Position numbers and translations under genes: made by a program | In this document: in pieces, positions 1-64,000 of the stretch | Numbering within the stretch: the first letter of the stretch is position 1 | Layout of the letters: each line of letters opens with the position of its first letter | Assembly (NCBI GenBank): GCA_002238965.1 | Contig: MPNJ01000011.1 | Coordinates: 62,001 to 126,000 of the forward strand | Length of the DNA: 64,000 bases | Direction: 5' to 3' | DNA from: Nitrospinae bacterium bin107 | GTDB taxonomy: Bacteria; UBA8248 | The notes under the pieces: generated by a model | Told to the model about the DNA's origin: nothing | The model's database searches: none | Seen by the model: the letters and a program-made list of their open reading frames with translations, nothing else

Positions 1-2
1 AA

Positions 3-482
3 TACCACGACGAGGAATGGGGGTTTCCCGTCCGTACGACCCGGAAACACTTTGAGCAACTCACGCTGGAAATCTTTCAGGCGGGCCTCTCCTGGCGCAC
101 GATACTGCACAAACGCGAGGCGTTCAGAATTGAGTTCGCGCGGTTCTCGCCCGAAGAAGTCGCCCGTTTTACCGGGAAAGACATCGAGCGCATTCTCGGA
201 AACCCGGGCGTGGTGCGGAACCGCAAAAAGATCGAGGCGGCCATCGAGAACGCGAAACGATTCCTCGCCATCCAGAAAGAACACGGCTCGTTCAACCGCT
301 ATCTCGCCTCCCTGCCGGACGATCTTCCTTCGCTGCAGAAGATATTCCGCGCGGAATTCGTATTCATGGGACCCAAGATCGCCGAAGCCTATCTCGAGAG
401 CGTCGGCAGGATACCCGCACCCCACGACCCGCGCTGCTGGCGTTACGTGAAATATTTATTCCTTTTGATATCAATCAGTTAG
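3..482 (+). CDS. tag: DNA-3-methyladenine glycosylase I, 5' truncated by window edge
   Basis: This is base-excision repair glycosylase I, which removes 3-methyladenine from alkylated DNA in the cytoplasm. The open frame runs in from the left edge, so roughly the first 15 residues, including the first zinc-ligand Cys, are missing. Visible family motifs are YHDEEWG at the start, LEIFQAGLSW with the conserved Glu of the base pocket, and FMGPKIAEAYLESVG near the end. The final HDPRC supplies a His and a Cys four residues apart, the spacing of the second pair of zinc ligands in E. coli Tag. The protein ends shortly after this motif in a hydrophobic KYLFLLISIS tail, so the C-terminus is slightly short. 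Confidence 0.85.
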   Translation, partial: YHDEEWGFPVRTTRKHFEQLTLEIFQAGLSWRTILHKREAFRIEFARFSPEEVARFTGKDIERILGNPGVVRNRKKIEAAIENAKRFLAIQKEHGSFNRYLASLPDDLPSLQKIFRAEFVFMGPKIAEAYLESVGRIPAPHDPRCWRYVKYLFLLISIS

Positions 483-964
483 CAATTGACAATTAAAGTG
501 TTTCCCGCCTTTCCTCCCGCCCTTCCGCCTGTGCTCTTTTCTGAAGACCCCGGGGCCGCAAGCCGCCCTTGCCGCGCAAATCCCCGCATTTGCCGTTATC
601 GGGAGATTCGCCGTCCGTGGCAGAATTTTCCTGCGCCCGGATTCGGCGGCGTCAATTCCCAAGGATTTTAATTTACGGAAATTTATCGAAATACCCCGTG
701 AATTTATCTGAATTTATCGATATTTCCGGAAATTCCGGTTCGTCTCATATCACGGGAATCAGCGCCGACGATACCATGCGCGCACCGCTCCCCCGCCGAC
801 ACCGAGGCCGCCATCGAACGCTGCATCGAAACCCGTAACCGCGATCCCCGGCCGTTTCACCGGACAAAGGCCGGCCGGCGGCGTCCTGGCTTCCACCGAA
901 CGCTTCCGCCGAAGGACGCCCGGCGTCCGGGAGAAAGTGGAACAATAACTGCTGAATCAGGACG
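483..964. other. intergenic stretch without a convincing gene
   Basis: I see no gene with family resemblance in these 480 bases between tag and the SDR gene. The only structure is an AT-rich patch of repeated AATTTATC words at about 700-720, leading into the short repeat at 709-782. On the minus strand this repeat could encode a peptide tail ending RMVSSALIPVI before a TGA. Confidence 0.5.
709..782. repeat. short dispersed repeat, copy 1
   Basis: This copy matches 2117-2189 with a few substitutions and small gaps. A core of about 27 bases centred on TCGTCTCATATCACGGGA is identical. On the minus strand both copies read into similar peptide ends (RMVSSALIPVI here, RMVSPALFPVI in the other) followed by TGA, so the repeat may be the 3' end of a lost gene plus its downstream flank. 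The two copies bracket the SDR gene. Confidence 0.65.
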
Positions 965-1759
965 CTAGATCGAGAGCCAGCCGCCGTCGATCGCCAGCGT
1001 GTGGCCGGTCACCATCGAGGAGGCCGGGCTCGCGAGGTAGAGGATGCCACCGGCGATTTCCTCGGGCTCGCCGAGCCGGCCGAGCGGCGTGCGCGCCCTG
1101 ATTTCGTCCTCGAGCCCGGGCCGGCGCTGACGCAGGTCGGCGCCGAGATTGGTGTAGAAGAAGGTCGGCGCGATGGCGTTCACCCGGATGCCCCGGCCCG
1201 CCCATTCGACGGCGAGCGAGCGGGTCATGTTGACGATCGCCCCCTTGGTCGCCTGATAGGGGATGTGGGGGACCATCGCGTTCGCCCGAAACCCCATGAT
1301 CGAGGCGATCGAGACGATCCGCCCCTCCCCCTGGGCCAGCATGTGCTTCGCCGCCCGGCGCGCGCAGACGAACGGGGCGGTCATGTTGACCTCGACCACC
1401 TCGTCCCAGTCCTCGTCGGGAAATAGTTCGGCCGGGCCGGGCCGCGCGATGCCCGCATTGTTGATCAGGATGTGAAGCCCGCCGAACCGCTCGGCCGCCT
1501 CGTCGATCACGGTGTCGATGCGCTTGCGGTCGGCGACGTCGAGCCGCCAGGACTCGGCGACCCCGCCGGCCTCGCGGATCTCCGCCGCGACCCTCTCGGC
1601 CGCCGCCGCGTCGATATCAGTGACTGCGACATGCGCCCCCGCGCCGGCAAGCGCTATCGCGGCGATTCGTCCCAGCCCGCCGCCCGCCCCGGTGACCAGC
1701 GCGCTGTCGCCGTCGATGCGAAACAGCGCCTCGATCGAAACCTTCTCGAAGCCCGCCAT
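965..1759 (-). CDS. SDR family NAD(P)-dependent oxidoreductase
   Basis: This is a classical short-chain dehydrogenase/reductase of 264 residues, the usual length. The Rossmann glycine motif TGAGGGLG lies at residues 23-30, NNAG at 100-103, the catalytic Ser in SIASIMG near 150-153, and the YQATK Tyr168/Lys172 pair. The C-terminal TGHTLAIDGGWL is typical of FabG-like enzymes. An acidic residue in VTDID at the end of the second beta strand suggests NAD preference (inference). It stands alone between two copies of a short repeat, with no partner gene that would reveal its alcohol or ketone substrate. Confidence 0.88.
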   Translation of the reverse strand: MAGFEKVSIEALFRIDGDSALVTGAGGGLGRIAAIALAGAGAHVAVTDIDAAAAERVAAEIREAGGVAESWRLDVADRKRIDTVIDEAAERFGGLHILINNAGIARPGPAELFPDEDWDEVVEVNMTAPFVCARRAAKHMLAQGEGRIVSIASIMGFRANAMVPHIPYQATKGAIVNMTRSLAVEWAGRGIRVNAIAPTFFYTNLGADLRQRRPGLEDEIRARTPLGRLGEPEEIAGGILYLASPASSMVTGHTLAIDGGWLSI

Positions 1760-2294
1760 GGCCGCCTCCCCTGAGACCCCTCCGGTTGCGCGTCCCCCCG
1801 CCGCTCACCCGCGCGGTCAGGCATGGCGGAATTTGCGCCGGTGCGCGAATCCGCAGAAACCGGCGTTGTTCGGACGTTCCTTGCCGATCGCGCCCTGTAC
1901 GGAACTTCGGGGCATACCGCATCTCACCCTGCCATTTCGCTGTCGATCGAGCAAGAAGCAACCTGATGAGATACGGACGTGATGCCCGATTCAGCAGGGA
2001 GCGCGGAACCTGGTCCGGAAAGTCGAAGCAGGTCACTTAGGCGTCGATTGCTCCCTTCCCGGGCGCGTCCGAACCCTCTATAGCGCGCTCGGTGGTGGGG
2101 ATTCCCGGCTTCTTTCTGAATTTATCGTAATTTTCGGATATTCCGGTTCGTCTCATATCACGGGAAACAGCGCGGGCGATACCATGCGCACAATATCTCC
2201 CATGAAGCCGTCTGCGGGCCAATGCGCTTCATCCGGTTTTCTCACGCAGGCCGTGCCAGCTCCCTTCGGGGTCCGGGATAACCTGTGTACCGGC
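1760..2294. other. intergenic stretch upstream of island 1
   Basis: No gene was recognised. The stretch holds the second copy of the short repeat (2117-2189) and ends in an intrinsic terminator-like hairpin at 2295-2318 that has no obvious gene in front of it on the plus strand. This suggests decayed coding sequence. The segment at about 2271-2325 also resembles 12264-12320 just left of the second accessory island. Confidence 0.45.
2117..2189. repeat. short dispersed repeat, copy 2
   Basis: This is the partner of 709-782. The identical core contains GGTTCGTCTCATATCACGGG, and the following bases CGATACCATGCGC are shared as well. The minus-strand reading ends RMVSPALFPVI before TGA. It lies at the left border of accessory island 1. 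Confidence 0.65.
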
Positions 2295-2318
2295 CCCAGG
2301 GCATCTCCCTGGGTTTTT
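2295..2318 (+). terminator. intrinsic terminator-like hairpin
   Basis: CCCAGGG at 2295-2301 pairs perfectly with CCCTGGG at 2307-2313 across a 5-base loop, and TTTTT follows at once. This is the form of a rho-independent terminator on the plus strand. No intact upstream gene explains it. It may insulate the toxin-antitoxin operon that starts just downstream, or be left from a deleted gene. A degenerate counterpart seems present near 12283-12310. Confidence 0.6.
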
Positions 2319-2381
2319 GGGGAAACGCCACGCCGGACTTGCTGAAAACGATCCTTCAACTGAATGGGCGGATGTTTCCGC

Positions 2382-2410
2382 TTGATATATATGTTATTTT
2401 ATTAAATAAT
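2382..2410 (+). promoter_or_regulatory. promoter of toxin-antitoxin module 1
   Basis: TTGATA at 2382-2387 and AATAAT at 2405-2410 are separated by 17 bases, a good sigma70 geometry, 31 bases before the antitoxin ATG. The same arrangement (TTGACA, 17 bases, ATAATT) lies before the second module at 12738. The AT-rich -10 region contains a degenerate inverted repeat (TGTTATTT and AAATCAACA), a likely autoregulatory operator by comparison with the cleaner copy. Confidence 0.6.
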
Positions 2411-2441
2411 AAATCAACACTAACTATCCGGGAGCGCCAAG

Positions 2442-2849
2442 ATGTCTAAATACGAACCCCTGACGGTTCACCTGCGTAAATCCGGTATCGCGTCGGTTCC
2501 CATTACGTTCGATAAGATCGAGCGCATCGTCGGAGTGAAGCTGCCGCCTTCGGCCTTCAAGTACCGCGCGTGGTGGTCGAACAACCCCACGAACAGCGTC
2601 ATCACGCACGCCTGGCTCGAAGCGGGATACAAGACGGCAAACGTGGACATGGCGGGCCGCAAACTCGTCTTTCGAAAATATGCAAAGAGCGAGTCGGCGC
2701 CTGAATCCGTCGACGAACGAGAAGCCCCGAACGGGGCCGACGCCGGTTATTTCTCGCGCATCTACGGCGCGCTTCAGGGCACGGTGACGATCCACAAGGA
2801 CACGGACTTGACCTCCCCCGTCGATGCGGAATGGGACGCCGAGCGATAG
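2442..2849 (+). CDS. DUF7662-type antitoxin with VapB-like tail, copy 1
   Basis: This 135-residue protein is the probable antitoxin of the PIN toxin 6 bases downstream. Residues 1-80 resemble the small domain I know as DUF7662 (conserved LPPSAFKYRAWWSN, then AWLEAGY and a KLVFRKY strand). Residues 103-135 (FSRIYGALQGTVTI, then DLTSPVDAEWDAER) look like the toxin-binding tail of VapB antitoxins. The DNA-binding end therefore differs from the usual AbrB, Phd or RHH domain. GGGAG precedes the ATG at normal spacing. A near-identical paralogue lies at 12797-13204. The pairing with VapC is inferred from position and tail similarity. Confidence 0.72.
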   Translation: MSKYEPLTVHLRKSGIASVPITFDKIERIVGVKLPPSAFKYRAWWSNNPTNSVITHAWLEAGYKTANVDMAGRKLVFRKYAKSESAPESVDEREAPNGADAGYFSRIYGALQGTVTIHKDTDLTSPVDAEWDAER

Positions 2850-2855
2850 GCCGAC

Positions 2856-3263
2856 ATGCCCGCTTATCTATTTGATACCTGTGCGGTGATCTGGATTGCC
2901 GAAGGCGCGCGCCTGCGAGAACCCGCGGCGAGCGAACTGCCCAAAGCGCGTGAAGGAGATATTTTCGTCTCTCCGATGAGCGCCTGGGAAATCGCCACCC
3001 TCGCGTCGAAAGGAAAAATTGCGCTCGCCATGAGTCCCGAGGTCTGGTTCGAGCGATTCCGCAACCTGTCCGGAATCGCCCTTGCCGACATGCCGCCGTC
3101 GGTGCTGATCGCCTCGGCCTACCTCCCCGGCGCGCCTCCCGCCGACCCGGCCGACCGCATCCTCCTCGCCACGGCGCGGGAGTTCGGCTACACGCTGGTG
3201 ACGCGCGACGCGCATCTTCTCGAATACGGCGAAAAAGGGCATGTAAGGGTGATGGGATGTTGA
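2856..3263 (+). CDS. vapC: PIN-domain toxin, VapC family, copy 1
   Basis: This is a PIN-domain ribonuclease of 135 residues, the normal VapC length. Acidic metal-binding residues are visible: Asp7 in LFDTCAVIW, Glu45 in SAWEIA, Asp100 in DPADRILLATA and Asp118 in TRDAHLL. VapC toxins cleave tRNA or rRNA when released from the antitoxin. The gene follows its antitoxin by 6 bases, so the two are cotranscribed. The protein is about 90 percent identical by eye to the copy at 13211-13618, and the active-site residues are unchanged in both, so both look functional. Confidence 0.88.
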   Translation: MPAYLFDTCAVIWIAEGARLREPAASELPKAREGDIFVSPMSAWEIATLASKGKIALAMSPEVWFERFRNLSGIALADMPPSVLIASAYLPGAPPADPADRILLATAREFGYTLVTRDAHLLEYGEKGHVRVMGC

Positions 3264-3284
3264 TATATCAGTGCGAAAACACTA

Positions 3285-5192
3285 TTAAGTGCCTTGTGCA
3301 TTCCAAATGTTATTCGCCAGCTTAGCTAGATCGGCAGCCCTTCGTTCTATTGCTAACTCATCCCATGTCTCATTTGCAGCAACTTCGCGATTTAAGGCTA
3401 GTAGTGATTTACCTAAGCGTTCGCGCTTGGTCATCCAGCCTGAGTTCCCGATACCCGCATTTAATGGTCCTGTAACTAATGTAAGATTCCCTAGAGTGGC
3501 AACTGCCTGCTCGCGTTCATCCATAAGCGTTTTAGTTTCGTCATCTAGGGCATGCCCATTATAGGCGGCTTCCCACGTAGATTCGCATGGAGCAGTTAAA
3601 CCATTCGGCAATGGCCAATTCTCGGCCCAAGACTGTGGCATAATGTGCTCAATCGTAAGGTTTTCGGAAGTCACTATGGTCTCGTCAAACTTATCACGCT
3701 TCATATGCTCTATCTTATTCAGAATGTAGCGAAGTCGCGGCCTTGGAGTACTGGAATACCGACTATAAGTCTCTCGTCGCGCAAACGCCTCTTCTACTTC
3801 CATGTCAGAAGGCATCCGCGAAGCATCCCCGCTTAGACTGGCGAGATGCTTTAAAAAAGCCGACACAGGATCATTCTGCTCCTTGGCATTCCTTATGACC
3901 CCGGTGACCACTTTGTTGTAGTTCCTGCTGGTGAGGCCACAGATTTCACGCCGGACGATATAACTTTCAACAACGCTGAAAAGTCTAGTCTTATCTTGTT
4001 CTTCGAGCGGCTGCGCGTTGATCCATAAAACCAACGGATGAAAAGTAGACATGTCCCAAATTTGGAGGACTTTTGCGAGTTTCGCAAAGACCGCACTCTC
4101 ATCCCGATCTTCCATAGCACGATACGTGGCGGCATGTTCACGCAGCAGATCAAGTTCCTCAGCTATAGTCGGAAATGCACGCTCCCGCGCATAGTGCTGA
4201 TATTCAGTAGCCACCTTTCCTACATTCACTTCCCGGGCAGTCTCGGCGACAACGGCGTGAGCTATCAAATGGTCTGCTCTCGCACGCTTCAACCGCCCCT
4301 GTTTTACCTCTTTACTCCAGAAGCGTTGTTCAAACACTTTCCATCTCTCGTCAAAAAGCTTTTGGGCGTCTTCACGTGTTTTTTGCGCTCGATGAAAGAC
4401 ATCGTTCCGAATGAGATCGAACGGGGATAAGGGTTTTCCCAAACCATTAAGCGAGGCGAAGATTTCCTGCGCATCATCATTTTGATCAAGCTGGATGAGG
4501 ACAACCTGAAAACCGGAAAGGAAACCGTCAAGAAGTGCTTCGAGGACTTCCTCAGGCTTCTCGCCATATTCCTCTCGCTCTTGGATAAAATCTTTCATTT
4601 CTTGAGAAAGATACCAGAATACACGCAATAAATTCGGTACCCAAGAACCCGTTTTTAATTTGCCATTTTTGTAGATGTAATACTGATATTCTTTTGAGGC
4701 CCGAAGGTAGTTTCTAAGTTCATCCAAGCTCCTCTTAACAATGCCTTGGTAAAGGGAGCGGTCAAAGCTGGAAGGCCAAAGCTTGAAGCACTCGCGCTCA
4801 GGATCTTCCATGCTAGAACTACGCTCGTTAAAGAGATAAGCATTGGTTACATCCAACAAACGCAAAACCTCAAAATCGCGGGCTACCTCCCTGATGGCAA
4901 TCAGTGCGAGTTGGAATGTAGTGATTCTCTGCTGACCATCAACTAGAAAACGTTGGCGGACAGTGCCGTAGCGCTGATTAGGCAGTTCAGAACAGATGAT
5001 GGCACCGAAAAAATGCGGGAACTGAGTCCGGCTGTCGAGACGTTCAATCGCCTTATCTTTCCAGTCATCCCAAAATTTCGGGAGTTGCTTGTCCTGTTTC
5101 GTTTCCCACTCATAGTGACGCTGATATACAGGAACGACCCATTGCTGTTTTTCACCTAAAACTGTTTCAAGCGGAAAAGGGTCAGCACGCAT
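3285..5192 (-). CDS. single-chain GmrSD-like (DUF262/DUF1524) type IV restriction nuclease
   Basis: This 635-residue protein has an N-terminal DUF262 (GmrS-like) domain with VPVYQRHYEW at residues 20-29 and the nucleotide-binding LVDGQQRITT at 83-92. It ends in a DUF1524 (GmrD-like) His-Me-finger nuclease domain with IEHIMPQ at about 514-520 and the downstream LGNLTLVTG. GmrSD enzymes cut phage DNA with glucosylated hydroxymethylcytosine; many single-chain relatives have unknown modified-DNA targets. The gene is visibly more AT-rich than its neighbours and points against the toxin-antitoxin pair, which fits horizontal acquisition. The specific target cannot be read from the sequence. Confidence 0.85.
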   Translation of the reverse strand: MRADPFPLETVLGEKQQWVVPVYQRHYEWETKQDKQLPKFWDDWKDKAIERLDSRTQFPHFFGAIICSELPNQRYGTVRQRFLVDGQQRITTFQLALIAIREVARDFEVLRLLDVTNAYLFNERSSSMEDPERECFKLWPSSFDRSLYQGIVKRSLDELRNYLRASKEYQYYIYKNGKLKTGSWVPNLLRVFWYLSQEMKDFIQEREEYGEKPEEVLEALLDGFLSGFQVVLIQLDQNDDAQEIFASLNGLGKPLSPFDLIRNDVFHRAQKTREDAQKLFDERWKVFEQRFWSKEVKQGRLKRARADHLIAHAVVAETAREVNVGKVATEYQHYARERAFPTIAEELDLLREHAATYRAMEDRDESAVFAKLAKVLQIWDMSTFHPLVLWINAQPLEEQDKTRLFSVVESYIVRREICGLTSRNYNKVVTGVIRNAKEQNDPVSAFLKHLASLSGDASRMPSDMEVEEAFARRETYSRYSSTPRPRLRYILNKIEHMKRDKFDETIVTSENLTIEHIMPQSWAENWPLPNGLTAPCESTWEAAYNGHALDDETKTLMDEREQAVATLGNLTLVTGPLNAGIGNSGWMTKRERLGKSLLALNREVAANETWDELAIERRAADLAKLANNIWNAQGT

Positions 5193-5433
5193 AAGCTCTC
5201 CACTAAATTAGCCTAATGTCCGGCGTGTAGATAACACAGGGAGAGCATGTATTCAATCAAGAGTGGTTTAGACTAGGTTTGAAGTGAGTATGAATAGTAA
5301 ACAAAGATACTCCATTCCTACTATTATACTTGTTAAGTATCATAATTTAAGGCTTAGCGTAATTTTGATAACGTAATCATATCTCCTCAACAAATAGTTG
5401 TGAGACAAGTAATCCCCCCTACTTCCTCATCTC
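5193..5433. other. AT-rich upstream region of the GmrSD-like gene
   Basis: This AT-rich spacer holds no gene. It must carry the promoter of the minus-strand nuclease gene, but I cannot fix convincing -35 and -10 boxes by eye. Base composition changes abruptly to GC-rich at about 5435, where the cvpA-like fragment begins. Confidence 0.45.
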
Positions 5434-5583
5434 CTATGTTTCGATCTCCTCACCCTCTTCCCTCGCGCCGGGCATGGCGTCCTCGATCTTTTCCTTCACC
5501 GCGCCGACGCCCTCTATGGCCGAGTCGAGCTTGTCGTCGAGTTTCTCCTTGGCAGAGTCGAGGCCCTTGCCGATGTCCACCAT
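5434..5583 (-). pseudogene. orphan 3' end of a cvpA-like gene
   Basis: The 49 codons encode MVDIGKGLDSAKEKLDDKLD and continue to DAMPGAREEGEEIET before TAG. They align with the C-terminal tail of the complete CvpA protein at 16488-17117 (EEGLNAAREKLGDKLDSAKE through DAMPGAREEGEEMET). One stretch of 43 bases is identical between the two loci. The membrane part of CvpA is absent, so this is a gene fragment unless the short peptide is translated on its own. It sits at the right border of accessory island 1, in the same relative place as the intact cvpA beside island 2. Confidence 0.8.
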
Positions 5584-6068
5584 CACGGCTTTCGGGTGGA
5601 TGACGATGAGAAGCGTACAGCCTCATCCCGATCTTCGACGTAAGCGGCCGAAGTCGCGATATCTGTGCGATCATGTTTTCATTCTCCCGTCGGGTGAAAA
5701 ATTCACGCGATTGCGTATGTACAACGCGCAATGAACATACCGGCGCAAGAAGCCGAACAGGCAGGCGCCAGGCTTCGTCGCGCGTCGCCATCCTTCGAGG
5801 GTGCGCGCGCCACCCGCTCTTTCCCGAACCGCCCGGCTCCGCAACCGGGTTCCGTCCTCCCGCGCTGTCGTTTGCTTCGGCGGGGTCCCGGTGGTACTAT
5901 GCGGTATCCATTCGGGCTTTATTTTCCATCGGGCGGGGCGCAACGAACCGCCCGGCGTTTGAATCGTGGCGTGAGAGTCGTCGGCTCGCGATGCCGCCCG
6001 TTTGGACTCCCTCGGGGATGGCCCGCGCAGCATGACGGTCCGAGCGCACCCATCAGGGAGGAACAGAA
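5584..6068. other. intergenic region before the liv operon
   Basis: I recognise no gene in these 485 bases. Open frames on both strands lack any family motif. The region must contain the promoter of the importer operon. The only clear signal is the ribosome-binding site GGGAGGA at its right end. Confidence 0.4.
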
Positions 6069-7358
6069 ATGTCCAAAAGCATTATCACGAGACGCGAGTT
6101 CCTGAAGTATTCAACCGCTGGTTCGCTGGCCGGCATAGGTTCCCTGGCAGCGCCGGGAATCCTGAAGTCGGGCCTTGCTTCGTCCAAGCCCATCAAGATC
6201 GGCTGCCCGATGCCGCTCACCGGGCGGTATTCCCGCGAGGCGCTCTACTGCGTCGAGGGCTACAAGCTCTGGGCCAAGCACATCAACGAGAAGGGGTACA
6301 GTTACGGCAACGAGGGGCTCCCGCACCGCGAGCCCGGGCTCATCGGCGGGCGCAAGGTCGAGCTGACCGTTCTCGACGACACGAGCGACCCCACCCAGGG
6401 CGCGCGGCTCATGCTCCATCTCATCCACAACCAGAAGGTCGACCTGCTGCTCGGCCCCTACGCCAGCTCCATCAACCTGGCGGTGCGGCCCATCGTCGCC
6501 GCGGCGAAGATTCCCACCGTCAGCGCCACCGCCTCCAGCCAGAAGATATGGCTGGGCCAGAAGCTCAACTGGCAGGTGCAGCTCATGGTCCCGAGCCGCG
6601 ACCGCTTCGCCGGCATGGAAGTGATGTGCAAGAACGCCGGGATGAAGAAGGTCGCCCTGCTGCACATCGACGACGCGATGCCGATCGCCGCGGCGGAGGG
6701 CGTGCGCAAGCGCATCCTGGACGCGGGCCTCGACCTCGTCCTCGACGAGGCCTATCCCATCGGGATTCAGGACATGGTGCCGCTGGTCCGCAAGGCCCGG
6801 GACGCCGGCGCCGAGGTGCTCTGCGGCGGCGGCTACTCGGCCGACTCCATCCTGATCGCCAAGGCCGCCCTTTCGCTGAAATGGGCGCCCAAGGCGATCT
6901 GGTACATGTCCGCTCTCGGCCACGTGGACTTCAACCAGGCGCTCGGCAAGAACGCGGCCTGGCATTGCAGCGACACCGAATGGCTGCCGACGGCCAACTG
7001 GCCCGGCAACAAGAAGTTCGTCGACGCCTTCGCCAAGGAGTACAACAAGGCGCCCGACTGGCTCGCGGCGGCCGGATACGGCGGCTGTCAGATTCTCGAA
7101 GAGGCGGTCAAACGGGCCGGCTCGGTGGAGAACCGCTCGAAGATCCGCGACGTCATGTTCTCGCTCGACCGAGCCACCGTGTTCGGACGCTTCCGGGTGA
7201 ACCCGCTGGGCCATGCCGACTCCGGGCTGCAGGTTGGCGGCACACGACTCGCTTTGCAGAACCAGGTCAAGAACGGCAAGGTGGTGCCCGAGGTGATCTA
7301 CCCGAGCAAGATCGCCTCCGCCAAGTTCGTGCACCCGTTCAAGTGGGAAGCCATGTAG
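6069..7358 (+). CDS. ABC transporter substrate-binding protein, branched-chain amino acid/amide type
   Basis: This is the periplasmic receptor of the LivHMGF importer encoded immediately downstream. The 429-residue precursor starts with a Tat signal: TRREFLK at residues 7-13, a hydrophobic stretch with GSLAGIGSLAAPG, then the mature protein from about residue 38. The body has the type I periplasmic-binding fold of LivJ/LivK and amide receptors (GCPMPLTGRYS, VDLLLGPYASSINLAV, ADSILIAKAA). GGGAGGA lies 8 bases before ATG. The ligand cannot be told from sequence; the adjacent M20 hydrolase hints at a peptide, amide or N-acylated amino acid rather than free leucine (inference). Confidence 0.9.
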   Translation: MSKSIITRREFLKYSTAGSLAGIGSLAAPGILKSGLASSKPIKIGCPMPLTGRYSREALYCVEGYKLWAKHINEKGYSYGNEGLPHREPGLIGGRKVELTVLDDTSDPTQGARLMLHLIHNQKVDLLLGPYASSINLAVRPIVAAAKIPTVSATASSQKIWLGQKLNWQVQLMVPSRDRFAGMEVMCKNAGMKKVALLHIDDAMPIAAAEGVRKRILDAGLDLVLDEAYPIGIQDMVPLVRKARDAGAEVLCGGGYSADSILIAKAALSLKWAPKAIWYMSALGHVDFNQALGKNAAWHCSDTEWLPTANWPGNKKFVDAFAKEYNKAPDWLAAAGYGGCQILEEAVKRAGSVENRSKIRDVMFSLDRATVFGRFRVNPLGHADSGLQVGGTRLALQNQVKNGKVVPEVIYPSKIASAKFVHPFKWEAM

Positions 7359-7479
7359 GCGCAGGCGCCCCCCCGGCGGAACCGTTGCATCCCGCCGGGA
7401 GTCCGTCTCGATTCGGGCTTCCGGCGGCTGCGCCGAGTCGCCGGCTTCGGCCAACCACCCTTCGTTTGGGATACCCGGC

Positions 7480-8355
7480 ATGATCGAAACCCTCGGCACC
7501 TTTGGTGAGTTGATCGCGTTCGGGCTCATCCTGGGGACCATGTACGCCCTGGTGGCCATCGGTCTGAGCCTGATCTTCGGCGTCTGCGGGGTCGTGAACG
7601 CGGCCCACGGCGACTTCGTGATGCTCGGCGCCTTCACCACCTTCGGCGCCTGGTCTTTCCTCGGCCTGAATCCGCTGCTGGCGCTGCCCCTCAGCATGGC
7701 GGTGCTCTTCGCCGTCGGCTTCGGAATGGGTCATTTCCTGATCAACGTCGTCGCCGTCCGCGGGCTGATGCCGCCGATGATGCTGACCTTCGGGATATCC
7801 ATGATCCTGTGGAACACGGCGGAGGTGGTCTTCACGCCGACCTTCCGCTCGGTCGACTATCTGGGCGAGCCGGTCACGGTCGGTTTTCTCACCACCAGCA
7901 AGATATATCTCGTCGCCTTTGCGCTGGCGCTGCTTCTGCTCGCCGCTTTCTTCGCCCTCCTCCGGTTCACGGCGTACGGCGAGGCCATCCGCGCCACCGC
8001 GCAGAACCGGAATCTGGCGCAGGCCTGCGGCATCGACGTCAAGCAGGTCATGGCGGTGACCTTCGGCCTCGGCACCGCGCTGGCGGGCGCCTGCGGGACC
8101 ATGGTGGCGATGGTGTGGACGATATATCCGCAAATGGGGCTGATCTACGTGGCCAAGGCCTTCGCCATCGTCGTCATCGGCGGACTCGGGAGCCTGCCCG
8201 GCGCGTTCCTGGGAGCCTACATCTTCGGGGTCGTCGAGAGCGTCGGCACCCATTACCTGACGACGCGGATGGCGCAGGTGCTGCCGTACCTGATCATCGT
8301 TCTGATTCTGGCCGTCCGGCGACGCGGTTTGCTCGGCCACGAGGTGGAGGATTGA
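7480..8355 (+). CDS. livH: branched-chain amino acid ABC permease LivH
   Basis: This 291-residue integral membrane permease belongs to the LivH family, with about eight hydrophobic segments beginning at GLILGTMYALVAIGLSLIFG, which carries the family's N-terminal signature. The EAA-like cytoplasmic loop RATAQNRNLAQACGID contacts the ATPase subunits. It forms the inner-membrane channel with LivM, encoded 7 bases downstream. Length and motifs are normal for the family. Confidence 0.92.
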   Translation: MIETLGTFGELIAFGLILGTMYALVAIGLSLIFGVCGVVNAAHGDFVMLGAFTTFGAWSFLGLNPLLALPLSMAVLFAVGFGMGHFLINVVAVRGLMPPMMLTFGISMILWNTAEVVFTPTFRSVDYLGEPVTVGFLTTSKIYLVAFALALLLLAAFFALLRFTAYGEAIRATAQNRNLAQACGIDVKQVMAVTFGLGTALAGACGTMVAMVWTIYPQMGLIYVAKAFAIVVIGGLGSLPGAFLGAYIFGVVESVGTHYLTTRMAQVLPYLIIVLILAVRRRGLLGHEVED

Positions 8356-8362
8356 TCCGGCC

Positions 8363-9310
8363 ATGACCTGGAGACGCGCGGTTCCCTACGTCGGCGCCAC
8401 GGGCCTGATCGCCTACGCGGTCCTCGCGGGTACTGCGCCGCTCTTTCTGGGCCCGGCGGCGCTCTCCCTGCTGTTCCTGACCCTCTACTACGTCTGCCTC
8501 GCCGGCGCCTGGAACTTCTTTTCCGGCTTTTCCGGCTATATCAATTTCGGCTTCGTCCTGTTCGTCGGGCTCGGCATGTACGCCTCGGTGATCGGCTTCG
8601 TCGACTTCAAGATGGGACTGATCCCGGGCTACCTGACGGGCGGGCTCGTCTCCGCCATCGTCGCGGCGGTGATAGGCTATCCGCTGCTGCGCATACGCGG
8701 CGCCTATTTCGCGATCTCGATGCTGGCCCTCGCCGAGGGAGCTCGGGTGCTCATATCCACCAAGTACCTGACGCCGCTCACGCGCGGCGGCGCCGGCATG
8801 CCCGTCCTCGCGGGAAACCTGACCCAGAAGTACTACGCCATCTTCCTGCTTGCGGTCTGCATCGTGCTGGCGACCATGTTCTTCGCCCGCTCGTACTTCG
8901 GCCTGTCGCTGATCGCCGTGCGGGAAGACGAGTCCGCGGCGAGCGGTCTCGCGGTCAATACCACCGCCGTGAAGGTCAGCGCGTTCGTCGTCAGCGCCTT
9001 CTTCGCCGGAACGGCGGGCGGCATCCAGGCCACTTTTCTGCACTACATCGAACCGTTCGCGGCATTCGACATCAAGTACACCATGCTGTCCATCGTGATG
9101 GCCATGTTCGGTGGCCTGGGAACCGTCCTCGGTGCGGTGATCGGCGCCGTCACGCTCCAGCTCATCAGCGACTACGTCTGGCTGCACCTCGGCCAGGCCA
9201 ACATCACCGTCTTCGGTCTCATTCTGGTCTGCCTGGTCATCTGGATGCCCGACGGCGTCGTGGTCCGCCTCAAGGAGATGGGGATTCTGCCGAAAACGAG
9301 GTGGATATGA
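8363..9310 (+). CDS. livM: branched-chain amino acid ABC permease LivM
   Basis: This is the second permease subunit, 315 residues, with repeated hydrophobic helices and the LivM signatures NFFSGFSGYINFGF, YPLLRIRGAYFAISMLA and a coupling loop around AVREDESAASGLAVNT. It follows livH after 7 bases and is followed by the two ATPase genes. Nothing suggests truncation. The coding strand and spacing fit one transcript from the receptor gene to livF. Confidence 0.92.
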   Translation: MTWRRAVPYVGATGLIAYAVLAGTAPLFLGPAALSLLFLTLYYVCLAGAWNFFSGFSGYINFGFVLFVGLGMYASVIGFVDFKMGLIPGYLTGGLVSAIVAAVIGYPLLRIRGAYFAISMLALAEGARVLISTKYLTPLTRGGAGMPVLAGNLTQKYYAIFLLAVCIVLATMFFARSYFGLSLIAVREDESAASGLAVNTTAVKVSAFVVSAFFAGTAGGIQATFLHYIEPFAAFDIKYTMLSIVMAMFGGLGTVLGAVIGAVTLQLISDYVWLHLGQANITVFGLILVCLVIWMPDGVVVRLKEMGILPKTRWI

Positions 9311-9371
9311 CGATGAAGGCGAAAACCCGTCTCGCCGCGGGACACCGCACGAGCCCACCCGGGAGAGAAGC

Positions 9372-10079
9372 ATGACCGCCGACAGGCCGATCCTCGAGAT
9401 CCACGACGTCCGGAAAAGCTTCGGGGGCGTCCATGCGCTCGCCGGGTGCGGCTTTTCCGTCGGAGAGGGCGAGATCGTCGGCCTGATCGGACCCAACGGC
9501 TCCGGCAAGACGACCTTGTTCAATACCATCGTGGGATATCTGCCGCTGGACGACGGGCGCATCCTCTATCGCGGAGAGAACGTGACGGGTCTGCCGCCCT
9601 ACCAGATCGCCCGGAAGGGCATCGGCCGCACCTTTCAGGTGACGCGCATATTCCCAAAGATGACTTTATTGGAGAACGTCACCTTGCCGACGGGAAGCGC
9701 CGACGCGAACGACAGGGCGTATGAACTTCTCGAACTCGTCGGCCTGGCCGACCTGCAGGACGAATACGCGAGCGACCTCTCCTTCGGCCAGCAACGCCTG
9801 CTCTCCATCATCCAGGTCCTGATGCTCGATCCGTGGTTGATCCTGCTCGACGAGCCGGCCGCCGGCGTCAATCCCGTCATGCAGAAGAAATTGCTGGAGC
9901 TGATCCATTATCTGAATGAGGAAGGCAGGACCTTCCTGATCATCGAGCACAACATGGACGTGGTCATGAACAACTGTGAGCGCGTCGTCGTCCTGAGCAT
10001 GGGTGAGAAGATAGCCGAAGGATCGCCGGATGAAGTCCGGCGGGACGAGGCCGTCCTCACCGCCTATTTCGGAGCTTGA
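9372..10079 (+). CDS. livG: ABC transporter ATP-binding protein LivG
   Basis: This is the cytoplasmic ATPase of the importer, 235 residues. Visible motifs are Walker A GPNGSGKTT, the signature LSFGQQRLL, Walker B LILLDEPAAGVNP and the switch His in IIEHNMD. LivG proteins usually carry an insertion between Walker A and the signature of about the length seen here. The gene starts 61 bases after livM and ends 3 bases before livF. All catalytic elements are intact. Confidence 0.93.
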   Translation: MTADRPILEIHDVRKSFGGVHALAGCGFSVGEGEIVGLIGPNGSGKTTLFNTIVGYLPLDDGRILYRGENVTGLPPYQIARKGIGRTFQVTRIFPKMTLLENVTLPTGSADANDRAYELLELVGLADLQDEYASDLSFGQQRLLSIIQVLMLDPWLILLDEPAAGVNPVMQKKLLELIHYLNEEGRTFLIIEHNMDVVMNNCERVVVLSMGEKIAEGSPDEVRRDEAVLTAYFGA

Positions 10080-10082
10080 GCC

Positions 10083-10802
10083 ATGGCCGGGGATACATTG
10101 CTGAAGGTCGAGGGAATCGCCTCCGGCTACGGCAAGAAGGAAATCCTGCACGGCGTCTCGCTCGAGGTCGGCCGCGGCGAGACGATCGCCCTCATCGGGC
10201 CGAACGGCGCAGGCAAGTCGACCATGCTGCTGACCATCCTGGGCTACCTGAAGCCGACGGAGGGAAAGGTCGTCCTCGAGGGAGAGGACATCACCGGGAT
10301 CGAGCCGCACCTGATCATCCGGCACGGGGTCGCGTATTGCCCCCAGGGGCGCAACATCTTCCCCCAGATGACGGTGAGCGAGCACCTCCACCTCGGCGCC
10401 TGGACGGTGGCCGACGCCGAGGAGCGGCGCCGCGCGCGCGAAGGGGTATACGGCCTGTTCCCCATCCTGAAGGAAAAGGAGCGCAGCAAGGCCCGAACCC
10501 TCAGCGGCGGCCAGCGGCAAATGCTCAGCTTCGGGATGGCCATGGTCACCAGGCCGACCCTCATCCTGCTGGACGAGCCGACGATCGGGCTGGCGCCCAC
10601 GGTGATGGAAACCATCTTCGAGAGCATCGAGCGGATTCACCGCGACGGCGTATCGATCCTGGTCGTGGAGCAGAACTCGGCCAAGGCCCTGGAGAATTCC
10701 GACCGGGGATACGTGCTGGACATGGGCCGGAATCGTCGGGAGGGAGACTCGGCGGAGCTACTTCTAGATCCGAACATACGCCAAATGTACCTTGGCATGT
10801 AG
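10083..10802 (+). CDS. livF: ABC transporter ATP-binding protein LivF
   Basis: This is the second ATPase of the importer, 239 residues, with Walker A GPNGAGKST, the Q-loop segment AYCPQGRNIFP, signature LSGGQRQML, Walker B LILLDEPTIGLAP and VVEQNS with Gln in place of the switch His, a common LivF feature. It pairs with LivG below the LivH-LivM channel. It starts 3 bases after livG and precedes an M20 hydrolase gene on the same strand. Confidence 0.93.
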   Translation: MAGDTLLKVEGIASGYGKKEILHGVSLEVGRGETIALIGPNGAGKSTMLLTILGYLKPTEGKVVLEGEDITGIEPHLIIRHGVAYCPQGRNIFPQMTVSEHLHLGAWTVADAEERRRAREGVYGLFPILKEKERSKARTLSGGQRQMLSFGMAMVTRPTLILLDEPTIGLAPTVMETIFESIERIHRDGVSILVVEQNSAKALENSDRGYVLDMGRNRREGDSAELLLDPNIRQMYLGM

Positions 10803-10882
10803 TCACCGGGGCCGCCCGGCATGAGAGGCCGGGGCGCCCTATAAGCCGCGCATCGCGCACACCGAAGAGGGAGGGACGAACG

Positions 10883-12205
10883 ATGAGCATGGTCGAAGAC
10901 GCACTGGCATACGTCGACGAGGAAGCTATCGCGCAGTTGACCATGGAGATGGTCGACATCCCGAGCCCCCAGGGCGGTGAGAAGGCGCTCGCCGAATATC
11001 TCGCCGACCGCTTCCGGGCGGCGGGTCTGCAGACCTGGATGCAGGAGGTCGAGCCGGATCGATATAACGTCTACGGCCAGCTCGAGGGTACGGGCGACGG
11101 CCCGACACTGATGTACTGCGGCCACCTGGACACGACCTACGGCGGCGACGAGGAGGGCATCCGCGATCTCGGGCCGGGATATCAGCCGAAATCCTGGCGC
11201 GAGGGCGAGTGGATCTACGGCATGGGCACTTACAACATGAAGAGCGGTCACGCATCGGCCATCCTCGCCGTGGAGGCCATGGCCCGCTCCAGGGCGAAGC
11301 TGCGCGGCAACCTGATGATCGCCGGCGTCGTCGGCGAGACCTGCCACACGCCGGTGGGGCGTTACCAGGGCGCCCGTTACCGGGGCTGCGGGATCGGCGC
11401 CCGCTTCATGGTCAACAACGGCATCACCGCCGACATGGTGGTCATACCCGAACCGACATCCAACCGGATTTCGGTGGCCACGGGCGGCTATGTGTTTATG
11501 GAACTCATGACCCGGGGCAACCCGGCCGCCACCTACAGCCGCGGCGGCTCCACGGTGAAGATCAAGCCCGGCGAAGACGCCATCGAGAAGATGCTGAACG
11601 CCATACCCGCCCTCAAGAACTGGGGCGAGGACTACCTGAGCAGGACCCGCTACAAGGGTGAGCAGGCCGGAAACGTCAACATCATCGCCATCGAAGGGGG
11701 GCATCCGTTCCGGGCGAGTAAGCTCCCGTGCTTCTGCCGCCTCTATCTGGAAGTCGGGATCATGCCGGGCCAGCTGCACGGCGATATCATCGCCGAAGTG
11801 GGTCAGGTAATCCGGCAGCTGCGGGAGAAGGACCCCGCCATGGAGATCGAGCTGCAGGTTATGCAGACGGCGTACGCGGCCGAAATATCGCCCGAGGAAT
11901 ACGTGGTGCGCAGCATCTCCGCCTCGCACGACCTCGTCTGGGGCGAGCGCCCCGAGATCACCTGGGACGGCTGGTACGCCGACACCGCACCCCTGACCCG
12001 CGCCGGAATTCCGGCGATCTGCTACGGCCCCCAGGGCCGCGCCAGCGGCGGCGGCACAGGCTACTACCCGAAGGAGGGAGAGCACGCATCGGTCCATGAT
12101 CTCACCAAAGGCACCCACGTGTTCGTCAACGCCGCCCATGACATCTGCATGAAGGATCGCCTCGAGATACGAAAGCCCGATGTCGCCGGGACGATCGTGC
12201 GCTGA
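10883..12205 (+). CDS. M20 family metallo-hydrolase (ArgE/DapE type)
   Basis: This 440-residue protein has the two-domain M20 architecture: YCGHLDT with the first metal-binding His and nearby Asp, then GMGTYNMKSG, GETCHTPVG, and a C-terminal EHASVHD. Family members hydrolyse dipeptides, N-acyl amino acids or carbamoyl compounds. Two canonical residues differ: the metal-bridging Asp of DMK is Asn (YNMK), and the usual Glu-Glu pair is Glu-Thr. The start at 10883 is supported by GGGAGGGA upstream. It is the last gene of the liv cluster, so it probably processes the imported compound. Substrate and metal content are unknown. Confidence 0.8.
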   Translation: MSMVEDALAYVDEEAIAQLTMEMVDIPSPQGGEKALAEYLADRFRAAGLQTWMQEVEPDRYNVYGQLEGTGDGPTLMYCGHLDTTYGGDEEGIRDLGPGYQPKSWREGEWIYGMGTYNMKSGHASAILAVEAMARSRAKLRGNLMIAGVVGETCHTPVGRYQGARYRGCGIGARFMVNNGITADMVVIPEPTSNRISVATGGYVFMELMTRGNPAATYSRGGSTVKIKPGEDAIEKMLNAIPALKNWGEDYLSRTRYKGEQAGNVNIIAIEGGHPFRASKLPCFCRLYLEVGIMPGQLHGDIIAEVGQVIRQLREKDPAMEIELQVMQTAYAAEISPEEYVVRSISASHDLVWGERPEITWDGWYADTAPLTRAGIPAICYGPQGRASGGGTGYYPKEGEHASVHDLTKGTHVFVNAAHDICMKDRLEIRKPDVAGTIVR

Positions 12206-12387
12206 CGCGTCCCCGCAATTAGGGGGAGCCGTCCGCCCGCCGGGGAGCGGAACAAGCCGGGCGCTTACGGGAAAACCTGCGTACCGGGGTCCTATGCCTT
12301 CTTCCTGGGCTTTCGGGAAAAACGGGACAACATCTCTCCTTCCTGCTATCCCATAGGTAAGGCATGAGGGGAAAAGGAGATCATGAG

Positions 12388-12621
12388 ATGGTCGAGTCCA
12401 CGATTACATCCAAAGGCCGGACGACGATCCCTAAGTCCGTACGCGAGGCGCTTGGCGTAAATCCGGGCGACCGTGTCCGCTATCTCGTTCAGGGCGATGA
12501 GGTGCGCATCACCCCGGTGCGGCCCCTCGCCCGGCTCTTCGGCGCGCTCAAATTCGACGGCCCGCCGGTGACACTCGAGGAGATGGAGCGCGCGATCGCC
12601 GACGGAGCGTGTGAGGAGTGA
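12388..12621 (+). CDS. AbrB/SpoVT-domain antitoxin
   Basis: This 77-residue protein has an N-terminal swapped-hairpin AbrB domain (STITSKGRTTIPKSVREALG, then VNPGDRVRYLV and DEVRITP) and a C-terminal tail with LARLFGALKF and LEEMERAIADGAC, as in antitoxins of PIN toxins. The start at 12388 has AAGGAG 8 bases upstream; an in-frame ATG further upstream lacks this. The stop codon overlaps a GTG that begins only a remnant of a PIN toxin (12618-12660), so this is now an orphan antitoxin. It lies directly left of the second VapBC-like module. Confidence 0.82.
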   Translation: MVESTITSKGRTTIPKSVREALGVNPGDRVRYLVQGDEVRITPVRPLARLFGALKFDGPPVTLEEMERAIADGACEE

Positions 12622-12660
12622 TCGCGCTCTACACGAACGTCCTCGACGATACCCGGACAC
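12618..12660 (+). pseudogene. remnant of a PIN toxin start
   Basis: GTGATC overlaps the antitoxin stop and reads VIALYTNVL, very close to the usual PIN N-terminus (M/V)IALDTNVL but with the catalytic Asp changed to Tyr. After about nine codons the resemblance ends. This looks like a toxin gene that was inactivated and then deleted. The call rests on a short match plus the expected overlapping position. Confidence 0.45.
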
Positions 12661-12737
12661 ATCACCGAAAACGGCGGAATCGTCTTGCCGGTCATTCTGA
12701 AAACAAAACTTCATCAAAATCGGGGGGATGTTTTTAC

Positions 12738-12775
12738 TTGACAAATATGTTGTTTTGTTAATAATTAAAACAACA
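12738..12775 (+). promoter_or_regulatory. promoter and palindromic operator of toxin-antitoxin module 2
   Basis: TTGACA at 12738-12743 and ATAATT at 12761-12766 are 17 bases apart. A perfect inverted repeat, TGTTGTTTT (12748-12756) and AAAACAACA (12767-12775), surrounds the -10 box, so a bound antitoxin would block polymerase. The corresponding site before module 1 is related but imperfect. GGAGAG precedes the ATG at 12797. Autoregulation is the usual behaviour of type II modules and is inferred here. Confidence 0.68.
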
Positions 12776-12796
12776 CTAACTATTTGGAGAGTTTTC

Positions 12797-13204
12797 ATGT
12801 CCAAATACGCACCCCTGACGACCCACCTTCGCGCATCCGGGCGGGCGTCCATCCCCCTCACCTTCGATAAGATCGAGCGCATCGTCGGAGTGAAGCTACC
12901 GCCTTCGGCCTTCAAGTATCGCGCGTGGTGGTCGAACAACCCCACGAACAGCGTCATCACCCACGCCTGGCTTGAGGCGGGCTACAAGACGGCGAAAGTG
13001 GACATGGCGGGCCGCAAACTCGTCTTTCGACAATATGCAAAGAGCGAGTCAACGCCTGAAGCCGTTGATGATCCGGAAAGCCAGAACGGGGCCGACACCG
13101 ATTATTTCTCACGCATCTTCGGCGCGCTTCAGGGCACGGTCACAATCCACAAGGATACGGACTTGACCTCCCCGGTCGGAGTGGAATGGGACGCCGCGCG
13201 ATAG
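12797..13204 (+). CDS. DUF7662-type antitoxin with VapB-like tail, copy 2
   Basis: This 135-residue paralogue of 2442-2849 is nearly identical through the central LPPSAFKYRAWWSN region and the C-terminal toxin-binding tail. It diverges most at residues 6-22 and 86-100. An in-frame ATG at 12728 exists but precedes the promoter; 12797 is chosen because GGAGAG precedes it and it matches the start of copy 1. The PIN toxin follows after 6 bases. If both copies are expressed, cross-neutralisation is likely because the tails match (inference). Confidence 0.75.
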   Translation: MSKYAPLTTHLRASGRASIPLTFDKIERIVGVKLPPSAFKYRAWWSNNPTNSVITHAWLEAGYKTAKVDMAGRKLVFRQYAKSESTPEAVDDPESQNGADTDYFSRIFGALQGTVTIHKDTDLTSPVGVEWDAAR

Positions 13205-13210
13205 GCCGTC

Positions 13211-13618
13211 ATGCCCCTTTTTCTCCTTGATACCTGTGCGGTGATCTGGATTGCGGAAGGCGCGCGGCTGCGAGAACCCGCAGCAAGCGAACTGCCCAAA
13301 GCGCGTGAAGGAGATATTTTCGTCTCCCCGATGAGCGCGTGGGAAATCGCCACCCTCGCGTCGAAAGGAAAAATTGCGCTCGCCATGAGTCCCGAGGTCT
13401 GGTTCGAGCGCTTCTGCGACCTGACCGGAGTCGCCCTTGCCGGTATGCCGCCTTCCGTGCTGATCGCCTCGGCCGCCCTCCCCGGCGCGCCTCCCGCCGA
13501 CCCGGCCGACCGCATCCTACTCGCCACGGCGCGCGAGTTTGGCTACACGCTGGTGACGCGCGACGCGCATCTTCTCGTTTACGGCGAGCAAGGGCACGCA
13601 CGGGTGTTGGGGTGTTGA
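13211..13618 (+). CDS. vapC: PIN-domain toxin, VapC family, copy 2
   Basis: This 135-residue PIN ribonuclease differs from 2856-3263 at a limited number of positions, mostly in the middle (RFCDLTGVALAGM against RFRNLSGIALADM). Catalytic acids are intact: Asp7 in LLDTCAVIW, Glu45 in SAWEIA, Asp100 in DPADRILL and Asp118 in TRDAHLL. It is the second gene of toxin-antitoxin module 2, and the restriction-type genes of island 2 follow it. Confidence 0.88.
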   Translation: MPLFLLDTCAVIWIAEGARLREPAASELPKAREGDIFVSPMSAWEIATLASKGKIALAMSPEVWFERFCDLTGVALAGMPPSVLIASAALPGAPPADPADRILLATAREFGYTLVTRDAHLLVYGEQGHARVLGC

Positions 13619-13807
13619 AGAGTCAAGAGAAACGCAAGGGATACACAAAACATACGAATTCCAATCATTCCAGCTTATTGCTTCCTTGCAATATGCACGG
13701 AATTATTAAAAACTAAAAACAAATACGAGGATTCTTAAAGACCCGAATCCACTATTAAATTGATGGGCCAAACGATTTTGCCCAAGCCCGTTGGATAGGT
13801 ACCCGGT

Positions 13808-13903
13808 GTGCGTCTGGGTATCGGTGAGTTACTTCGCGCCTTGGGCGATGAGAGGCGAAATGTGCCAGTGCGGCCCATTGTCGATGTGACTTTTGAGGAA
13901 TGA
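13808..13903 (+). pseudogene. possible 3' remnant of a gene before the HNH pair
   Basis: From GTG at 13808 the frame reads VRLGIGELLRALGDERRNVP and VRPIVDVTFEE, ending in a TGA that overlaps the ATG cluster of the HNH gene. Such overlap is typical of operons, which suggests the tail of a lost upstream partner. Upstream in the same frame there is a TAG at about 13796-13798. The peptide matches no family I can name, so the call is weak. Confidence 0.25.
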
Positions 13904-13905
13904 TG

Positions 13906-14826
13906 ATGGGCCTTAAATTTGTGATCGCCCTCACGGATAAAGACTGGTTTGAAACTCTTCGACGGCATCCTAGTCTGGATGAGGTCAATTTTTGGGCACC
14001 CTCATCAACGAATTTCCGCGCGCTTCAGCCGGGCGAACTATTCTTGTTCAAATTGCATTCACCTCACAATGTGATCGTAGGCGGTGGCGTCTTCGCCTAT
14101 GCAAACTCACTACCATGTTCTCTAGCCTGGGAGGCCTTCGGTGAAACCAATGGTGCGCGATCTGCCCGGGAAATGCGCACCCGAATCGCCAGGTATCGAA
14201 GGCAAGAGCCAAACGATCAGAGCGATTTTGAAATCGGTTGTCGAATCCTGACCCAGCCTTTCTTTTTCGACGAAGCGGATTGGATTTCTCAGCCGGCAAG
14301 CTGGAGTCCGAATATCGTCTCCCTCAAGACCTACAACACAGATGACCCCGAGGGTCTTCAGCTTTGGGAAGCTGTAAATGACCGTCTGAGCAGACAACCT
14401 GGAAATGAATTGGCAGAAGAACTCAAGCGATATGGGAAACCACAACGCATTCGGCCCCGACTTGGACAAGGCGCTTTTCGCGTACTTGTGACTGACATAT
14501 ACGGAAGGCGGTGTGCAGTTACACAAGAGCGGACTTTGCCTGCTCTGGAAGCAGCTCATATCCGTCCCTATGGTTGTGGTGGTACGCATGATGCACAAAA
14601 TGGGCTCCTTTTGCGACGCGATATTCACAGCCTATTCGATTCCGGCTATGTCACCGTAACACCCGATCTCAACTTCGAAGTCAGCCGACGTATTCGTGAA
14701 GAGTATGAAAATGGCAGACACTACTATGCCCTTCATGGAAAGCGAATTAACGCGCCCGACTTGCTCGATAAACGCCCTGACCATGCTGCTTTAACCTGGC
14801 ACAACGAACATTGTTTCAAAGGATAA
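13906..14826 (+). CDS. HNH endonuclease with PUA-like N-terminal domain
   Basis: This protein of about 306 residues has an N-terminal region (VIALTDKDWFETLRRHP, FRALQPGELFLFKLH, NVIVGGGVFA, SLAWEAFG) of the kind seen in modification-sensing HNH nucleases. Its C-terminal HNH_2 domain carries EAAHIRPY, Asn in QNGLLLRRD and His in IHSLFD. The three catalytic positions are about His218, Asn232 and His241. Three ATGs stand in tandem at 13900, 13903 and 13906; GAGGA at 13895-13899 fits the third. It precedes a second HNH gene by 3 bases, so they form an operon. The modification-dependent role is inferred. The gene is AT-richer than flanking core genes. Confidence 0.8.
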   Translation: MGLKFVIALTDKDWFETLRRHPSLDEVNFWAPSSTNFRALQPGELFLFKLHSPHNVIVGGGVFAYANSLPCSLAWEAFGETNGARSAREMRTRIARYRRQEPNDQSDFEIGCRILTQPFFFDEADWISQPASWSPNIVSLKTYNTDDPEGLQLWEAVNDRLSRQPGNELAEELKRYGKPQRIRPRLGQGAFRVLVTDIYGRRCAVTQERTLPALEAAHIRPYGCGGTHDAQNGLLLRRDIHSLFDSGYVTVTPDLNFEVSRRIREEYENGRHYYALHGKRINAPDLLDKRPDHAALTWHNEHCFKG

Positions 14827-14829
14827 ACG

Positions 14830-15777
14830 GTGGCCTCAATAGATGGTAACGACCAAGACACGCAGATGCGATTAGCGGCTTTTGATCGTGTCCGGGAACT
14901 CCAGGAAGTGCATGACCATCTTAGCGCGAATGAGTTAAGGCCGGGTTTCATTTTCAATGAGGAACGCATCCCGCTCGTCAATCCGCAACGCGGCATTTTC
15001 AAACCCCGGCAAATGCGATTCTTGCTTTCAATCAGGACGGTATATCCAACGCCGGGCAGGAGAATCTGGTACGACGATCAGCGCGAAGTTCACCGCCAGA
15101 TATATGAGGGTGACGAAACGGTTGATTACGCATTCATGGGGGAAAACCCAGAAGCTGCCGACAATCGCTGGCTGCGTGAAGCGTGCGAGAATCAAAAACC
15201 TGTGATTTATTTTCTCGGCATCGCCCCCAGGAGATATGAGGCCATCCTGCCAGTTTTCATAACTGGATGGGACGCCAAGGCATTGAAGGCGCAAATTACG
15301 TTTGGTATGCCTCATCAACAAGTGCTTGAAGAGGAACTTGCACCACCCAGGAGTAGCAATGAGCGACGTTATGCTCTGCGTTCTGTTAAACAAAGGTTAC
15401 ATCAAACATCGTTCCGAGAAGCCATCATCAGTGCCTACAATGGCCGTTGCGCGCTTTCGGGAATACCCGAACCACGCCTATTGGACGCTGCGCATATTAT
15501 CTCAGATAAGGATAAGCGACTCGGCCAACCGGTAATCCCCAACGGCCTCCCGTTGTCAAAGACCCATCATGCCGCCTTCGATAGACACATGATCGGGATC
15601 GACCCGGACTATCGCGTGCATGTCTCCGACCAACTACTCAGCAAGCACGACGGTCCCATGCTCGAAGCCCTGAAGCGGCTTAACGACGGAGCCATTCATC
15701 TCCCTCGCCGCGTCAAGGACCGACCGGATCGAGACCGGCTTGCGCTGCGTTTCGAGCGTTTCAAGGCAACGGCGTAA
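14830..15777 (+). CDS. HNH endonuclease, partner of the preceding gene
   Basis: This 315-residue protein begins with GTG, 3 bases after the first HNH gene. The N-terminal domain (PLVNPQRGIFKPRQMRFLLS, IWYDDQREVHRQIYEG, AFMGENPEAADNRWLREA, KPVIYFLGIAPRRYE) is conserved in a family of putative HNH restriction enzymes and may sense DNA. The C-terminal HNH_2 domain has LLDAAHI (His222), PNGLPLS (Asn238) and THHAAFD (His246/247). Complete catalytic residues suggest activity. Being coupled to another HNH nuclease next to toxin-antitoxin genes, it is most likely a defence gene, but the substrate is unknown. Confidence 0.82.
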   Translation: MASIDGNDQDTQMRLAAFDRVRELQEVHDHLSANELRPGFIFNEERIPLVNPQRGIFKPRQMRFLLSIRTVYPTPGRRIWYDDQREVHRQIYEGDETVDYAFMGENPEAADNRWLREACENQKPVIYFLGIAPRRYEAILPVFITGWDAKALKAQITFGMPHQQVLEEELAPPRSSNERRYALRSVKQRLHQTSFREAIISAYNGRCALSGIPEPRLLDAAHIISDKDKRLGQPVIPNGLPLSKTHHAAFDRHMIGIDPDYRVHVSDQLLSKHDGPMLEALKRLNDGAIHLPRRVKDRPDRDRLALRFERFKATA

Positions 15778-15873
15778 GCCCCCTCCCCCCAATACGTCAG
15801 AACCGATTGTTGCGAAGGGTGAAAACTAAACTTCGGCAGGGTGGTGAGCGCGGGCGCGAAGGCCCGACGAGCA

Positions 15874-16461
15874 TCAATCTCTCCTGGCAGCCTTTCTCAC
15901 GGCGTCGGCGAGTTCGTAATAGGCAACAGGCGAAGCGAGTCCTTCCAGAGCGGACAGCGATAATGACTTGCGCTCATCAAGCTTCGCAGTGGATAGTGCG
16001 TAGAATTTCCATTGGTCGAGTTCGAGGGGGTCGATCGGCACTTCCTGTCGCGCAAAGAGCGCGAACACGTATACGTCAGCTTGGCGTTTTGGTTCGGAAG
16101 CAAGGAGACCGCTTTCTGGGTCCCATGCGCGCGTCCTGGGCGTCCCAAAGCTGATCCGAGAAAAGCGGGCCTGCTCCCAACTCTGGACATACGCCGCGGA
16201 CTTGACCTCAATCTTTATCCCGTCTGGCGTTTCGAGGTCGAACGGCGCCCATTCATCGCGAACTTCCTTCTCCGTTGGTATCTCAAGGGCGCGGGCCACG
16301 ATGAATTCCGCCAGAATCCCTCGGGCAGTGTTGCCGACCAGATCAGAGGACGACCACCGCCAAAAATCAAACACGCTGAATCCGAGAGCAGAACCACGTT
16401 CGCGAAAAGGCTCACTACCGGTTTTTTTGACAATCTCAAGTTTTTCTAACACATCCGCCAT
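15874..16461 (-). CDS. PD-(D/E)XK nuclease-like protein of unknown function
   Basis: This 195-residue protein has a compact nuclease-like signature: RGILAEFIVARAL with Glu52, Asp75 in WAPFDLETPDG, then Glu85-Val-Lys87 in IKIEVKSAAYVQSW. This matches the order and spacing of the PD-(D/E)XK core. The rest (FSRISFGTPRTRAWD, ADVYVFALFARQE, WKFYALST) resembles small uncharacterised bacterial proteins rather than a named restriction enzyme. It lies between the HNH operon and cvpA, on the opposite strand to the HNH genes and the same strand as cvpA. I regard it as the third defence-type gene of island 2; no partner methyltransferase is nearby. Confidence 0.6.
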   Translation of the reverse strand: MADVLEKLEIVKKTGSEPFRERGSALGFSVFDFWRWSSSDLVGNTARGILAEFIVARALEIPTEKEVRDEWAPFDLETPDGIKIEVKSAAYVQSWEQARFSRISFGTPRTRAWDPESGLLASEPKRQADVYVFALFARQEVPIDPLELDQWKFYALSTAKLDERKSLSLSALEGLASPVAYYELADAVRKAARRD

Positions 16462-16487
16462 AGATACTTCCGTAACAGAGGCTCCCC

Positions 16488-17117
16488 CTACCGCTTAAGT
16501 TCCTTTGTCTCCATCTCCTCACCCTCTTCCCTCGCGCCGGGCATGGCGTCCTCGAGCTTTTTCTTCACCGCGCCGACGCCCTCCTTGGCCGAGTCGAGCT
16601 TGTCGCCGAGTTTCTCCCTGGCGGCGTTCAGGCCTTCCTCGATGTCCTCCTTGTCGAACGCCTGGATGTAGACGCTCACCCCTCGCACATACGGGAGGAG
16701 TTTGTCCCCGCCGCCCGCAGGCAAAAACCCGGAGACACGGGCTTCGAAGACCACCAGCCCCAGGGCGATGAAGAACACACCCTTGGCGCACCCGATGAGG
16801 CCGCCGCCGAGCCGCGAGAGCAATCCGGGCGTTGCGATCGACAAAACGCCGAACATCATGCGGAAGAACCAGGCGGCGACTACCCATGTACCGAGAAAAA
16901 TCAGAGGCTTGACGAACGGATCGAGCCGGTCGCTCCCGTCCAGGAAGTAGGAGAGGTAGGAGCGCGCGAGGTCGCTGAACTGCATGGTGAGGAGAATCGC
17001 GATTCCGAGCGCGACCACGGAAAACGTTTCGCGGAAAAAACCGCGCACGCAGCCGCGTATGAGAAACGCGCCGACGAACACGGCGATGACGACATCGGGA
17101 AACGTCAAGGAAATCAT
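16488..17117 (-). CDS. cvpA: CvpA family inner-membrane protein with charged tail
   Basis: This 209-residue protein has four hydrophobic helices (VVIAVFVGAFLIRG, FSVVALGIAILLTM, PLIFLGTWVVAAWF, LIGCAKGVFFIALGLVVF) and the CvpA signature around LGGGLIGCAKG. CvpA supports envelope integrity and colicin V production in enterics. After residue 155 comes a charged, probably helical tail (EDIEEGLNAAREKLGDKLDS, KEGVGAVKKKLEDA). The 3' end of this gene is present a second time as a fragment at 5434-5583, and in both places restriction-type genes lie immediately to the left. Confidence 0.82.
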   Translation of the reverse strand: MISLTFPDVVIAVFVGAFLIRGCVRGFFRETFSVVALGIAILLTMQFSDLARSYLSYFLDGSDRLDPFVKPLIFLGTWVVAAWFFRMMFGVLSIATPGLLSRLGGGLIGCAKGVFFIALGLVVFEARVSGFLPAGGGDKLLPYVRGVSVYIQAFDKEDIEEGLNAAREKLGDKLDSAKEGVGAVKKKLEDAMPGAREEGEEMETKELKR

Positions 17118-17220
17118 GAAACCTTATATTTCTACGGACGGAACCAGGACGGCCTCGTGATAGAGCGGGCATAATCTAGCAAATTACAATGCGTTTGTCA
17201 CCAAAGATTTAAGCGCCGGC

Positions 17221-17673
17221 TCATATTTTCTCTTTCCACATCACCAGGGCGTCTTCGCGGTTGTCGGGATAATAGCGAGGACGCATGGCCGCCGCCGTGA
17301 AACCCCATTTCTCATACAGGGCGATGGCGGCGGCGTTGCCCAGGCGCACCTCCAGCGTCGCGCGAACGAGGCCCCCGGATTTTGCGTCCTCGAGAATCCT
17401 TTCGAGCAGAAAATCGGCCACTCCCTTGCGCCTGTGGGCGGGCGCGACGGCGAAATTCGTGATGTGGCACTCATCCACCACCTCCCACCAGCAGGCGTAG
17501 CCCATGACGCCGGCCCGAGCCTCATCGTCCTCCGTCACGACGAGGAGGCGGGAATTGTCGATCTCGGAAATCTCGCGGACGAAACTCTCCCTCGACCACG
17601 GAAGCGGAAAGGAGAGGCGCTCGATGGCGTGCACCTCTTCCACGTCGCCGACTTTCATGGCTCTCGTCTTCAC
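17221..17673 (-). CDS. rimI: ribosomal protein S18-alanine N-acetyltransferase
   Basis: This 150-residue GNAT acetyltransferase of the RimI family acetylates the N-terminal Ala of ribosomal protein S18. Visible features are MKVGDVEEVHAIERLSFPLP, the acetyl-CoA loop AVAPAHRRKGVADFLLE, and EVRLGNAAAIALYEKWGF with the conserved Asn and Tyr of motif B. It is the usual length. It lies 103 bases upstream of cvpA on the same strand. The neighbouring tsaB or tsaE genes often seen beside rimI are absent. Confidence 0.85.
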   Translation of the reverse strand: MKTRAMKVGDVEEVHAIERLSFPLPWSRESFVREISEIDNSRLLVVTEDDEARAGVMGYACWWEVVDECHITNFAVAPAHRRKGVADFLLERILEDAKSGGLVRATLEVRLGNAAAIALYEKWGFTAAAMRPRYYPDNREDALVMWKEKI

Positions 17674-17871
17674 GGCAACTCATCCTCATTTGCGCCCGAA
17701 ATTACCGAACGAATCGAAACCCCCGCAAACTCTTTCGCCGGGAGGTTTTCGGGACTATAATGCGCCGAAACGGACATCCGATTCTCACGACATTGGAACA
17801 TAAACCGGCGCCGCAAAAGAAGCGCCTTTGCGGTCGATACAAAAACCCGAAGAACGATACGGAGGATTATC

Positions 17872-18582
17872 ATGGGCGCAACTCTTACTTATCTGGGACA
17901 CTCCACTTTCGTCGGCCAGTCAGACGGAGGCCAGACGTTCTACATCGACCCCTGGCTCGATGGTAACCCGCGCTGCCCCGAAGACCAGCAAAGCCCCAAG
18001 AAAGCGGACCTGATCGCCCTCACCCACGGCCACTTCGACCACATCGCCGCCGTCATGGACGTCTACGGCCAGGGCGGATGCCCGGTGGCCGGCCCTTATG
18101 AGCTGGTGAACCTCATCGCCCAGAACGAGGGTTTTGCCGAAGAGCACGCGGGCGCGATGGGCAAGGGCGGCACGGTGGATTTCGGCGGTATCGGCGTCAC
18201 CCTCACCCACGCCATGCACAGTTCGAGCTACAACGACCCGGGCGTCTACGCGGGCGAACCCGCCGGCCTCGTCATGACCTTCGAGGACGGGAAGCGCGTC
18301 TACCACGCGGGCGATACCGCCGTATTCGGCGACATGAAGATCATCGGCGAGTTGTACCAGCCCGATCTCTGCCTCCTGCCCATCGGCAGCCGGTTCACGA
18401 TGGACCCGCGCGAAGCGGCCCTCGCCGTCGAGCTTCTGGGCGCCAGCCGGGTCGTGCCGATCCACCACTCGACCTTCCCGCCGCTCACGGGCACGCCCGA
18501 GCAGTTCGCCGAAGAGGTGGCGGCGCGCGGGCTATCGCCGGAAATCACCGTGATGGAGCCGGGCGATTCCATCAGCGTGTAA
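17872..18582 (+). CDS. metal-dependent hydrolase, UPF0173 / beta-lactamase fold
   Basis: This 236-residue protein belongs to the UPF0173 (YtkL-like) metallo-beta-lactamase family: TYLGHSTF near the start, LTHGHFDHI (metal motif HxHxDH), VYHAGDTAVFGDM, LLPIGSRFTMDPREAA and the closing PIHHSTFPPLTGTPEQF. Members bind two metals. Their physiological substrates are mostly unknown. GGAGG lies 6 bases before ATG. It is separated by 66 bases from the downstream hydrolase gene, with which it may be cotranscribed. Confidence 0.88.
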   Translation: MGATLTYLGHSTFVGQSDGGQTFYIDPWLDGNPRCPEDQQSPKKADLIALTHGHFDHIAAVMDVYGQGGCPVAGPYELVNLIAQNEGFAEEHAGAMGKGGTVDFGGIGVTLTHAMHSSSYNDPGVYAGEPAGLVMTFEDGKRVYHAGDTAVFGDMKIIGELYQPDLCLLPIGSRFTMDPREAALAVELLGASRVVPIHHSTFPPLTGTPEQFAEEVAARGLSPEITVMEPGDSISV

Positions 18583-18648
18583 GGGCGCATACCGGATAAA
18601 TAAAAAAGATGAGAATTCGTTATTCATTGCCAATGAAAGGAACCACGC

Positions 18649-20418
18649 ATGAGTGAGGCCCCCCAAGTAAACGCGAGAACAGAAGACCGCGACGGAATGC
18701 GGATCACCTGGCACCAGCCCATCGAGATGGACGACGGCCTCGTGCTCCGCGCCGACGTGTTCCGGCCCATCGAGGAGGGGAATTATCCCGTCATCCTGAC
18801 GTACGGCATCTACGCCAAGGGGGTGGCCTACCAGGAGGGCTATCACCACCAGTGGAACAAGATGGTGGCGGATTATCCCGAAATTCTCGAGATGTCCACC
18901 AACAAGTACCAGAACTGGGAGGTGACGGACCCCGAGTGCTGGATTCCGCACGGCTACGTCTGCGTTCGCGTGGACTCGCGCGGGGCGGGCTGGTCGCCCG
19001 GCTTCATGGCGCCCAACTCGCCTCGTGAGATCGACGACCTCTACGAGTGCATCGAATGGGCGGGCGTGCAGGAGTGGAGCAACGGCAAGGTGGGGATGCT
19101 GGGCATCTCCTATTACTCGCGCAACCAGTGGCGCATCGCGGGCCGGAAGCCTCCGCACCTGACCGCCATCATCCCCTGGGAGGGCGGGAACGACACCTAC
19201 CGCGATTCGGGCTATCACGGGGGCATCCTGAGCCAGTTCCAGGAGCAGTGGTCCAAGGTCCAGGTGATGAACGTCCAGTACGGACGTGGCGAGAACGCGC
19301 GGAAACACCCCGTGACGGGAGAATCCGCCGCAGGCCCCATCACGCTCACCGATGAAGAACTCGCCCAGAACCGCGTCAACGCTTTTGAGGAACTCAAGAA
19401 ACATCCCTTCGACGACCAGTGGCACCGGGACCGCTCAGGCGACCTCTCGAAAGTCACGCTCCCGCTTCTCACCTGCGCAAACTGGGGCGGTCAGGGCATC
19501 CACCCGCGCGGGAATTTCAACGGCTACATCGAAACGCCCTCCGAGCAGAAGTGGCTCGAAGCCCACGGCGATTCCCACTGGTCGCTCTTCTCCAGCGCCT
19601 ACGGCCTGGACCTCCAGAAGCGCTTTTTCGATTACTTCCTGAAGGGAATCGACAACGGCTGGGACAAGACCCCGCCGGTCGCGCTCAACGTCCGCCACCC
19701 CGGGCCGAAGTTCGTCCATCGCTACGAGAACGAGTGGCCCCTGGCGCGCACGCAGTGGACGAAATTCTATCTCGATCTGGACAACAAGGCGCTCAGCAAA
19801 GAACCCGTCGCGGGAGAGGCGAGCCTCGAATACGACGGCATGGGGGACGGCGTGACGTTCTGGATGCCGCCGATGGAAGAGGATACCGAGATCACGGGCC
19901 CGATGGCGTCCAAGCTCTTCGTCTCCTCATCGACCGAGGACGCGGATCTCTTCATCATCGTCCGCGTGTTCGACCCCGAGGGTAAGGAACTCACCTTCAT
20001 GGGCTCCACCGACCCGCACACGCCGATTGCGAACGGCTGGCTGCGCGTCTCGCACCGCGCCCTGGACCCTGAGAAGAGCACCTTCTACCGGCCCTACCAT
20101 CCCCACGACAAGGCGGAAAAGCTCACGCCAGGCGAAGTGTATGAATGCGACGTGGAGATCGTCACCTCGTGCATCGTCGTGCCCGCCGGCTGGCAGGTGG
20201 CGTTCACCGTGCGCGGGAAGGACTATGAGTACACGGGCGAGCTCAGTGAGTTCGGCAAGCAGTTCCACTACTCCACGAAGGGCACGGGCGGCATGACGCA
20301 CAACGACCCCGACGACAGGCCGCCCGCGGTTTTCGACAACAAGGTGACCTTACACGCCGGCGGCGGGCGGGATCCTTACCTCCTCCTGCCCATCATCCCG
20401 CCGAAAGAGGGGGAATAG
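18649..20418 (+). CDS. CocE/NonD family hydrolase
   Basis: This 589-residue alpha/beta hydrolase is of the CocE/X-Pro dipeptidyl-peptidase class (peptidase S15 plus C-terminal jelly-roll). LVLRADVFRPIEEGNYPVIL opens the S15 domain; the nucleophile elbow GISYYSRNQW places Ser154; VRVDSRGAGWSPG is the conserved segment before it. His is probably that in GDSHWSLFS. The C-terminal domain contains WPLARTQWTKFYLD and EDADLFIIVRVFDPEG, typical of the family. No signal peptide is visible, so it is cytoplasmic. Substrates in this family are esters, amides or acylated amino acids; this one cannot be assigned. Confidence 0.87.
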   Translation: MSEAPQVNARTEDRDGMRITWHQPIEMDDGLVLRADVFRPIEEGNYPVILTYGIYAKGVAYQEGYHHQWNKMVADYPEILEMSTNKYQNWEVTDPECWIPHGYVCVRVDSRGAGWSPGFMAPNSPREIDDLYECIEWAGVQEWSNGKVGMLGISYYSRNQWRIAGRKPPHLTAIIPWEGGNDTYRDSGYHGGILSQFQEQWSKVQVMNVQYGRGENARKHPVTGESAAGPITLTDEELAQNRVNAFEELKKHPFDDQWHRDRSGDLSKVTLPLLTCANWGGQGIHPRGNFNGYIETPSEQKWLEAHGDSHWSLFSSAYGLDLQKRFFDYFLKGIDNGWDKTPPVALNVRHPGPKFVHRYENEWPLARTQWTKFYLDLDNKALSKEPVAGEASLEYDGMGDGVTFWMPPMEEDTEITGPMASKLFVSSSTEDADLFIIVRVFDPEGKELTFMGSTDPHTPIANGWLRVSHRALDPEKSTFYRPYHPHDKAEKLTPGEVYECDVEIVTSCIVVPAGWQVAFTVRGKDYEYTGELSEFGKQFHYSTKGTGGMTHNDPDDRPPAVFDNKVTLHAGGGRDPYLLLPIIPPKEGE

Positions 20419-20464
20419 GGGAAGCGGAGATGGATGCGAAACCAAAGGCCCAAGAGGATTCTGT

Positions 20465-20660
20465 ATGAAAGACATGTGGGTCGGGTTTCTGGTTGTCACG
20501 CTGACGACTTTCGTGGGTTTTGGGCTCGTCTGCGGCCAAATCGCTGACATCCGCGAGGAGCTTTGGAAGATTTGACGGGATGCTCTCGGGAATCGAGAAA
20601 CGCCTGGAGAGAATTGCGAAAATTGCAGAATCGGCTGGTTCTCGCGTCCCTCGGTATTAA
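20465..20660 (+). pseudogene. small membrane/coiled-coil protein split by a frameshift
   Basis: ATG at 20465, with AGAGGA before it, opens 36 codons (MKDMWVGFLVVTLTTFVGFG, then REELWKI) ending in TGA at 20573-20575. If the frame shifts by one base there, the reading continues DGMLSGIEKRLERIAKIAES to a TAA at 20658-20660. The combined product would be one transmembrane helix followed by a short coiled coil, a design common in small phage-like and membrane proteins. Either the gene is broken or the two parts are chance. It lies directly after the CocE-type hydrolase. Confidence 0.35.
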
Positions 20661-20787
20661 ACCGGAGCGGAAATCCTCCCGTTCGCCGATCCCGTGGTAA
20701 AGGCGCAACCCTGACCGCGCGAAGGGGTGGTTGAAAAGCCCGCAGAGACGAACCTGCGTTCCGCCCGCCTTTCGTTTTTGATCGTCT

Positions 20788-20941
20788 TTCCGGCGCACGC
20801 CGGAATCCAGAACCGATCAGGCGGGAAAGATGCGTTATTCTTTTCTTCATGATTCGTTGGAAGTAAATCAAAAACAAAGTTCCTGGATTCCGGCAATCCC
20901 TCCCTCCTCGGTCGGTATTGATTGCCGGAATGACGGTGCGT
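20788..20941. repeat. REP-like palindromes with TTCCGGC core
   Basis: TTCCGGCG-CA-CGCCGGAA at 20788-20805 is a perfect palindrome. ATTCCGGCAAT at 20887-20897 pairs with ATTGCCGGAAT at 20931-20941. The same core recurs at 23900-23925, 26691-26730, 47921-47946 and 48041-48058, always between genes. No transposase is associated. The 705-base gap around it holds nothing else except the small split gene and the GTAGGG element. Confidence 0.65.
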
Positions 20942-20951
20942 AATTTCGATT

Positions 20952-21038
20952 GTAGGGGCCGCATATTATGCGGCCCGGTCGCGGGAGGCGCGAAAAATCC
21001 GGGTCGCATAGTATGTCAGACATATATGTCTGACCTAC
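20952..21038. repeat. GTAGGG-type palindromic element
   Basis: This 87-base unit begins GTAGGGGCCGCATATTATGC and ends ATGTCTGACCTAC. Internally GGCCGCATA pairs with TATGCGGCC, and GTCAGACATATATGTCTGAC is a perfect palindrome. The ends GTAGG and CCTAC match those of related units at 24031-24107 and 46673-46767. It could form a branched hairpin in RNA or single-stranded DNA. Confidence 0.55.
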
Positions 21039-21123
21039 ACCCCGAATACGCAATGATGGAACACGCCTGACATTTTGGGCCGCCCATGCAACCCTCTCTC
21101 ATGGCCGGGGCTTGGCCATCCGC

Positions 21124-21888
21124 CTACCCCGCGGCGCCGCGGCCGCCGTCCACGATGATGTGCTGCCCGGTGAGGTAATCGGAAGCCGAGGAGCAGAGGA
21201 AGAGCGCCGCTCCCGTCAAATCCTCAGGCGCGCCCGCGCGTCCGGCAGGCGTTCGCGCGTGGACTTCCACCATCTTCTCGGGATTGGCGAACAACCCCCC
21301 CGTCATCGGCGTCTTGGTGAGTTGCGGACCCAGGGCGTTCACCTGGATATCGTGCGGCGCCCATTCGAGCGCGAGCGCGCGCGTCAGGGAGACGACCGCG
21401 CCCTTGGTGGCGACGTAGACGGCCTGGTTCGGCACGGCGCGCTCGGCCACCATGGAGGTCAGGAGAACGATTTTTCCGCCGCCTTGATCGACCATCACTT
21501 TGGCCGCTGTTTGCGCGCACAGAAACGCGCCGCGCACGTTCGAGGCCAGGAGCGCGTCCACGTCCTCGGGCGCGTGGTCGAGAGCGGGCTTCACGATGTT
21601 GATCGCGGCGCTGTTCACGAGGACGTGAAGGCCCCCGTGGCTTGAGACCACCTCTCCGATGAGAGCAGAAACCGAGCCTGCATCCCCGACGTCGCAGGAG
21701 AGGAAGCCCACGTCCAGGCCATCTGCCCGGAGGGCTTCGAGCGCCTCATCGCCGCGCTCTTGAGAGCGGCCGGAAATCACGACTCGCGCGCCCGCATCTG
21801 CGAGCGCCTTCGCAATCGCCAGGCCGATGCCCGATGTGCCGCCCGTAACGACCGCCACGCGGCCGTCCATCCTGAATTGTTTTATCAC
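21124..21888 (-). CDS. SDR family oxidoreductase
   Basis: This 254-residue SDR has TGGTSGIG at residues 15-22, Ser145 in LLTSM, and Tyr158/Lys162 in VYVATKG. The usual NNAG motif reads NSAA at 92-95, a tolerated variant. The C-terminus YLTGQHIIVDGG is typical of FabG or gluconate 5-dehydrogenase-like enzymes. Arg41 after the second strand (VISGRS) suggests NADP preference. It lies 25 bases downstream of the sugar-phosphate isomerase-like gene on the same strand, suggesting a small catabolic operon for a sugar acid or polyol (inference). Confidence 0.88.
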   Translation of the reverse strand: MIKQFRMDGRVAVVTGGTSGIGLAIAKALADAGARVVISGRSQERGDEALEALRADGLDVGFLSCDVGDAGSVSALIGEVVSSHGGLHVLVNSAAINIVKPALDHAPEDVDALLASNVRGAFLCAQTAAKVMVDQGGGKIVLLTSMVAERAVPNQAVYVATKGAVVSLTRALALEWAPHDIQVNALGPQLTKTPMTGGLFANPEKMVEVHARTPAGRAGAPEDLTGAALFLCSSASDYLTGQHIIVDGGRGAAG

Positions 21889-21913
21889 CGTTTCATCTCC
21901 GAAGTCCCAGGTA

Positions 21914-22723
21914 TCACAACCGGGCCCTTAGAAATTCAATCGTCTTCGTCGACGCCGTTTCGAAGTCGGGCTTCTGGGCGAGCTGGGCCGAGAGATAGCC
22001 CGCATAGCCGACTTCCTTGAGTGCGCCGATAATCTCATCGAAGGGAATGTGGCCCGAACCCGGATAGGTGCGCATGTTGTCGGCGATGTGGAAGTAATCG
22101 ATTTTATCGCCCGCCTCGCGTATCGCGCCTGAGAAAGATGCGTCCTCGATGTTCATGTGGAAGCTGTCGATGAGGAAACCCACCGCCTCGTGGTTCATCT
22201 CGTCCAGAAACTCAAGGCCCTCCCGCGTGGAGCGCACGAAGTTCGTGTTGAAGCGGTGGTGGGGCTCGAAGAGCATTTTGGTGCCGCGCTCCCCTGCCCT
22301 GTCCGCGCCCGCGCGCAGTCCATCCCACATCCAGCCTTCGGACGCAGCCCTTCGTTCATCTTCAAGGAAATTCCCCCGGAAGCGGCCGATGTTCACCGGG
22401 CAGCCCAACTCGCCCGCGAAATCGATGTGGCCGAAAAGACGCTCCATGGCCTTGGCTCGAACGTCCGCCTCGGGATGGCAGATTTCGATCTCGTCCTGGT
22501 AGGAGATCGGCGCCGTGCCGATGAGGGAGGGTTCCAGGCCCGTTTCCTCGAGCGTGCGGCGCAGCTCGTCCTTATCGAAAGCGCCGGTGTCGCGCGTCGC
22601 GAGTTCCACGCCGTCGAAACCCAAATCCCTTAAAAACATGAGATTGTCCCGGAACGCGCCGCGCACCGCGGGCATCAAGGGCGTCGTCACGTCGGGTGTT
22701 GCAACCACATAACCGATTTTCAT
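21914..22723 (-). CDS. sugar phosphate isomerase/epimerase (TIM barrel, AP-endonuclease 2 fold)
   Basis: This 269-residue protein is of the xylose isomerase-like TIM-barrel family. Metal-binding positions are visible: Glu in MLFEPHHRF, Asp and His in FLIDSFHMN, and the following DYFHIADN. The N-terminus MKIGYVVATPD and the segment GFDGVELATRD fit the first strands. Relatives include hydroxypyruvate isomerase, tagatose epimerases and inosose dehydratases. The SDR gene downstream on the same transcript supports a carbohydrate role. The specific substrate is not apparent. Confidence 0.82.
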   Translation of the reverse strand: MKIGYVVATPDVTTPLMPAVRGAFRDNLMFLRDLGFDGVELATRDTGAFDKDELRRTLEETGLEPSLIGTAPISYQDEIEICHPEADVRAKAMERLFGHIDFAGELGCPVNIGRFRGNFLEDERRAASEGWMWDGLRAGADRAGERGTKMLFEPHHRFNTNFVRSTREGLEFLDEMNHEAVGFLIDSFHMNIEDASFSGAIREAGDKIDYFHIADNMRTYPGSGHIPFDEIIGALKEVGYAGYLSAQLAQKPDFETASTKTIEFLRARL

Positions 22724-22923
22724 CCTGCTTCACTCCTCTCACACATTCGTTTTATGAAAATTTGCATCGTTGTCCTGCGTTCGTTCATTCCAAATGGGGA
22801 CGGCGGACACTATAGCCGCAAGGGCGGTCGGCTGAAAAGCCAAGCCGCGTTGCCCGAACGGCGGCGATTCTGTAGCTTTCATAACCAGGTATCCGTTACT
22901 ACACAAAACCGGAAAGGAACGGC

Positions 22924-23871
22924 ATGAGAGAAGACCAGAGGCTGCTGCACGGCGCGATCGACACCCACATCCACGCATCGCCCAGCCTGTTCCCGCGCGT
23001 CTGCGACCACATCGAGTGCGCGCGCGGTGCGGCTTCGGTGGGAATGCGCGGCGTGGTGTTCAAGATTCACCACGGCGATACGTCGGGCCGCATCCCCATC
23101 GTGCGCGAGGTGATGGGCGACGCCATCGAAATCTACGGGGGCATCACGCTCAACAGTCCGGTGGGCGGGTTCAACCCCTTCGCGGTGGACACCGCCATCA
23201 AGATGGGGGCGAAGATGGTCTGGATGCCCACCATCAGTTCGCTGAACCACTTGGAAAAACTGGGCGCGCCGCATTTTCCGGGCATGAAGCAGACGAGCGG
23301 CGTGAAGCTGAAAGAAGAGGGACTCACCATCTTCTCCGATGCGAAACGCACGAAAATTCACCCGGAGGTGAGGACGATATGCAAGCTTATCGCCGACGCG
23401 GGAATCTGCCTGAGCACGGGGCACCTGGACGTGGAGGAGGTGCGCGCCCTGATCCCCCTCGCGAAAGAAGAAGGGGTCAAGCACATCATCGTGCAGCACC
23501 CCGAGTACATCGTGGACGCGTCGGTTGAGGAGCAGGTGGAATTCGCCAAGATGGGGGCCTACATCGAGCACCTGGCGATATTCTGCTTCACGCACTGGGG
23601 CGCGTACCCGACGGATGAGAACGCGCCGCCCATCTCCGTCAGGGAGCAGGCGAAGATGGTGAAGGCCGTGGGCGCGGCCAGGACGATTCTCTCCACCGAC
23701 CTCGGCCAGCTCCACAACGCGCCCCCCTGGGAGGGCCTGCGCGTGTTCGTACAGCTCATGCTCGAGAACGGCATCAAGCCCCGCGAGATAGAGACGATGC
23801 TGCACAAGAACCCCGCCCGCGTTCTGGGGCTGCCTCTCAAGGCGCCTAAGCGGGAGGCGGAGGCGGGGTAA
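22924..23871 (+). CDS. DUF6282 family metal-dependent hydrolase
   Basis: This 315-residue protein looks like an amidohydrolase-fold member of the DUF6282 group. DTHIHASPSLFPR near the start gives the HxH metal pair. IVQHPEYIVD and LSTDLGQLHNAPPWEG carry further candidate metal or catalytic His and Asp residues, and NPARVLGL near the end is typical of amidohydrolases. It is divergent from the isomerase/SDR pair with a 200-base spacer. The reaction is not known. The start at 22924 follows AAAGGAA. Confidence 0.8.
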   Translation: MREDQRLLHGAIDTHIHASPSLFPRVCDHIECARGAASVGMRGVVFKIHHGDTSGRIPIVREVMGDAIEIYGGITLNSPVGGFNPFAVDTAIKMGAKMVWMPTISSLNHLEKLGAPHFPGMKQTSGVKLKEEGLTIFSDAKRTKIHPEVRTICKLIADAGICLSTGHLDVEEVRALIPLAKEEGVKHIIVQHPEYIVDASVEEQVEFAKMGAYIEHLAIFCFTHWGAYPTDENAPPISVREQAKMVKAVGAARTILSTDLGQLHNAPPWEGLRVFVQLMLENGIKPREIETMLHKNPARVLGLPLKAPKREAEAG

Positions 23872-24250
23872 GGATCAGGAACGCGGATGGTTTTGGTTCG
23901 TCATTCCGGCGCATGCCGGAATGACGGCGGTGGTCGGTTCCGACCGATGAGGGAGGAATCGACCGAGCGAGGCGGGGTTGTTGAAAAACCTTGGTTTCGT
24001 GATTTCGAGAATGAAACCAACCAGAGGGCCGTAGGGACAGGCCTCCGTGCCTGTCCAAAACCCTGTGCCTGTCCTCATGAAGGACAACCACGGAGGGTTG
24101 TCCCTACGGGCTTGGTTCCAATGAATGCGAGATGGTTTCATCCGTAGGGGTGGTTCGCGAACCGCTCTGCTTTACAGGCAACCTGTAGTGGGCCGTTCTT
24201 GTGAACTACCCAAGGTCGCGACCTCTGACTTTTGTTCTCGATTTCGGTTA
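23872..24250. repeat. intergenic repeat cluster
   Basis: This 379-base gap between the DUF6282 gene and pgi has no gene. It contains a perfect REP-like palindrome at 23900-23925 (GTCATTCCGGC, GCAT, then its complement), a lone half-site GGGGTTGTTGAAAAA at about 23974, and a GTAGGGACA element at 24031-24107 with terminal inverted repeats GTAGGGACA and TGTCCCTAC. A further partial GTAGGGG hairpin begins near 24144. Confidence 0.65.
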
Positions 24251-25540
24251 CTACAACCGATACCCCGCATCCCGAACGAAGCGCGCGAGACTCGCTTTCG
24301 TCTCGTCGCCAAAATTCTCGAACATCTCGATCGTGGCCTGCTTGCTGCCCTCCACGGCGGGCTGATCGAAAGGGTTCACCCCGCGCAGCAGGCCGCCGTA
24401 GACCGCCGCCCACTGCCAGAGCGCGATGAGGCCGCACACGTCGCCCACGGCCAGGGAATCGAGCGTGAGCACCATGTGGGGCGTTCCCCTGCGCTCCGCT
24501 TCGGCGGCGACGCCCGCATGCTCCATCTGCAGAAACTCCGTGCAACTCACGCCGCCGGCCAGATTCTCATCCGACCCGAAGCTCCCGACACACAACGACA
24601 GCCCCACCACGTTTTCCCGCCCGCCGAAATATCGCTGGTTCGTGTGGTGCTGGCTCTCGGGCGCGCCCGCCCAGAGAATCGTCTGCCCGCGCCCGGCCTT
24701 GCAGTAACTCTCATGGACGAGCTGCACGATGAGCTCGCCCGCGCCCGATAGCGCATGGGCGTAAATCGGCATGAAGACCTCCGTGCAGCCCGCCCGCTCC
24801 GCCCGCCAGAGTTCGAGGGCGAGATGCTTCGCCATGTTCTCGCTTAAAGGCGCTGCGGCCTTTAGTTTTTCGTGGGCGGCGGCGAAGCTCAAGTCTATCT
24901 CGCAGGCCAGATTCGTATTGCCCTCCAGCATCGCCAGGGGCAGGAGCGCGTTGTTCTGCGCGGCGGTGAAGCGCCCGCCCACCTCGTCGGGATGCGGGAA
25001 GGTCTCGAGCTTTGCTTCGGCGACCATCGAGGCCAGCTTGCTCGGGCCGGACGAGGTAATCGCAAGCGCCGGATAACCGCGTTCCATCAGAAGGGCGGTC
25101 TCCTGGATCACGTTTTCGGTGTTCCCGGACTTGCTCACCGGAACGATGAGCGTGTTATCGGGATTGAACGCGCCGCCTTCGCGCAGCAACTCTCCGAACA
25201 GACCGCTCATGTCCGTGCCGTCGAGAAGGTGCAGCTTTCTGGGAAACCCCCGCTCGTAGAGCGCCATGTAGAGCGCCCATACGTTTCGTATCGACCCCCC
25301 GTTCCCGACCACGACGACGTGTTCTTTCCCCGCCGCCGCGCCGATCTTGGCCTCCATCCCCGCAACGTCCGCGCGCTCCGTCGCGAACCAGGGCTCCCCC
25401 GGCCCGGCCTGATACCCCGCTATCAGCTCGGCGCATTGGGCTGCGTCGTCAAGCAGGTCTCTCTTCTCGCGCCAGAGGCCGTCTTTTCCCCTATCGCCAA
25501 GCGGCGTCTCGAAACTCTTTGCGTACAGATGCAGGCTCAA
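24251..25540 (-). CDS. pgi: glucose-6-phosphate isomerase
   Basis: This 429-residue enzyme interconverts glucose 6-phosphate and fructose 6-phosphate. Sugar isomerase motifs are clear: VVGNGGSIRNVWALY, PVSKSGNTENVIQE (phosphate loop), HPDEVGGRFTA (catalytic region), PESQHHTNQRYFGG with the catalytic His, and NPFDQPAVEGSKQA with the active-site Gln and Lys. It is shorter than the 550-residue enterobacterial form and resembles the compact PGI class. It stands alone between repeat-rich gaps, away from the gap-pgk-tpiA cluster. Confidence 0.9.
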   Translation of the reverse strand: MSLHLYAKSFETPLGDRGKDGLWREKRDLLDDAAQCAELIAGYQAGPGEPWFATERADVAGMEAKIGAAAGKEHVVVVGNGGSIRNVWALYMALYERGFPRKLHLLDGTDMSGLFGELLREGGAFNPDNTLIVPVSKSGNTENVIQETALLMERGYPALAITSSGPSKLASMVAEAKLETFPHPDEVGGRFTAAQNNALLPLAMLEGNTNLACEIDLSFAAAHEKLKAAAPLSENMAKHLALELWRAERAGCTEVFMPIYAHALSGAGELIVQLVHESYCKAGRGQTILWAGAPESQHHTNQRYFGGRENVVGLSLCVGSFGSDENLAGGVSCTEFLQMEHAGVAAEAERRGTPHMVLTLDSLAVGDVCGLIALWQWAAVYGGLLRGVNPFDQPAVEGSKQATIEMFENFGDETKASLARFVRDAGYRL

Positions 25541-25582
25541 GCCATACTCCTTGTTCGTAAGGTGTCGGAAAACTCTCCGCTA

Positions 25583-26440
25583 TTATATCGGCTCCGCATC
25601 GAGATGGGCCTTCATGGTGCGCAGGACGATGGGTATCAGGCCGGCGCGCGGGAGACCAAGGCGCTCGAAAACGAACGGGGCCGCTTCCTCGGGCGAAGCG
25701 TCGCCTCCTTTTTGAGCCGAAACCTCCCGCACCAGCCCGTCGATCTCCCTCATATACCCTGCCCCGCTCTCGATGTGGGCGTGAACCGCCTCATCGCGCG
25801 AGACGGCTCGGCTCATGGCGGAGAGCAACACTTTCACTCCTTGAAGGGCCTTCAACTTATCCAGACTTGTCAAAGTGTCCGCCACGCTCTCATAGATAGG
25901 CAGCGTACCCGGTTCGGGCAGCACGTCGCCTGAGATGAGCGCGCCGTCATCGGGGATGAAGAAAGAGAGGCTCCCCGCCGAGTGCCCCGGCGTGTGAACC
26001 ACCCGGACGTCAACGCCGCCCGGCGATATCTCATCCCCTCCTGCGATAAAGCCTGCGAGCTTCACGGGGCCGGATACCGCATCGCGCATCCTTCCCACCG
26101 GGCGGACGCTGTGCTGGTAGTCCAGGTCCTCGATCATCCGCCTCTCTGATTCTGGTCCAAGGAACTCAGGCCCTGACTTCTCCGCGATCAGGCCGTTTCC
26201 GCCGATGTGGTCGAAATGGGAGTGCGTGAGCAGGACGCGCGAAATCTCCTCGGGCTTCCTGCCGATGGATTCGACGTAGGTGAAAATATCAGGCGCGGTG
26301 GAGGCGACGCCCGTGTCGATCAGCGTGAGCGTATCGCCCGCGAGGATATAGGACGTGACGAACCTGGGGATCCGCTCGCCTGCGGGCGTCTTGATCTCGA
26401 ATTCCAGCCAGAGGCAATGCACGCGCGGCGTAATCTGCAT
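25583..26440 (-). CDS. MBL-fold metallo-hydrolase
   Basis: This 285-residue protein is of the metallo-beta-lactamase superfamily, with LLTHSHFDHIGGNGL (HxHxDH), VVHTPGHSAGSLSFF (third His) and LISGDVL (bridging Asp). It resembles glyoxalase II-like and other general hydrolases. A C-terminal helical segment (EAVHAHIESGAGYMREIDGL) is shared with that broad group. It lies 42 bases upstream of pgi on the same strand. The substrate is unknown. Confidence 0.85.
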   Translation of the reverse strand: MQITPRVHCLWLEFEIKTPAGERIPRFVTSYILAGDTLTLIDTGVASTAPDIFTYVESIGRKPEEISRVLLTHSHFDHIGGNGLIAEKSGPEFLGPESERRMIEDLDYQHSVRPVGRMRDAVSGPVKLAGFIAGGDEISPGGVDVRVVHTPGHSAGSLSFFIPDDGALISGDVLPEPGTLPIYESVADTLTSLDKLKALQGVKVLLSAMSRAVSRDEAVHAHIESGAGYMREIDGLVREVSAQKGGDASPEEAAPFVFERLGLPRAGLIPIVLRTMKAHLDAEPI

Positions 26441-26522
26441 GGAAGCATCCTAGACGATGGCGGAAAGGCGTATCGGTTCACCCGACACGGGGAATCTACC
26501 AAAACCGCAAGCCGCGCGAAAC

Positions 26523-26624
26523 GGGGCTGTTGAAAAACCCTCCTTTTTCGGGGATAGAGGAGACACTCCGCTCGACTGGAAAACCACCCCCCCCTACCCT
26601 CTCAAGGGCTTTTTCAACAGCCCC
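26523..26624. mobile_element. MITE-like element A, 102 bp
   Basis: The unit is bounded by perfect 15-base terminal inverted repeats, GGGGCTGTTGAAAAA at 26523-26537 and TTTTTCAACAGCCCC at 26610-26624. The inside is C-rich with no coding capacity. Elements B, C and D share these ends with different lengths and interiors. No transposase for them is in the window. Confidence 0.75.
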
Positions 26625-26690
26625 TGGCAAGGGGGGTTGGGGGGTTGCTCTCTTGAAAAAGCATCGCTTCGCTTGAGATTGACCTTCGCC

Positions 26691-26730
26691 TTTGATCGTC
26701 ATTCCGGCTTTCGCCGGAATGACGATCAAA
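26691..26730. repeat. REP-like palindrome
   Basis: TTTGATCGTCATTCCGGC and its exact complement flank a 4-base TTTC loop, giving 18 base pairs without mismatch. Parts of the same sequence occur at 23900, 47921 and 48041. It would form a strong hairpin in the 3' RNA of flanking genes. Confidence 0.75.
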
Positions 26731-26796
26731 AGCACATTCATCCGTAGGGGCGAGCCCTCGACTTCGCTCGCAGGCTCCGCCGTCCCCCCAACTTCC

Positions 26797-26908
26797 TCAC
26801 CCTGAGTAGCCGCCGAAGGCGGCGTATCGAAGGGCGAAATTCGCGCCCGCCGGAGAGATGCGCTCCCCATCCTTCGATACGGCGCTTACGCGCCTACTCA
26901 GGATGAGG
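26797..26908. repeat. long inverted repeat with CCTGAGTAG ends
   Basis: The left arm CCTGAGTAGCCGCCGAAGGC and following GTATCGAAGG are mirrored by CCTTCGATAC and GCGCCTACTCAGG on the right, giving a 110-base cruciform-like unit. A single left half (CACCCTGAGTAGCCGCCGAAG) recurs at about 46790-46810. The rest of the 735-base gap between 26441 and 27175 holds the MITE and REP sequences and no recognised gene. Confidence 0.65.
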
Positions 26909-27175
26909 GTTCGGGGCGCTTGTTCGGGATGAGGGCGTCAAGCGTTCTGCGAAGCCCGATGCCGCGAAGTGGGTCGATCCCGACCGACGTCCTTGCATAT
27001 CCCTTCGAATGGCGAGCGCTTTTCCGCCCCTCTTTTCCTGAAATCACGAAATCCTCATCTTTTCCTCGTCCCTATCTTGCTGTATAACGCCGCATTGCGG
27101 CGCGTTGGCCTTAAAAAAGCCCTTTTGGACAAACGCCGCGCCGCGCGCGAAAAACATTCGCCTCTGGAGAAGACG

Positions 27176-27598
27176 ATGAACACGACAGCCTTGAGCCTCA
27201 CCCTGCTCGCCGTCCTGTGCTTCGGCGTCTGGGGATTCTTCATGAAGCTGGGCCAGGAGCGCCTCGGCGCCATGCCGCACCTCATGGGAATGGGCGTCAC
27301 CACCGCCGTCGTCGTCGTGATCGCCGTTATAAGCAGGCAGTTCCCGCTTCCGCCGATGCGCCCGGAGGTCATGTGGCTGCCCGTGGTCGCCACGGTGGCC
27401 ACCCTGCTGGCCATGCTCTTCCTGGTGCTGGCGCTCGCGAAGGCGGAAGGCCAGACGGCGGGCGTGGTGGCGCTTTCGGCGCTGTATCCGGGCGTCACGG
27501 CGATTCTGGCGGCGCTGTTCCTGGGCGAGGGCTTCACGCCCGCCAAGGTGGGTGGACTCGTCTGCGCCGCCCTGGCCGCATTCCTGTTCACCCGCTAG
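27176..27598 (+). CDS. small EamA/DMT-type transporter
   Basis: This 140-residue integral membrane protein has about five hydrophobic helices (LSLTLLAVLCFGVWGFFMKL, VTTAVVVVIAVISR, WLPVVATVATLLAMLFLVLA, VVALSALYPGVTAILAALFL, GLVCAALAAFLF). It ends with the EamA repeat motif ALYPGVTAILAALFLGE. Single-domain DMT proteins work as dimers exporting small metabolites or ions. The start at 27176 follows TCTGGAGAAG; an earlier in-frame GTG would add an unlikely basic leader. It precedes hyuA by 17 bases and may be cotranscribed with it. Confidence 0.75.
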   Translation: MNTTALSLTLLAVLCFGVWGFFMKLGQERLGAMPHLMGMGVTTAVVVVIAVISRQFPLPPMRPEVMWLPVVATVATLLAMLFLVLALAKAEGQTAGVVALSALYPGVTAILAALFLGEGFTPAKVGGLVCAALAAFLFTR

Positions 27599-27615
27599 GT
27601 GAAAGCCATTAAACC

Positions 27616-29763
27616 ATGACGACCAAACGCGGACTTCGCATCGGCATCGACACGGGCGGCACGTTCACCGACGTGGTCGGCGTGCGCTCCGACACCGGCG
27701 AGGTCTTCACCACCAAGACGCCGACGACGCCCGCCGACTTCAGCGAGGGCCTCATTCAGGGCATCCGGAAAATACTGTCGGAGACCAAGGTCCGCCCCGC
27801 CATGGTGAACGGCGTATTCCACGGCACGACGGTGGCGACGAACGCCATCCTGGAGCGCCGCTTCGAGGATCTGGGGTTCATCGTCACTGGCGGGTTCCGC
27901 CATCTGCTCGAAATCGGCGGAGCGAACGGCTCGGCGAAGGCCAATTACGCCGCCTCCCTGCTCGCAAAGCCCCGCGACGCGCTGGTGCCCCCCGAGCGGG
28001 TCCGAGAGGCGAAGGAGAGAATCACCGCATCAGGTGAGGTCTTGGAATCTCTCGGTGAGCAGGACGCCCTCAGGCTCGCCAGGTGGTTCAAGGTGCAGAA
28101 GATCGGCTCCGTGGGCGTCTGCCTGCTCCACGCCTACGCGAACCCGGCGCACGAGGAATTGATTCTCGAAGCCTTCGAGCGCGAATACCCCGAATGTTTC
28201 GTGAGCATATCGAGCGAGGTGATCCCCGAACCGGGCGAATACGAGCGCGCCATCACCACCCTGCTCGATGCGTGCATCAAGCCGCGCATCAAGGCGTATA
28301 TCGAGAGCGCTTCCAAAAAAATCGAGGATACCCTGGGCGGCGCGCCCTTCATGATCATGAAGAGCAACGGGGGGGTCTCCACCGCGCGTGAGATCGCCAA
28401 GCGGCCCATCGGCACCGTGCTCTCGGGGCCTGCCGCGGGCGCGCTCTCCGCCGCCTTTCTGGGCAAACTCTCGGGGCATGAGCAGCTCATCACCCTGGAC
28501 GGGGGCGGCACCTCGACCGACATCGCCGTCATCGAGGGCGGCGAGGCCAAGCGCGCCACCCGGCACCAGCTCGATGAGTTTTACCTGAGGATGCCGATGA
28601 TCGACGTCGTCACCATCGGCACCGGCGGCGGGTCGGTCGCATGGCGAAGCCCCGAGGGGAGGCTGCGCGTGGGTCCCCGGAGCGCGGGCGCGGACCCCGG
28701 CCCCATCTGCTACGGAAAGGGCGGCGAGGAACCCACCCTCACCGACGCGAACCTGCTCTTGGCCCGCAGCCCGCTCCATCTGGCGGGCGGCGAGGTGAAG
28801 CTCAACAAGGCGCTCGCCATGAAGGCCATGCGCGGTCTGGCGCGCGAATTCGACATGAGCCCCCACGAGATGGCCTCGGGCGTGGTCGAGATAGCCGCAT
28901 GGAACCAGACCCACGCCGTGCGCCGCGCGACGGTGCAGCGGGGGATTTCTCCCAAAAACTTCGCCCTGATGGCTTTCGGCGGGTCCGGCCCCCTGACGGC
29001 GGGCCTCGTGGCCGAACTGCTCGAGATCGACACCGTCATCGTCCCGCCCTTCGCGGGCATGACGAGCGCCTTCGGGCTGGAAGTCGTCGATCTGGTAAAC
29101 GACCACGCGGCGGCGCATTATCAATCGGAAGAAAACGTCAAGCCCGAAGCCCTGGGCGACGCCTATGAAAAACTGGAAGCCCAGGCCGCGGCGGGCCTCG
29201 AAAGCGAGGGGGTCCCCGCCCACAGGCGGATGATGCGGCGCACTGCAGAAATGCGCTACCAGGGAGAGGCCACCGAGATCGAAGTCGACGTGCCCGGCGG
29301 CTACCTCACGCCGCCGGTGCTGGCGGAAGCCTTCGAGCGCTTCCACACCCTCTACCAGCGCCGCTACACCTACAACCACAAGGGCAGCCGACCGGTCGAG
29401 ATCGTGCACCTGCGCGTCACGGGGATCGGCATGACGGAACCGCCCAACCTGCCCCTCATCCCCGCGGGCGACGACAGCCCCGAAGAAGCCTACAAGGGCG
29501 CGCGCCTCGTCTGGTTCAAGGAACTGGGCGGGTTCCACGACACGCCGGTTTACTACCGGGAGCGGCTGCTCGAGGGCAACTACATCCCCGGGCCTGCGGT
29601 CGTCGAGAGCTTCGGCAGCACGACGGCGATCTTCCCCAGGCAGGAAGCCCGGGTGGACAGGTACGGAAATCTGGTGATGCGCTTTCGCTCTGAAGTCTTC
29701 GAACGCGACGAGCGCGCCGGCAGGCCGACGGGCGATCACGGCGTGGGAGCGGCCTGGACATGA
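27616..29763 (+). CDS. hyuA: hydantoinase/oxoprolinase family protein, HyuA subunit
   Basis: This 715-residue ATP-dependent hydantoinase/oxoprolinase has an acetate kinase/Hsp70-like ATPase fold. GIDTGGTFTDVV at residues 9-20 is the phosphate-1 loop, followed by VFHGTTVATNAILER; LSGPAAGALSAAFLG and TLDGGGTSTDIAVI are later nucleotide-binding elements. It forms a complex with HyuB, whose ATG overlaps this stop as ATGA. Substrates in the family include 5-oxoproline, hydantoins, N-methylhydantoin and acetone. The exact one cannot be inferred here. Confidence 0.92.
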   Translation: MTTKRGLRIGIDTGGTFTDVVGVRSDTGEVFTTKTPTTPADFSEGLIQGIRKILSETKVRPAMVNGVFHGTTVATNAILERRFEDLGFIVTGGFRHLLEIGGANGSAKANYAASLLAKPRDALVPPERVREAKERITASGEVLESLGEQDALRLARWFKVQKIGSVGVCLLHAYANPAHEELILEAFEREYPECFVSISSEVIPEPGEYERAITTLLDACIKPRIKAYIESASKKIEDTLGGAPFMIMKSNGGVSTAREIAKRPIGTVLSGPAAGALSAAFLGKLSGHEQLITLDGGGTSTDIAVIEGGEAKRATRHQLDEFYLRMPMIDVVTIGTGGGSVAWRSPEGRLRVGPRSAGADPGPICYGKGGEEPTLTDANLLLARSPLHLAGGEVKLNKALAMKAMRGLAREFDMSPHEMASGVVEIAAWNQTHAVRRATVQRGISPKNFALMAFGGSGPLTAGLVAELLEIDTVIVPPFAGMTSAFGLEVVDLVNDHAAAHYQSEENVKPEALGDAYEKLEAQAAAGLESEGVPAHRRMMRRTAEMRYQGEATEIEVDVPGGYLTPPVLAEAFERFHTLYQRRYTYNHKGSRPVEIVHLRVTGIGMTEPPNLPLIPAGDDSPEEAYKGARLVWFKELGGFHDTPVYYRERLLEGNYIPGPAVVESFGSTTAIFPRQEARVDRYGNLVMRFRSEVFERDERAGRPTGDHGVGAAWT

Positions 29764-31472
29764 ACGCAAACCCGATTGTGAGTGAAATTCTGGCTGGGGC
29801 GCTTCGCGCCATTGAAGAGGAAGTCGAAGACCTCCTCGCGCGCATCTGGCGAAGCCCCTCGCTGCGCGACGCGGGCGATTTCTCGGTCTGCCTGTTCGAC
29901 CGCTTCGGACGCGCGCTCACCGGGCGGGTGCTCGCCACCGGCCCCGCGCCCGTCATGAGCGCGTCCCCCGAAATGGCCGAGGGCGACGTTTTCCTCCACA
30001 ACGACCCCTACATGCCTCCTGCGGGCCTGGGCGAGGCAGCCGAGCTCTGCCTCACCCGCCCCCTGTTCGCGGACGGCGCGCTCATCGCCTTCTTACAAGT
30101 CAGGGGCCGCCATGACGACCTGGGCGGCGCGCTGCCCGGCGGGGCGAGCGTCGGCTCGCGAGAGAGCTATCACGAGGGGGTCCTCATTCCGCCGGTGCGG
30201 ATAGCGCGCGGCGATGAGACGGTCGAGGACATCAAGACCCTGCTCCTGCGGAACAGCCGCCAGGCCCATCACCTGGGCGATGACATCGACGCCCAACTCG
30301 GCGCGCTCCGGGTCGGCGCGGCCCGCCTCAAGGATTTGACGAGGCGATACGGCGCGGAGAACCTGACGGCGTGTTTCGCCGATCTACTGAGAGAGTGCGA
30401 ACTCGCGTTCCGCGGCCAGCTCATCCCGCAACTCCCCGAGAAGAGCTGGACGGCGCACACCGCCGTCGAAACGGACGGCTTGAACGGTCCCCACGAACTC
30501 GCGCTCACCCTCACGCGGCGAAAGGACACCCTGCATATCGAACTGGTCGCGGCGCCCCAGGCGCGCGGCCCCATCAACTGTCCCCTGGAAGGTGAAGGCG
30601 CGCAGTTCCTGACCCGCCTCATGGCCCCCATGCTGCTCCACCTGCAGGACGATATGGGCGAGACGCCCCTGAACGACGGTGCCTTGCGGGGGTTTCAGGT
30701 GCACTTGCCCGAACCCGGCACCATACTCACCCCCCGCTTTCCCGCGCCGACGGGCCTGAGAGCGCTGACGCTCGGCAAGCTGCTCTCGGCGTTCGGCGAA
30801 GCGCTCTTCGAGGCATCGGGCGGACGCACGCCCACCGGCTTCGACAATCTGCGGACGCTCAGCTTCTGGGGGCACGACGAAAAAGGCGGCTTCCACCTGC
30901 TCAGGGAAGCGCTGGGCGCAGGCGCGGGCGCGGGCATGAAAGGGGACGGGGCGTCCGCCGTTCCTCCGCTGGGTGCTACCGGCGGCATGCCCGTCGAGGT
31001 GATGGAGGCGCGCTATCCGGTGCGGGTCGAGGCGATGGGGCTGGCGCAGGATTCGGGCGGCGCGGGCGCGCGGCGCGGCGGCCTGGGCGTTTTCAGAGAC
31101 TACCGGATGCTCATCGACGGCGTATCCGCGAGCGCGGCGGGAAGTGCCGAAACAGGCCCCGCGGGCGGCCATGGCGCATCGGCCGGAAAGCCTTATGAGA
31201 TGCGCCATCGCTCGGGGAAAAAGAGCGCACAGGCCCCTGCTGTCGGCGCGTCAACGGCGTTTTCAAAAGGCGATTCGATTCGCGTCTCCACCCCCGGCGG
31301 CGGCGGATGGGGCGACCCGATGGAGCGCGACCCCGAGGATGTGCGGGCCGACGTTCTGCGCGGCTTCGTCTCGCCCAGAGCGGCGGAGTCTGCCTACGGC
31401 GTGGTTCTGGGAGGCGCGCCTGGATTCAAGATCGACGAGGAAGCCACCAGAAAACGCAGGCAAGGAGAATAA
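29760..31472 (+). CDS. hyuB: hydantoinase B/oxoprolinase family protein, HyuB subunit
   Basis: This 570-residue partner of HyuA starts inside the hyuA stop codon (ATGA overlap), so translation is coupled. Family features are the N-terminal IVSEILAGALRAIEEEVEDL, DVFLHNDPYMPPAGLGEA with conserved His-Asn-Asp-Pro, LQVRGRHDDLGGALPGG, and near the C-terminus GGLGVFRDYRML and STPGGGGWGDPMERDPE, typical of HyuB. It likely supplies the ring-opening site. The 57-residue Ala/Gly-rich stretch around residues 460-500 is of low complexity. Confidence 0.9.
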   Translation: MNANPIVSEILAGALRAIEEEVEDLLARIWRSPSLRDAGDFSVCLFDRFGRALTGRVLATGPAPVMSASPEMAEGDVFLHNDPYMPPAGLGEAAELCLTRPLFADGALIAFLQVRGRHDDLGGALPGGASVGSRESYHEGVLIPPVRIARGDETVEDIKTLLLRNSRQAHHLGDDIDAQLGALRVGAARLKDLTRRYGAENLTACFADLLRECELAFRGQLIPQLPEKSWTAHTAVETDGLNGPHELALTLTRRKDTLHIELVAAPQARGPINCPLEGEGAQFLTRLMAPMLLHLQDDMGETPLNDGALRGFQVHLPEPGTILTPRFPAPTGLRALTLGKLLSAFGEALFEASGGRTPTGFDNLRTLSFWGHDEKGGFHLLREALGAGAGAGMKGDGASAVPPLGATGGMPVEVMEARYPVRVEAMGLAQDSGGAGARRGGLGVFRDYRMLIDGVSASAAGSAETGPAGGHGASAGKPYEMRHRSGKKSAQAPAVGASTAFSKGDSIRVSTPGGGGWGDPMERDPEDVRADVLRGFVSPRAAESAYGVVLGGAPGFKIDEEATRKRRQGE

Positions 31473-31629
31473 TTACGCACTTTCTTCCTCAACCTGGTGG
31501 ATTCAAGGCGCAAAGGGCGGTAAAAACCACCGGGCGCACTTGGAGCCGCCCATCGTATCGGGTAGAATCCGCCCGCGCAGGAATCAACGAACGCCCGTAA
31601 GGCCTGAGCGAACAATTTTTATCCCCTAA

Positions 31630-32661
<1,032 letters not shown>

Positions 32662-32675
32662 GGGGCTTCAAATAA

Positions 32676-33899
32676 ATGGCGACGATCACGAGCAACATCG
32701 AAAACGGCGACCCGAAACTAGGCGTCGAGGACGTCGACGTCGCGGGCAAGCGGGTCTTCCTGCGTGTCGATTTCAACGTGCCGCTCGACGATCAGGGGCA
32801 CATCACCGACGACGCCCGCATCAGGGCGGCCCTGCCCACCATCAACTATCTGCTGGATGAGGGCGCGCGTGTCGTCATCGGCTCCCACATCGGCCGACCG
32901 AAGGGAAAGGTCGACCCGAGAAATTCCTTCGCCCCGGTCGCAAAGCGCCTGGCCAGGCTTCTGGAGAAGGAATGCCCCCTGGCGCCCACCCCCACGGGCG
33001 CAGAGACCCGGAGCATGGCGGAGGAGATGAGGCCCGGCCAGGTCCTCCTGCTGGAAAATCTCCGGTTTCACCCGGGCGAGGAGAAAAACGACGAAAAATT
33101 CGCCCGCGAACTAGCCTCTTTGGCCGATATCTACATCGGCGATGCGTTCGGCAACGCCCACCGCAACCACGCCTCGATGTCGGCGATCACGAAATTCCTG
33201 AACCCCGCCGTCGCCGGTTTCCTGATGATCAAGGAGGTCAGCTACCTGAGCGGCGCGGTGAACAACCCGATGCGCCCGGTGGTGGCGATCGTCGGGGGCG
33301 CGAAGGCGAGCGCCAAAATCGGCATCGTCGAGCGCATCCTCCCCAAGATGGACAAGATCGTCATCGGGGGCGGCATGGCGGGCACCTTCCACCGCGCGCT
33401 GGGCTATGAAATGGGAAACAGCCTGGTCGAGGAACACATGGTGGACACGGCGCGCTCAATCATCGACAAGGCGAAGGAGCTGGAGGTGAAGTTCTACCTC
33501 CCCTGCGACTACGTGATCGCGGACAAGTTCGAGGCCTCGGCGGAAACCAAGGTGGTGCCCGCGCAGGAAGTGCCGGAGGAGTGGTACGCGCTCGACATCG
33601 GACCGGCGAGCACCACCCTGTTCGGCGAGGTGCTCCAGGATGCGAAAACCATCATCTGGAACGGGCCGATGGGCGTGTTCGAGGTGGACGCCTTCTCGCG
33701 CGGCACCTACGCCATGGTGAACCACGTAGCGAATTCCTACGCGCTGACGATAGTGGGCGGCGGCGATACGGACGTGGCCGTTCACGCGGCGGGCGAGTCG
33801 CGCCGCATCTCATACATCAGCACGGGCGGCGGCGCCTTCCTGGAACTGCTCGAGGGAAAAGAACTCCCCGGCCTCGCCTGTCTCACGGACAAAAACTAA
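32676..33899 (+). CDS. pgk: phosphoglycerate kinase
   Basis: This 407-residue enzyme transfers phosphate from 1,3-bisphosphoglycerate to ADP. RVDFNVPLDDQG and the following DDARIRAALPTI form the N-domain signature, LLLENLRFHPGEEKND and GDAFGNAHRNHASM bind substrate, and the C-domain ends GGGDTDVAVHAAG and STGGGAFLELLEGKELPG. DAFGNAHRNHAS carries Asn where Thr and Ala are common. An N-terminal extension of about 20 residues precedes the conserved start (MATITSNIENGDPKLG). It follows gap by 14 bases. Confidence 0.95.
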   Translation: MATITSNIENGDPKLGVEDVDVAGKRVFLRVDFNVPLDDQGHITDDARIRAALPTINYLLDEGARVVIGSHIGRPKGKVDPRNSFAPVAKRLARLLEKECPLAPTPTGAETRSMAEEMRPGQVLLLENLRFHPGEEKNDEKFARELASLADIYIGDAFGNAHRNHASMSAITKFLNPAVAGFLMIKEVSYLSGAVNNPMRPVVAIVGGAKASAKIGIVERILPKMDKIVIGGGMAGTFHRALGYEMGNSLVEEHMVDTARSIIDKAKELEVKFYLPCDYVIADKFEASAETKVVPAQEVPEEWYALDIGPASTTLFGEVLQDAKTIIWNGPMGVFEVDAFSRGTYAMVNHVANSYALTIVGGGDTDVAVHAAGESRRISYISTGGGAFLELLEGKELPGLACLTDKN

Positions 33900-33924
33900 A
33901 TAACCAATTAAAGAGGACCTCACG

Positions 33925-34707
33925 ATGCGGCGCGCCCTCGTGGCCGGCAACTGGAAGATGAACAAGACGATTGAAGAGGCGAGAACGCTCGCGCGCGAAG
34001 TGGCCGAGGGCGTCGCAGGGGATGGACTCTCTCAAGCGGACGTCCTGCTGGGTCCTCCTTATCTCGCCCTTGCGGCGGTCGTGGAGGCGGTCTCGGGGAG
34101 CGCTGTCGGCGTCGCCGGACAGAATTGCTCCCACCAGGCCGACGGCGCTTACACCGGCGAGGTGAGCGTCTCGATGCTCCGGGATGCGGGCGCGACCCAC
34201 GTTATCCTCGGGCACAGCGAAAGGCGCGAGTTGATGGGAGAAGGCGACGGCCTCGTTGCCCGCAAGTCGAAGGCGGCCAGCGCGGGCGGCCTCACCCCCA
34301 TCATCTGCCTCGGGGAACCTTTTACGACGAGGCGGGCCGGGACGACGCTCGCTCGCATCGCCCACCAGGTCGAGCACTCGATCCAGGGCGCGTTCGGCTC
34401 CCCTCCTCCGGGGGGGTTCATCGTCGCGTATGAACCCGTGTGGGCCATCGGCACGGGCCTCACGGCCACGCCCGAACAGGCCCAGGAGACGCACGCCTTC
34501 ATCCGCGAGCGGCTCGAGGCGATTTTCGGCTTGGAATGCGCGCAGGAAACGCGTATCTTATACGGTGGCAGCGTGAAACCGGATAACGCCGCGGATTTGT
34601 TCGCACAACCCGACATCGACGGCGGCCTCATCGGCGGGGCGAGCCTGAACAGCGCAGACTTTTTGGAAATCATCCGCGCCGCGCAGATGGATTCCGCATC
34701 GACATGA
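33925..34707 (+). CDS. tpiA: triosephosphate isomerase
   Basis: This 260-residue TIM-barrel enzyme interconverts dihydroxyacetone phosphate and glyceraldehyde 3-phosphate. AGNWKMNKT carries the catalytic Lys and Asn, ILGHSERRE the electrophilic His, AYEPVWAIGTG the catalytic Glu and flexible loop 6, and LYGGSVKPDNA the phosphate loop. Length is normal. GAGGACCTCACG precedes ATG. Third gene of the gap-pgk-tpiA-secG series. Confidence 0.95.
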   Translation: MRRALVAGNWKMNKTIEEARTLAREVAEGVAGDGLSQADVLLGPPYLALAAVVEAVSGSAVGVAGQNCSHQADGAYTGEVSVSMLRDAGATHVILGHSERRELMGEGDGLVARKSKAASAGGLTPIICLGEPFTTRRAGTTLARIAHQVEHSIQGAFGSPPPGGFIVAYEPVWAIGTGLTATPEQAQETHAFIRERLEAIFGLECAQETRILYGGSVKPDNAADLFAQPDIDGGLIGGASLNSADFLEIIRAAQMDSAST

Positions 34708-34720
34708 GAAGAGTGAGAAA

Positions 34721-35038
34721 ATGACGATAGTCTTGACAGTATTGCATGTGGCCGTGGCGCTTTGCCTGATCCTCTCCGTGCTTCTCCAGGCGGGCAAAGG
34801 CGGCGGAATGGGCGCCGCCTTCGGCGGTTCGAGCGACACGATGTTCGGCACGCGGGGGCCGGTGAACTTTCTGAGCAAAGTCACGACCGGCGCCGCCGTC
34901 CTGTTCATGGTGACCTCGCTTCTGCTCACCTATATCGGCTCGCAGGGCGCCAACCAGGGCGGCTCGATAGTGCCCGCAGCACCCGTGCAGTCCGCGCCCG
35001 CACAAACTCCGAGCCCCGCCGCCCCGGAAAAGAAATAA
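34721..35038 (+). CDS. secG: preprotein translocase subunit SecG
   Basis: This 105-residue inner-membrane protein has the two hydrophobic helices of SecG (VLHVAVALCLILSVLLQAGK, then AAVLFMVTSLLLTYIGS) joined by the typical GKGGGMGAAFGGSSDTMFG loop. It is the auxiliary subunit of SecYEG. The C-terminus is Ala/Pro-rich. It follows tpiA by 13 bases, the usual genomic position. The leucyl tRNA gene often found soon after secG lies further on, beyond an inserted peptide-transporter operon. Confidence 0.92.
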   Translation: MTIVLTVLHVAVALCLILSVLLQAGKGGGMGAAFGGSSDTMFGTRGPVNFLSKVTTGAAVLFMVTSLLLTYIGSQGANQGGSIVPAAPVQSAPAQTPSPAAPEKK

Positions 35039-35083
35039 GCGGGCGAGACTGGCGCCACCGTTCGCGCGCGCTGAGGGTCGACG

Positions 35084-37162
35084 ATGCTGATCAAACGCAT
35101 CCTGCTGCTGCTCCCCATTCTCATCGCGGCCGCGTTGTTCCAGTCATATTTCTGGGTGCCGACGTTCTCCGACCAGACCAGGGGAGGCGGCGACGAGCGC
35201 CTCCGCCAGTTCATCACCGGCTCCATCGGTGACGCGCAAATCCTGAACCCCATCCTTCATGCGGACACGGCGAGCGGGGCCATCGTCGATCAGATATTCG
35301 AGGGCCTCATCGACAGGGACCGCGACCTCTCCTACCGGGGCCGGCTGGCCGCCTCGTGGAAAATCTACGAGGAGGCGTTCTTCGTGCCCCATCCCGAGGG
35401 GCCGGGCGCGAAGGCTCTCGTAGAGCGCATCGAGCGGGCGCGCGGTGCAGGCGAGGCCGCGTGGCTCAAAAACATCGATAAAATTGAATCCATCGATCCC
35501 GCGGAGCAGAAAACCGCCATCCGCACCCCGCCTGCCAAGGGCGAGAAAAAACCCGGGAAAAAAGATATCGTCATCGCCTATCCCGAGCGGGTGAAGGTGA
35601 CCCTCAAGAGCGTGGATCAGGACCTGTTCAGGCATCTTGAAAAATTGCTGGGGAAAAACGGCCTCGCCAAGGACCCCGCTCCCTACGTCAAGACGAAGCT
35701 GCCCAAGCCCTTGCTTCCCTTCGCCGCGCGGCGCGTCAAGCTCACCGAGCACAACCCGATCATCATCTTCAGGCTCAGGCAAGGCGTGCGCTTCCACGAC
35801 GGCCACGAGTTCGATTCCGGCGACGTGCGCTTCACCTATAATGCGATCATCAATCCCAAGAATCTTTCCCCAAGGGTGCCGGACTACGAGCCCGTCAAGC
35901 GCGTGGAGACACCCGACAGGTTCACCGTCAAGATCACCTACAAGCGCCTCTACTCCCCCGCTTTCGGCTCATGGGGCATGGGGATGCTGCCCGAGCACCT
36001 GCTGAACGAGAAAAAAATCGCCGCAGAAGCGAAGCAAAAGGGGAAGGACCCCAAGACGTTCAGCTTGCGCGACAGCGCGTTCAACCGAAAACCCACCGGC
36101 ACGGGCCCGTTCAAGTTCAAGGAATGGCGCTCGGACGAGCTCATCCGCCTGGCCAGAAACGACGACTACTGGGAGGGGCCGCCCGAGTATCACGAATACG
36201 TCTACAGAATCCTGCCCGACCCCCTCACGCAGGAGATCACCTTCTACGCGGGCACGGTGGACCGCTACGGGGCGGGCGCGCACCAGGTCGAGCGCCTCAA
36301 GAAGGACCCCAGGTTCCAGGTGTTCTCGGGCCTCGGCTTCGGGTTCGCCTACATCGGCTACAACATGCGGCGCTGGCCGTTTCAGGATGCGCGCGTGCGC
36401 AGGGCGCTGGGCATGGCGGTGGACACCAGGCAGATTCACCGCTACGTGATGAACGGCGAGGCCGAGGACATTACCGGCCCGTTCGTGAAGCAAAGCCCGC
36501 ACTACAACCGCAGCGTCAAACCCCTGGCCTACGACCCCAAAGGGGCGGAGCGGCTGCTGCACGAGGCGGGTTTCCGGAAAAAAGACGGGGTCCTGATGAA
36601 AGACGGCAAGCCCCTGGCCTTCACCCTGATGACGAACCACGGCAACGAGATCAGGCGCGCCGTCGGCACCGTGGTGCAGGACGCCTGGAAGAAGATCGGC
36701 GTCAAGATCACTTTCTCGCAAGTCGAGTGGGCCGTGTTCATCCGAAAATACATCAACCAGCTCAATTTCGACGCGGTCGTCCTCGGCTGGAGCATGGGTC
36801 TCGACCCCGACCTCTACCAGATCTGGCACTCGAGCCAGACGAACAAGGGCCAGCTCAACTTCGTGGGCTACAAGAACCCCAAAGCGGACGACCTCATCAT
36901 CAAGATCCGCCAGGAATACGACCTGGGGAAACAGGTCAGCTACGCGCACGCGCTCCACCGCATCATCGCGGCGGATCAGCCCTACACGTTCCTGTACGTG
37001 AGCAAGTGGACGGCGCTGCTCGACCGGAAAATCGCCATCGCCAGGCGTCTGAAGGGCGGCAGGTTGCGGCCCGAAAAAATCCGCCCCACCATCACGGGAA
37101 ACTTTTCGTTCGACTTCAACGAGTGGCTGAAATTCCCCCGCATCCCCCAGTTCGAGAACTAA
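35084..37162 (+). CDS. oligopeptide ABC transporter substrate-binding protein
   Basis: This 692-residue solute receptor is of family 5 (SBP_bac_5). An N-terminal hydrophobic segment (ILLLLPILIAAALFQSYFW) acts as signal or anchor, with no clear lipobox Cys. The mature part has DEHLNPILHADTASG-like opening residues, FRLRQGVRFHDGHEFDSGDV, GTGPFKFKEW and DDYWEGPPEYHEY, all characteristic. It exceeds the usual 530-600 residues because of an insertion around residues 110-230 rich in Lys and charged residues. Two permease genes follow at once; ATPase subunits must be elsewhere. Confidence 0.88.
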   Translation: MLIKRILLLLPILIAAALFQSYFWVPTFSDQTRGGGDERLRQFITGSIGDAQILNPILHADTASGAIVDQIFEGLIDRDRDLSYRGRLAASWKIYEEAFFVPHPEGPGAKALVERIERARGAGEAAWLKNIDKIESIDPAEQKTAIRTPPAKGEKKPGKKDIVIAYPERVKVTLKSVDQDLFRHLEKLLGKNGLAKDPAPYVKTKLPKPLLPFAARRVKLTEHNPIIIFRLRQGVRFHDGHEFDSGDVRFTYNAIINPKNLSPRVPDYEPVKRVETPDRFTVKITYKRLYSPAFGSWGMGMLPEHLLNEKKIAAEAKQKGKDPKTFSLRDSAFNRKPTGTGPFKFKEWRSDELIRLARNDDYWEGPPEYHEYVYRILPDPLTQEITFYAGTVDRYGAGAHQVERLKKDPRFQVFSGLGFGFAYIGYNMRRWPFQDARVRRALGMAVDTRQIHRYVMNGEAEDITGPFVKQSPHYNRSVKPLAYDPKGAERLLHEAGFRKKDGVLMKDGKPLAFTLMTNHGNEIRRAVGTVVQDAWKKIGVKITFSQVEWAVFIRKYINQLNFDAVVLGWSMGLDPDLYQIWHSSQTNKGQLNFVGYKNPKADDLIIKIRQEYDLGKQVSYAHALHRIIAADQPYTFLYVSKWTALLDRKIAIARRLKGGRLRPEKIRPTITGNFSFDFNEWLKFPRIPQFEN

Positions 37163-37163
37163 C

Positions 37164-38159
37164 ATGGGCGCCTACATCATCCGCACGACGCTGTTCAAGC
37201 TGGTGACGCTGTTCATCATCTCGATCGTGAGTTTTCTCATCATCCATCTCGCGCCCGGCGAGCCGAGCCAGATCGACCCCCTGAACCCGCGCTTCACACA
37301 GGAAGACCTCGCGCGCTACCGCGCGGCCTTCGACCTCGACAAGCCGCTTCCGGTGCAATACTGGCTCTTCTACAAGAAATTCTTCACCGGCGAACTCGCC
37401 AGTTTGAAGGACAACCAGCCGGTATTCGGAAAGATATGGCGGCGCTTCCTGATCAGCCTTCCCCTGTTCATCGTGGGAACCATCATCACCTGGTGCCTCT
37501 CGTTCCCGCTGGGAATCGCGGGCGCATTGCGGCGCTACAGCGTATTCGACCGCTCCACCACCTTCATGAGCTATCTCATGATCTCGATGCCGAGTTTCTT
37601 TCTGGCCTACATATTGATCATCGCCGTCGTTCAGGGGTTCACACTGCCCTTCACCGACTACCACGTGCCGGGTCTGGAAGTCTCCGTCCTAGGCATCGAG
37701 ACCTTCGGCCGGGGCGACGTCTCCCCCCTGTTCCGGATCAACGACCGCATCTGGCATCTGGTGCTGCCGAGTCTCGTGGGCGCAATCGGCGGCATCGCCG
37801 TGCTTTCACGATACGTGCGCGGTCAGATGATAGAGGTGGTGGATTCCGACTTCATCCGCACGGCCCACTCGAAGGGCCTGGATGAGAACACCGTGAACTA
37901 CGTCCACGCCTTGCGAAACGCAGGACTCCCCTTCGTCACCATGTTCGGCCTCATCCTGCCGGGGCTGATCGGCGGCTCGGTCATCATCGAGAACATCTTC
38001 GCATGGCCCGGCATGGGACGCCTGGGCTTCGAAGCCGTGCTGGCGCGGGACTACCCGGTAATCCTCAGTCTCAATTTCATCTCCGCCATCCTGGTCGTCA
38101 TCGGCACCTTTATCTCCGATATACTGCTCGTCATCGTCGACCCGAGGATTCGCCTGTGA
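37164..38159 (+). CDS. peptide ABC transporter permease, DppB type
   Basis: This 331-residue permease of the DppB/OppB family has six hydrophobic helices. The first is IRTTLFKLVTLFIISIVSFL, followed by the periplasmic HLAPGEPSQIDPLNPRF. The cytoplasmic EAA loop RTAHSKGLDENTVNYVHALR contacts the ATPases. It starts 1 base after the receptor gene and its TGA overlaps the GTG start of the second permease. Normal length and complete motifs. Confidence 0.9.
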   Translation: MGAYIIRTTLFKLVTLFIISIVSFLIIHLAPGEPSQIDPLNPRFTQEDLARYRAAFDLDKPLPVQYWLFYKKFFTGELASLKDNQPVFGKIWRRFLISLPLFIVGTIITWCLSFPLGIAGALRRYSVFDRSTTFMSYLMISMPSFFLAYILIIAVVQGFTLPFTDYHVPGLEVSVLGIETFGRGDVSPLFRINDRIWHLVLPSLVGAIGGIAVLSRYVRGQMIEVVDSDFIRTAHSKGLDENTVNYVHALRNAGLPFVTMFGLILPGLIGGSVIIENIFAWPGMGRLGFEAVLARDYPVILSLNFISAILVVIGTFISDILLVIVDPRIRL

Positions 38160-39658
38160 ACGAAACCCTCGAAATGCGCGAGATGGTCGAGGAGATGGGG
38201 GAGGAACTCACCCCCGGCCAGCGCGTATGGCGTCACCTGCGGCAAAACAGGATGGCGATGGCGGGCGGCGTGGTGCTGGTGTTCTTCTTCGCCCTGGCGT
38301 CAATCGGTTTCGTCAATTCCGCTCTCATGAGCGAGCCGATGTTCGACGCCAACGTCGTGCGCCTGCCGGACAAGCTCATGGCCCCCTTCTCCGCTCCGAC
38401 GGCAAGCCAGATACCCAAAGAAAACCTCCCGCGCCTCGGGATATACGTGTTCGGCACCGACGATCTGGGCCGCGACGTGTTCTCCAGAATGCTCGAGGGC
38501 ACCTTCATCTCGATGTCGGTGGGATTCGTGGCCATCGGCATCGCCACGTTCCTGGGAGTCGCGATTGGCGGGATCGCAGGCTTTTACGGAGAGATCAAGC
38601 CAAGCGGCGCGCCCCTGTTCGGCTTCATCGGGGCGGGCCTCACCGGCTACGCCGTGTGGAACGAGTTGGGATTTCTGGCTTTGCTCTTCTGTGCGCTAGG
38701 AGGAGGCGCCGGGCTATCCGTGCGCCGCGACGGGCGCTCCCTGTTCCTGGAGGGCATGATCTTCGGCGCGCTGCTGGGCCTGGCGCTCGGCCCGTTCGAT
38801 CCGTTCGGGTTCACCGGCTTCACCTCGGATTCCGGCCTTAGCGTACGCACGCCCTATTGGCGCGAGGGATTCCTGGGCGCGGCCTGTCTCGTAACGCTCG
38901 CCGCCTTCGGAGGGGCGCAAGGCGCGAACGCGGAGGAAAGCGCGGCGGACGGCGTCTCCATCAGCGCGGTGACGGGCGGTGGAGCCGTCTATTTCGTCCT
39001 CCTGCTCTCGGGCCTCTATCTCGCCTATCCGGGCCATACGGCGCATCTCTGGACGAGCGTCGGGGGCGCGGCGATTTTCGTATACCTCTACCAGAGATTC
39101 GAGGTCACCGAACTGCTTCAAAGATTCCGCCTGCCCAAGGTGGACATCATCTACACCACTATCGTGGACGTGCAGCTTTCGTTCCCCTCGTTTTTCGTGC
39201 TGCTCACCATCCTCGCCCTCGTGACGCCCAACATCTGGATCATCATGGTGGTCATCGGCGTACTGGGCTGGGTGGGGCCCGCGCGTTTCGTGCGCGCGGA
39301 GATCCTCTCGCTGAGGGAACAGCCCTTCGTGGAGTCCGCGCGCTCCTCGGGCGGCTCGGACAGGCTCATCATCTTCCGCTATCTCATCCCCAACTCGCTG
39401 GCGCCCGTCCTGGTATCGGCCACCATCGGCATCGCGGGCGCGATCCTGACAGAAGCGAGCCTGAGCTTTCTCGGCTTCGGCGTTCCGCCGCCCCAGGCGA
39501 GTTGGGGGAACATCTTCTCGGACGGCAAGAAATACATCTTCGACGCCCCCTGGCTCACCTTCATCCCGGGTTTTGCGATACTCGTCGTCATGCTCGCCTT
39601 CAACCTCTTTGGCGAGGGCCTGCGCGACGCCATGAACCCGAGGGCGAACAGCAAATAG
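38156..39658 (+). CDS. peptide ABC transporter permease, DppC type, with large insertion
   Basis: This 500-residue DppC/OppC-like permease starts at GTG 38156, overlapping the dppB stop (GTGA). The conserved family parts are the N-terminal GTDDLGRDVFSRMLEGTFIS at about 100-119, the helix ending AIGGIAGFYG, then from about residue 327 KVDIIYTTIVDVQLSFPSFF and the EAA loop SARSSGGSDRLIIFRYLIPN. Normal DppC has about 300 residues. Here some 180 residues (about 147-326) with several extra hydrophobic segments split the first transmembrane helices from the rest. The frame is uninterrupted, so it appears to be one functional protein. Confidence 0.85.
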   Translation: MNETLEMREMVEEMGEELTPGQRVWRHLRQNRMAMAGGVVLVFFFALASIGFVNSALMSEPMFDANVVRLPDKLMAPFSAPTASQIPKENLPRLGIYVFGTDDLGRDVFSRMLEGTFISMSVGFVAIGIATFLGVAIGGIAGFYGEIKPSGAPLFGFIGAGLTGYAVWNELGFLALLFCALGGGAGLSVRRDGRSLFLEGMIFGALLGLALGPFDPFGFTGFTSDSGLSVRTPYWREGFLGAACLVTLAAFGGAQGANAEESAADGVSISAVTGGGAVYFVLLLSGLYLAYPGHTAHLWTSVGGAAIFVYLYQRFEVTELLQRFRLPKVDIIYTTIVDVQLSFPSFFVLLTILALVTPNIWIIMVVIGVLGWVGPARFVRAEILSLREQPFVESARSSGGSDRLIIFRYLIPNSLAPVLVSATIGIAGAILTEASLSFLGFGVPPPQASWGNIFSDGKKYIFDAPWLTFIPGFAILVVMLAFNLFGEGLRDAMNPRANSK

Positions 39659-39691
39659 CGGCTTGGCGGGGATGGACCGGCTCGGGAGGCG

Positions 39692-39721
39692 TTGACAGCC
39701 AAGCGCGCGCGACGCTATATA
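39692..39721 (+). promoter_or_regulatory. promoter of tRNA-Leu
   Basis: TTGACA at 39692-39697 is a perfect -35 box; TATATA at 39716-39721 follows after 18 bases, and a GC-rich spacer continues to the tRNA start at 39766. The arrangement fits a strong stable-RNA promoter. No upstream gene on this strand explains it otherwise. Confidence 0.65.
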
Positions 39722-39765
39722 GCCTCTTGCCCCGAGCGTTGGTTCGAGAAGACGCCCGGGCGCTT

Positions 39766-39852
39766 GCCCAAGTGGTGGAATTGGTAGACACGCTAGCTTG
39801 AGGGGCTAGTGGGGGCAACCCCGTGTCGGTTCGAGTCCGGCCTTGGGCACCA
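39766..39852 (+). tRNA. tRNA-Leu (anticodon GAG)
   Basis: This is an 87-base tRNA with a 7-bp acceptor stem GCCCAAG/CTTGGGC, D-arm with GGTGGAATTGGTAGACACG, anticodon stem CTAGC/GCTAG with loop TTGAGGG (anticodon GAG, reading CUC and CUU), a long class II variable arm (TGGGGGCAACCCCG) and T-arm GGTTCGAGTCC. The terminal CCA is encoded. It lies after the peptide-transport operon and marks the left border of the accessory segment at 40-44 kb. Confidence 0.95.
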
Positions 39853-39899
39853 CCTATCCTCTCCGCAATCCCTTGCAAAACAACACTATCTCCCGGAAG

Positions 39900-39924
39900 C
39901 CCCTTGAAATACAGGGGGTTTTAA
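39900..39924 (+). terminator. possible terminator after tRNA-Leu
   Basis: CCCCT at 39900-39904 can pair with AGGGG at 39913-39917 across 8 bases, followed by G and TTTT. The stem is short, so this is a weak candidate. The rest of the region to 40144 has no gene. Confidence 0.35.
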
Positions 39925-40144
39925 CGGCCTGAATTTTCTCATTTATCGCGAATGAGGTTTGTCCGACGCATCCGAGCCGACGAGGCGACTTTTTGTTTTC
40001 ACTGAAAATTTTGTTATCGTTCGAACTCAATCATTTTGGACACTACGGTCACTACCCAGACGAATGCACAGACTCGCGCTCCGACTACAGCGTGAGATCG
40101 ATCATGGCGGTTCGTAAGATTTCCTCGTCACCTGGGAGATGGAG

Positions 40145-40936
40145 ATGAAAAGAACCTTCGTCGTCTCGGCCATCGCGGCCTCAGCGGCCTTCGCGACACC
40201 CGCAGACGCGCACAACGCCAACTGCCTGGACTATCTCACGGCCGAGGTCGCGTTCGAGGAGGAGGTCGCTATACACCGGCAAGCCAAAGAGGCAGCCAAC
40301 AACGCGATGAGGAGACCCGAACGGGTTTACCAGAACGCCAAGCGCGCCGCCGAAAAGGCGTTCAAGCGAGCCATTTCAGCCGCCCACCGGAGAAGAAAAC
40401 GCACCGAACAAGCCGCCGGCAGCGTCGCCGGCAAGGCCTTATCCGGGGCCAGAAACGCCTTCTCCGCTGCGAGAAGAAAGGCCCGCCGCAATACCAGGGA
40501 CATCGAAAACGGAAGGAAAGCGAGAAGAGCCTTCCGAATAGCCCGCCGAGAGGCCGAAGCCGTTCGGAATCAAGCCATCAAGGAAGCCAATGCCGTTCGG
40601 AGCAAGGCTTTCCATGCCGCCAAGGTCGCTTACAGAGAAGACGTCAAAACCGCCGAGGCCGCTCGGGATATTACGATCAAAAACGCCAGAATCGCCCGGG
40701 ACAGAACCGCCTATCCCGCAAGGCTCTCCTATCAGCGGGCTACCAAGGCTTACCGCGCCGCCTATGAAAAAGCCCGTGGAACATTGGGCGACGCCTACAT
40801 CAGGGCGTATGCGAACCCCTACGGCTTTCGCCGGAAGGTATCGGGGTATACCAGGGAAGTCGTCCTGAAGGTGGCGGTTCACGAACGCCGTAATTACTGC
40901 CCGCCCATCCTCAAGAAACAGCCCGAACCGCGATGA
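40145..40936 (+). CDS. secreted, highly basic alpha-helical protein of unknown function
   Basis: This 263-residue precursor has a clear Sec signal peptide (MKRTFVVSAIAASAAFATPA, cleavage near ADAH). The mature part is Ala-, Arg- and Lys-rich with a regular AxxxAR/AxxxK pattern over some 200 residues (AKRAAEKAFKRAISAAHRRR, FRIARREAEAVRNQAIKEAN, YQRATKAYRAAYEKARG), implying long helices. One Cys lies at each end (NCLDYL, NYCPPIL) and could form a disulphide. The ATG at 40145 is chosen over 40139 because GGGAG lies 6 bases before it. I recognise no family. It could bind nucleic acid or polyanions outside the cytoplasm (inference from charge). Confidence 0.6.
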   Translation: MKRTFVVSAIAASAAFATPADAHNANCLDYLTAEVAFEEEVAIHRQAKEAANNAMRRPERVYQNAKRAAEKAFKRAISAAHRRRKRTEQAAGSVAGKALSGARNAFSAARRKARRNTRDIENGRKARRAFRIARREAEAVRNQAIKEANAVRSKAFHAAKVAYREDVKTAEAARDITIKNARIARDRTAYPARLSYQRATKAYRAAYEKARGTLGDAYIRAYANPYGFRRKVSGYTREVVLKVAVHERRNYCPPILKKQPEPR

Positions 40937-41121
40937 CACGCTTCGGCGCGCCATGAATGATCCGGGCAGACCCTCCCGGCTCCTCCCCCAACCGGCCTGA
41001 ATCCCCGCCAAAAATAATCCGCGCTTTTCCTGTGGCAAAATCCTCGCCCTGAGACCTATATTGGGAATATAGGTGAGCGACATCTCTATATCGCAAGCCA
41101 GAGCCGCCGAAGGAGATCGGC

Positions 41122-41325
41122 ATGAGCGAATACATCTGGATTTGCCCGAAATGCCTGCACCAGTTTCATGGGCACGTGTTCGATGAGGGCACCTACGGGA
41201 ACGGCCCCATCTGCAACACCTGCTGTGTGGAACTGGAATTCCTGCCCGCAGTGGATGTGGCGGACAAATCCGCGATCCAGGAACGGAACCGCGAGACGGA
41301 GGCCCCTATCCCTCATTCCGCTTGA
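41122..41325 (+). CDS. small zinc-ribbon-like protein
   Basis: This 67-residue protein has CPKC at residues 8-11 and CNTCC at about 31-35, the spacing of a zinc ribbon, and a polar C-terminal half (ADKSAIQERNRETEAPIPHS). AAGGAG precedes ATG. No named family. The last 50 codons are duplicated at 43168-43318 with one base difference, where they are fused to a different N-terminus. The intact Cys pairs make this the parental copy. Confidence 0.6.
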   Translation: MSEYIWICPKCLHQFHGHVFDEGTYGNGPICNTCCVELEFLPAVDVADKSAIQERNRETEAPIPHSA

Positions 41326-41330
41326 GGTAG

Positions 41331-41403
41331 GGACGCGTGATACCTGCGGCATTCCCCGCCGAAACAAAGAAGTGAAACCCCGCATCCTGCCTGAAAACCG
41401 GAA
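41331..41403 (-). pseudogene. relic of the def 3' end (within both 403-bp repeats)
   Basis: About 70 bases resemble the 3' end of def at 44378-44451, including the identical CGTGATACCTGCGG and the sequences around ATTCC and CGCCGAA. The relic lies between the zinc-ribbon and RHH genes and is repeated at 43324-43396. Frame is not maintained. Confidence 0.45.
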
Positions 41404-41409
41404 AGTCCG

Positions 41410-41577
41410 TCATTCAGAGAGTTTTTTGTAGAGCGGCGCGTATCTCGCATGGCTCGCCTGATAGACCGCCATGACGTGGGCGCGCGGCCTGCTCCCGCTG
41501 CGCTTCTCGATCAGGTCGGCCAGCGCCTCATCAACCAGGGACTGAAGCTGCCGTCCCTCGCTGCGCGCAAGGTCGCG
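41410..41577 (-). pseudogene. truncated copy of the RHH antitoxin-like gene
   Basis: The last 56 codons of the gene at 43403-43633 are present, from RDLARSEGRQLQSLVDEAL to the TGA at 41410-41412. The start and first strand-forming residues are missing because homology stops at 41577. The upstream frame has no plausible start codon. Confidence 0.8.
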
Positions 41578-41833
41578 GCGGGCTTGATGAATCCGGCGCG
41601 GCCTCGATGAGTGGCGGGGAAAGGGAACCGACTACGCGGCGGGGAGAAAATTTTTTTCCGCTCCCCTTCATCGGGGGAAATCGGCAAAACAGGGCTTCAT
41701 GCTCCATGCCGAAAGCGGAAAGGGATTTTTTTATGCGCGCCGTCAATTTCAGTACATGGCCGGGCGGGCATGATATGATCTCGCCCGGATGATAACGTCG
41801 CATGGTTCGACCACTGATAAAGGAAGGAGACGG

Positions 41834-42139
41834 ATGAGCGAGGCGATGAAGTGGACACTCAAAATCACGAAATATGAAGATTATCACCTTAACAACTTAG
41901 GTGTCGACGAACTGAAATATCTCAACGTCAAGGAATGTTTTGCTGAAACGGAAGCGAGAAGAATAGCCTATGAAACCATCGAGAAGCTCATTGATGAATA
42001 CCCGAATCATGATGATAGATGGCTTGAAGGGTTTGAGATCACAATTACTTCCCCATCTGGGCAGGAACAGATCATCACCGCGAATGAGATACCAGAAGCT
42101 AGGCGTGAAAACCTGCGAAGAAAACGGGAAAATGCCTAA
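41834..42139 (+). CDS. hypothetical protein in the 403-bp-flanked insert
   Basis: This 101-residue acidic then basic protein (MSEAMKWTLKITKYEDYHLN, ETIEKLIDEYPNHDDRWLEG, EARRENLRRKRENA) resembles nothing I can name. AAGGAAGGAG lies 5 bases before ATG, an excellent ribosome-binding site, so it is probably translated. It is far more AT-rich than core genes. It is encoded in the unique part of the insert between the two direct repeats. Confidence 0.5.
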   Translation: MSEAMKWTLKITKYEDYHLNNLGVDELKYLNVKECFAETEARRIAYETIEKLIDEYPNHDDRWLEGFEITITSPSGQEQIITANEIPEARRENLRRKRENA

Positions 42140-42274
42140 GAACCGGGGGGGAGGGCCTGCCTTTTCCGCGCACGGCGGCGCATGGGCCGCTGATGGCACC
42201 GCCGCCGCTTGCCGATAGGGCACACTTCGGAGGGGTGAGTGACGAACTACGCAGACAAATTGGAGGCACAAAAA

Positions 42275-43051
42275 ATGTCGCAATATCTAATAGTTGATGT
42301 GGATAGTTGGCTAACCCATAAAGGAAACGAGAAACCGTATCTGGATGTTGCAATTCCTTCTGTCTTGGAGTCTGTCTTCTGCGCGCTGGTAGGTGCTTTC
42401 GGTAAGTTACCTGACGAACGAATTGAAGTCTCTTGGTGGAAAGATTTACCCAGAGTCCTTTTAGATTCCTGTCCTTATCAAATCCGTATTAATGCTCAAA
42501 ATAGGAATTGGTGCCAATACGTCTATCAGTTCTCGCACAAACTGTGCCATGTAATGACGAACTACAATCGCAACAAAGTACATCGCCATTGTTGGTTTGA
42601 GGAAAGTCTTTGCGAAATGGCGTCGTTATTTGTTTTGCATGAGCTGTCAGAATCTTGGAAAACCAACCCACCTGAGAATGTAAAGGGCGCAGCAGAATTT
42701 GCACCAAACCACGCAATATATTGTGAGAGTGCTGTACTGCAATACATGACCCCAGAAGAATACAACAATATTTTAAGTATCCATTTACCAGAATGGTTCG
42801 CATTAAAACTTAAGGATATGGAAGCCGATTCTTATCTTCGCGACCGCAATGTGGTTGTAGCCCTTGCCCTCTTGGAGCATTTCCAGAGTGCTCCTTCTCT
42901 TTGGGCGGACTGTGGATATCTAAATTATTGGAATGTTCATGAAAACGAAACTTTTGAAGACTATTTGAATTCATGGGAAAAGTGTTTGAAATGCAATGAC
43001 TCTGATTCGGTTCGAGTACCTGCCCTCGTTAGAAAAATGTTTTACGGGTAG
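42275..43051 (+). CDS. putative inactive gluzincin-like protein
   Basis: This 258-residue protein has a central QFSHKLCHVMTNY followed by WFEESLCEMASLFVLHEL. The pattern resembles gluzincin metallopeptidases (HEXXH, then a distant Glu before Ala-Ser), but the catalytic Glu of HEXXH is Lys (HKLCH). Related bacterial proteins with HEFCH in this position exist, as far as I recall, so this may be an active-site-dead variant. GGAGG lies 8 bases before ATG 42275; an earlier GTG at 42239 lacks such a site. Strongly AT-rich, hence foreign to this genome. Confidence 0.5.
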   Translation: MSQYLIVDVDSWLTHKGNEKPYLDVAIPSVLESVFCALVGAFGKLPDERIEVSWWKDLPRVLLDSCPYQIRINAQNRNWCQYVYQFSHKLCHVMTNYNRNKVHRHCWFEESLCEMASLFVLHELSESWKTNPPENVKGAAEFAPNHAIYCESAVLQYMTPEEYNNILSIHLPEWFALKLKDMEADSYLRDRNVVVALALLEHFQSAPSLWADCGYLNYWNVHENETFEDYLNSWEKCLKCNDSDSVRVPALVRKMFYG

Positions 43052-43057
43052 CAAGTC

Positions 43058-43318
43058 GTGAAGATAAACCAGTTGATCGCAAGTCTTGAATCCGCGCCCG
43101 TGGGCGACGGCGATCTACTTGGCAAGCCGTTCAAGGCTCTCCCGTATCAGCGCCGCTTCGTTCGCTCCGTGTTCGATGAGGGCACCTACGGGAACGGCCC
43201 CATCTGCAACACCTGCTGTGTGGAACTGGAATTCCTGCCCGCAGTGGATGTGGCGGACAAATCCGCGTTCCAGGAACGGAACCGCGAGACGGAGGCCCCT
43301 ATCCCTCATTCCGCTTGA
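43058..43318 (+). pseudogene. chimeric reading frame: terminase-like N-terminus fused to zinc-ribbon tail
   Basis: From GTG 43058 the frame reads MKINQLIASLESAPVG then GKPFKALPYQRRFVRSVF, which resembles the N-terminus of phage large terminases (LxGKPFxLLPxQRRFxRGAF). At the repeat border (43168) it continues into the last 50 codons of the zinc-ribbon gene. The fusion is created exactly at the recombination junction, so it is most likely non-functional. It implies that the insert carried the 5' end of a phage terminase gene. Confidence 0.55.
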
Positions 43319-43570
43319 GGTAGGGACGCGTGATACCTGCGGCATTCCCCGCCGAAACAAAGAAGTGAAACCCCGCATCCTGCCTGAAAACCGGAAAGTC
43401 CGTCATTCAGAGAGTTTTTTGTAGAGCGGCGCGTATCTCGCATGGCTCGCCTGATAGACCGCCATGACGTGGGCGCGCGGCCTGCTCCCGCTGCGCTTCT
43501 CGATCAGGTCGGCCAGCGCCTCATCAACCAGGGACTGAAGCTGCCGTCCCTCGCTGCGCGCAAGGTCGCG
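43168..43570. repeat. 403-bp direct repeat, right copy
   Basis: Second copy of 41175-41577, offset 1,993 bases, with one mismatch. It fuses a terminase-like fragment to the zinc-ribbon tail on its left and contains the intact 3' end of the RHH gene on its right. Near-identity implies a recent event. Confidence 0.92.
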
Positions 43571-43633
43571 CATGGCGGCCAGAATCTCAGGATTCACCCG
43601 GGTAGTGAATTTCTCTCGACGGCGGGTCACCAT
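43403..43633 (-). CDS. ribbon-helix-helix antitoxin-like protein
   Basis: This 76-residue protein (MVTRRREKFTTRVNPEILAA, DLARSEGRQLQSLVDEALAD) has the strand-helix-helix pattern of CopG/RHH DNA-binding proteins, with FTTRVNP as the DNA-contacting strand. The C-terminal part (AVYQASHARYAPLYKKLSE) may bind a partner. No toxin gene lies next to it, so it is an orphan antitoxin or stand-alone repressor. Its 3' part is duplicated in the left repeat. Confidence 0.72.
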   Translation of the reverse strand: MVTRRREKFTTRVNPEILAAMRDLARSEGRQLQSLVDEALADLIEKRSGSRPRAHVMAVYQASHARYAPLYKKLSE

Positions 43634-43691
43634 TAAACCCCCAATCTTGGGCCCCTCACTCCTCATAATGCCGCACGAGCGCCTCAGACGC

Positions 43692-44273
43692 TCAGGGCCG
43701 GGCTTTCTTGATGCGCCACTGCTTGAATTTCGCCCCGGTGGACGCGCACGGCGCGAGCCCGAGACCGCGCGACATGTACGGCCCGGCCGACCTGCTTGCG
43801 GCGCCTGCGACGAGGCAAAGCGTCTTATCGCCGTCGGGGCGGAACTCCATCGCCGCGCCGTCGTAATCGAAGACCTGGCCTGAGGCGTCTTTTGCGCAAT
43901 CCAGCAGGCCAAGCGTTACCCCGGCGGCAGCCGGCGCCAGCAGCGCGGCGCATTTCCCGATAAAAGTGGCCGAAGCGATGCGTCGCGCCGCCTCATCGTA
44001 GCGGAACTGCACGTCGCCGCCGCGCGGCTTGCACGAGTGCGCATGCAACCTATCGCTGAACCCGCGTCCACGGGTGTCGATGCACCAGCCAAGCCCATCC
44101 TGCTCGTCCAGATTGTCGGCCAGGTAGATGACCGGCGCGGGAGTACGCAAGTCGGGCGGTGCCGCATACGCCGCTGCCGGGAGACCCAAAAGCAGGAGAA
44201 GCGCCACGCACGCGAGCGTCTTGACTCCCGAGGTGGCGCTGAGATAACCGCCCACAGCTGCGATTTTTTTCAT
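43692..44273 (-). CDS. secreted ricin-type beta-trefoil (lectin-like) protein
   Basis: This 193-residue protein has a signal peptide (LACVALLLLLGLPAAAYA). The mature part looks like a single ricin-type beta-trefoil: GWCIDTRG, LHAHSCKPRGGDVQFRYD, GKCAALLAPA, LGLLDCAKDASGQVFDYDG, LCLVAG and GLAPCASTGAKFKQWRI, i.e. Cys-rich repeats with QxF/QxW ends. Such domains bind sugars. It has no catalytic part attached. It is separate from def, 94 bases away on the same strand. Confidence 0.65.
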   Translation of the reverse strand: MKKIAAVGGYLSATSGVKTLACVALLLLLGLPAAAYAAPPDLRTPAPVIYLADNLDEQDGLGWCIDTRGRGFSDRLHAHSCKPRGGDVQFRYDEAARRIASATFIGKCAALLAPAAAGVTLGLLDCAKDASGQVFDYDGAAMEFRPDGDKTLCLVAGAASRSAGPYMSRGLGLAPCASTGAKFKQWRIKKARP

Positions 44274-44367
44274 TTTGGAATTCCTCCCTGTCTTCCTGCA
44301 TTCCAGGGCCCGCCGCTTCGACCATGCCGAAGTGAGGGAAATGGCACTACCTGACAGGCCTGGCCCC

Positions 44368-44895
44368 TCACCCCTCCTTGGGACGCGGGGCGTGATACCT
44401 GCGGTATTCCTCGCCGAAGCAGAGGGTGGAGAAATCGCGCATCCTGTCGATGAATATCAATCCATCGAGATGATCGTATTCATGCTGGCACACGCGCGCG
44501 GCGAAGCCTTCCAGCTCCTCGGAATAGGCGCGTCCCTCCGCGTCCAGGGCTTCCAGGCGCACGCGGTTGTTGCGCGGCACGCGGCCATGGATGTCGGGGA
44601 TGCTGAGACATCCCTCCCAGTCCTCCCAACCCTCCGCGCCTAAGGCCGTGAGCTTCGGGTTCACGGCCACGCGCAGCGTCGCTTCGTCATCCGGGTCCGT
44701 CTGCATGACGAACAGCCGCAACCCCTCGTGCACCTGCGGGGCGGCGAGGCCCACGCCCGCGTATTCTTGCATCGTCTCGATCAAGTCGTCGATGAAGCCC
44801 GCAAGTTCGGGACTCCCGAGTCCCTCGGGCGCAATCTCGCGCGCCTTTTCGCGGAGCACGGGGTGGCCCATGCGGGCGACCTTCAGTATGGGCAT
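44368..44895 (-). CDS. def: peptide deformylase
   Basis: This 175-residue metalloenzyme removes the formyl group from nascent proteins. All three signatures are present: GVGLAAPQV, EGCLSIP with the metal Cys, and QHEYDHLDG with the two metal His and catalytic Glu. Normal length. It lies downstream of a HAD phosphatase gene on the same strand (9-base gap), without the usual fmt neighbour. A degenerate copy of its 3' end occurs at 41331-41403 and 43324-43396. Confidence 0.94.
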   Translation of the reverse strand: MPILKVARMGHPVLREKAREIAPEGLGSPELAGFIDDLIETMQEYAGVGLAAPQVHEGLRLFVMQTDPDDEATLRVAVNPKLTALGAEGWEDWEGCLSIPDIHGRVPRNNRVRLEALDAEGRAYSEELEGFAARVCQHEYDHLDGLIFIDRMRDFSTLCFGEEYRRYHAPRPKEG

Positions 44896-44904
44896 CTCCC
44901 TCTC

Positions 44905-45621
44905 CTATCCGCTCGGGGACGAGGCCGGCGGCAGTGCGGCGAACCATGCGGCCAGACCGCCCGGGTCCACCGTCTCCTCCAGCGAGTCCACCACGCGGTC
45001 GGCCTCTGTGAGCTTATCGGCGGGGTAGCTCGTCGTCACGGCGAGGGTCCGCATGCCTGCGGCGTTGCCGGAGCGCACGCCCGCGACGGAATCCTCCACG
45101 ACGAGGCAAGAAATCGGCCGAATCGGCTCGCTCAGATTCTCGCTCATCTGTGCAAGCGCCGTCAGGAAACTCTCCGGGTCCGGCTTTCCCCGGCTCACCA
45201 TCTCGGCCGTCACGATGATCGGAAAGCAGTCGATCAGACCCACCCGCTCGAGCACGGGCCGCACCTCGTGGCCCAGGGCGCCGCTCGCAATCGCCAGGGG
45301 CCAGTGGCCGGCGGAGGCGCGAATCATCTCCGCCGCGCCGGGCAGAATCTGCGGCGCCAGCGCGATTTCCTGATAGCGCGCTTCTTTCAGTTCCAGAAGC
45401 TGCTCGAAGCGATCGGCCTCGACCGCCACGCCGCGGTCGCTGAGCACGTGGCTGAACAGCAGCCTGTCGTCGAAGGCGAGGTAGCGCTCGGCGTATTCCT
45501 CTTCCGTCAGGTCCAGGTCCAGTTCTTCCGAGAGCACCGCCTGGAACGCCGCCAGGTGGAGCGGCTCGCTGTCCGCGATGGTGCCGTCGAAATCGAAAAT
45601 AATCGCTTTTAATTCCGGCAT
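44905..45621 (-). CDS. HAD family hydrolase, beta-phosphoglucomutase-like
   Basis: This 238-residue haloacid dehalogenase-type phosphatase or phosphomutase has the four HAD motifs: FDFDGTIADSE (nucleophile Asp), IASGAL, GKPDPESF with Lys, and VVEDSVAGVRSG with the acidic pair. A helical C1 cap follows the first motif. Closest in pattern to beta-phosphoglucomutase/phosphoglycolate phosphatase subfamilies. Substrate cannot be told. Its 3' end is close to def, so the two may be cotranscribed. Confidence 0.88.
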   Translation of the reverse strand: MPELKAIIFDFDGTIADSEPLHLAAFQAVLSEELDLDLTEEEYAERYLAFDDRLLFSHVLSDRGVAVEADRFEQLLELKEARYQEIALAPQILPGAAEMIRASAGHWPLAIASGALGHEVRPVLERVGLIDCFPIIVTAEMVSRGKPDPESFLTALAQMSENLSEPIRPISCLVVEDSVAGVRSGNAAGMRTLAVTTSYPADKLTEADRVVDSLEETVDPGGLAAWFAALPPASSPSG

Positions 45622-45706
45622 TCTCTCTCCGTATCCATTGCGGCCACGCCCCGATGGAAGCCTCCGCCTCGCCGCCGCACGCTATCCGCCATCGTTTTGT
45701 GTGGCA

Positions 45707-46471
45707 TTACAGCCACCCTCCTCCGTCTTCGAATATGCTCTCGCCCGTGATGTAGGCCGATGCGTCGGACGCCAGAAAAACCGCAAGGCCCACGATGTCC
45801 GCAGGCTCGCCCACGCGGCCGAGTATCGTCCTCTCGTTCAAGCCCTTCTCGACTTCTGGGTCTGCGAGCGCGGGCGCCAGCATCGGCGTGCGGTGCACCC
45901 CCGGGCAGATGCAGTTCACGCGAACGCCTTGCCCGCCCCACTCGGCGGCGAGCGCTTTCGTGAGTCCCACCACGCCGTATTTGCTCGCGTTATACGCCGC
46001 GCGCGCAGGCCTGTGGCCCCGCTCTCCCAGAAACGTGCCGATGTTCACGATGCTGCCCGCGCCGCGAGCGATCATCCCGCGCCCGGCTGCCTGTGCGCAC
46101 AGAAAAGCGCCCGTGAGGTTCACGTCGACCACGAAGCGGAAATCCTCAGGCGAGACATCCGCGCTCGGGTCGGCGTTGATAACGCCCGCTCCATTTATCA
46201 GGACGTTGACACCGCCCAAGGCCTCTTCCGTCTGCTCCACGGCGCGCGCCACCTCATCCGCTTTCGTCACATCCGCTCCGATGGCGAGCGCGCGGCGTCC
46301 CAATTCCTCGATTCGGCGCGCCGTTTCGGCCACCAGGTTCTCCCGCCTGCCGAGAGCGGCCACGTCCGCGCCCGCCTCGGCCAGACCCAGCGCCATCGCT
46401 GCGCCCAGGCCCGTGCCCGCGCCCGTCACCAAGGCCGCCATGCCGTCCAAACGAAATTTATCAAGTATCAA
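45707..46471 (-). CDS. SDR family oxidoreductase with altered catalytic Ser
   Basis: This 254-residue SDR has TGAGTGLG at residues 16-23, NGAG at 93-96, Tyr160 and Lys164 in AYNASKYG, and C-terminal YITGESIFEDGG. The catalytic Ser position (usually NISS) reads NIGT, with Thr146 as a possible replacement. Pattern otherwise like 2-deoxy-D-gluconate or gluconate dehydrogenases. It follows the HAD gene by 85 bases upstream on the same strand. It is the third stand-alone SDR in this window, with no specific substrate visible. Confidence 0.85.
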   Translation of the reverse strand: MILDKFRLDGMAALVTGAGTGLGAAMALGLAEAGADVAALGRRENLVAETARRIEELGRRALAIGADVTKADEVARAVEQTEEALGGVNVLINGAGVINADPSADVSPEDFRFVVDVNLTGAFLCAQAAGRGMIARGAGSIVNIGTFLGERGHRPARAAYNASKYGVVGLTKALAAEWGGQGVRVNCICPGVHRTPMLAPALADPEVEKGLNERTILGRVGEPADIVGLAVFLASDASAYITGESIFEDGGGWL

Positions 46472-46672
46472 GGCAGAATCCTTTGAAGATGGTTCATTTA
46501 TCGGCGATTCGCGCCGCTTCCTTAAAAGCGCCCCAAGCTAGGGGATGGCGCATGGGGGTGTCAATACGGGGGGCGATGTTTCGACCCGAGGCGAGAGCAC
46601 GGTGGGACGTATTTCGTCGTGGGTCTGTTGAAGAAGTCCATGTATCCCCTTGGTCGGCGACGTGATGATCCC

Positions 46673-46767
46673 GTAGGGACAGGCCTCCGTGCCTGTCCTG
46701 ATTGCACCCATCCTGCAAAAGGACAACCACGGAGGGCAGGACAACCCCGAGGAGGGGTTGTCCCTAC
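46673..46767. repeat. GTAGGGACA palindromic element
   Basis: The left end GTAGGGACAGGCCTCCGTG is mirrored by the right end GGTTGTCCCTAC; inside, CCACGGAGG pairs with CCTCCGTG. Same family as 24031-24107, which shares most of the sequence with a few substitutions. Confidence 0.75.
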
Positions 46768-46827
46768 AAGCGTCAACGCCTCTTTCTTCACCCTGAGTAG
46801 CCGCCGAAGATAAAACGCGACTGAGAA

Positions 46828-47102
46828 GGGGTTGTTGAAAAAGTCCCCCATTTTAGGGGGGTAGAGGGGACGTCCCTCTCGACAGGGAAAGCAACCCCCC
46901 CTACCCCCCCTTGTCAGGGGTCAAACGCGAGTGAGGAACGAGCGTTTGCATAAGCCATTGGCGGGAATCGCATCGGTTTGCAATTCCTCCCTCCTCGGTC
47001 GGAATTGACCCCTGACAAGGGGGGGTAGGGGGGGGTGCTTTTATGGGGTTTTCCTCTCAAGGGGGTTGCCTTGACCCATTCAATGGCTATTTCAACAACC
47101 CC
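46828..47102. mobile_element. MITE-like element B, 275 bp
   Basis: Terminal inverted repeats GGGGTTGTTGAAAAA (46828-46842) and TATTTCAACAACCCC (47088-47102) match but for one base. The interior is C-rich, including CAACCCCCCCTACCCCC and its reverse complement, so it can fold on itself. Ends are like those of element C, which lies on the other side of the methyltransferase gene. Confidence 0.7.
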
Positions 47103-47178
47103 GTTGTTGAGGGCATACATACAGATTAAACTCCTCCCGATGCGACTGCGTCCTTCACCGCCCAAGGTGGGCCACTCA

Positions 47179-47862
47179 ATGTCCGACACAACAAGCCATA
47201 CCCCGAAAGATGAACAGCATGAAACCTGCCCCCTGTGCGGGTCGGACGATGCAGAGCCTTATCTCCAGGCCGATGCGCGCGATTATTCGCACTGCCCCGT
47301 CTGCCGGCTCATTTTCGTGCCGCCCGGGTTCTGGCCCGCGCCTGAGGCGGAAAAAGCGAGATACGAGCAGCACCAGAATTACGGCTCCGATGAAGGCTAC
47401 ATCGCCTTTCTCAGGCAGTTGAGCGAGCCCCTGGTGAGGTTGCTGCCCCAAGGCGCTCGGGGGCTTGATTTCGGCGCGGGACCGGCGTCGGATGGACACC
47501 CCGTCTTGTGCGAGTTGTTCCAGGCGCAAGGAATCAAATGCCTGCCCTACGACACCTACTTCTTCCCGGAAACCCCCGACGGCCCGTTTGATTTCATCGC
47601 CGCGAGCGAGACGTTCGAGCATTTAAGACACCCGAGAGAAGAAATCGGGCGGATTTATGAAAACCTGAAACCGGGCGGTCTCCTGGGCGTCATGACGGCG
47701 TTCTGGGAGGAGGCGCTGTTCGCCAACAACTGGCACTACAGGCGCGACTTCACCCATCTTTGCTTCTACAGGATGGAGAGTTTCGCGTGGATTCAGGAGA
47801 ATTTCGGCTTCGCATGCCGCTGGACGGATGAGCGCCGCGTCATCATCCTGGAGAAATTGTAA
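47179..47862 (+). CDS. class I SAM methyltransferase with N-terminal zinc finger
   Basis: This 227-residue protein has a zinc knuckle near the start (CPLCGSDDAEPY then CPVCRLIF) and a Methyltransf_23-like domain: GLDFGAGPASDG as the SAM-binding motif, DFIAASETFEHLRHPREE (motif II with Glu-His) and LKPGGLLGVMTAF. Such proteins methylate sugars, lipids or small molecules. The start 47179 gives the normal length; another ATG lies 39 bases upstream. It stands alone between MITE-like elements B and C. Confidence 0.8.
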   Translation: MSDTTSHTPKDEQHETCPLCGSDDAEPYLQADARDYSHCPVCRLIFVPPGFWPAPEAEKARYEQHQNYGSDEGYIAFLRQLSEPLVRLLPQGARGLDFGAGPASDGHPVLCELFQAQGIKCLPYDTYFFPETPDGPFDFIAASETFEHLRHPREEIGRIYENLKPGGLLGVMTAFWEEALFANNWHYRRDFTHLCFYRMESFAWIQENFGFACRWTDERRVIILEKL

Positions 47863-47876
47863 TGAGGCGCACCCAC

Positions 47877-48152
47877 GGGGCTGTTGAAAAAGTCCTCCTC
47901 TCTCCCAATTGACCAGCGCCGTCATTCCGGCGAATGCCGGAATCCAGAGCGGAGGAGAATGGCGATGACCCGGTTTTTCATCCCCCACTCACTGGCGGGA
48001 ATACGGAAGAAATAAAAAAAACAAAGGCAAAGTCCCTGGATTCCGGCATACGCCGGAATGACGATCAAAAACGAAGAGCAAAATCTCCTTCCCGCATTGG
48101 GCGTCGCTCTTTGGGACATCATCTCCCACTCAAGGGCTTTTTCAACAGCCCC
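47877..48152. mobile_element. MITE-like element C, 276 bp
   Basis: Perfect 15-base terminal inverted repeats GGGGCTGTTGAAAAA (47877-47891) and TTTTTCAACAGCCCC (48138-48152), identical to those of element A. The interior carries two REP-like TTCCGGC palindromes (47921-47946 and 48041-48058) in opposite orientation. No gene. Begins 15 bases after the methyltransferase stop. Confidence 0.78.
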
Positions 48153-48263
48153 ACTCACGCCCCCTGTTTTCAAGATTGCTTGTCCGCGCTCATACGCTGT
48201 GGCATTCTTGCGCGTGGGTAAACAACCTCTTGATTCATGTGGGGAAACGCTCTCTTGCGCACG

Positions 48264-49988
48264 ATGAAAACGGACATCCTCATCCTGGGTTCGGGCGGCG
48301 CGGGCCTGCTCGCCGCGCTCGCCGCGCACACCCGAAACGCAGCCTTGGACGTCACCGTGGCGGTCAAGGGTCTTTTCGGGAAAAGCGGCTGTACGCGCAT
48401 GGTGCAGGGCGGCTACAACGTCGCTTTGGCTGAGACCGACTCGGTGGAGAACCACTTCCTCGACACCCTGAAGGGCGGGGCGTGGATTAACGATCAGGAA
48501 CTCGCCTGGACGCTCGTGAGCCGCGCGCCCGGCTGCGTGGAGCGGCTCGAAACCGTGTGCGGGTGCTTTTTCGACCGAAACGAGGACGGCACCATCCACC
48601 AGAAAGCATTCGCGGGCCAGAGCTTCGACCGCACGGTGCACAAGGGCGACCTGACGGGCATCGAGCTCACCAATCGCGTCTCCGAACAACTCGTCAGGCG
48701 CGGGGTGGACGTTCTGGAGGAAACCCGCGCGGTGGCCCTCCTGCCGGCCAGGCGCGAGCCGGAGCGCGTCGCGGGCGCGCTTTTGCTCGACATCCAGAGC
48801 GGGGAATTCATCGCCGTGAACGCGAAGTGCACGCTCCTCGCCACGGGCGGCGGCCCCACGCTATATAAAATCTCCGCCTGCGCGCAGGAACTCGCCACCG
48901 ACGGCATGGCAATCGCCTGGGAGGCGGGGGCTTCGTTCTGCGACATGGAGATGGTGCAGTTCCACCCGACGGGCATCCTGACGGGAGACGGCTTACAAAT
49001 TACCGGCACGCTCCTGGAGGAAGGCCTGCGCGGCGCGGGCGGACACTTGAAAAACGCGGCGGGCGAGCGCTACATGGAGCGCTACGACGCAGAGCGCATG
49101 GAGCGCGCCACGCGCGACGTGGTCTCCCGCGCGGGCTACACCGAGATCATCGAGGGCCGGGGTACGGAGCGCGGCGGCGTGTTCATCGACGTGAGCCATC
49201 TGGGCAAATCCTTCGTGCGCAAGAACTTCAAGGGGATGGTCGAGCGCTGCGCCGACCTGGGCTACGACCTCGTAGGCGGCCCCGTGGAAGTCACGCCCAC
49301 CGCGCATTACATGATGGGCGGCGTGAAGATAGACACCGCCTGCCGCACGAATTTAGCGGGGCTTTACGCCGCGGGCGAGGACGCGGGCGGGACGCACGGC
49401 GCAAACCGCCTGGGCGGAAACGGGGTGGCGAACGCCACGGTGTTCGGCGAAATCGCGGGCGAGGCGATGGCCGAAGAAGCGGCGGACTCTCCCCTCTTGC
49501 CCTATGACGCGGAAGCGCTCGCAAGTGCCGAGGAGAAAACGCTGGACACGCTGGGCGAGGGCGAATCCCCCTACCCGGTCCGAACGGAATTGAAAGATAC
49601 GATGTGGAACAAGGTGGGTCTCAGAAGAAACGGCGCGGACATCCAGAGCGGGGTCCGTATCCTTCACGATTTGAAGAGACGCGCGGCAGACGCCCGCGCC
49701 GATGGCGCGCGCGCCTACAACCTCGCCTGGCAGCACACGCTCGACGTGAGGAACCAGATCTGCGTCGCGGAACTCATCGCGTATTCGGCACTCGATCGCA
49801 ACGAGAGCCGGGGCAGCCACTACCGGGATGACTGCCCCCATACGGGGGATGAGGACCTCTACAACGTCTATATCAAACGGGAGGGTGACTCGGCGGTCAT
49901 CGAGCGCAAACCCGTCGCGTTTCCCCGCCTGCATCCGCAGGCCGAACCGGCCGGGCAACTGGAGCCTGACCCCAATTTCATCGATTGA
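48264..49988 (+). CDS. sdhA: succinate dehydrogenase/fumarate reductase flavoprotein subunit
   Basis: This 574-residue FAD subunit oxidises succinate or reduces fumarate. FAD-binding GSGGAGLLAAL opens the protein; active-site parts are visible: QFHPTG, EGLRGAGG, RDVVSRA, AHYMMGG with catalytic His, and GANRLGGNG. The covalent FAD His of typical SdhA (SHT..QGG) is Cys here (SGCTRMVQGG), so FAD is probably bound non-covalently. The start at MKTDILILG (48264) fits homologues better than the ATG at 48237. First gene of an sdhA-anchor-sdhB-fumarase series. Confidence 0.9.
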   Translation: MKTDILILGSGGAGLLAALAAHTRNAALDVTVAVKGLFGKSGCTRMVQGGYNVALAETDSVENHFLDTLKGGAWINDQELAWTLVSRAPGCVERLETVCGCFFDRNEDGTIHQKAFAGQSFDRTVHKGDLTGIELTNRVSEQLVRRGVDVLEETRAVALLPARREPERVAGALLLDIQSGEFIAVNAKCTLLATGGGPTLYKISACAQELATDGMAIAWEAGASFCDMEMVQFHPTGILTGDGLQITGTLLEEGLRGAGGHLKNAAGERYMERYDAERMERATRDVVSRAGYTEIIEGRGTERGGVFIDVSHLGKSFVRKNFKGMVERCADLGYDLVGGPVEVTPTAHYMMGGVKIDTACRTNLAGLYAAGEDAGGTHGANRLGGNGVANATVFGEIAGEAMAEEAADSPLLPYDAEALASAEEKTLDTLGEGESPYPVRTELKDTMWNKVGLRRNGADIQSGVRILHDLKRRAADARADGARAYNLAWQHTLDVRNQICVAELIAYSALDRNESRGSHYRDDCPHTGDEDLYNVYIKREGDSAVIERKPVAFPRLHPQAEPAGQLEPDPNFID

Positions 49989-50013
49989 CACAGAAGCGGA
50001 GCGAAGAGAAAAG

Positions 50014-50364
50014 ATGACGAGCGTGAAAGACCCCGTGCCCAACAAGCCACCCGTATGGAAGATCAGCGCATGGCGCTCGATGTATCCGGGCATGTGGTCC
50101 TGGGTGCTGCAGAGGCTCTCCGCCCTTGCGCTCATCGTCCTGTTCCCGATCCACGTGATGAACCCCTACATCGACTCGGTGCGGATCACCATGCTCCTCC
50201 TCGTCGTCTGGCATTCCATGCACGGCATCAAGGTGATCCTGACCGATTTCGGCTTCCCGGACCGCCACCAGCGAAAACTCCTGTGGGTGCTGAGCGCCGT
50301 GGGCGTCGCCGCGTTCTTCTGGCTGGCCTTCATGCACAAGGAATACTGGAGGTTCATGTCGTGA
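50014..50364 (+). CDS. small membrane anchor subunit of SdhA/B complex
   Basis: This 116-residue protein has three hydrophobic helices (LSALALIVLFPIHVM, ITMLLLVVWHSMHGIKVIL, LLWVLSAVGVAAFFWLAFM). His in LFPIHV and HSMHG could ligate haem b. Position and size fit a single SdhD-type anchor. No second anchor gene is present, so the complex may have one anchor or another gene lies elsewhere. GAAGAGAAA precedes ATG, and the TGA overlaps the GTG of sdhB. Cytoplasmic N-terminus predicted from charge. Confidence 0.75.
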   Translation: MTSVKDPVPNKPPVWKISAWRSMYPGMWSWVLQRLSALALIVLFPIHVMNPYIDSVRITMLLLVVWHSMHGIKVILTDFGFPDRHQRKLLWVLSAVGVAAFFWLAFMHKEYWRFMS

Positions 50365-51212
50365 ACGAAGACGCCCAATTGAGCGAAGGAACGCAGGAAA
50401 AACCGGCGCAGGAAGAACCGGCTCCAGAGAAAGAGGCGCAATCGCAGGAAGCCCCAAAACCCCCGAGCGTGCGCGTCAGAATCCGCCGCGGCGGCGCGGC
50501 GGGAGATCCGGACGAGCACTTCGACGAGTTCCAAGTCGAGACCGGCCCGCGCATGACGGTCCTGGACGCGCTCGTCGCCGTCCAGAGCGCACAGGAGCCC
50601 ACGCTTTCGTTCCGCTACTCCTGCCGGGTGGGCATGTGCGGCACCTGCGCCCTGAAAGTCAACGGACGCCCCGCCTGGGCGTGCAGGACGCGCCTCGAAG
50701 GACTTGGCGATGAAATCACGCTCGAGCCGCTCGCCAATTTTCCGGTGCTCAGCGATCTGGCGGTCGACATGTCGCCGTTCTTCGAAAAGATGAAACGCGC
50801 GCGCGGCTGGCTCGAACCCACAAGCCTGGCGGAGAAGGCTCCCGCGCTGATCGCGCCGAATTCGCGCGAGCGCAAGCGCATCGAACCGCACATCGAGTGC
50901 ATCACGTGCGGAATCTGCTATGCTTCCTGCTCTATTGTAGGGCATGATAGCGATTACCTGGGGCCCGCGGCGCTGAACCGCGCCTACACGCTCGTGAACG
51001 ACAGCAGAGACGCCCTGGGCCTTGAGAGGTTATTGGAGGTTTGCACCGAGGACGGCGCCTGGCGCTGCCACTCGCAATACAACTGCACGGAGAGCTGCCC
51101 CAAGGGCATCAGCCCCACGGGCGCCATCAAGGGACTCAAGCGCCGCGCCGTTGCAGGCGGCGTCAAACGATTCGCCGCATCCATTTTCCGGGGCCGCGCG
51201 CCCGGCGCATGA
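50361..51212 (+). CDS. sdhB: succinate dehydrogenase/fumarate reductase iron-sulfur subunit
   Basis: This 283-residue subunit carries electrons between FAD and quinone. The [2Fe-2S] ligands are in YSCRVGMCGTCAL and AWACRT, the [4Fe-4S] in CITCGICYASC, and the third cluster in CHSQYNCTESCPKGIS. The usual Pro after the second group is Ser. An acidic, Pro-rich extension of about 40 residues (QEEPAPEKEAQSQEAPKPP) precedes the ferredoxin domain. GTG start overlaps the anchor stop, so translation is coupled. Confidence 0.92.
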   Translation: MNEDAQLSEGTQEKPAQEEPAPEKEAQSQEAPKPPSVRVRIRRGGAAGDPDEHFDEFQVETGPRMTVLDALVAVQSAQEPTLSFRYSCRVGMCGTCALKVNGRPAWACRTRLEGLGDEITLEPLANFPVLSDLAVDMSPFFEKMKRARGWLEPTSLAEKAPALIAPNSRERKRIEPHIECITCGICYASCSIVGHDSDYLGPAALNRAYTLVNDSRDALGLERLLEVCTEDGAWRCHSQYNCTESCPKGISPTGAIKGLKRRAVAGGVKRFAASIFRGRAPGA

Positions 51213-51231
51213 GAGCGGGGAGGACATCAAA

Positions 51232-52182
51232 ATGCCGACCGTCGAAACGCACGCCATCAGCAGCGAACTCATTAGAGAAGTGGCTTTCGAGCTCAACCGC
51301 CGCGCCGCCATCGGAATCCCCAAGGACGTCGGCGATTCCATCGCCGATATGGCCGAGCGCGAGACCCAGAAGCTCTCGAAGTTCGTTTTGCTGGAGATCG
51401 TCAACAACTACAAGGTGGCCGTGGACGAGCAGCGCCCGATGTGCGCCGATACGGGCCTCCCGCGCTTCTATGCGAAAATCGGGAACGACGCGGCCCTCGA
51501 GGGCGGCTTCGTGGCGCTCGAGCGCTCGGTCCGCCAGGGAACGGCTGACGCCACCGAGCGCGTACCCCTGCGCCCGAACCGCGTGCACCCCATCACCCGG
51601 CACGACTACAACAACAACGTGGGGATACACGCCCCCACGGTGGACTACTCCTGGGAGCCGGACGTCGACTGGATAGAACTCACGAGCTTCCACAAGGGGG
51701 GCCTCTTCGGCGGGGACTACCGGATGCTCTTCCCGACCGACGGGATCGACGGCATCAAGCGCTTCTTTCTCGACGTGATAAGCGAGTTCTTCAAGCGCGG
51801 CCTCTCGTGCCAGCCCGCCATCGTCGGAATCGGCATCGGCGGCACCAAGGACACCTGCGTGCGCCTCGCGAAGGAGGCGGCCTGCCTGCGCGTGGTGGGG
51901 GACAGGAACCCGGATCCCGAAATCGGGAAACTCGAAGAAGAGCTGAACGAACTCGGCCGGAGGACCAGCCTCGGCCCCATGGGCTTCAAGGGCGAGGGCG
52001 CGGTGATGGACACCCACATCGAGGTGGCCTACACCCACACCGGCGGGATGCCCATATCGATCCACCACCAGTGCTTCGCGCTCAGGCGCGCCACCGCGCG
52101 AATCCACACCGACGGCCAGGTGGAATACCGCGAAAACCCCGACTGGTTCACCGACTACTACCGCCGCGACAGCATCGCGTAA
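51232..52182 (+). CDS. class I fumarate hydratase/tartrate dehydratase alpha subunit
   Basis: This 316-residue Fe-S hydro-lyase alpha subunit likely dehydrates malate to fumarate with the next gene's product. Cys for the [4Fe-4S] cluster are seen in MCADTGLPRFY, RGLSCQPAIVGIGIGGTKDTC and the segment after. Further motifs are RPNRVHPITRHDYNNNVG and DTHIEVAYTHTGGMPISIHH. Length fits split (two-subunit) fumarases. Lying after sdhA-anchor-sdhB it completes the succinate-fumarate-malate step. L-tartrate dehydratase is an alternative, but context favours fumarase. Confidence 0.88.
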   Translation: MPTVETHAISSELIREVAFELNRRAAIGIPKDVGDSIADMAERETQKLSKFVLLEIVNNYKVAVDEQRPMCADTGLPRFYAKIGNDAALEGGFVALERSVRQGTADATERVPLRPNRVHPITRHDYNNNVGIHAPTVDYSWEPDVDWIELTSFHKGGLFGGDYRMLFPTDGIDGIKRFFLDVISEFFKRGLSCQPAIVGIGIGGTKDTCVRLAKEAACLRVVGDRNPDPEIGKLEEELNELGRRTSLGPMGFKGEGAVMDTHIEVAYTHTGGMPISIHHQCFALRRATARIHTDGQVEYRENPDWFTDYYRRDSIA

Positions 52183-52204
52183 GCGGCCCGGGAGATAATT
52201 GAAC

Positions 52205-52888
52205 ATGAGCGGCACCGCAGACCTGGAAATGAAGGAGCACCACCTCACAACGCCGGCCACGCCGGAAGACCTGGCGAAACTGGAACTGGGCGACGTCGTC
52301 TATTTCGACGGCGTGATATTCACGGGCAGAATCGGCCTCTACAAGAAACTCTTTGACGAAAAAGCGCCCCCGCCGGTGGACATCGCCTCGCTCACGAACG
52401 TGACGTTCCACTGCTCGCCCGCCGTGGGACGAAACGAAGCGGGCGATTGGGAGGTGGCCGCCGTCACGGCCACGGCGAGCTTCCGCTTCGAGAAACACCT
52501 GCCCCTCCTGATGGACGGGTACGATATACGCTGCGTCATCGGCAAGGGGGGCATGGCGCAGGAATTCTATGAGAAACACTTCAAGCGCCTCGGCGCGGTG
52601 TTCCTGAACACGGTGGGCTACGGCATCGGCGCGCAGTACGGGCGCGGCATCACGGGGGTCAAGGACGTCTACTGGATCGATGAACTCGGCATCGCCCAGG
52701 CGATGTGGGTGTTCGAGGTGAAGAACTTCGGGCCCTTCCTCGTGGAATGCGACGCCCGCGGGAACAGCCTCTACCAGATGGCGCTCGCCGAGACGAACGT
52801 GGAGCTGGGCAAGCTCTACGAGGGACTGCCGCTTCCCACGCTCAAGCGCATGGGCGAGGTGCACAACCCCGAAGACGAGGTTTTCTAG
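52205..52888 (+). CDS. class I fumarate hydratase/tartrate dehydratase beta subunit
   Basis: This 227-residue beta subunit has the family's LELGDVVYFDGVIFTGRI (swivel domain), HCSPAVGR, VIGKGGM and GCA-like NTVGYGIGAQYGR segments. It pairs with the alpha subunit upstream (22-base gap). ATG 52205 has GGGAG 10 bases upstream; a TTG six bases earlier is an alternative. C-terminal NPEDEVF is acidic. Normal length for the split enzyme. Confidence 0.88.
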   Translation: MSGTADLEMKEHHLTTPATPEDLAKLELGDVVYFDGVIFTGRIGLYKKLFDEKAPPPVDIASLTNVTFHCSPAVGRNEAGDWEVAAVTATASFRFEKHLPLLMDGYDIRCVIGKGGMAQEFYEKHFKRLGAVFLNTVGYGIGAQYGRGITGVKDVYWIDELGIAQAMWVFEVKNFGPFLVECDARGNSLYQMALAETNVELGKLYEGLPLPTLKRMGEVHNPEDEVF

Positions 52889-52933
52889 CAAACCCCCGGA
52901 AATTCGAACCGAATCACCGACGAAAGGATGAAA

Positions 52934-53941
52934 ATGTCGAAAGGAATCGCCTGGGTCACCACAAGTTGGCTGAGCGGCCTGGAAGACCCGATGCGCCACT
53001 TCAAGCGTCTCGAAACCGAGGCGGGCCTCGAAGTCAGAATCGAGTCGAACGGCGTCGACAGGACCGAAGAGGAACTGGTCGCCTCGCTTCCCGGCGTGGT
53101 CGTCACCTTCCCGAGCAACGACCCCTACAACGAGCGGACCCTGGCGGCGGGGACGCACCTCAAGCACATCGCCAGAACGGGGGTGGGCTTCAACTCCGTC
53201 GACCTGGAAGCCGCCACGCGCCACGGGGTGGTCGTCACCAACGCGCCGGGCCAGAACTCTGATTCCGTGGCCGAACACGCGATCGGCCTCATGCTGTGCA
53301 TCGCGCGGAACATCGCTCTATCCGACAAGAAGATGCGCGCGGGCGAATGGGCGGACTTGAGAATCCCCATATCGCCGCTTAGAGGCAAGACGCTGGGCAT
53401 CATCGGTCTCGGCAACATCGGCAAGCGCGTGGCGAGGCGCGCCGTGGCCTTCGGCATGGAGGTCATCGCGAACGACATCGTGCGCGATGAACGCTTCGCC
53501 GCCGAGGTGGGCGTCTTCTATGAGCCTCGCGAAGAGGTGACGCGCCGGGCCGATTTCATCACCTGCCACGTGCCCCTGAACGAAGGGACGCGCGGCATGG
53601 TGGACGAGAAATTCCTCTCCTCGATGAAGCCGGGCGCCTACCTCGTCAACACCTCGCGCGGCCCGGTGGTGGACCTGGACGCCGCCGCCACGGCGCTTGA
53701 GCGCGGCATCATCCAGGGCGCGGCGCTGGACGTTTTCCCGAACGAGCCGGCCGATCACCGCCACCGCATCTTCTCGCTCGACAACGTCATCCTCACCCCG
53801 CACATCGCGGGCCTGGGCGAGGACGCGTGTGAGCAGTCGCTCGAGTTCGCCGTCGCCGCAGCACTCGACGTCATCGCCGGAAGGCGCCCGGCGGGCCTCC
53901 TGAACCCCGAGGTGCTGGAAAAAACGGGCATCAAGGACTAA
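52934..53941 (+). CDS. D-isomer specific 2-hydroxyacid dehydrogenase
   Basis: This 335-residue NAD-dependent dehydrogenase is of the phosphoglycerate dehydrogenase group. GIIGLGNIGKRVARRA is the NAD-binding motif, NTSRGPVVD carries the catalytic Arg, DVFPNEPAD the Glu and TPHIAGLGED the His. C-terminal ACT domain is absent, so it is the short (type III-like) form. It follows fumarase and could interconvert a 2-keto acid in the same pathway, or start serine biosynthesis. Start at the second ATG, with GAAAGGA before it. Confidence 0.87.
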   Translation: MSKGIAWVTTSWLSGLEDPMRHFKRLETEAGLEVRIESNGVDRTEEELVASLPGVVVTFPSNDPYNERTLAAGTHLKHIARTGVGFNSVDLEAATRHGVVVTNAPGQNSDSVAEHAIGLMLCIARNIALSDKKMRAGEWADLRIPISPLRGKTLGIIGLGNIGKRVARRAVAFGMEVIANDIVRDERFAAEVGVFYEPREEVTRRADFITCHVPLNEGTRGMVDEKFLSSMKPGAYLVNTSRGPVVDLDAAATALERGIIQGAALDVFPNEPADHRHRIFSLDNVILTPHIAGLGEDACEQSLEFAVAAALDVIAGRRPAGLLNPEVLEKTGIKD

Positions 53942-54013
53942 AGTAATCGTCGCCTTATCTCCGAATCGCCGCTTCTGGATTATTTAGTTCGCCGCCGACA
54001 CGAGGAAGAATCC

Positions 54014-55414
54014 ATGCGGAAAATCAATAAGCTGTATGCGCTGCTGATCTGCGCCTGCCTCCTCCTTCTCTTCGCCGGAGGCGCCATCGTTGCCGACGCC
54101 AAGACGGAGACCGCCCCCCTGCGCGTTCCCTGGAACGTGACCGAGCACAAGATGAAGAACGGCATGCGCGCCCTGCTCCTGCCCGATAACAGCGCGCCCA
54201 TGGTGGTCATGAAGGTCTGGTACGCCGTCGGCAGCCGTGACGAGCAGCCCGGCCTCACGGGCATCGCGCACTATCTCGAACACATGATGTTCCGCGGCAC
54301 GAAGAAATACGGCCCCAAGGTATTCGACAAGATCATCAAGAAAAACGGCGGCTCCCACAACGCGTTCACGGGCTTCGACTACACCGCGTACTACGAGCGC
54401 ATCGCCTCGGACAGGCTGGAGCTCATTATCGAGCTCGAAGCGGACCGCATGGTGAACCTGCAGATTGAGAAGGCGGCCTTCGACGCGGAGAAAGACGTGG
54501 TGCACGAGGAGAGGCGCACCCGTTACGACAGGCCGGTGGGCAAGTTCTGGGAGCAGCTTCGCGCCGTCGCCTACACGAACCACCCCTACAAGAACCCGAT
54601 CATCGGCTGGCCCGAGGATATAGACGCCATCACCATCAAGGACATGGAGGCCTTCTACAAGCGCTACTACAGCCCCGAGAACGCCGTCGCCGTCCTGGTG
54701 GGCGACTTCAAGGTGAAAGAGGCCATCGCGCTGCTCGAAAAACACTTCGGGAAAATCCCCAAATCCCCGACCTTCCGGAAAAGGCCCGCGCTCGCCGAGT
54801 TCCCCCAGAAATCGGAACGCAGGGTGTACGTTCGCGCCGATGCGCAGCTTCCCTATATGGCTATCGGCTATCACGCCCCCAACTGGAAGAGCGAAGACGC
54901 GCCCGCCCTCGTGATGCTGGAAGCCATCCTGGGCGGTGGAGAAACCTCGCGCTTGCACCAGAGGCTGGTGCGCAAGGACACGCTCGCGCTGGGCGCAGGT
55001 TCTGATTACACCTACACCTCGGTGGACCCGATGATCTTCTACCTCTACGCGCGGGTAGCGCCCGGCAAGAAGGCCGCCGATGCGGAGAAGGCGCTTCTCG
55101 AGGAGGTGGAAAAACTCATCGAAAAAGGCGTGGGCGAAGAGGAGTTCCGCCGCGCGCTCAGGAGTATCGAGGCGAACACGGTTTTCGCCATGGACTCGCA
55201 CTACTACCGCGCGAGGCTCCTCGGCACAGCGGCGATATCGGGCGACTGGCGCCTACTCGAAGGCTACCTGCCCGCCCTCAGGAAGGTGACGCCCGCCGAC
55301 GTGGTGCGCGTCGCCAGGAAATACCTGAACCACAAGAACAAGACCACCGCCGAACTCATACCGACAAAGAAAAAACGCCGCGCGAAAGCCGCCAATAGCC
55401 GGGGAGGAAGCTAG
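54014..55414 (+). CDS. M16 family peptidase, active subunit
   Basis: This 466-residue protein has an N-terminal signal or anchor helix (LYALLICACLLLLFAGGAIV). The zinc motif HxxEH is HYLEH at residues 86-90, and the distal Glu lies in EKDVVHEERRTR. These enzymes degrade small proteins in the periplasm as heterodimers with an inactive partner. Inactive partner follows at once (1-base gap). The C-terminus is basic (KKKRRAKAAN). Confidence 0.9.
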   Translation: MRKINKLYALLICACLLLLFAGGAIVADAKTETAPLRVPWNVTEHKMKNGMRALLLPDNSAPMVVMKVWYAVGSRDEQPGLTGIAHYLEHMMFRGTKKYGPKVFDKIIKKNGGSHNAFTGFDYTAYYERIASDRLELIIELEADRMVNLQIEKAAFDAEKDVVHEERRTRYDRPVGKFWEQLRAVAYTNHPYKNPIIGWPEDIDAITIKDMEAFYKRYYSPENAVAVLVGDFKVKEAIALLEKHFGKIPKSPTFRKRPALAEFPQKSERRVYVRADAQLPYMAIGYHAPNWKSEDAPALVMLEAILGGGETSRLHQRLVRKDTLALGAGSDYTYTSVDPMIFYLYARVAPGKKAADAEKALLEEVEKLIEKGVGEEEFRRALRSIEANTVFAMDSHYYRARLLGTAAISGDWRLLEGYLPALRKVTPADVVRVARKYLNHKNKTTAELIPTKKKRRAKAANSRGGS

Positions 55415-55415
55415 C

Positions 55416-56747
55416 ATGAGGCTCCGACGCATTCTATGGACACTTGCCGCCGCAATCTTCGTGCTGCCCGCTCTCGCAAGTGCGGACGTCATCACTTATG
55501 AGCGCGAGGAATTGCCCGGCGGCGGCGTATTGCTCGTCAAGCAAAGCAGACAGCTGCCCATGGTGCGCATCACCGTCTCGATTCCGGCGGGCGCGCGCCA
55601 TGAGGCGCCCGAGCGCGCGGGACTCGCGAACCTGACCTCCGCCATGATCACGCGGGGGACGAAAACGAGAAGCGCATCCGACATCGAGAAGACGAACGAC
55701 TCCCTGGGCGGCGGCGTGGGCGTCGAGGTCGGCCGCGCGCGTGCAGAAGCCTCCATGCGCGTGCTCACACGCGATCTGGAAGAGGGCCTCTCCCTGCTTG
55801 GCGACGTGCTCAGAAACCCCGTCTTCCCGGCGGAGGAGATCGGCAAGACGAAAAAGCGCATCGTGGGCGGCATGCGCAGGCAGCGCGAGCGTCCCGGTCA
55901 TCTGGCGAACAAGGCGCTCCGGAAGAGTCTTTTCGGTGAAACGCCTTACGGCCGCCTGGTCGAGGGAACGGAAGAATCCATCAAAAATCTGGGGCGGGAG
56001 GACCTCGTCCGCTTCCACAGGAAATGGTACGGCATGAAGGGGTCGATTTTCGTCTTCGTGGGCGACGTTTCGCTCAAGCGCGCGCGAGAACTCGTTCTGG
56101 CCCGCTTCAAAGGCTGGCAAGCAGAGGGAGGGAAAATTCCCGAGGCGACGACGCCCAAAGCAACGAAAAAGATGCAGGTGGTCAAGATCGACCGCCCACT
56201 CTCCCAGTCCACGGTGATTCTGGGCAACCGCTCGCTCAAGCGCACGCATCCCGATTTCTACGCCGCGCGCGTGATGAACTACATCCTGGGCGGGGGCGGG
56301 TTTTCGAGCCGTATCATGAACAACCTGAGAGAAGAAAAGGGCCTCGTCTACAGCGTCTACAGCTATTTCGCCGCAGGGCGTCACGCGGGCCACTGGCGGC
56401 TCATCCTCCAGACGAAAAACAAGACCGTGAACGAGGCCATCAAGGAATCGATCGCGGAGGTGAAGCGCATCAAGGAAAAAGGGGTGAGCGACCAGGAGCT
56501 TCAAGACGCCAAGGATTTCATTACCGGGAACTTCGCCACGCGCTTCGGCTCATCAAGCCGCATCGCAAACTACATTCTCGCGGTGGAGATTCTGGGCTTC
56601 TCCCCCGGATATGCGGATGAATACCTGAAAAAAATCCGCGCCGTCACGAAGGAGCAAATCCTCGCGGCGGCGAGAAAACACATCAAGCTCGACGCGTCCA
56701 CCCTCGCGGTGGTAGGAAACCTGGGCGAGGCGAAGCTGGCTTATTGA
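55416..56747 (+). CDS. M16 family peptidase, non-catalytic subunit
   Basis: This 443-residue M16-like protein carries a signal peptide (WTLAAAIFVLPALASA). HxxEH is missing; the corresponding segment is GLANLTSAMITRGTKTRSAS. Structural features of the family such as GGGFSSRIMNNLREEKGLVY and RFGSSSRIANYI are intact. It completes the M16 heterodimer, providing the second half of the chamber. Its start is 1 base after the active subunit's stop. Confidence 0.9.
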   Translation: MRLRRILWTLAAAIFVLPALASADVITYEREELPGGGVLLVKQSRQLPMVRITVSIPAGARHEAPERAGLANLTSAMITRGTKTRSASDIEKTNDSLGGGVGVEVGRARAEASMRVLTRDLEEGLSLLGDVLRNPVFPAEEIGKTKKRIVGGMRRQRERPGHLANKALRKSLFGETPYGRLVEGTEESIKNLGREDLVRFHRKWYGMKGSIFVFVGDVSLKRARELVLARFKGWQAEGGKIPEATTPKATKKMQVVKIDRPLSQSTVILGNRSLKRTHPDFYAARVMNYILGGGGFSSRIMNNLREEKGLVYSVYSYFAAGRHAGHWRLILQTKNKTVNEAIKESIAEVKRIKEKGVSDQELQDAKDFITGNFATRFGSSSRIANYILAVEILGFSPGYADEYLKKIRAVTKEQILAAARKHIKLDASTLAVVGNLGEAKLAY

Positions 56748-56781
56748 GGCTTGCCGATAAATTTGGGGGAATCAACAGAAT

Positions 56782-57177
56782 ATGAAGCGCGAAACGGTGA
56801 CACCGGAGTCGCTGGCCGCACCCGCCGGGCATTTCTCGCACGGGGTCATCACCGATGGTGGACGCACGCTCTACGTGGCGGGCCAGACGCCCCTCGATGA
56901 GGACGGCAACCTCGTCTGCCCGGGCGACCCGGAGGGGCAGGCGCGCCAGTGCTACCGCAACATCCAGAAGGTGGTCGAGGCGGCCGGCGGACGCATGGCG
57001 GATACGGCGAAGATTCAGGTGTTCGTGACGAGTCTCGACTACAGGGCCGCCGTCGGCAAGGTGCGGGCCGAGTTCTTTCCCGACAACCCGCCCGTGAGCA
57101 CGTTCCTGGTGATATCGAGCCTGGCCGAGCCCGATTTTCTGGTCGAAGTCGAGGCGATCGTCCCCCTGCCCGATTAA
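56782..57177 (+). CDS. RidA family protein
   Basis: This 131-residue member of the YjgF/YER057c/UK114 family hydrolyses reactive enamines or imines to ketoacids. The region GRTLYVAGQTPLDEDGN, GQARQCYRNIQKVVEAAG and the end PVSTFLVISSLAEPDFLVEVEAIV match. The catalytic Arg of RidA (VTKTTVFVKDL..NRxEV) has Arg nearby in SLDYRAAVGKV but the C-terminal CxxR-type motif is not obvious, so it may be in a related subgroup. Length is typical. Confidence 0.88.
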   Translation: MKRETVTPESLAAPAGHFSHGVITDGGRTLYVAGQTPLDEDGNLVCPGDPEGQARQCYRNIQKVVEAAGGRMADTAKIQVFVTSLDYRAAVGKVRAEFFPDNPPVSTFLVISSLAEPDFLVEVEAIVPLPD

Positions 57178-57189
57178 GAGAGCGAAGCA

Positions 57190-57582
57190 GTGAGCGGAAA
57201 AACCACCCTGCGCTGGGCGCTCGCGCTGGCATATATGGCGGGGATTCACCTCTGGACGGCGACGGGCGGACGCAATCCCTCATCCACCCTGCCGTTCGGG
57301 GTGGACAAAATCGTGCACCTCTGCGAGTTTGGGCTTCTCGCCTGGCTGCTCTGGCGACCCTGGCGGGAGACTTGTCCCCGGTGGGCCGAGGGGAGGACCG
57401 CCGTCTTCGTCGTGCTCCTCACGGCGCTGAACGGCCTGGGCGATGAGTTGCACCAGGTTTTTCTCCCCCACCGGAACGCGACGTGGGGAGACCTGGCGGC
57501 GGACATAGCGGGGGGCGGGGCCGCCGTCATGTGGTGTCTACACCGAGAAAAGGCCAGGCCCCGCGCGACGACGCAGGGATAG
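57190..57582 (+). CDS. VanZ-like family membrane protein
   Basis: This 130-residue protein has about four hydrophobic segments. VDKIVHLCEFGLLAWLLWRP (motif with His), ALNGLGDELHQVFLPHRNATWGDLAADIAGG and following are the VanZ-like signatures. Function in this family is unclear; VanZ itself gives low-level teicoplanin resistance. GTG start, AGAGAG upstream. Between ridA and yqeY. Confidence 0.82.
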   Translation: MSGKTTLRWALALAYMAGIHLWTATGGRNPSSTLPFGVDKIVHLCEFGLLAWLLWRPWRETCPRWAEGRTAVFVVLLTALNGLGDELHQVFLPHRNATWGDLAADIAGGGAAVMWCLHREKARPRATTQG

Positions 57583-57593
57583 GAGATTTCACG

Positions 57594-58043
57594 TTGTCCA
57601 GCATCCGGGACGCACTTACCGAAGACATGAAGGCCGCCATGCGCGCCAAAGAAACGCTCAGGCTCTCCACCATCCGCATGGTGCGCGCCGAGATTTTGAA
57701 CAAGGACAAGGAAGACGGTGAAGAAACTTCACAAAAAGATATTCTCAAACTACTCCAAAGTATGGTAAAGAAACGAGAGGAAGCCGCAGAGCAGTACGCA
57801 GCCGCCGACCGCGAGGATATGGCCCGGCAGGAACGCGATGAGATTCAGATCATCCAGGGTTATCTCCCCGCGCAGATGGCGGATGCGGAAATCGAAGCCG
57901 CCGCCCAGGCGGCCATCGAGGAAACAGGGGCCTCTTCGATGAAAGACATGGGCAAGGTAATGGGAATTCTCACACGTGAACTGGCCGGGCGCGCCGCAGG
58001 CGCCCGGATTTCCCAGGCGGTCCGGAAACTCCTGGGCACTTAG
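57594..58043 (+). CDS. GatB/YqeY domain-containing protein
   Basis: This 149-residue protein matches the YqeY family, which resembles the tRNA-binding tail of GatB. ALTEDMKAAMRAKETLRLST, ILKLLQSMVKKREEAAEQY and IIQGYLPAQMADAEIEAA are standard, and the C-terminus MKDMGKVMGILTRELAGRA is typical. TTG at 57594 is the start, supported by AGGAG 9 bases upstream. Exact role unknown. It often lies upstream of dnaG/rpoD; that context is missing here. Confidence 0.88.
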   Translation: MSSIRDALTEDMKAAMRAKETLRLSTIRMVRAEILNKDKEDGEETSQKDILKLLQSMVKKREEAAEQYAAADREDMARQERDEIQIIQGYLPAQMADAEIEAAAQAAIEETGASSMKDMGKVMGILTRELAGRAAGARISQAVRKLLGT

Positions 58044-58061
58044 GTAAGAAGGAGGTCTCCA

Positions 58062-58457
58062 ATGAAGAAGCCGGCCTATCGCTTAGAAGACGTCGCCACA
58101 GCGTACCAATGCGAATCCGAGCAGGAGGAGATCATCGCCGCTCTGGCCGAGCGCGACTACCGCGTATTCGAGGTCGAGCAGCCCGTCGGAGCCTTCGTGC
58201 CCTACCACACGCACGATGAAGAAGAAGCCGTGATCGTCATCGAGGGCCAGATGCAGTTCAACGTGGAGGAAGAACTCGTCCTCGTCCAGCAAGGCGATGT
58301 GATCACCATCCGCGAGGAGGCGATCCACAGCGCCGCCCAGGTGGGAGAGGAGAAGGCGAAGCTCCTGCTCGCCTTCCCGAACGACGGGAGCGATCCGCCG
58401 GTCATCGACCTCGACTGGGAGGGCGACGAGGAGGACGACAACCTCGGCTACGCCTGA
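58062..58457 (+). CDS. cupin domain-containing protein
   Basis: This 131-residue small cupin has the two metal motifs near PYHTHDEEEAVIVIEGQMQF and the second as GDVITIREEAIHSAAQVG. Single-domain cupins bind a metal and act as dioxygenases, isomerases or sensors. Length is normal. AGAAGGAGG precedes ATG. Its stop is adjacent to a GGCT-like reading frame that has no obvious start. Confidence 0.85.
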   Translation: MKKPAYRLEDVATAYQCESEQEEIIAALAERDYRVFEVEQPVGAFVPYHTHDEEEAVIVIEGQMQFNVEEELVLVQQGDVITIREEAIHSAAQVGEEKAKLLLAFPNDGSDPPVIDLDWEGDEEDDNLGYA

Positions 58458-58500
58458 TTCGAACTACTTCGCCTACGGGGCGAACCTGCACATCGCGCAA

Positions 58501-58902
58501 ATGAAGTCCCTCTGTCCGAAGAGCGCGCCCGTATGCACCGCGCGTCTCGCGGACTACCGCCTCACCATCGCCCTGCCCGCGTCATCGCCCGGAAACCAGC
58601 CCGGCTGGGCGACCGTAACGCCCCAAGAAGGCGCCGAGACGCCAGGCGCGCTGTTCCGCTTACACGAAGAAGATCTTGCCGCGCTGGATCATTTCGAGGA
58701 CTACCCCGCGCTCTACGACCGCATTGAGGTGGAGATCGTCACAGACGAAGGTCCGCTCCGGGCTATGCTCTACATCATGCGGCACCCTATCAGGGCGGCG
58801 CGCCCGGCGGCGCACTACGTCGAGACGCTCCGGCAGGGTTATCGGGATTTCGACCTGCCGATGGAGGTGCTGGAAGGTGTTCTGGGGGAAGCCTTTTCCT
58901 GA
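58501..58902 (+). CDS. gamma-glutamylcyclotransferase-like protein, start unclear
   Basis: This protein of the GGCT/AIG2 family has LFRLHEEDLAALDHFEDYPALYDR, with the catalytic Glu likely in the DHFEDY region, and a conserved end. The frame is already coding 45 bases upstream of the first ATG: it reads DSNYFAYGANLHIAQ, the family's glycine loop, but no ATG, GTG or TTG lies ahead of it. The true start is thus missing or non-canonical. From ATG 58501 the protein (133 residues) would lack the loop and be inactive. Confidence 0.7.
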   Translation: MKSLCPKSAPVCTARLADYRLTIALPASSPGNQPGWATVTPQEGAETPGALFRLHEEDLAALDHFEDYPALYDRIEVEIVTDEGPLRAMLYIMRHPIRAARPAAHYVETLRQGYRDFDLPMEVLEGVLGEAFS

Positions 58903-58903
58903 C

Positions 58904-59084
58904 GGGGATGTTGAAAGAGCCCCTTGTCAGGGAATAGGGGGGACATCCCTCTCGACTGGAAAAGCAACCCCCCCTACCCCCCCTTGACAGGGGGTAAGAA
59001 AAAAAGTCCCCCGACAAAGATGTGAAAGAAAAGCCCCCCTGACAAGGGGGGTTACTATCTTGACAAAGTCTATTTGAACAACCC
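58904..59084. mobile_element. degenerate MITE-like element D, about 180 bp
   Basis: The left end GGGGATGTTGAAAGA and right end TATTTGAACAACCC are diverged versions of the A-C termini. Interior shares CAACCCCCCCTACCCCC and AAGGGGGGTTA-like tracts with B. It begins one base after the GGCT stop. Confidence 0.5.
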
Positions 59085-59138
59085 AGCAATCGTCGTGTTC
59101 GGGTTCGGCATTGAAACGGCCGTTCGGATAATTGGACG

Positions 59139-59600
59139 TCAGTCGGCGGTCCTCTCCAACAGCCGTTGCAAGGCGAGCATCGCCGTCTCGCTCTGCTTCA
59201 TCGTCAGTTCGCTTTGCTTGAGAAGCGCGTCCGTTCGCTTCGAGGTGTCTTCCTGCAACTTGACCAGCGCGTCCGTTCGCTTCATGGACTCTTCGTGCTG
59301 CCTGGCAAAGGCGTCCGCCATGATATCAGTCCGTCTCATGGACTCTTCCTGCAGCCTTGTCAGCGCATCCGTTCGCTTCATGGACTCTTCGTGCTGTTTG
59401 CTGAAGCCGTCCGCCATGACGTCGATCTGCTTCATCATGGCGTCGATCTGCCTGTCCGTCTGGATGGCGCGCCTCTCGGAGGCGTCGCTCATTCGCTTGA
59501 TGCCGTAAAAGAACAGGCCCGATTGCAGCATGCCCACGAACAGGGCCACGCCGGCCTGAACCCATCCCACGAGCAATGTCGCCTGCTGAAACTCGGTCAT
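59139..59600 (-). CDS. membrane-anchored repeat coiled-coil protein
   Basis: This 153-residue protein has one transmembrane helix (VGWVQAGVALFVGMLQSGLF) and a coiled coil built of repeats: KRTDALTRLQEESMRRTDIM, ADAFARQHEESMKRTDAL, with RTDAL recurring three times. Function unknown. ATG at 59600 follows GGGAGAGGGAA. It is related to the frameshifted gene at 62216-62526 (shared MTEY/F start, helix, then repeats). One of two copies flanking the leu/hic region. Confidence 0.55.
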   Translation of the reverse strand: MTEFQQATLLVGWVQAGVALFVGMLQSGLFFYGIKRMSDASERRAIQTDRQIDAMMKQIDVMADGFSKQHEESMKRTDALTRLQEESMRRTDIMADAFARQHEESMKRTDALVKLQEDTSKRTDALLKQSELTMKQSETAMLALQRLLERTAD

Positions 59601-59747
59601 TTCCCTCTCCCACGCCTGAGAATAAATCAATACGCGAGACGTCATCAACTCGTCTCACCTCGGGTGGGTCCTCAGTTGCCGGTTCAATTGTAAAGGAGTA
59701 TAACAAAAACGAAATATATACGTAAACGCCGGAGTTAGGCCGTTTTC

Positions 59748-60233
59748 CTAGAAGTCGCCCTTTTCCTGCAGGTAGGGAATGAGGCCGCCCGCTTCGATCA
59801 TCGACCACAGGCCGTCGGGGAATGGCGCGAAGGTAATCGTCTCATCGCCGGCGCGGGCCTCGCCCGCCACCGGGTCGACCTCTATCTCATCGCCCGCCTG
59901 GATGGCGTCGGTGTCGCACGCGATGACGGGGAGGCCTGAGTTGATGGCGTTCCGGTAGAACATGTGCCCGAAGCTCCTGGCGAGCACGCAGCTTACGCCG
60001 AGTTCCCGGAGCACGACGGCGGCATCCTGACGGCTGCTGACGAGGCCGAAGTTCTCCCCCGCCACCAGCACGTCGCCCGCTTGCACTCTCTCCGAAAAAT
60101 CGGGGTCGAGTTCCTTGAAGGCGTCGCGCTTCAACTCCTCAAGCGTAGTGCCCGGCGAGCGGTATTTCACGGACAGATGCACGTCGGTGCTGATGTCGTC
60201 GCCAAAGCGGTGGACGCGTCCCCTCATCGCCAA
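59748..60233 (-). CDS. leuD: 3-isopropylmalate dehydratase small subunit
   Basis: This 161-residue swivel subunit completes LeuC. RFGDDISTDVH, GDVLVAGENFGLVSSRQDA, SFGHMFYRNAINSGLPVI and the end VDPVAGEARAG match the short (archaeal/LeuD2) type. The catalytic loop is GLVSSRQDA where GCGSSREHA is typical, with SSR kept. Start at TTG 60233 with GAGGAG 9 bases before it; ATG 60227 is the alternative. Homoaconitase-type use is possible. Confidence 0.85.
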   Translation of the reverse strand: MAMRGRVHRFGDDISTDVHLSVKYRSPGTTLEELKRDAFKELDPDFSERVQAGDVLVAGENFGLVSSRQDAAVVLRELGVSCVLARSFGHMFYRNAINSGLPVIACDTDAIQAGDEIEVDPVAGEARAGDETITFAPFPDGLWSMIEAGGLIPYLQEKGDF

Positions 60234-60272
60234 AATTTCATTCTCCTCGTTATGTGTCCATACTCGTTTCGC

Positions 60273-61565
60273 CTAAAGAAATTCCCTGGGGTCGGTGATG
60301 CGGCCGGTCACCGCGCTCGCCGCCACCGTGGCCGGGGAGCCCAGATAGATCTCGGCCTCCTTGCTGCCGAGCCTGCCGGGGAAATTGCGGTTCGCGGAAG
60401 ATATGGCGCGCTCGCCGTCGGCCAGACAGCCGTTCCCCGTCATCGAGGCGCACGGCCCACATGCGGCGGTAAGCACGGCGGCCCCCGCTTCGGCCAATGC
60501 CCCGATGGCCCCGCTCGCTGCGGCGGCCTCGTAAATCTTCTTGCTCGTGGGCGCGACGTAGAAGCGAACGCCGGGCGCTATCTTCCTGCCGCGCACGATG
60601 CTCGCCGCGATTTCGATGTCCTCGAGCCTCCCGTTTGTGCACGTGCCCACGAACGCCTGCTGGACGGGGAGGCCCGCGTATTCCTCTACCGGGTGCGCGT
60701 TTCCCGTGGCGGGCGGAGCGGCCACGACGGGCGTGAGTCCGGAAATATCGAGATGGATTCGCCGGGCGTAGACAGCGTCCTCATCCGGGGCCACCGCTCC
60801 ATCCACAGGCGCGCCGTGCGCACGCGCCCAGTCGAGCGCCTTCTCGTCCACTTCCATGATTCCCGTCTTCGCCCCCATGTCGACCGACATGTTCGCGATA
60901 GTGAAGCGCGCGTCCATCGAGAGGTCCGCGAGCGCCGCGCCGCCGTATTCCACCGCCATGTAGTTCGCGCCGTTCTCGCCCATCTCGCGCGCGAGCGTCA
61001 GTTCCATGTCTTTCGAGAACACGCCGTGCGCGAGCGCGCCGGTGAACTCCACGCGAACGCTCTCGGGTGTCTTGAACCACAGCTTCCCGGTGGCGTAGGC
61101 CGAAGCGATTTCCACGCTCTCGACGGCCACGCCCATCGCGCCCAGCGCCCCGTAGGTGCAGACGTGGCTGTCGCCGCCCACGGTGAGCGCGCCGGGGCCC
61201 ACGCGGCCCTCTTCGGTCACCACGGTGTGGCAGACGCCCGCGCCCGGCTCGAACACCTCGACGCCGTGCTCTTCGCCGAAGATTCTCAGCTTCCTGTGGT
61301 GGTTCGCCCAGAGCACGTCCTGGGCGGGTACGAAATGATCGATGATGAAATCGGTCTTCTTCGGGTCCATCCGGAACGCGAAGCCGGCCTCGCGGAAGAT
61401 GTCGACCGCCTTCGGCCCCTTGGCGTCGCCCGCCATGACGTAGTCGAGTTCGGCGATTACCAGGTCGCCCGCCCTGGCTTGGCTTCCTGAGTGCGCGGAG
61501 AGGATCTTCTCCGCCATCGTCTGCCCCACGGTGTTCTCCTTGCTGAATTCCGTAACGCGAATCAC
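60273..61565 (-). CDS. leuC: 3-isopropylmalate dehydratase large subunit
   Basis: This 430-residue [4Fe-4S] aconitase-superfamily protein isomerises 2- and 3-isopropylmalate in leucine synthesis. Fe-S ligands appear in FVGTCTNGR and CGPC; the substrate loop GGDSHVCTYGALGAMG and IDHFVPAQ, ANRNFPGRLG are typical. It is of the class found with the short LeuD encoded downstream (39-base gap). The start at 61565 directly abuts the TAA of hicA. Homoaconitase or methylmalate activities are possible. Confidence 0.9.
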   Translation of the reverse strand: MIRVTEFSKENTVGQTMAEKILSAHSGSQARAGDLVIAELDYVMAGDAKGPKAVDIFREAGFAFRMDPKKTDFIIDHFVPAQDVLWANHHRKLRIFGEEHGVEVFEPGAGVCHTVVTEEGRVGPGALTVGGDSHVCTYGALGAMGVAVESVEIASAYATGKLWFKTPESVRVEFTGALAHGVFSKDMELTLAREMGENGANYMAVEYGGAALADLSMDARFTIANMSVDMGAKTGIMEVDEKALDWARAHGAPVDGAVAPDEDAVYARRIHLDISGLTPVVAAPPATGNAHPVEEYAGLPVQQAFVGTCTNGRLEDIEIAASIVRGRKIAPGVRFYVAPTSKKIYEAAAASGAIGALAEAGAAVLTAACGPCASMTGNGCLADGERAISSANRNFPGRLGSKEAEIYLGSPATVAASAVTGRITDPREFL

Positions 61566-61760
61566 TTAAAAAGCTTTGGGAAGACCCGCCTGCTTGAGCA
61601 CCGCGTTGGCCGTATGGCGGGACTTGATTTCATTATCCACCGGAAAACGCTTCGAAGTTACGGGGCTGTACCAGATTTCATGATCGCCCCTGCCCTGCCG
61701 CTCGTAGCGGCAACCTTTCTCGCGCAGAAGTTTTTTCAATTCCCTGGTGTAATTTCCCAC
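61566..61760 (-). CDS. hicA: HicA family toxin
   Basis: This 64-residue mRNA interferase of the HicA family has a dsRBD-like fold: YTRELKKLLREKGCRYERQG, GDHEIWYSP with catalytic His27, and the C-terminal HTANAVLKQAGL. Normal length. It follows hicB after 3 bases, and leuC starts at the next base after its stop. Active residues intact. Confidence 0.88.
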   Translation of the reverse strand: MGNYTRELKKLLREKGCRYERQGRGDHEIWYSPVTSKRFPVDNEIKSRHTANAVLKQAGLPKAF

Positions 61761-61763
61761 GGA

Positions 61764-62006
61764 TCAGGCGAATTGGACTTCCCGTTCGAACGCGCCAAAA
61801 TGCGTTTTCGCCTGTCGCGGCGAGACGCCCTCCAAAAGGTGGTCATTCAATTCCAGGAGTTCCGGAATGAGCGTTTTCAGTTTCTCCTCGAGTTCCTCGG
61901 GCGTGGGCGCTTCGGCGACGAGTCCGGGTACGTCTTCGCTCTCGGCCACCCAAACCCGAGCCTCCGAATCCCATTCAGCGAAAACTTGAATGATGTCCCG
62001 CGCCAT
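61764..62006 (-). CDS. hicB: HicB-like antitoxin, DUF1902 type
   Basis: This 80-residue protein begins MARDIIQVFAEWDSEARVWV and continues SEDVPGLVAEAPTPEELEEK, a degenerate RNase H-like HicB fold known as DUF1902. It neutralises HicA, encoded 3 bases downstream. The start at 62006 is set by the conserved first strand; an upstream GTG-linked basic leader is unlikely. The order antitoxin-toxin is inverse to classic hicAB but usual for DUF1902. Confidence 0.82.
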   Translation of the reverse strand: MARDIIQVFAEWDSEARVWVAESEDVPGLVAEAPTPEELEEKLKTLIPELLELNDHLLEGVSPRQAKTHFGAFEREVQFA

Positions 62007-62215
62007 TGTCCGTCTCCATCTGCGTCTCCGCCAAACGGCGGGAGGTATTCTCATGTTATCCCTTCAGAATCTCGTGTCAATTCCCTGGGAGCCTCTCTCG
62101 ATAAACAGTCGGCAAGGCGTCCGGTTCACGCCCCGGAATCGCTTTGACTTATCCTCCGCTATTGGAGAAACTGGACGGACTGGCTGCTCCACGAGGACAG
62201 ACAGGAGAGAACCGA

Positions 62216-62526
62216 ATGACGGAATACGAATCCGCAAGTCTCGCCTTACAACTAGCCGCCATATGGATCGCCGCTATCGTCGGGGCCGCGCAATGCAGCC
62301 TCATCGGGTACGGTCTCTACATCATGCGGCAGGCCTCAAAGCAGCGCGACGCCCAGCACCGGGAAAAATGGCGCTGCACCGGGAGACCATGGCGGCGCTG
62401 CAGGCTCAGCGAGAGGCGCAAAGCGAACAGCACCGGGAAACCATGAAGACGCTCGAAGGCCAGAACAACGCGATGATGGAACTCATCCGGCGTACGTCGG
62501 CGCCGTCTGTGCAAGGGGATGGTTAA
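62216..62526 (+). pseudogene. frameshifted paralogue of the membrane/coiled-coil gene
   Basis: From ATG 62216 the frame gives MTEYESASLALQLAAIWIAA (a transmembrane helix up to YGLYIMRQ) then QRDAQHREK, where it should continue into ALHRETMAALQAQREAQSEQ, EQHRETMKTLEGQNNAMMEL and ISAPSV-like end. Those lie in the next frame, reached by a single-base loss at the A5 run near 62363-62369. Repeat unit HRETM(A/K)xL. The intact homologue is at 59139-59600. Confidence 0.5.
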
Positions 62527-62534
62527 GGGGGGCG

Positions 62535-62690
62535 TCACCGCTTCCGCCGTCTCGGTTTTTTCTTCACCCTCACCTCAAGCGGCGTGCGCATTTTCTCGTA
62601 CAGTGTGAATAGGTGCTCCACGCGCTTGCGTTCGGAGGCGAAGCCGGTGCGGCGGCAGAGAATCCGCTTTTCTGGTCGATGGGGCGAAGT
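62535..62690 (-). pseudogene. 3' end of an unidentified gene
   Basis: The minus strand reads PEKRILCRRTGFASERKRVE then HLFTLYEKMRTPLEV and VKKKPRRRKR before TGA at 62535-62537. The highly charged C-terminus looks like a genuine protein end. Upstream the frame decays. A 21-base stretch (62549-62569) encoding the KKKPR part recurs exactly at 63974-63994, on the right of the next toxin-antitoxin pair. Confidence 0.35.
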
Positions 62691-62804
62691 TCTTTAAGCG
62701 AAAGCCGAAAGGTTATGTCGAATATATTGATTATTGTGTTTATATCGATTATGACGTATGCTTGCAATGTATCGAGGTTTCAGGACCGAAAAGGAGGATT
62801 GGAC

Positions 62805-63269
62805 ATGGCGGACACGGCGACCCCGTTCCTATCGACGTTTCCCAGCCAACGGGAAGCGAGCCTTGCGAAAGCATCCGCTCGGGCGCTCGCGGACAAACTC
62901 GTGGAACGTCCGGAAAAGGTGGCCTTTCGGCTCGCTCAGGATGAACGCGAGGTTATCGAATTGCCTTTTGCGGCGGTTCGCCTGCTGATTGATCTGCTCG
63001 ACGAGATGTCCAAGGGCAACGCCGTATCGCTGATACCCATGAACGCGGAATTGACGACCCAGCAGGCGGCGGATTTGCTCAACGTATCCAGGGGATTTCT
63101 CGTCAAACTCCTCGATAATCGAGAAATTCCTCATCGAATGGTCGGGAAACACAGGCGCGTTTTGTTCAACGACTTGAAGGCCTACGAGGAGCGAACCAAA
63201 CGGGCGCGGATGAAAGCTTTGGACAAACTGACGGAAGATAGCCAGGCGCTCGGAATCGGGTACGAGTAG
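62805..63269 (+). CDS. HTH (excisionase-type) antitoxin
   Basis: This 154-residue protein has a central helix-turn-helix of the excisionase/MerR type: TTQQAADLLNVSRGFLVKLL then IPHRMVGKHRRVLFNDLKAY at about residues 83-128. The N-terminal half would bind the toxin. AAGGAGG precedes ATG at 8 bases. It precedes a PIN toxin by 10 bases; the pairing HTH antitoxin/PIN toxin is common. Start at 62805 is chosen over longer frames by the ribosome-binding site. Confidence 0.78.
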   Translation: MADTATPFLSTFPSQREASLAKASARALADKLVERPEKVAFRLAQDEREVIELPFAAVRLLIDLLDEMSKGNAVSLIPMNAELTTQQAADLLNVSRGFLVKLLDNREIPHRMVGKHRRVLFNDLKAYEERTKRARMKALDKLTEDSQALGIGYE

Positions 63270-63279
63270 GCTCTGGTGA

Positions 63280-63845
63280 ATGGCCTTCACCGCGCTATTC
63301 GACGCCAATGCGCTTTATCGGCGCCGCTGCGCGATCTGCTGCTCCAACTCGCGACGACGAAGCTGTTTCATGCGCGCTGGACGAACGCCATCCACGAAGA
63401 ATGGATTCGGACGGCGAAGAAAGTCAGGCCTGACGTCCCCTCCGCGAAATGGAATGAGCTTCGCACACACATGGATGCTCACGCGGAAGACTGCCTCGTC
63501 GAGGACTTCGAGCCGCTCATCGAAAACCTCACGCTCCCGGATCCGGACGACAGGCATGTGCTGGCGGCGGCGATCAAGGGCCGGGCGGACGTTATCGTTA
63601 CCTTCAACCTGAAGCATTTTCCCGAAACAGAATTGAACGCCTACGATCTCACCGCACAACATCCGGACGTCTTTGTCGGGCGTTTGATCGATCTCGCGCC
63701 CGACGCAGTCGCAGACTCCGCCCGCATCGTGCGCGCAAGACTCAAGAATCCTCCCGTAACGGTCGACCGCTATCTGGAAACTCTTGACCGGCAGGGGTTG
63801 GTCGAAACCGTATCGGGGCTGCGTTCGTTCCGGGAGGTTCTCTAA
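63280..63845 (+). pseudogene. PIN-domain toxin, frameshifted
   Basis: From ATG 63280 the frame gives MAFTALFDANALY, the PIN N-terminus with catalytic Asp; then a missing base near 63318 moves the remainder (APLRDLLLQLATTKLFHARW, NAIHEEWIRT, LPDPDDRHVLAAAIKGRADV and IVTFNLKHFP) into another frame. Without the shift this would be a 188-residue VapC-like PIN protein. Partner of the HTH antitoxin. Could be inactive or the result of a sequence error. Confidence 0.72.
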
Positions 63846-64000
63846 AGCCGCTCCCCGGTGCCCGGCTTTTGCGTCGGGCGTTCCACTCGGAATACCCCAC
63901 CCTCAAGTGGAAAGCGATTCCCCGATTGCGGGGCGAAGCGAACGGGAACCACCGGGTTCACCCCGCCACAGGTGTCTCGGTTTTTTCTTCACCCGCGCTT
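63846..64000. other. right edge of the window
   Basis: No gene was recognised. The last 27 bases contain a repeat of 62549-62569 (21 bases identical, including CTCGGTTTTTTCTTCACCC), suggesting that a gene with a KKKPR-type C-terminus may continue rightward beyond the window on the minus strand. Confidence 0.4.

Follow-up and report, generated by a model that had tools for sequence, protein, structure and literature searches.

In Pseudomonas aeruginosa, diverse defence genes are located between conserved chromosomal genes at the core defence hotspots cDHS1 and cDHS2. According to the study describing them, which covers more than 1600 cDHS1 regions, both possess two fixed flanks and have median lengths of 26 and 6 kb; the G+C content of cDHS1 is below that of its genome, and transduction together with flank recombination is suggested (PMC10250203). 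The locus described here is of this known kind, a defence hotspot flanked by a core gene, in a new place, with the same address across genomes and different defence genes at that address. It lies in a window of 64,000 nucleotides from Nitrospinae bacterium bin107 (G000), in which a first-pass annotation had proposed two loci with a shared outline, and was compared among seven genomes of the genus (G000 to G006), several of them fragmented, from uncultured bacteria of which some are named Nitrospinota. We consider it likely that the locus is a cvpA-anchored hotspot of defence and toxin-antitoxin genes, turned over by homologous recombination and present here as two tandem alleles.

The shared outline was borne out, and the borders were set, by blastn of positions 1–6500 against 6501–20000 (E limit 1e-3), which gave three matches: the DUF7662-PIN pair in duplicate (2321–3263 and 12676–13618, 87.2% over 944 columns), the cvpA 3' end in duplicate (5415–5581 and 16484–16650, 85.6% over 167 columns; E about 1e-49 in a whole-window run), and a minor third (2274–2325 and 12268–12321, 76% over 54). 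In each copy the pair match stops exactly at the stop codon of PIN, and the cvpA-end match starts 4 bases past the cvpA stop. Chance likeness of both frames is ruled out by E values of about 1e-49 or lower for the two main matches. Searching the own genome with the pair recovered, besides both copies, a single 39-base piece on a different contig. It is highly improbable that the alleles of two strains were joined in one contig by the assembly: the genome is a draft of 60 contigs with an estimated contamination of 3.23%, but the copies share runs of at most 71 (pair) and 43 (cvpA end) identical bases, and about 7.1 kb separate the fragment from pair 2 inside a 132.7-kb contig. The order in this genome is pair 1, GmrSD, cvpA 3' end, transporter genes, AbrB, pair 2, HNH1, HNH2, 195-aa gene and cvpA (Table 1). 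A repeat of about 165 bp (window 572–735) is dispersed in the own genome, with at least 45 matches (40 of 101 candidates scored); it lies at neither island edge and would be a doubtful mover.

Table 1. Features of the two tandem loci, in window positions.
Feature	Position	Strand	Evidence or remark
Terminator-like hairpin, immediately left of pair 1	2295..2313	+	weak: 3 found vs 3.9 expected in shuffles
Promoter-like site and overlapping inverted repeat (possible operator), pair 1	2382..2420	+	
DUF7662 protein, presumed antitoxin, copy 1	2442..2849	+	PF24698 E=4.8e-17
PIN-domain (VapC-like) presumed toxin, copy 1	2856..3263	+	PF01850 E=2.9e-11
GmrSD-type (type IV) restriction protein, copy 1 cargo	3285..5192	-	PF03235, PF07510; PADLOC mREase_IV E=6.5e-91
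Decayed duplicate of cvpA 3' end	5415..5581	-	86% to 16484-16650
Branched-chain-type ABC transporter genes and M20 peptidase, between copies	6069..12205	+	Pfam
Orphan AbrB/MazE-type antitoxin	12364..12621	+	PF04014 E=9e-12
DUF7662 protein, copy 2	12797..13204	+	Pfam match; mosaic 5' end
PIN presumed toxin, copy 2	13211..13618	+	PF01850 E=1.3e-10
HNH1, HNH_2 restriction-type protein, copy 2 cargo	13900..14826	+	Pfam, PADLOC
HNH2, HNH_2 restriction-type protein, copy 2 cargo	14830..15777	+	Pfam, PADLOC
195-aa protein with PD-(D/E)XK-like motif, copy 2	15874..16461	-	at cvpA locus in 4/7 genus genomes
cvpA (Colicin V production protein family), constant border	16488..17117	-	PF02674 E=7.7e-14; 6/7 genus genomes

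On the cvpA side, the address is constant in all six genomes that have cvpA (the gene was not found in G005), and the far side varies, no two genomes being alike in the genes downstream of cvpA. For G004 and G006 the stretch is a short contig, of 7.4 and 11 kb respectively. Named defence cargo occurs at four of the seven loci (GmrSD, the HNH pair, TIR and PDC-S54), in G000 (two loci), G003 and G004; the other three loci, those of G001, G002 and G006, contain toxin-antitoxin modules, the 195-aa gene and a DUF6680-like gene, and no named restriction, TIR or PDC gene. Toxin-antitoxin modules or what remains of them accompany the loci. All matches of the DUF7662 protein (5/5), the 195-aa protein (5/5) and the AbrB-linked PIN (6/6) in the seven genomes are located at the cvpA locus; DUF7662 and the AbrB-linked PIN as dispersed mobile toxin-antitoxin modules of this genus were rejected, every match found being at cvpA. 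The AbrB-PIN module also lies between the pair and cvpA in G002 and G004. The pair is near cvpA at all four loci where it is intact (2155–2870 bases from PIN stop to cvpA stop), with variable content, and neither a pair remote from cvpA nor constant cargo was encountered there. Of the seven genomes, six have cvpA but only three an intact pair, which is missing from G001 and reduced to a remnant in G003 and G006; cvpA is thus a genuinely constant border, and the pair is not. The left flanks differ between genomes (short-chain dehydrogenase, ABC-3 permease, a gene read as cytochrome-like, and a PGI-like gene below the cut-off), so the left side offers no fixed homology arm. The first-pass idea of cargo swapping between two borders therefore survives in the content beside cvpA, which differs in all six genomes, but not in the pair as left border. 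Not all content looks foreign: HipA of G006 reaches 65% G+C, and the neighbour of cvpA is the 195-aa gene in G000 and G001 alike.

The cargo of the two frames in G000 is unrelated, GmrSD in one and two HNH genes with the 195-aa gene in the other, and AT-richer than the frame, both as previously described: the GmrSD and HNH genes have 47.5–53.3% G+C versus 61–65% for pairs, AbrB, cvpA and transporter, with 55.6% for the 195-aa gene and 61.2% for the window. Across loci, cargo has 44–53% versus the same 61–65% for pairs, AbrB-PIN, cvpA and transporter. GmrSD_N and GmrSD_C scored 100.9 and 98.3 bits, above their cut-offs of 33.2 and 23, and the protein resembles type IV GmrSD, here with N and C domains united in one chain. 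The HNH_2 matches of the two HNH genes held up as well; their HNH part weakly resembles enzymes cutting phosphorothioate DNA (PT-DNA_restrict NF045808), but at 56.5 and 46 bits falls far below the cut-off of 180. GmrSD and HNH2 were each found in one of 18 genomes searched, so that this cargo is absent from the relatives among them, while the comparison of HNH1, TIR and PDC-S54 covered the stretches around the locus. The label PD-(D/E)XK-like for the 195-aa protein derives solely from the invariant D75, E85 and K87; no profile in Pfam, PADLOC or NCBIfam matched. The gene for this nuclease-like protein is a candidate. Its structure model (pLDDT 33.6) was unusable, and 17 solved-structure matches of its profile (15 designed Pizza repeat proteins and two kinases) were dismissed as many weak pieces. 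A literature search for 'PDC-S54' returned nothing. Judging from family names, the cargo may act against phages.

Both copies of the module have Pfam DUF7662 and PIN matches, as claimed. The two genes lie on the same strand with a 6-base gap in four of four intact copies, a VapBC-like layout in which a presumed PIN toxin and a small upstream partner share one operon with a possible operator repeat by the promoter, but the upstream partner here is DUF7662. The promoter assigned to the pair corresponds to a promoter-like site, but one of three found versus 2.6 in shuffles, weak by itself. The upstream layout of pair 2 resembles that of pair 1, with an inverted repeat at 12748–12775; the best inverted-repeat score was equalled in 1/200 shuffles for pair 2, 0 for G002 and 6 for pair 1, the three cases covered, and the corresponding repeat is only second best in G004. 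Both arms are altered together in G002. DUF7662, whose function Pfam lists as unknown, matched in 4 of 193 genomes, three of them of this genus, and in none of 14 control genomes; no literature on it was found, and its structure model (pLDDT 33.6) was too low and set aside. Of 119 plasmid records with a relative of this PIN, the two examined have a Phd/YefM partner; of 21 plasmid records with DUF7662, the two examined have the match inside a larger protein, and a PIN gene is not annotated close by in either. DUF7662 is a candidate antitoxin-like partner, and the pair may stabilize the locus, as the first reading supposed.

Recent duplication of the pair is ruled out by 10.5% coding divergence: dS between pairs 1 and 2 is 0.34 (DUF7662) and 0.20 (PIN), with dN/dS of 0.25–0.26; the interspecies dS values of G000 for cvpA and the S15 gene are 0.27–0.39. 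Where pair 2 begins, all 17 discriminating coding sites agree with G002 and not pair 1, and afterwards 20 of 132 do (p=0.0001 by permutation, in one out of 24 comparisons); the test is silent on which pair was the recipient. This mosaic shows homologous exchange, in line with one of the mechanisms proposed earlier. A segmental duplication within the lineage, by which the whole block of pair, cargo and cvpA 3' end was doubled and the cargo of one copy then replaced or overgrown, is unlikely. It is favoured by the pairs being 89.5% alike versus 85.3 and 87.3% to G004, by the commonest of the conflicting informative-site patterns in four pairs (19, 14 and 8; 19/41), which joins pairs 1 and 2, and by a tail segment common to the cvpA fragment and G000 cvpA but missing from five congeners. 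However, duplication alone leaves the same cargo and none is common to both copies, so exchange or replacement is needed even with duplication; pair 2 agrees with G002 where it begins; and the transporter between the copies is located elsewhere in G001 and G003. The transporter sits on contigs other than that of cvpA in these two genomes and G006, and no close match was found in G002, G004 or G005. A second copy in the own genome was ruled out, the substrate-binding gene being single. The orphan AbrB antitoxin beside pair 2, absent from the first-pass gene list, is followed by a PIN partner truncated at about 12618–12656, with about a dozen codons left.

The cvpA 3' end does occur twice, as fragment and full gene, and an in-frame TAG ahead of the former stop marks the fragment as decayed. 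Such a layout, with the complete gene at one edge and a piece of its end at the other, could also be left by a site-specific integrative element that restored the cvpA end on entry, with 5415–5581 as the old end and its integrase lost. The seven aligned cvpA ends, which keep TAG and 3–5 G and then diverge, would suit it, as would the last codons of G000 cvpA, which deviate from a common end mostly retained in the fragment. We nevertheless regard it as quite improbable: no recombinase was identified among the genes scanned (part of the ORFs of the island), in agreement with the earlier remark that no integrase is visible; the 167-bp repeats are 86% alike and share exact runs of 43 bases at most, which is not near-identity; and the site is filled by locus-restricted residents rather than one element. 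The edge after the G-run may be ordinary decay, because the spacer past it differs even between two genomes with a common next gene, G000 and G001. Literature on cvpA as an integration hotspot or genomic island site was not found.

The recombination-driven hotspot remains the preferred explanation. The DNA directly downstream of cvpA would serve the genus as a defence and toxin-antitoxin hotspot, where locus-restricted residents (DUF7662-PIN, AbrB-PIN, a HipB-like gene and the 195-aa gene) would persist and decay, and between them stand-alone genes of high AT content (GmrSD, HNH pair, TIR, PDC-S54, DUF6680-like) would come and go. Turnover would proceed by homologous recombination in shared flanks and residents, with no recombinase of its own. 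The simplest route would be one crossover in the cvpA 3' end, which adds a second allele instead of replacing the first, and the tandem layout is the expected product of such a crossover. The donor of the second allele would be a close relative or an older copy. Against this explanation count the sample of only seven genomes, the three of seven loci without a named restriction, TIR or PDC gene, and the PIN dS below the interspecies range together with the fragment tail as in G000 cvpA, both of which favour an in-lineage duplicate.

A bolder proposal, which we hold to be unlikely, is that pair and cvpA fence in exchangeable defence cassettes: the addictive pair would double as homology arm, single-crossover entry would leave the previous allele in tandem with the new one, and one of the two would be lost again when the pairs or cvpA ends recombine. 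If true, this would be a recombinase-free cassette exchange system stabilized by toxin-antitoxin genes.

A compact defence hotspot is thereby placed in an uncultured genus. Its tandem alleles resemble an intermediate of cassette exchange, predicting looping-out products and single-allele sisters. The hotspot resembles cDHS1 and cDHS2 (PMC10250203) in having defence genes beside a conserved gene, with low G+C in cDHS1 as in the cargo here. It differs from them in its one fixed flank (cvpA), its size (14 kb here, about 2–4 kb in congeners), its seven loci in six genomes and its locus-restricted toxin-antitoxin families. Replacement islands (PMC10250203) and the hypervariable junctions of E. coli ST131 (PMC11739808), as portrayed in those papers, likewise hold unrelated cassettes at one address, whereas the present genome retains two alleles, in tandem and with duplicated edges.

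Both the DUF7662-PIN module and the cvpA 3' end were found twice in the window (bases 62001-126000 of contig 20; genome 4.37 Mb, 60 contigs) at 87.2% and 85.6% identity, respectively, bearing out the twin layout of the first-pass annotation, and the cargo between them was without match in a copy-versus-copy comparison within the window. The module match ends with the PIN stop, while the cvpA-end match begins 4 bases past the cvpA stop, so that unlike cargo fills the interval bounded by these two convergent stops. The cargo of copy 1 is one GmrSD protein, and that of copy 2 consists of two HNH_2 proteins (HNH1 and HNH2), both weakly resembling a phosphorothioate-DNA restriction model, followed by a 195-aa protein that carries a PD-(D/E)XK-like motif. 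As no partner methylase is required by modification-dependent enzymes, they would be easily exchanged as single genes.

Coordinates of the features (window positions unless L054, the stretch of congener G006 around its cvpA locus, is named)
Feature	Coordinates	Remarks
DUF7662-PIN module	2321-3263; 12676-13618	copies 1 and 2
cvpA 3' end	5415-5581; 16484-16650	fragment; intact gene
Orphan AbrB/MazE antitoxin and truncated PIN toxin	12364-12660	
403-bp direct repeat	41175-41577; 43168-43570	99.75% identical; looks recent; flanks ORFs 41789-42139 and 42239-43051
Tandem 76-bp stretches	59248-59419	84% alike
Dispersed repeat, ~165 bp	572-735	at least 45 matches in own genome; also adjoins cvpA locus and transporter genes in G001
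78-bp repeat	707-784; 2115-2192	partly overlapped by the 572-735 repeat
HipB-HipA-like module	L054 3590-5216	between cvpA and 195-aa gene
Single open frame	L054 2178-2495	joins the start of AbrB to the end of DUF7662, suggestive of a deletion

Six further genomes of the genus (G001-G006) and 11 of the family were compared. The predicted variable content beside cvpA held up, since the loci of relatives differ in content and GmrSD and HNH2 each occur in 1 of 18 genomes; HNH1, TIR and PDC-S54 gave no cross match between genomes among the fetched cvpA-locus stretches. Of the seven loci (two here and one in each cvpA-bearing congener), four carry a named restriction, TIR or PDC gene as cargo (both loci here, G003 and G004); toxin-antitoxin genes, the 195-aa gene and one gene without assigned function make up the remaining three. 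cvpA was not found in G005.

Gene orders in congeners, read outward from cvpA
Genome	Order
G001	cvpA, 195-aa gene, DUF6680-like gene, PIN-AbrB, ABC-3 permease region
G002	cvpA, 195-aa gene remnant, PIN-AbrB, HipB-like gene, 195-aa gene, PIN-DUF7662, broken PIN with AbrB, ABC-3 permease
G003	cvpA, TIR gene (CAP12/PCTIR, E=9e-20), PIN-AbrB, HipB-like gene with HipA remnant, DUF7662 remnant
G004	cvpA, PDC-S54 (E=5e-163), PIN-AbrB, PIN-DUF7662, PGI-like gene
G006	cvpA, HipB-HipA, 195-aa gene, fused AbrB/DUF7662 remnant, part of short-chain dehydrogenase

The claim of constant borders stood in part. The cvpA side is firm, with colinear genes in G001, G002, G003 and G006 (the G004 contig stops one gene past cvpA), but the genes beyond the far side differ among relatives, leaving one firm flank rather than two; the dehydrogenase at the G006 far edge is the same gene as that left of copy 1. 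Within the genus, all matches of the DUF7662 protein (5/5), the 195-aa protein (5/5) and the AbrB-linked PIN (6/6) lie at the cvpA locus, the last having no match anywhere in the own genome. The cargo is variable and these residents are local. G+C content is 44-53% in GmrSD, HNH1, HNH2, TIR, PDC-S54 and the DUF6680-like gene, 53-56% in the 195-aa gene, 65% in the G006 HipA, and 61-65% in the pairs, AbrB, the G002 AbrB-PIN, cvpA and the branched-chain-type ABC transporter between the copies.

Pairs 1 and 2 are both open frames (dN/dS ~0.25) preceded by an inverted repeat and a promoter-like site. The repeat is strongest in G002 and pair 2 (equalled in 0 and 1 of 200 shuffles), weaker in pair 1 (6 of 200) and ranks second in G004; its two arms have changed in concert in G002. 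Judged from sequence, the module fits a presumed autoregulated toxin-antitoxin pair. DUF7662 lay within a larger protein in both plasmid cases examined and both examined relatives of the PIN have Phd/YefM partners, so DUF7662 as PIN partner is unusual among these cases.

The pairs differ by 10.5% in coding sequence, with dS of 0.34 for the DUF7662 part, inside the 0.27-0.39 reference range (cvpA and S15 gene, own genome versus other species), and 0.20 for the PIN part, below it; the copy is therefore old or from a near relative. They are mutually closest over most of the module, but over its initial 66 coding bases pair 2 agrees with G002 at 17/17 discriminating sites, versus 20/132 in the remainder (mosaic p=0.0001; ~0.002 corrected for 24 comparisons, the test not identifying the recipient pair). 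Given this G002-like start, some recombination between lineages is needed inside the module. A tail segment absent in 5/5 congeners is common to the cvpA fragment and the intact gene, but the fragment largely retains the congeners' terminal codons, lost in the intact gene; it thus derives from the own lineage or from a close sister. The gene order fragment, transporter, AbrB, pair 2, cargo and cvpA matches the product expected of a single crossover between cvpA 3' ends, the presumed route. Transporter genes lie on different contigs from cvpA in G001, G003 and G006, and no close match was found in G002, G004 or G005.

An integrase-type island was also considered. The near-identical-repeat test speaks against it, and no recombinase occurs among the genes scanned, in line with the first-pass annotation. 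In its behaviour the locus resembles the core defence hotspots of Pseudomonas aeruginosa, the replacement islands discussed in the same paper (PMC10250203) and the hypervariable junctions of E. coli (PMC11739808), although it is smaller, has one firm flank rather than two and retains locus-restricted toxin-antitoxin families. It is grouped with these known systems as a newly found example.
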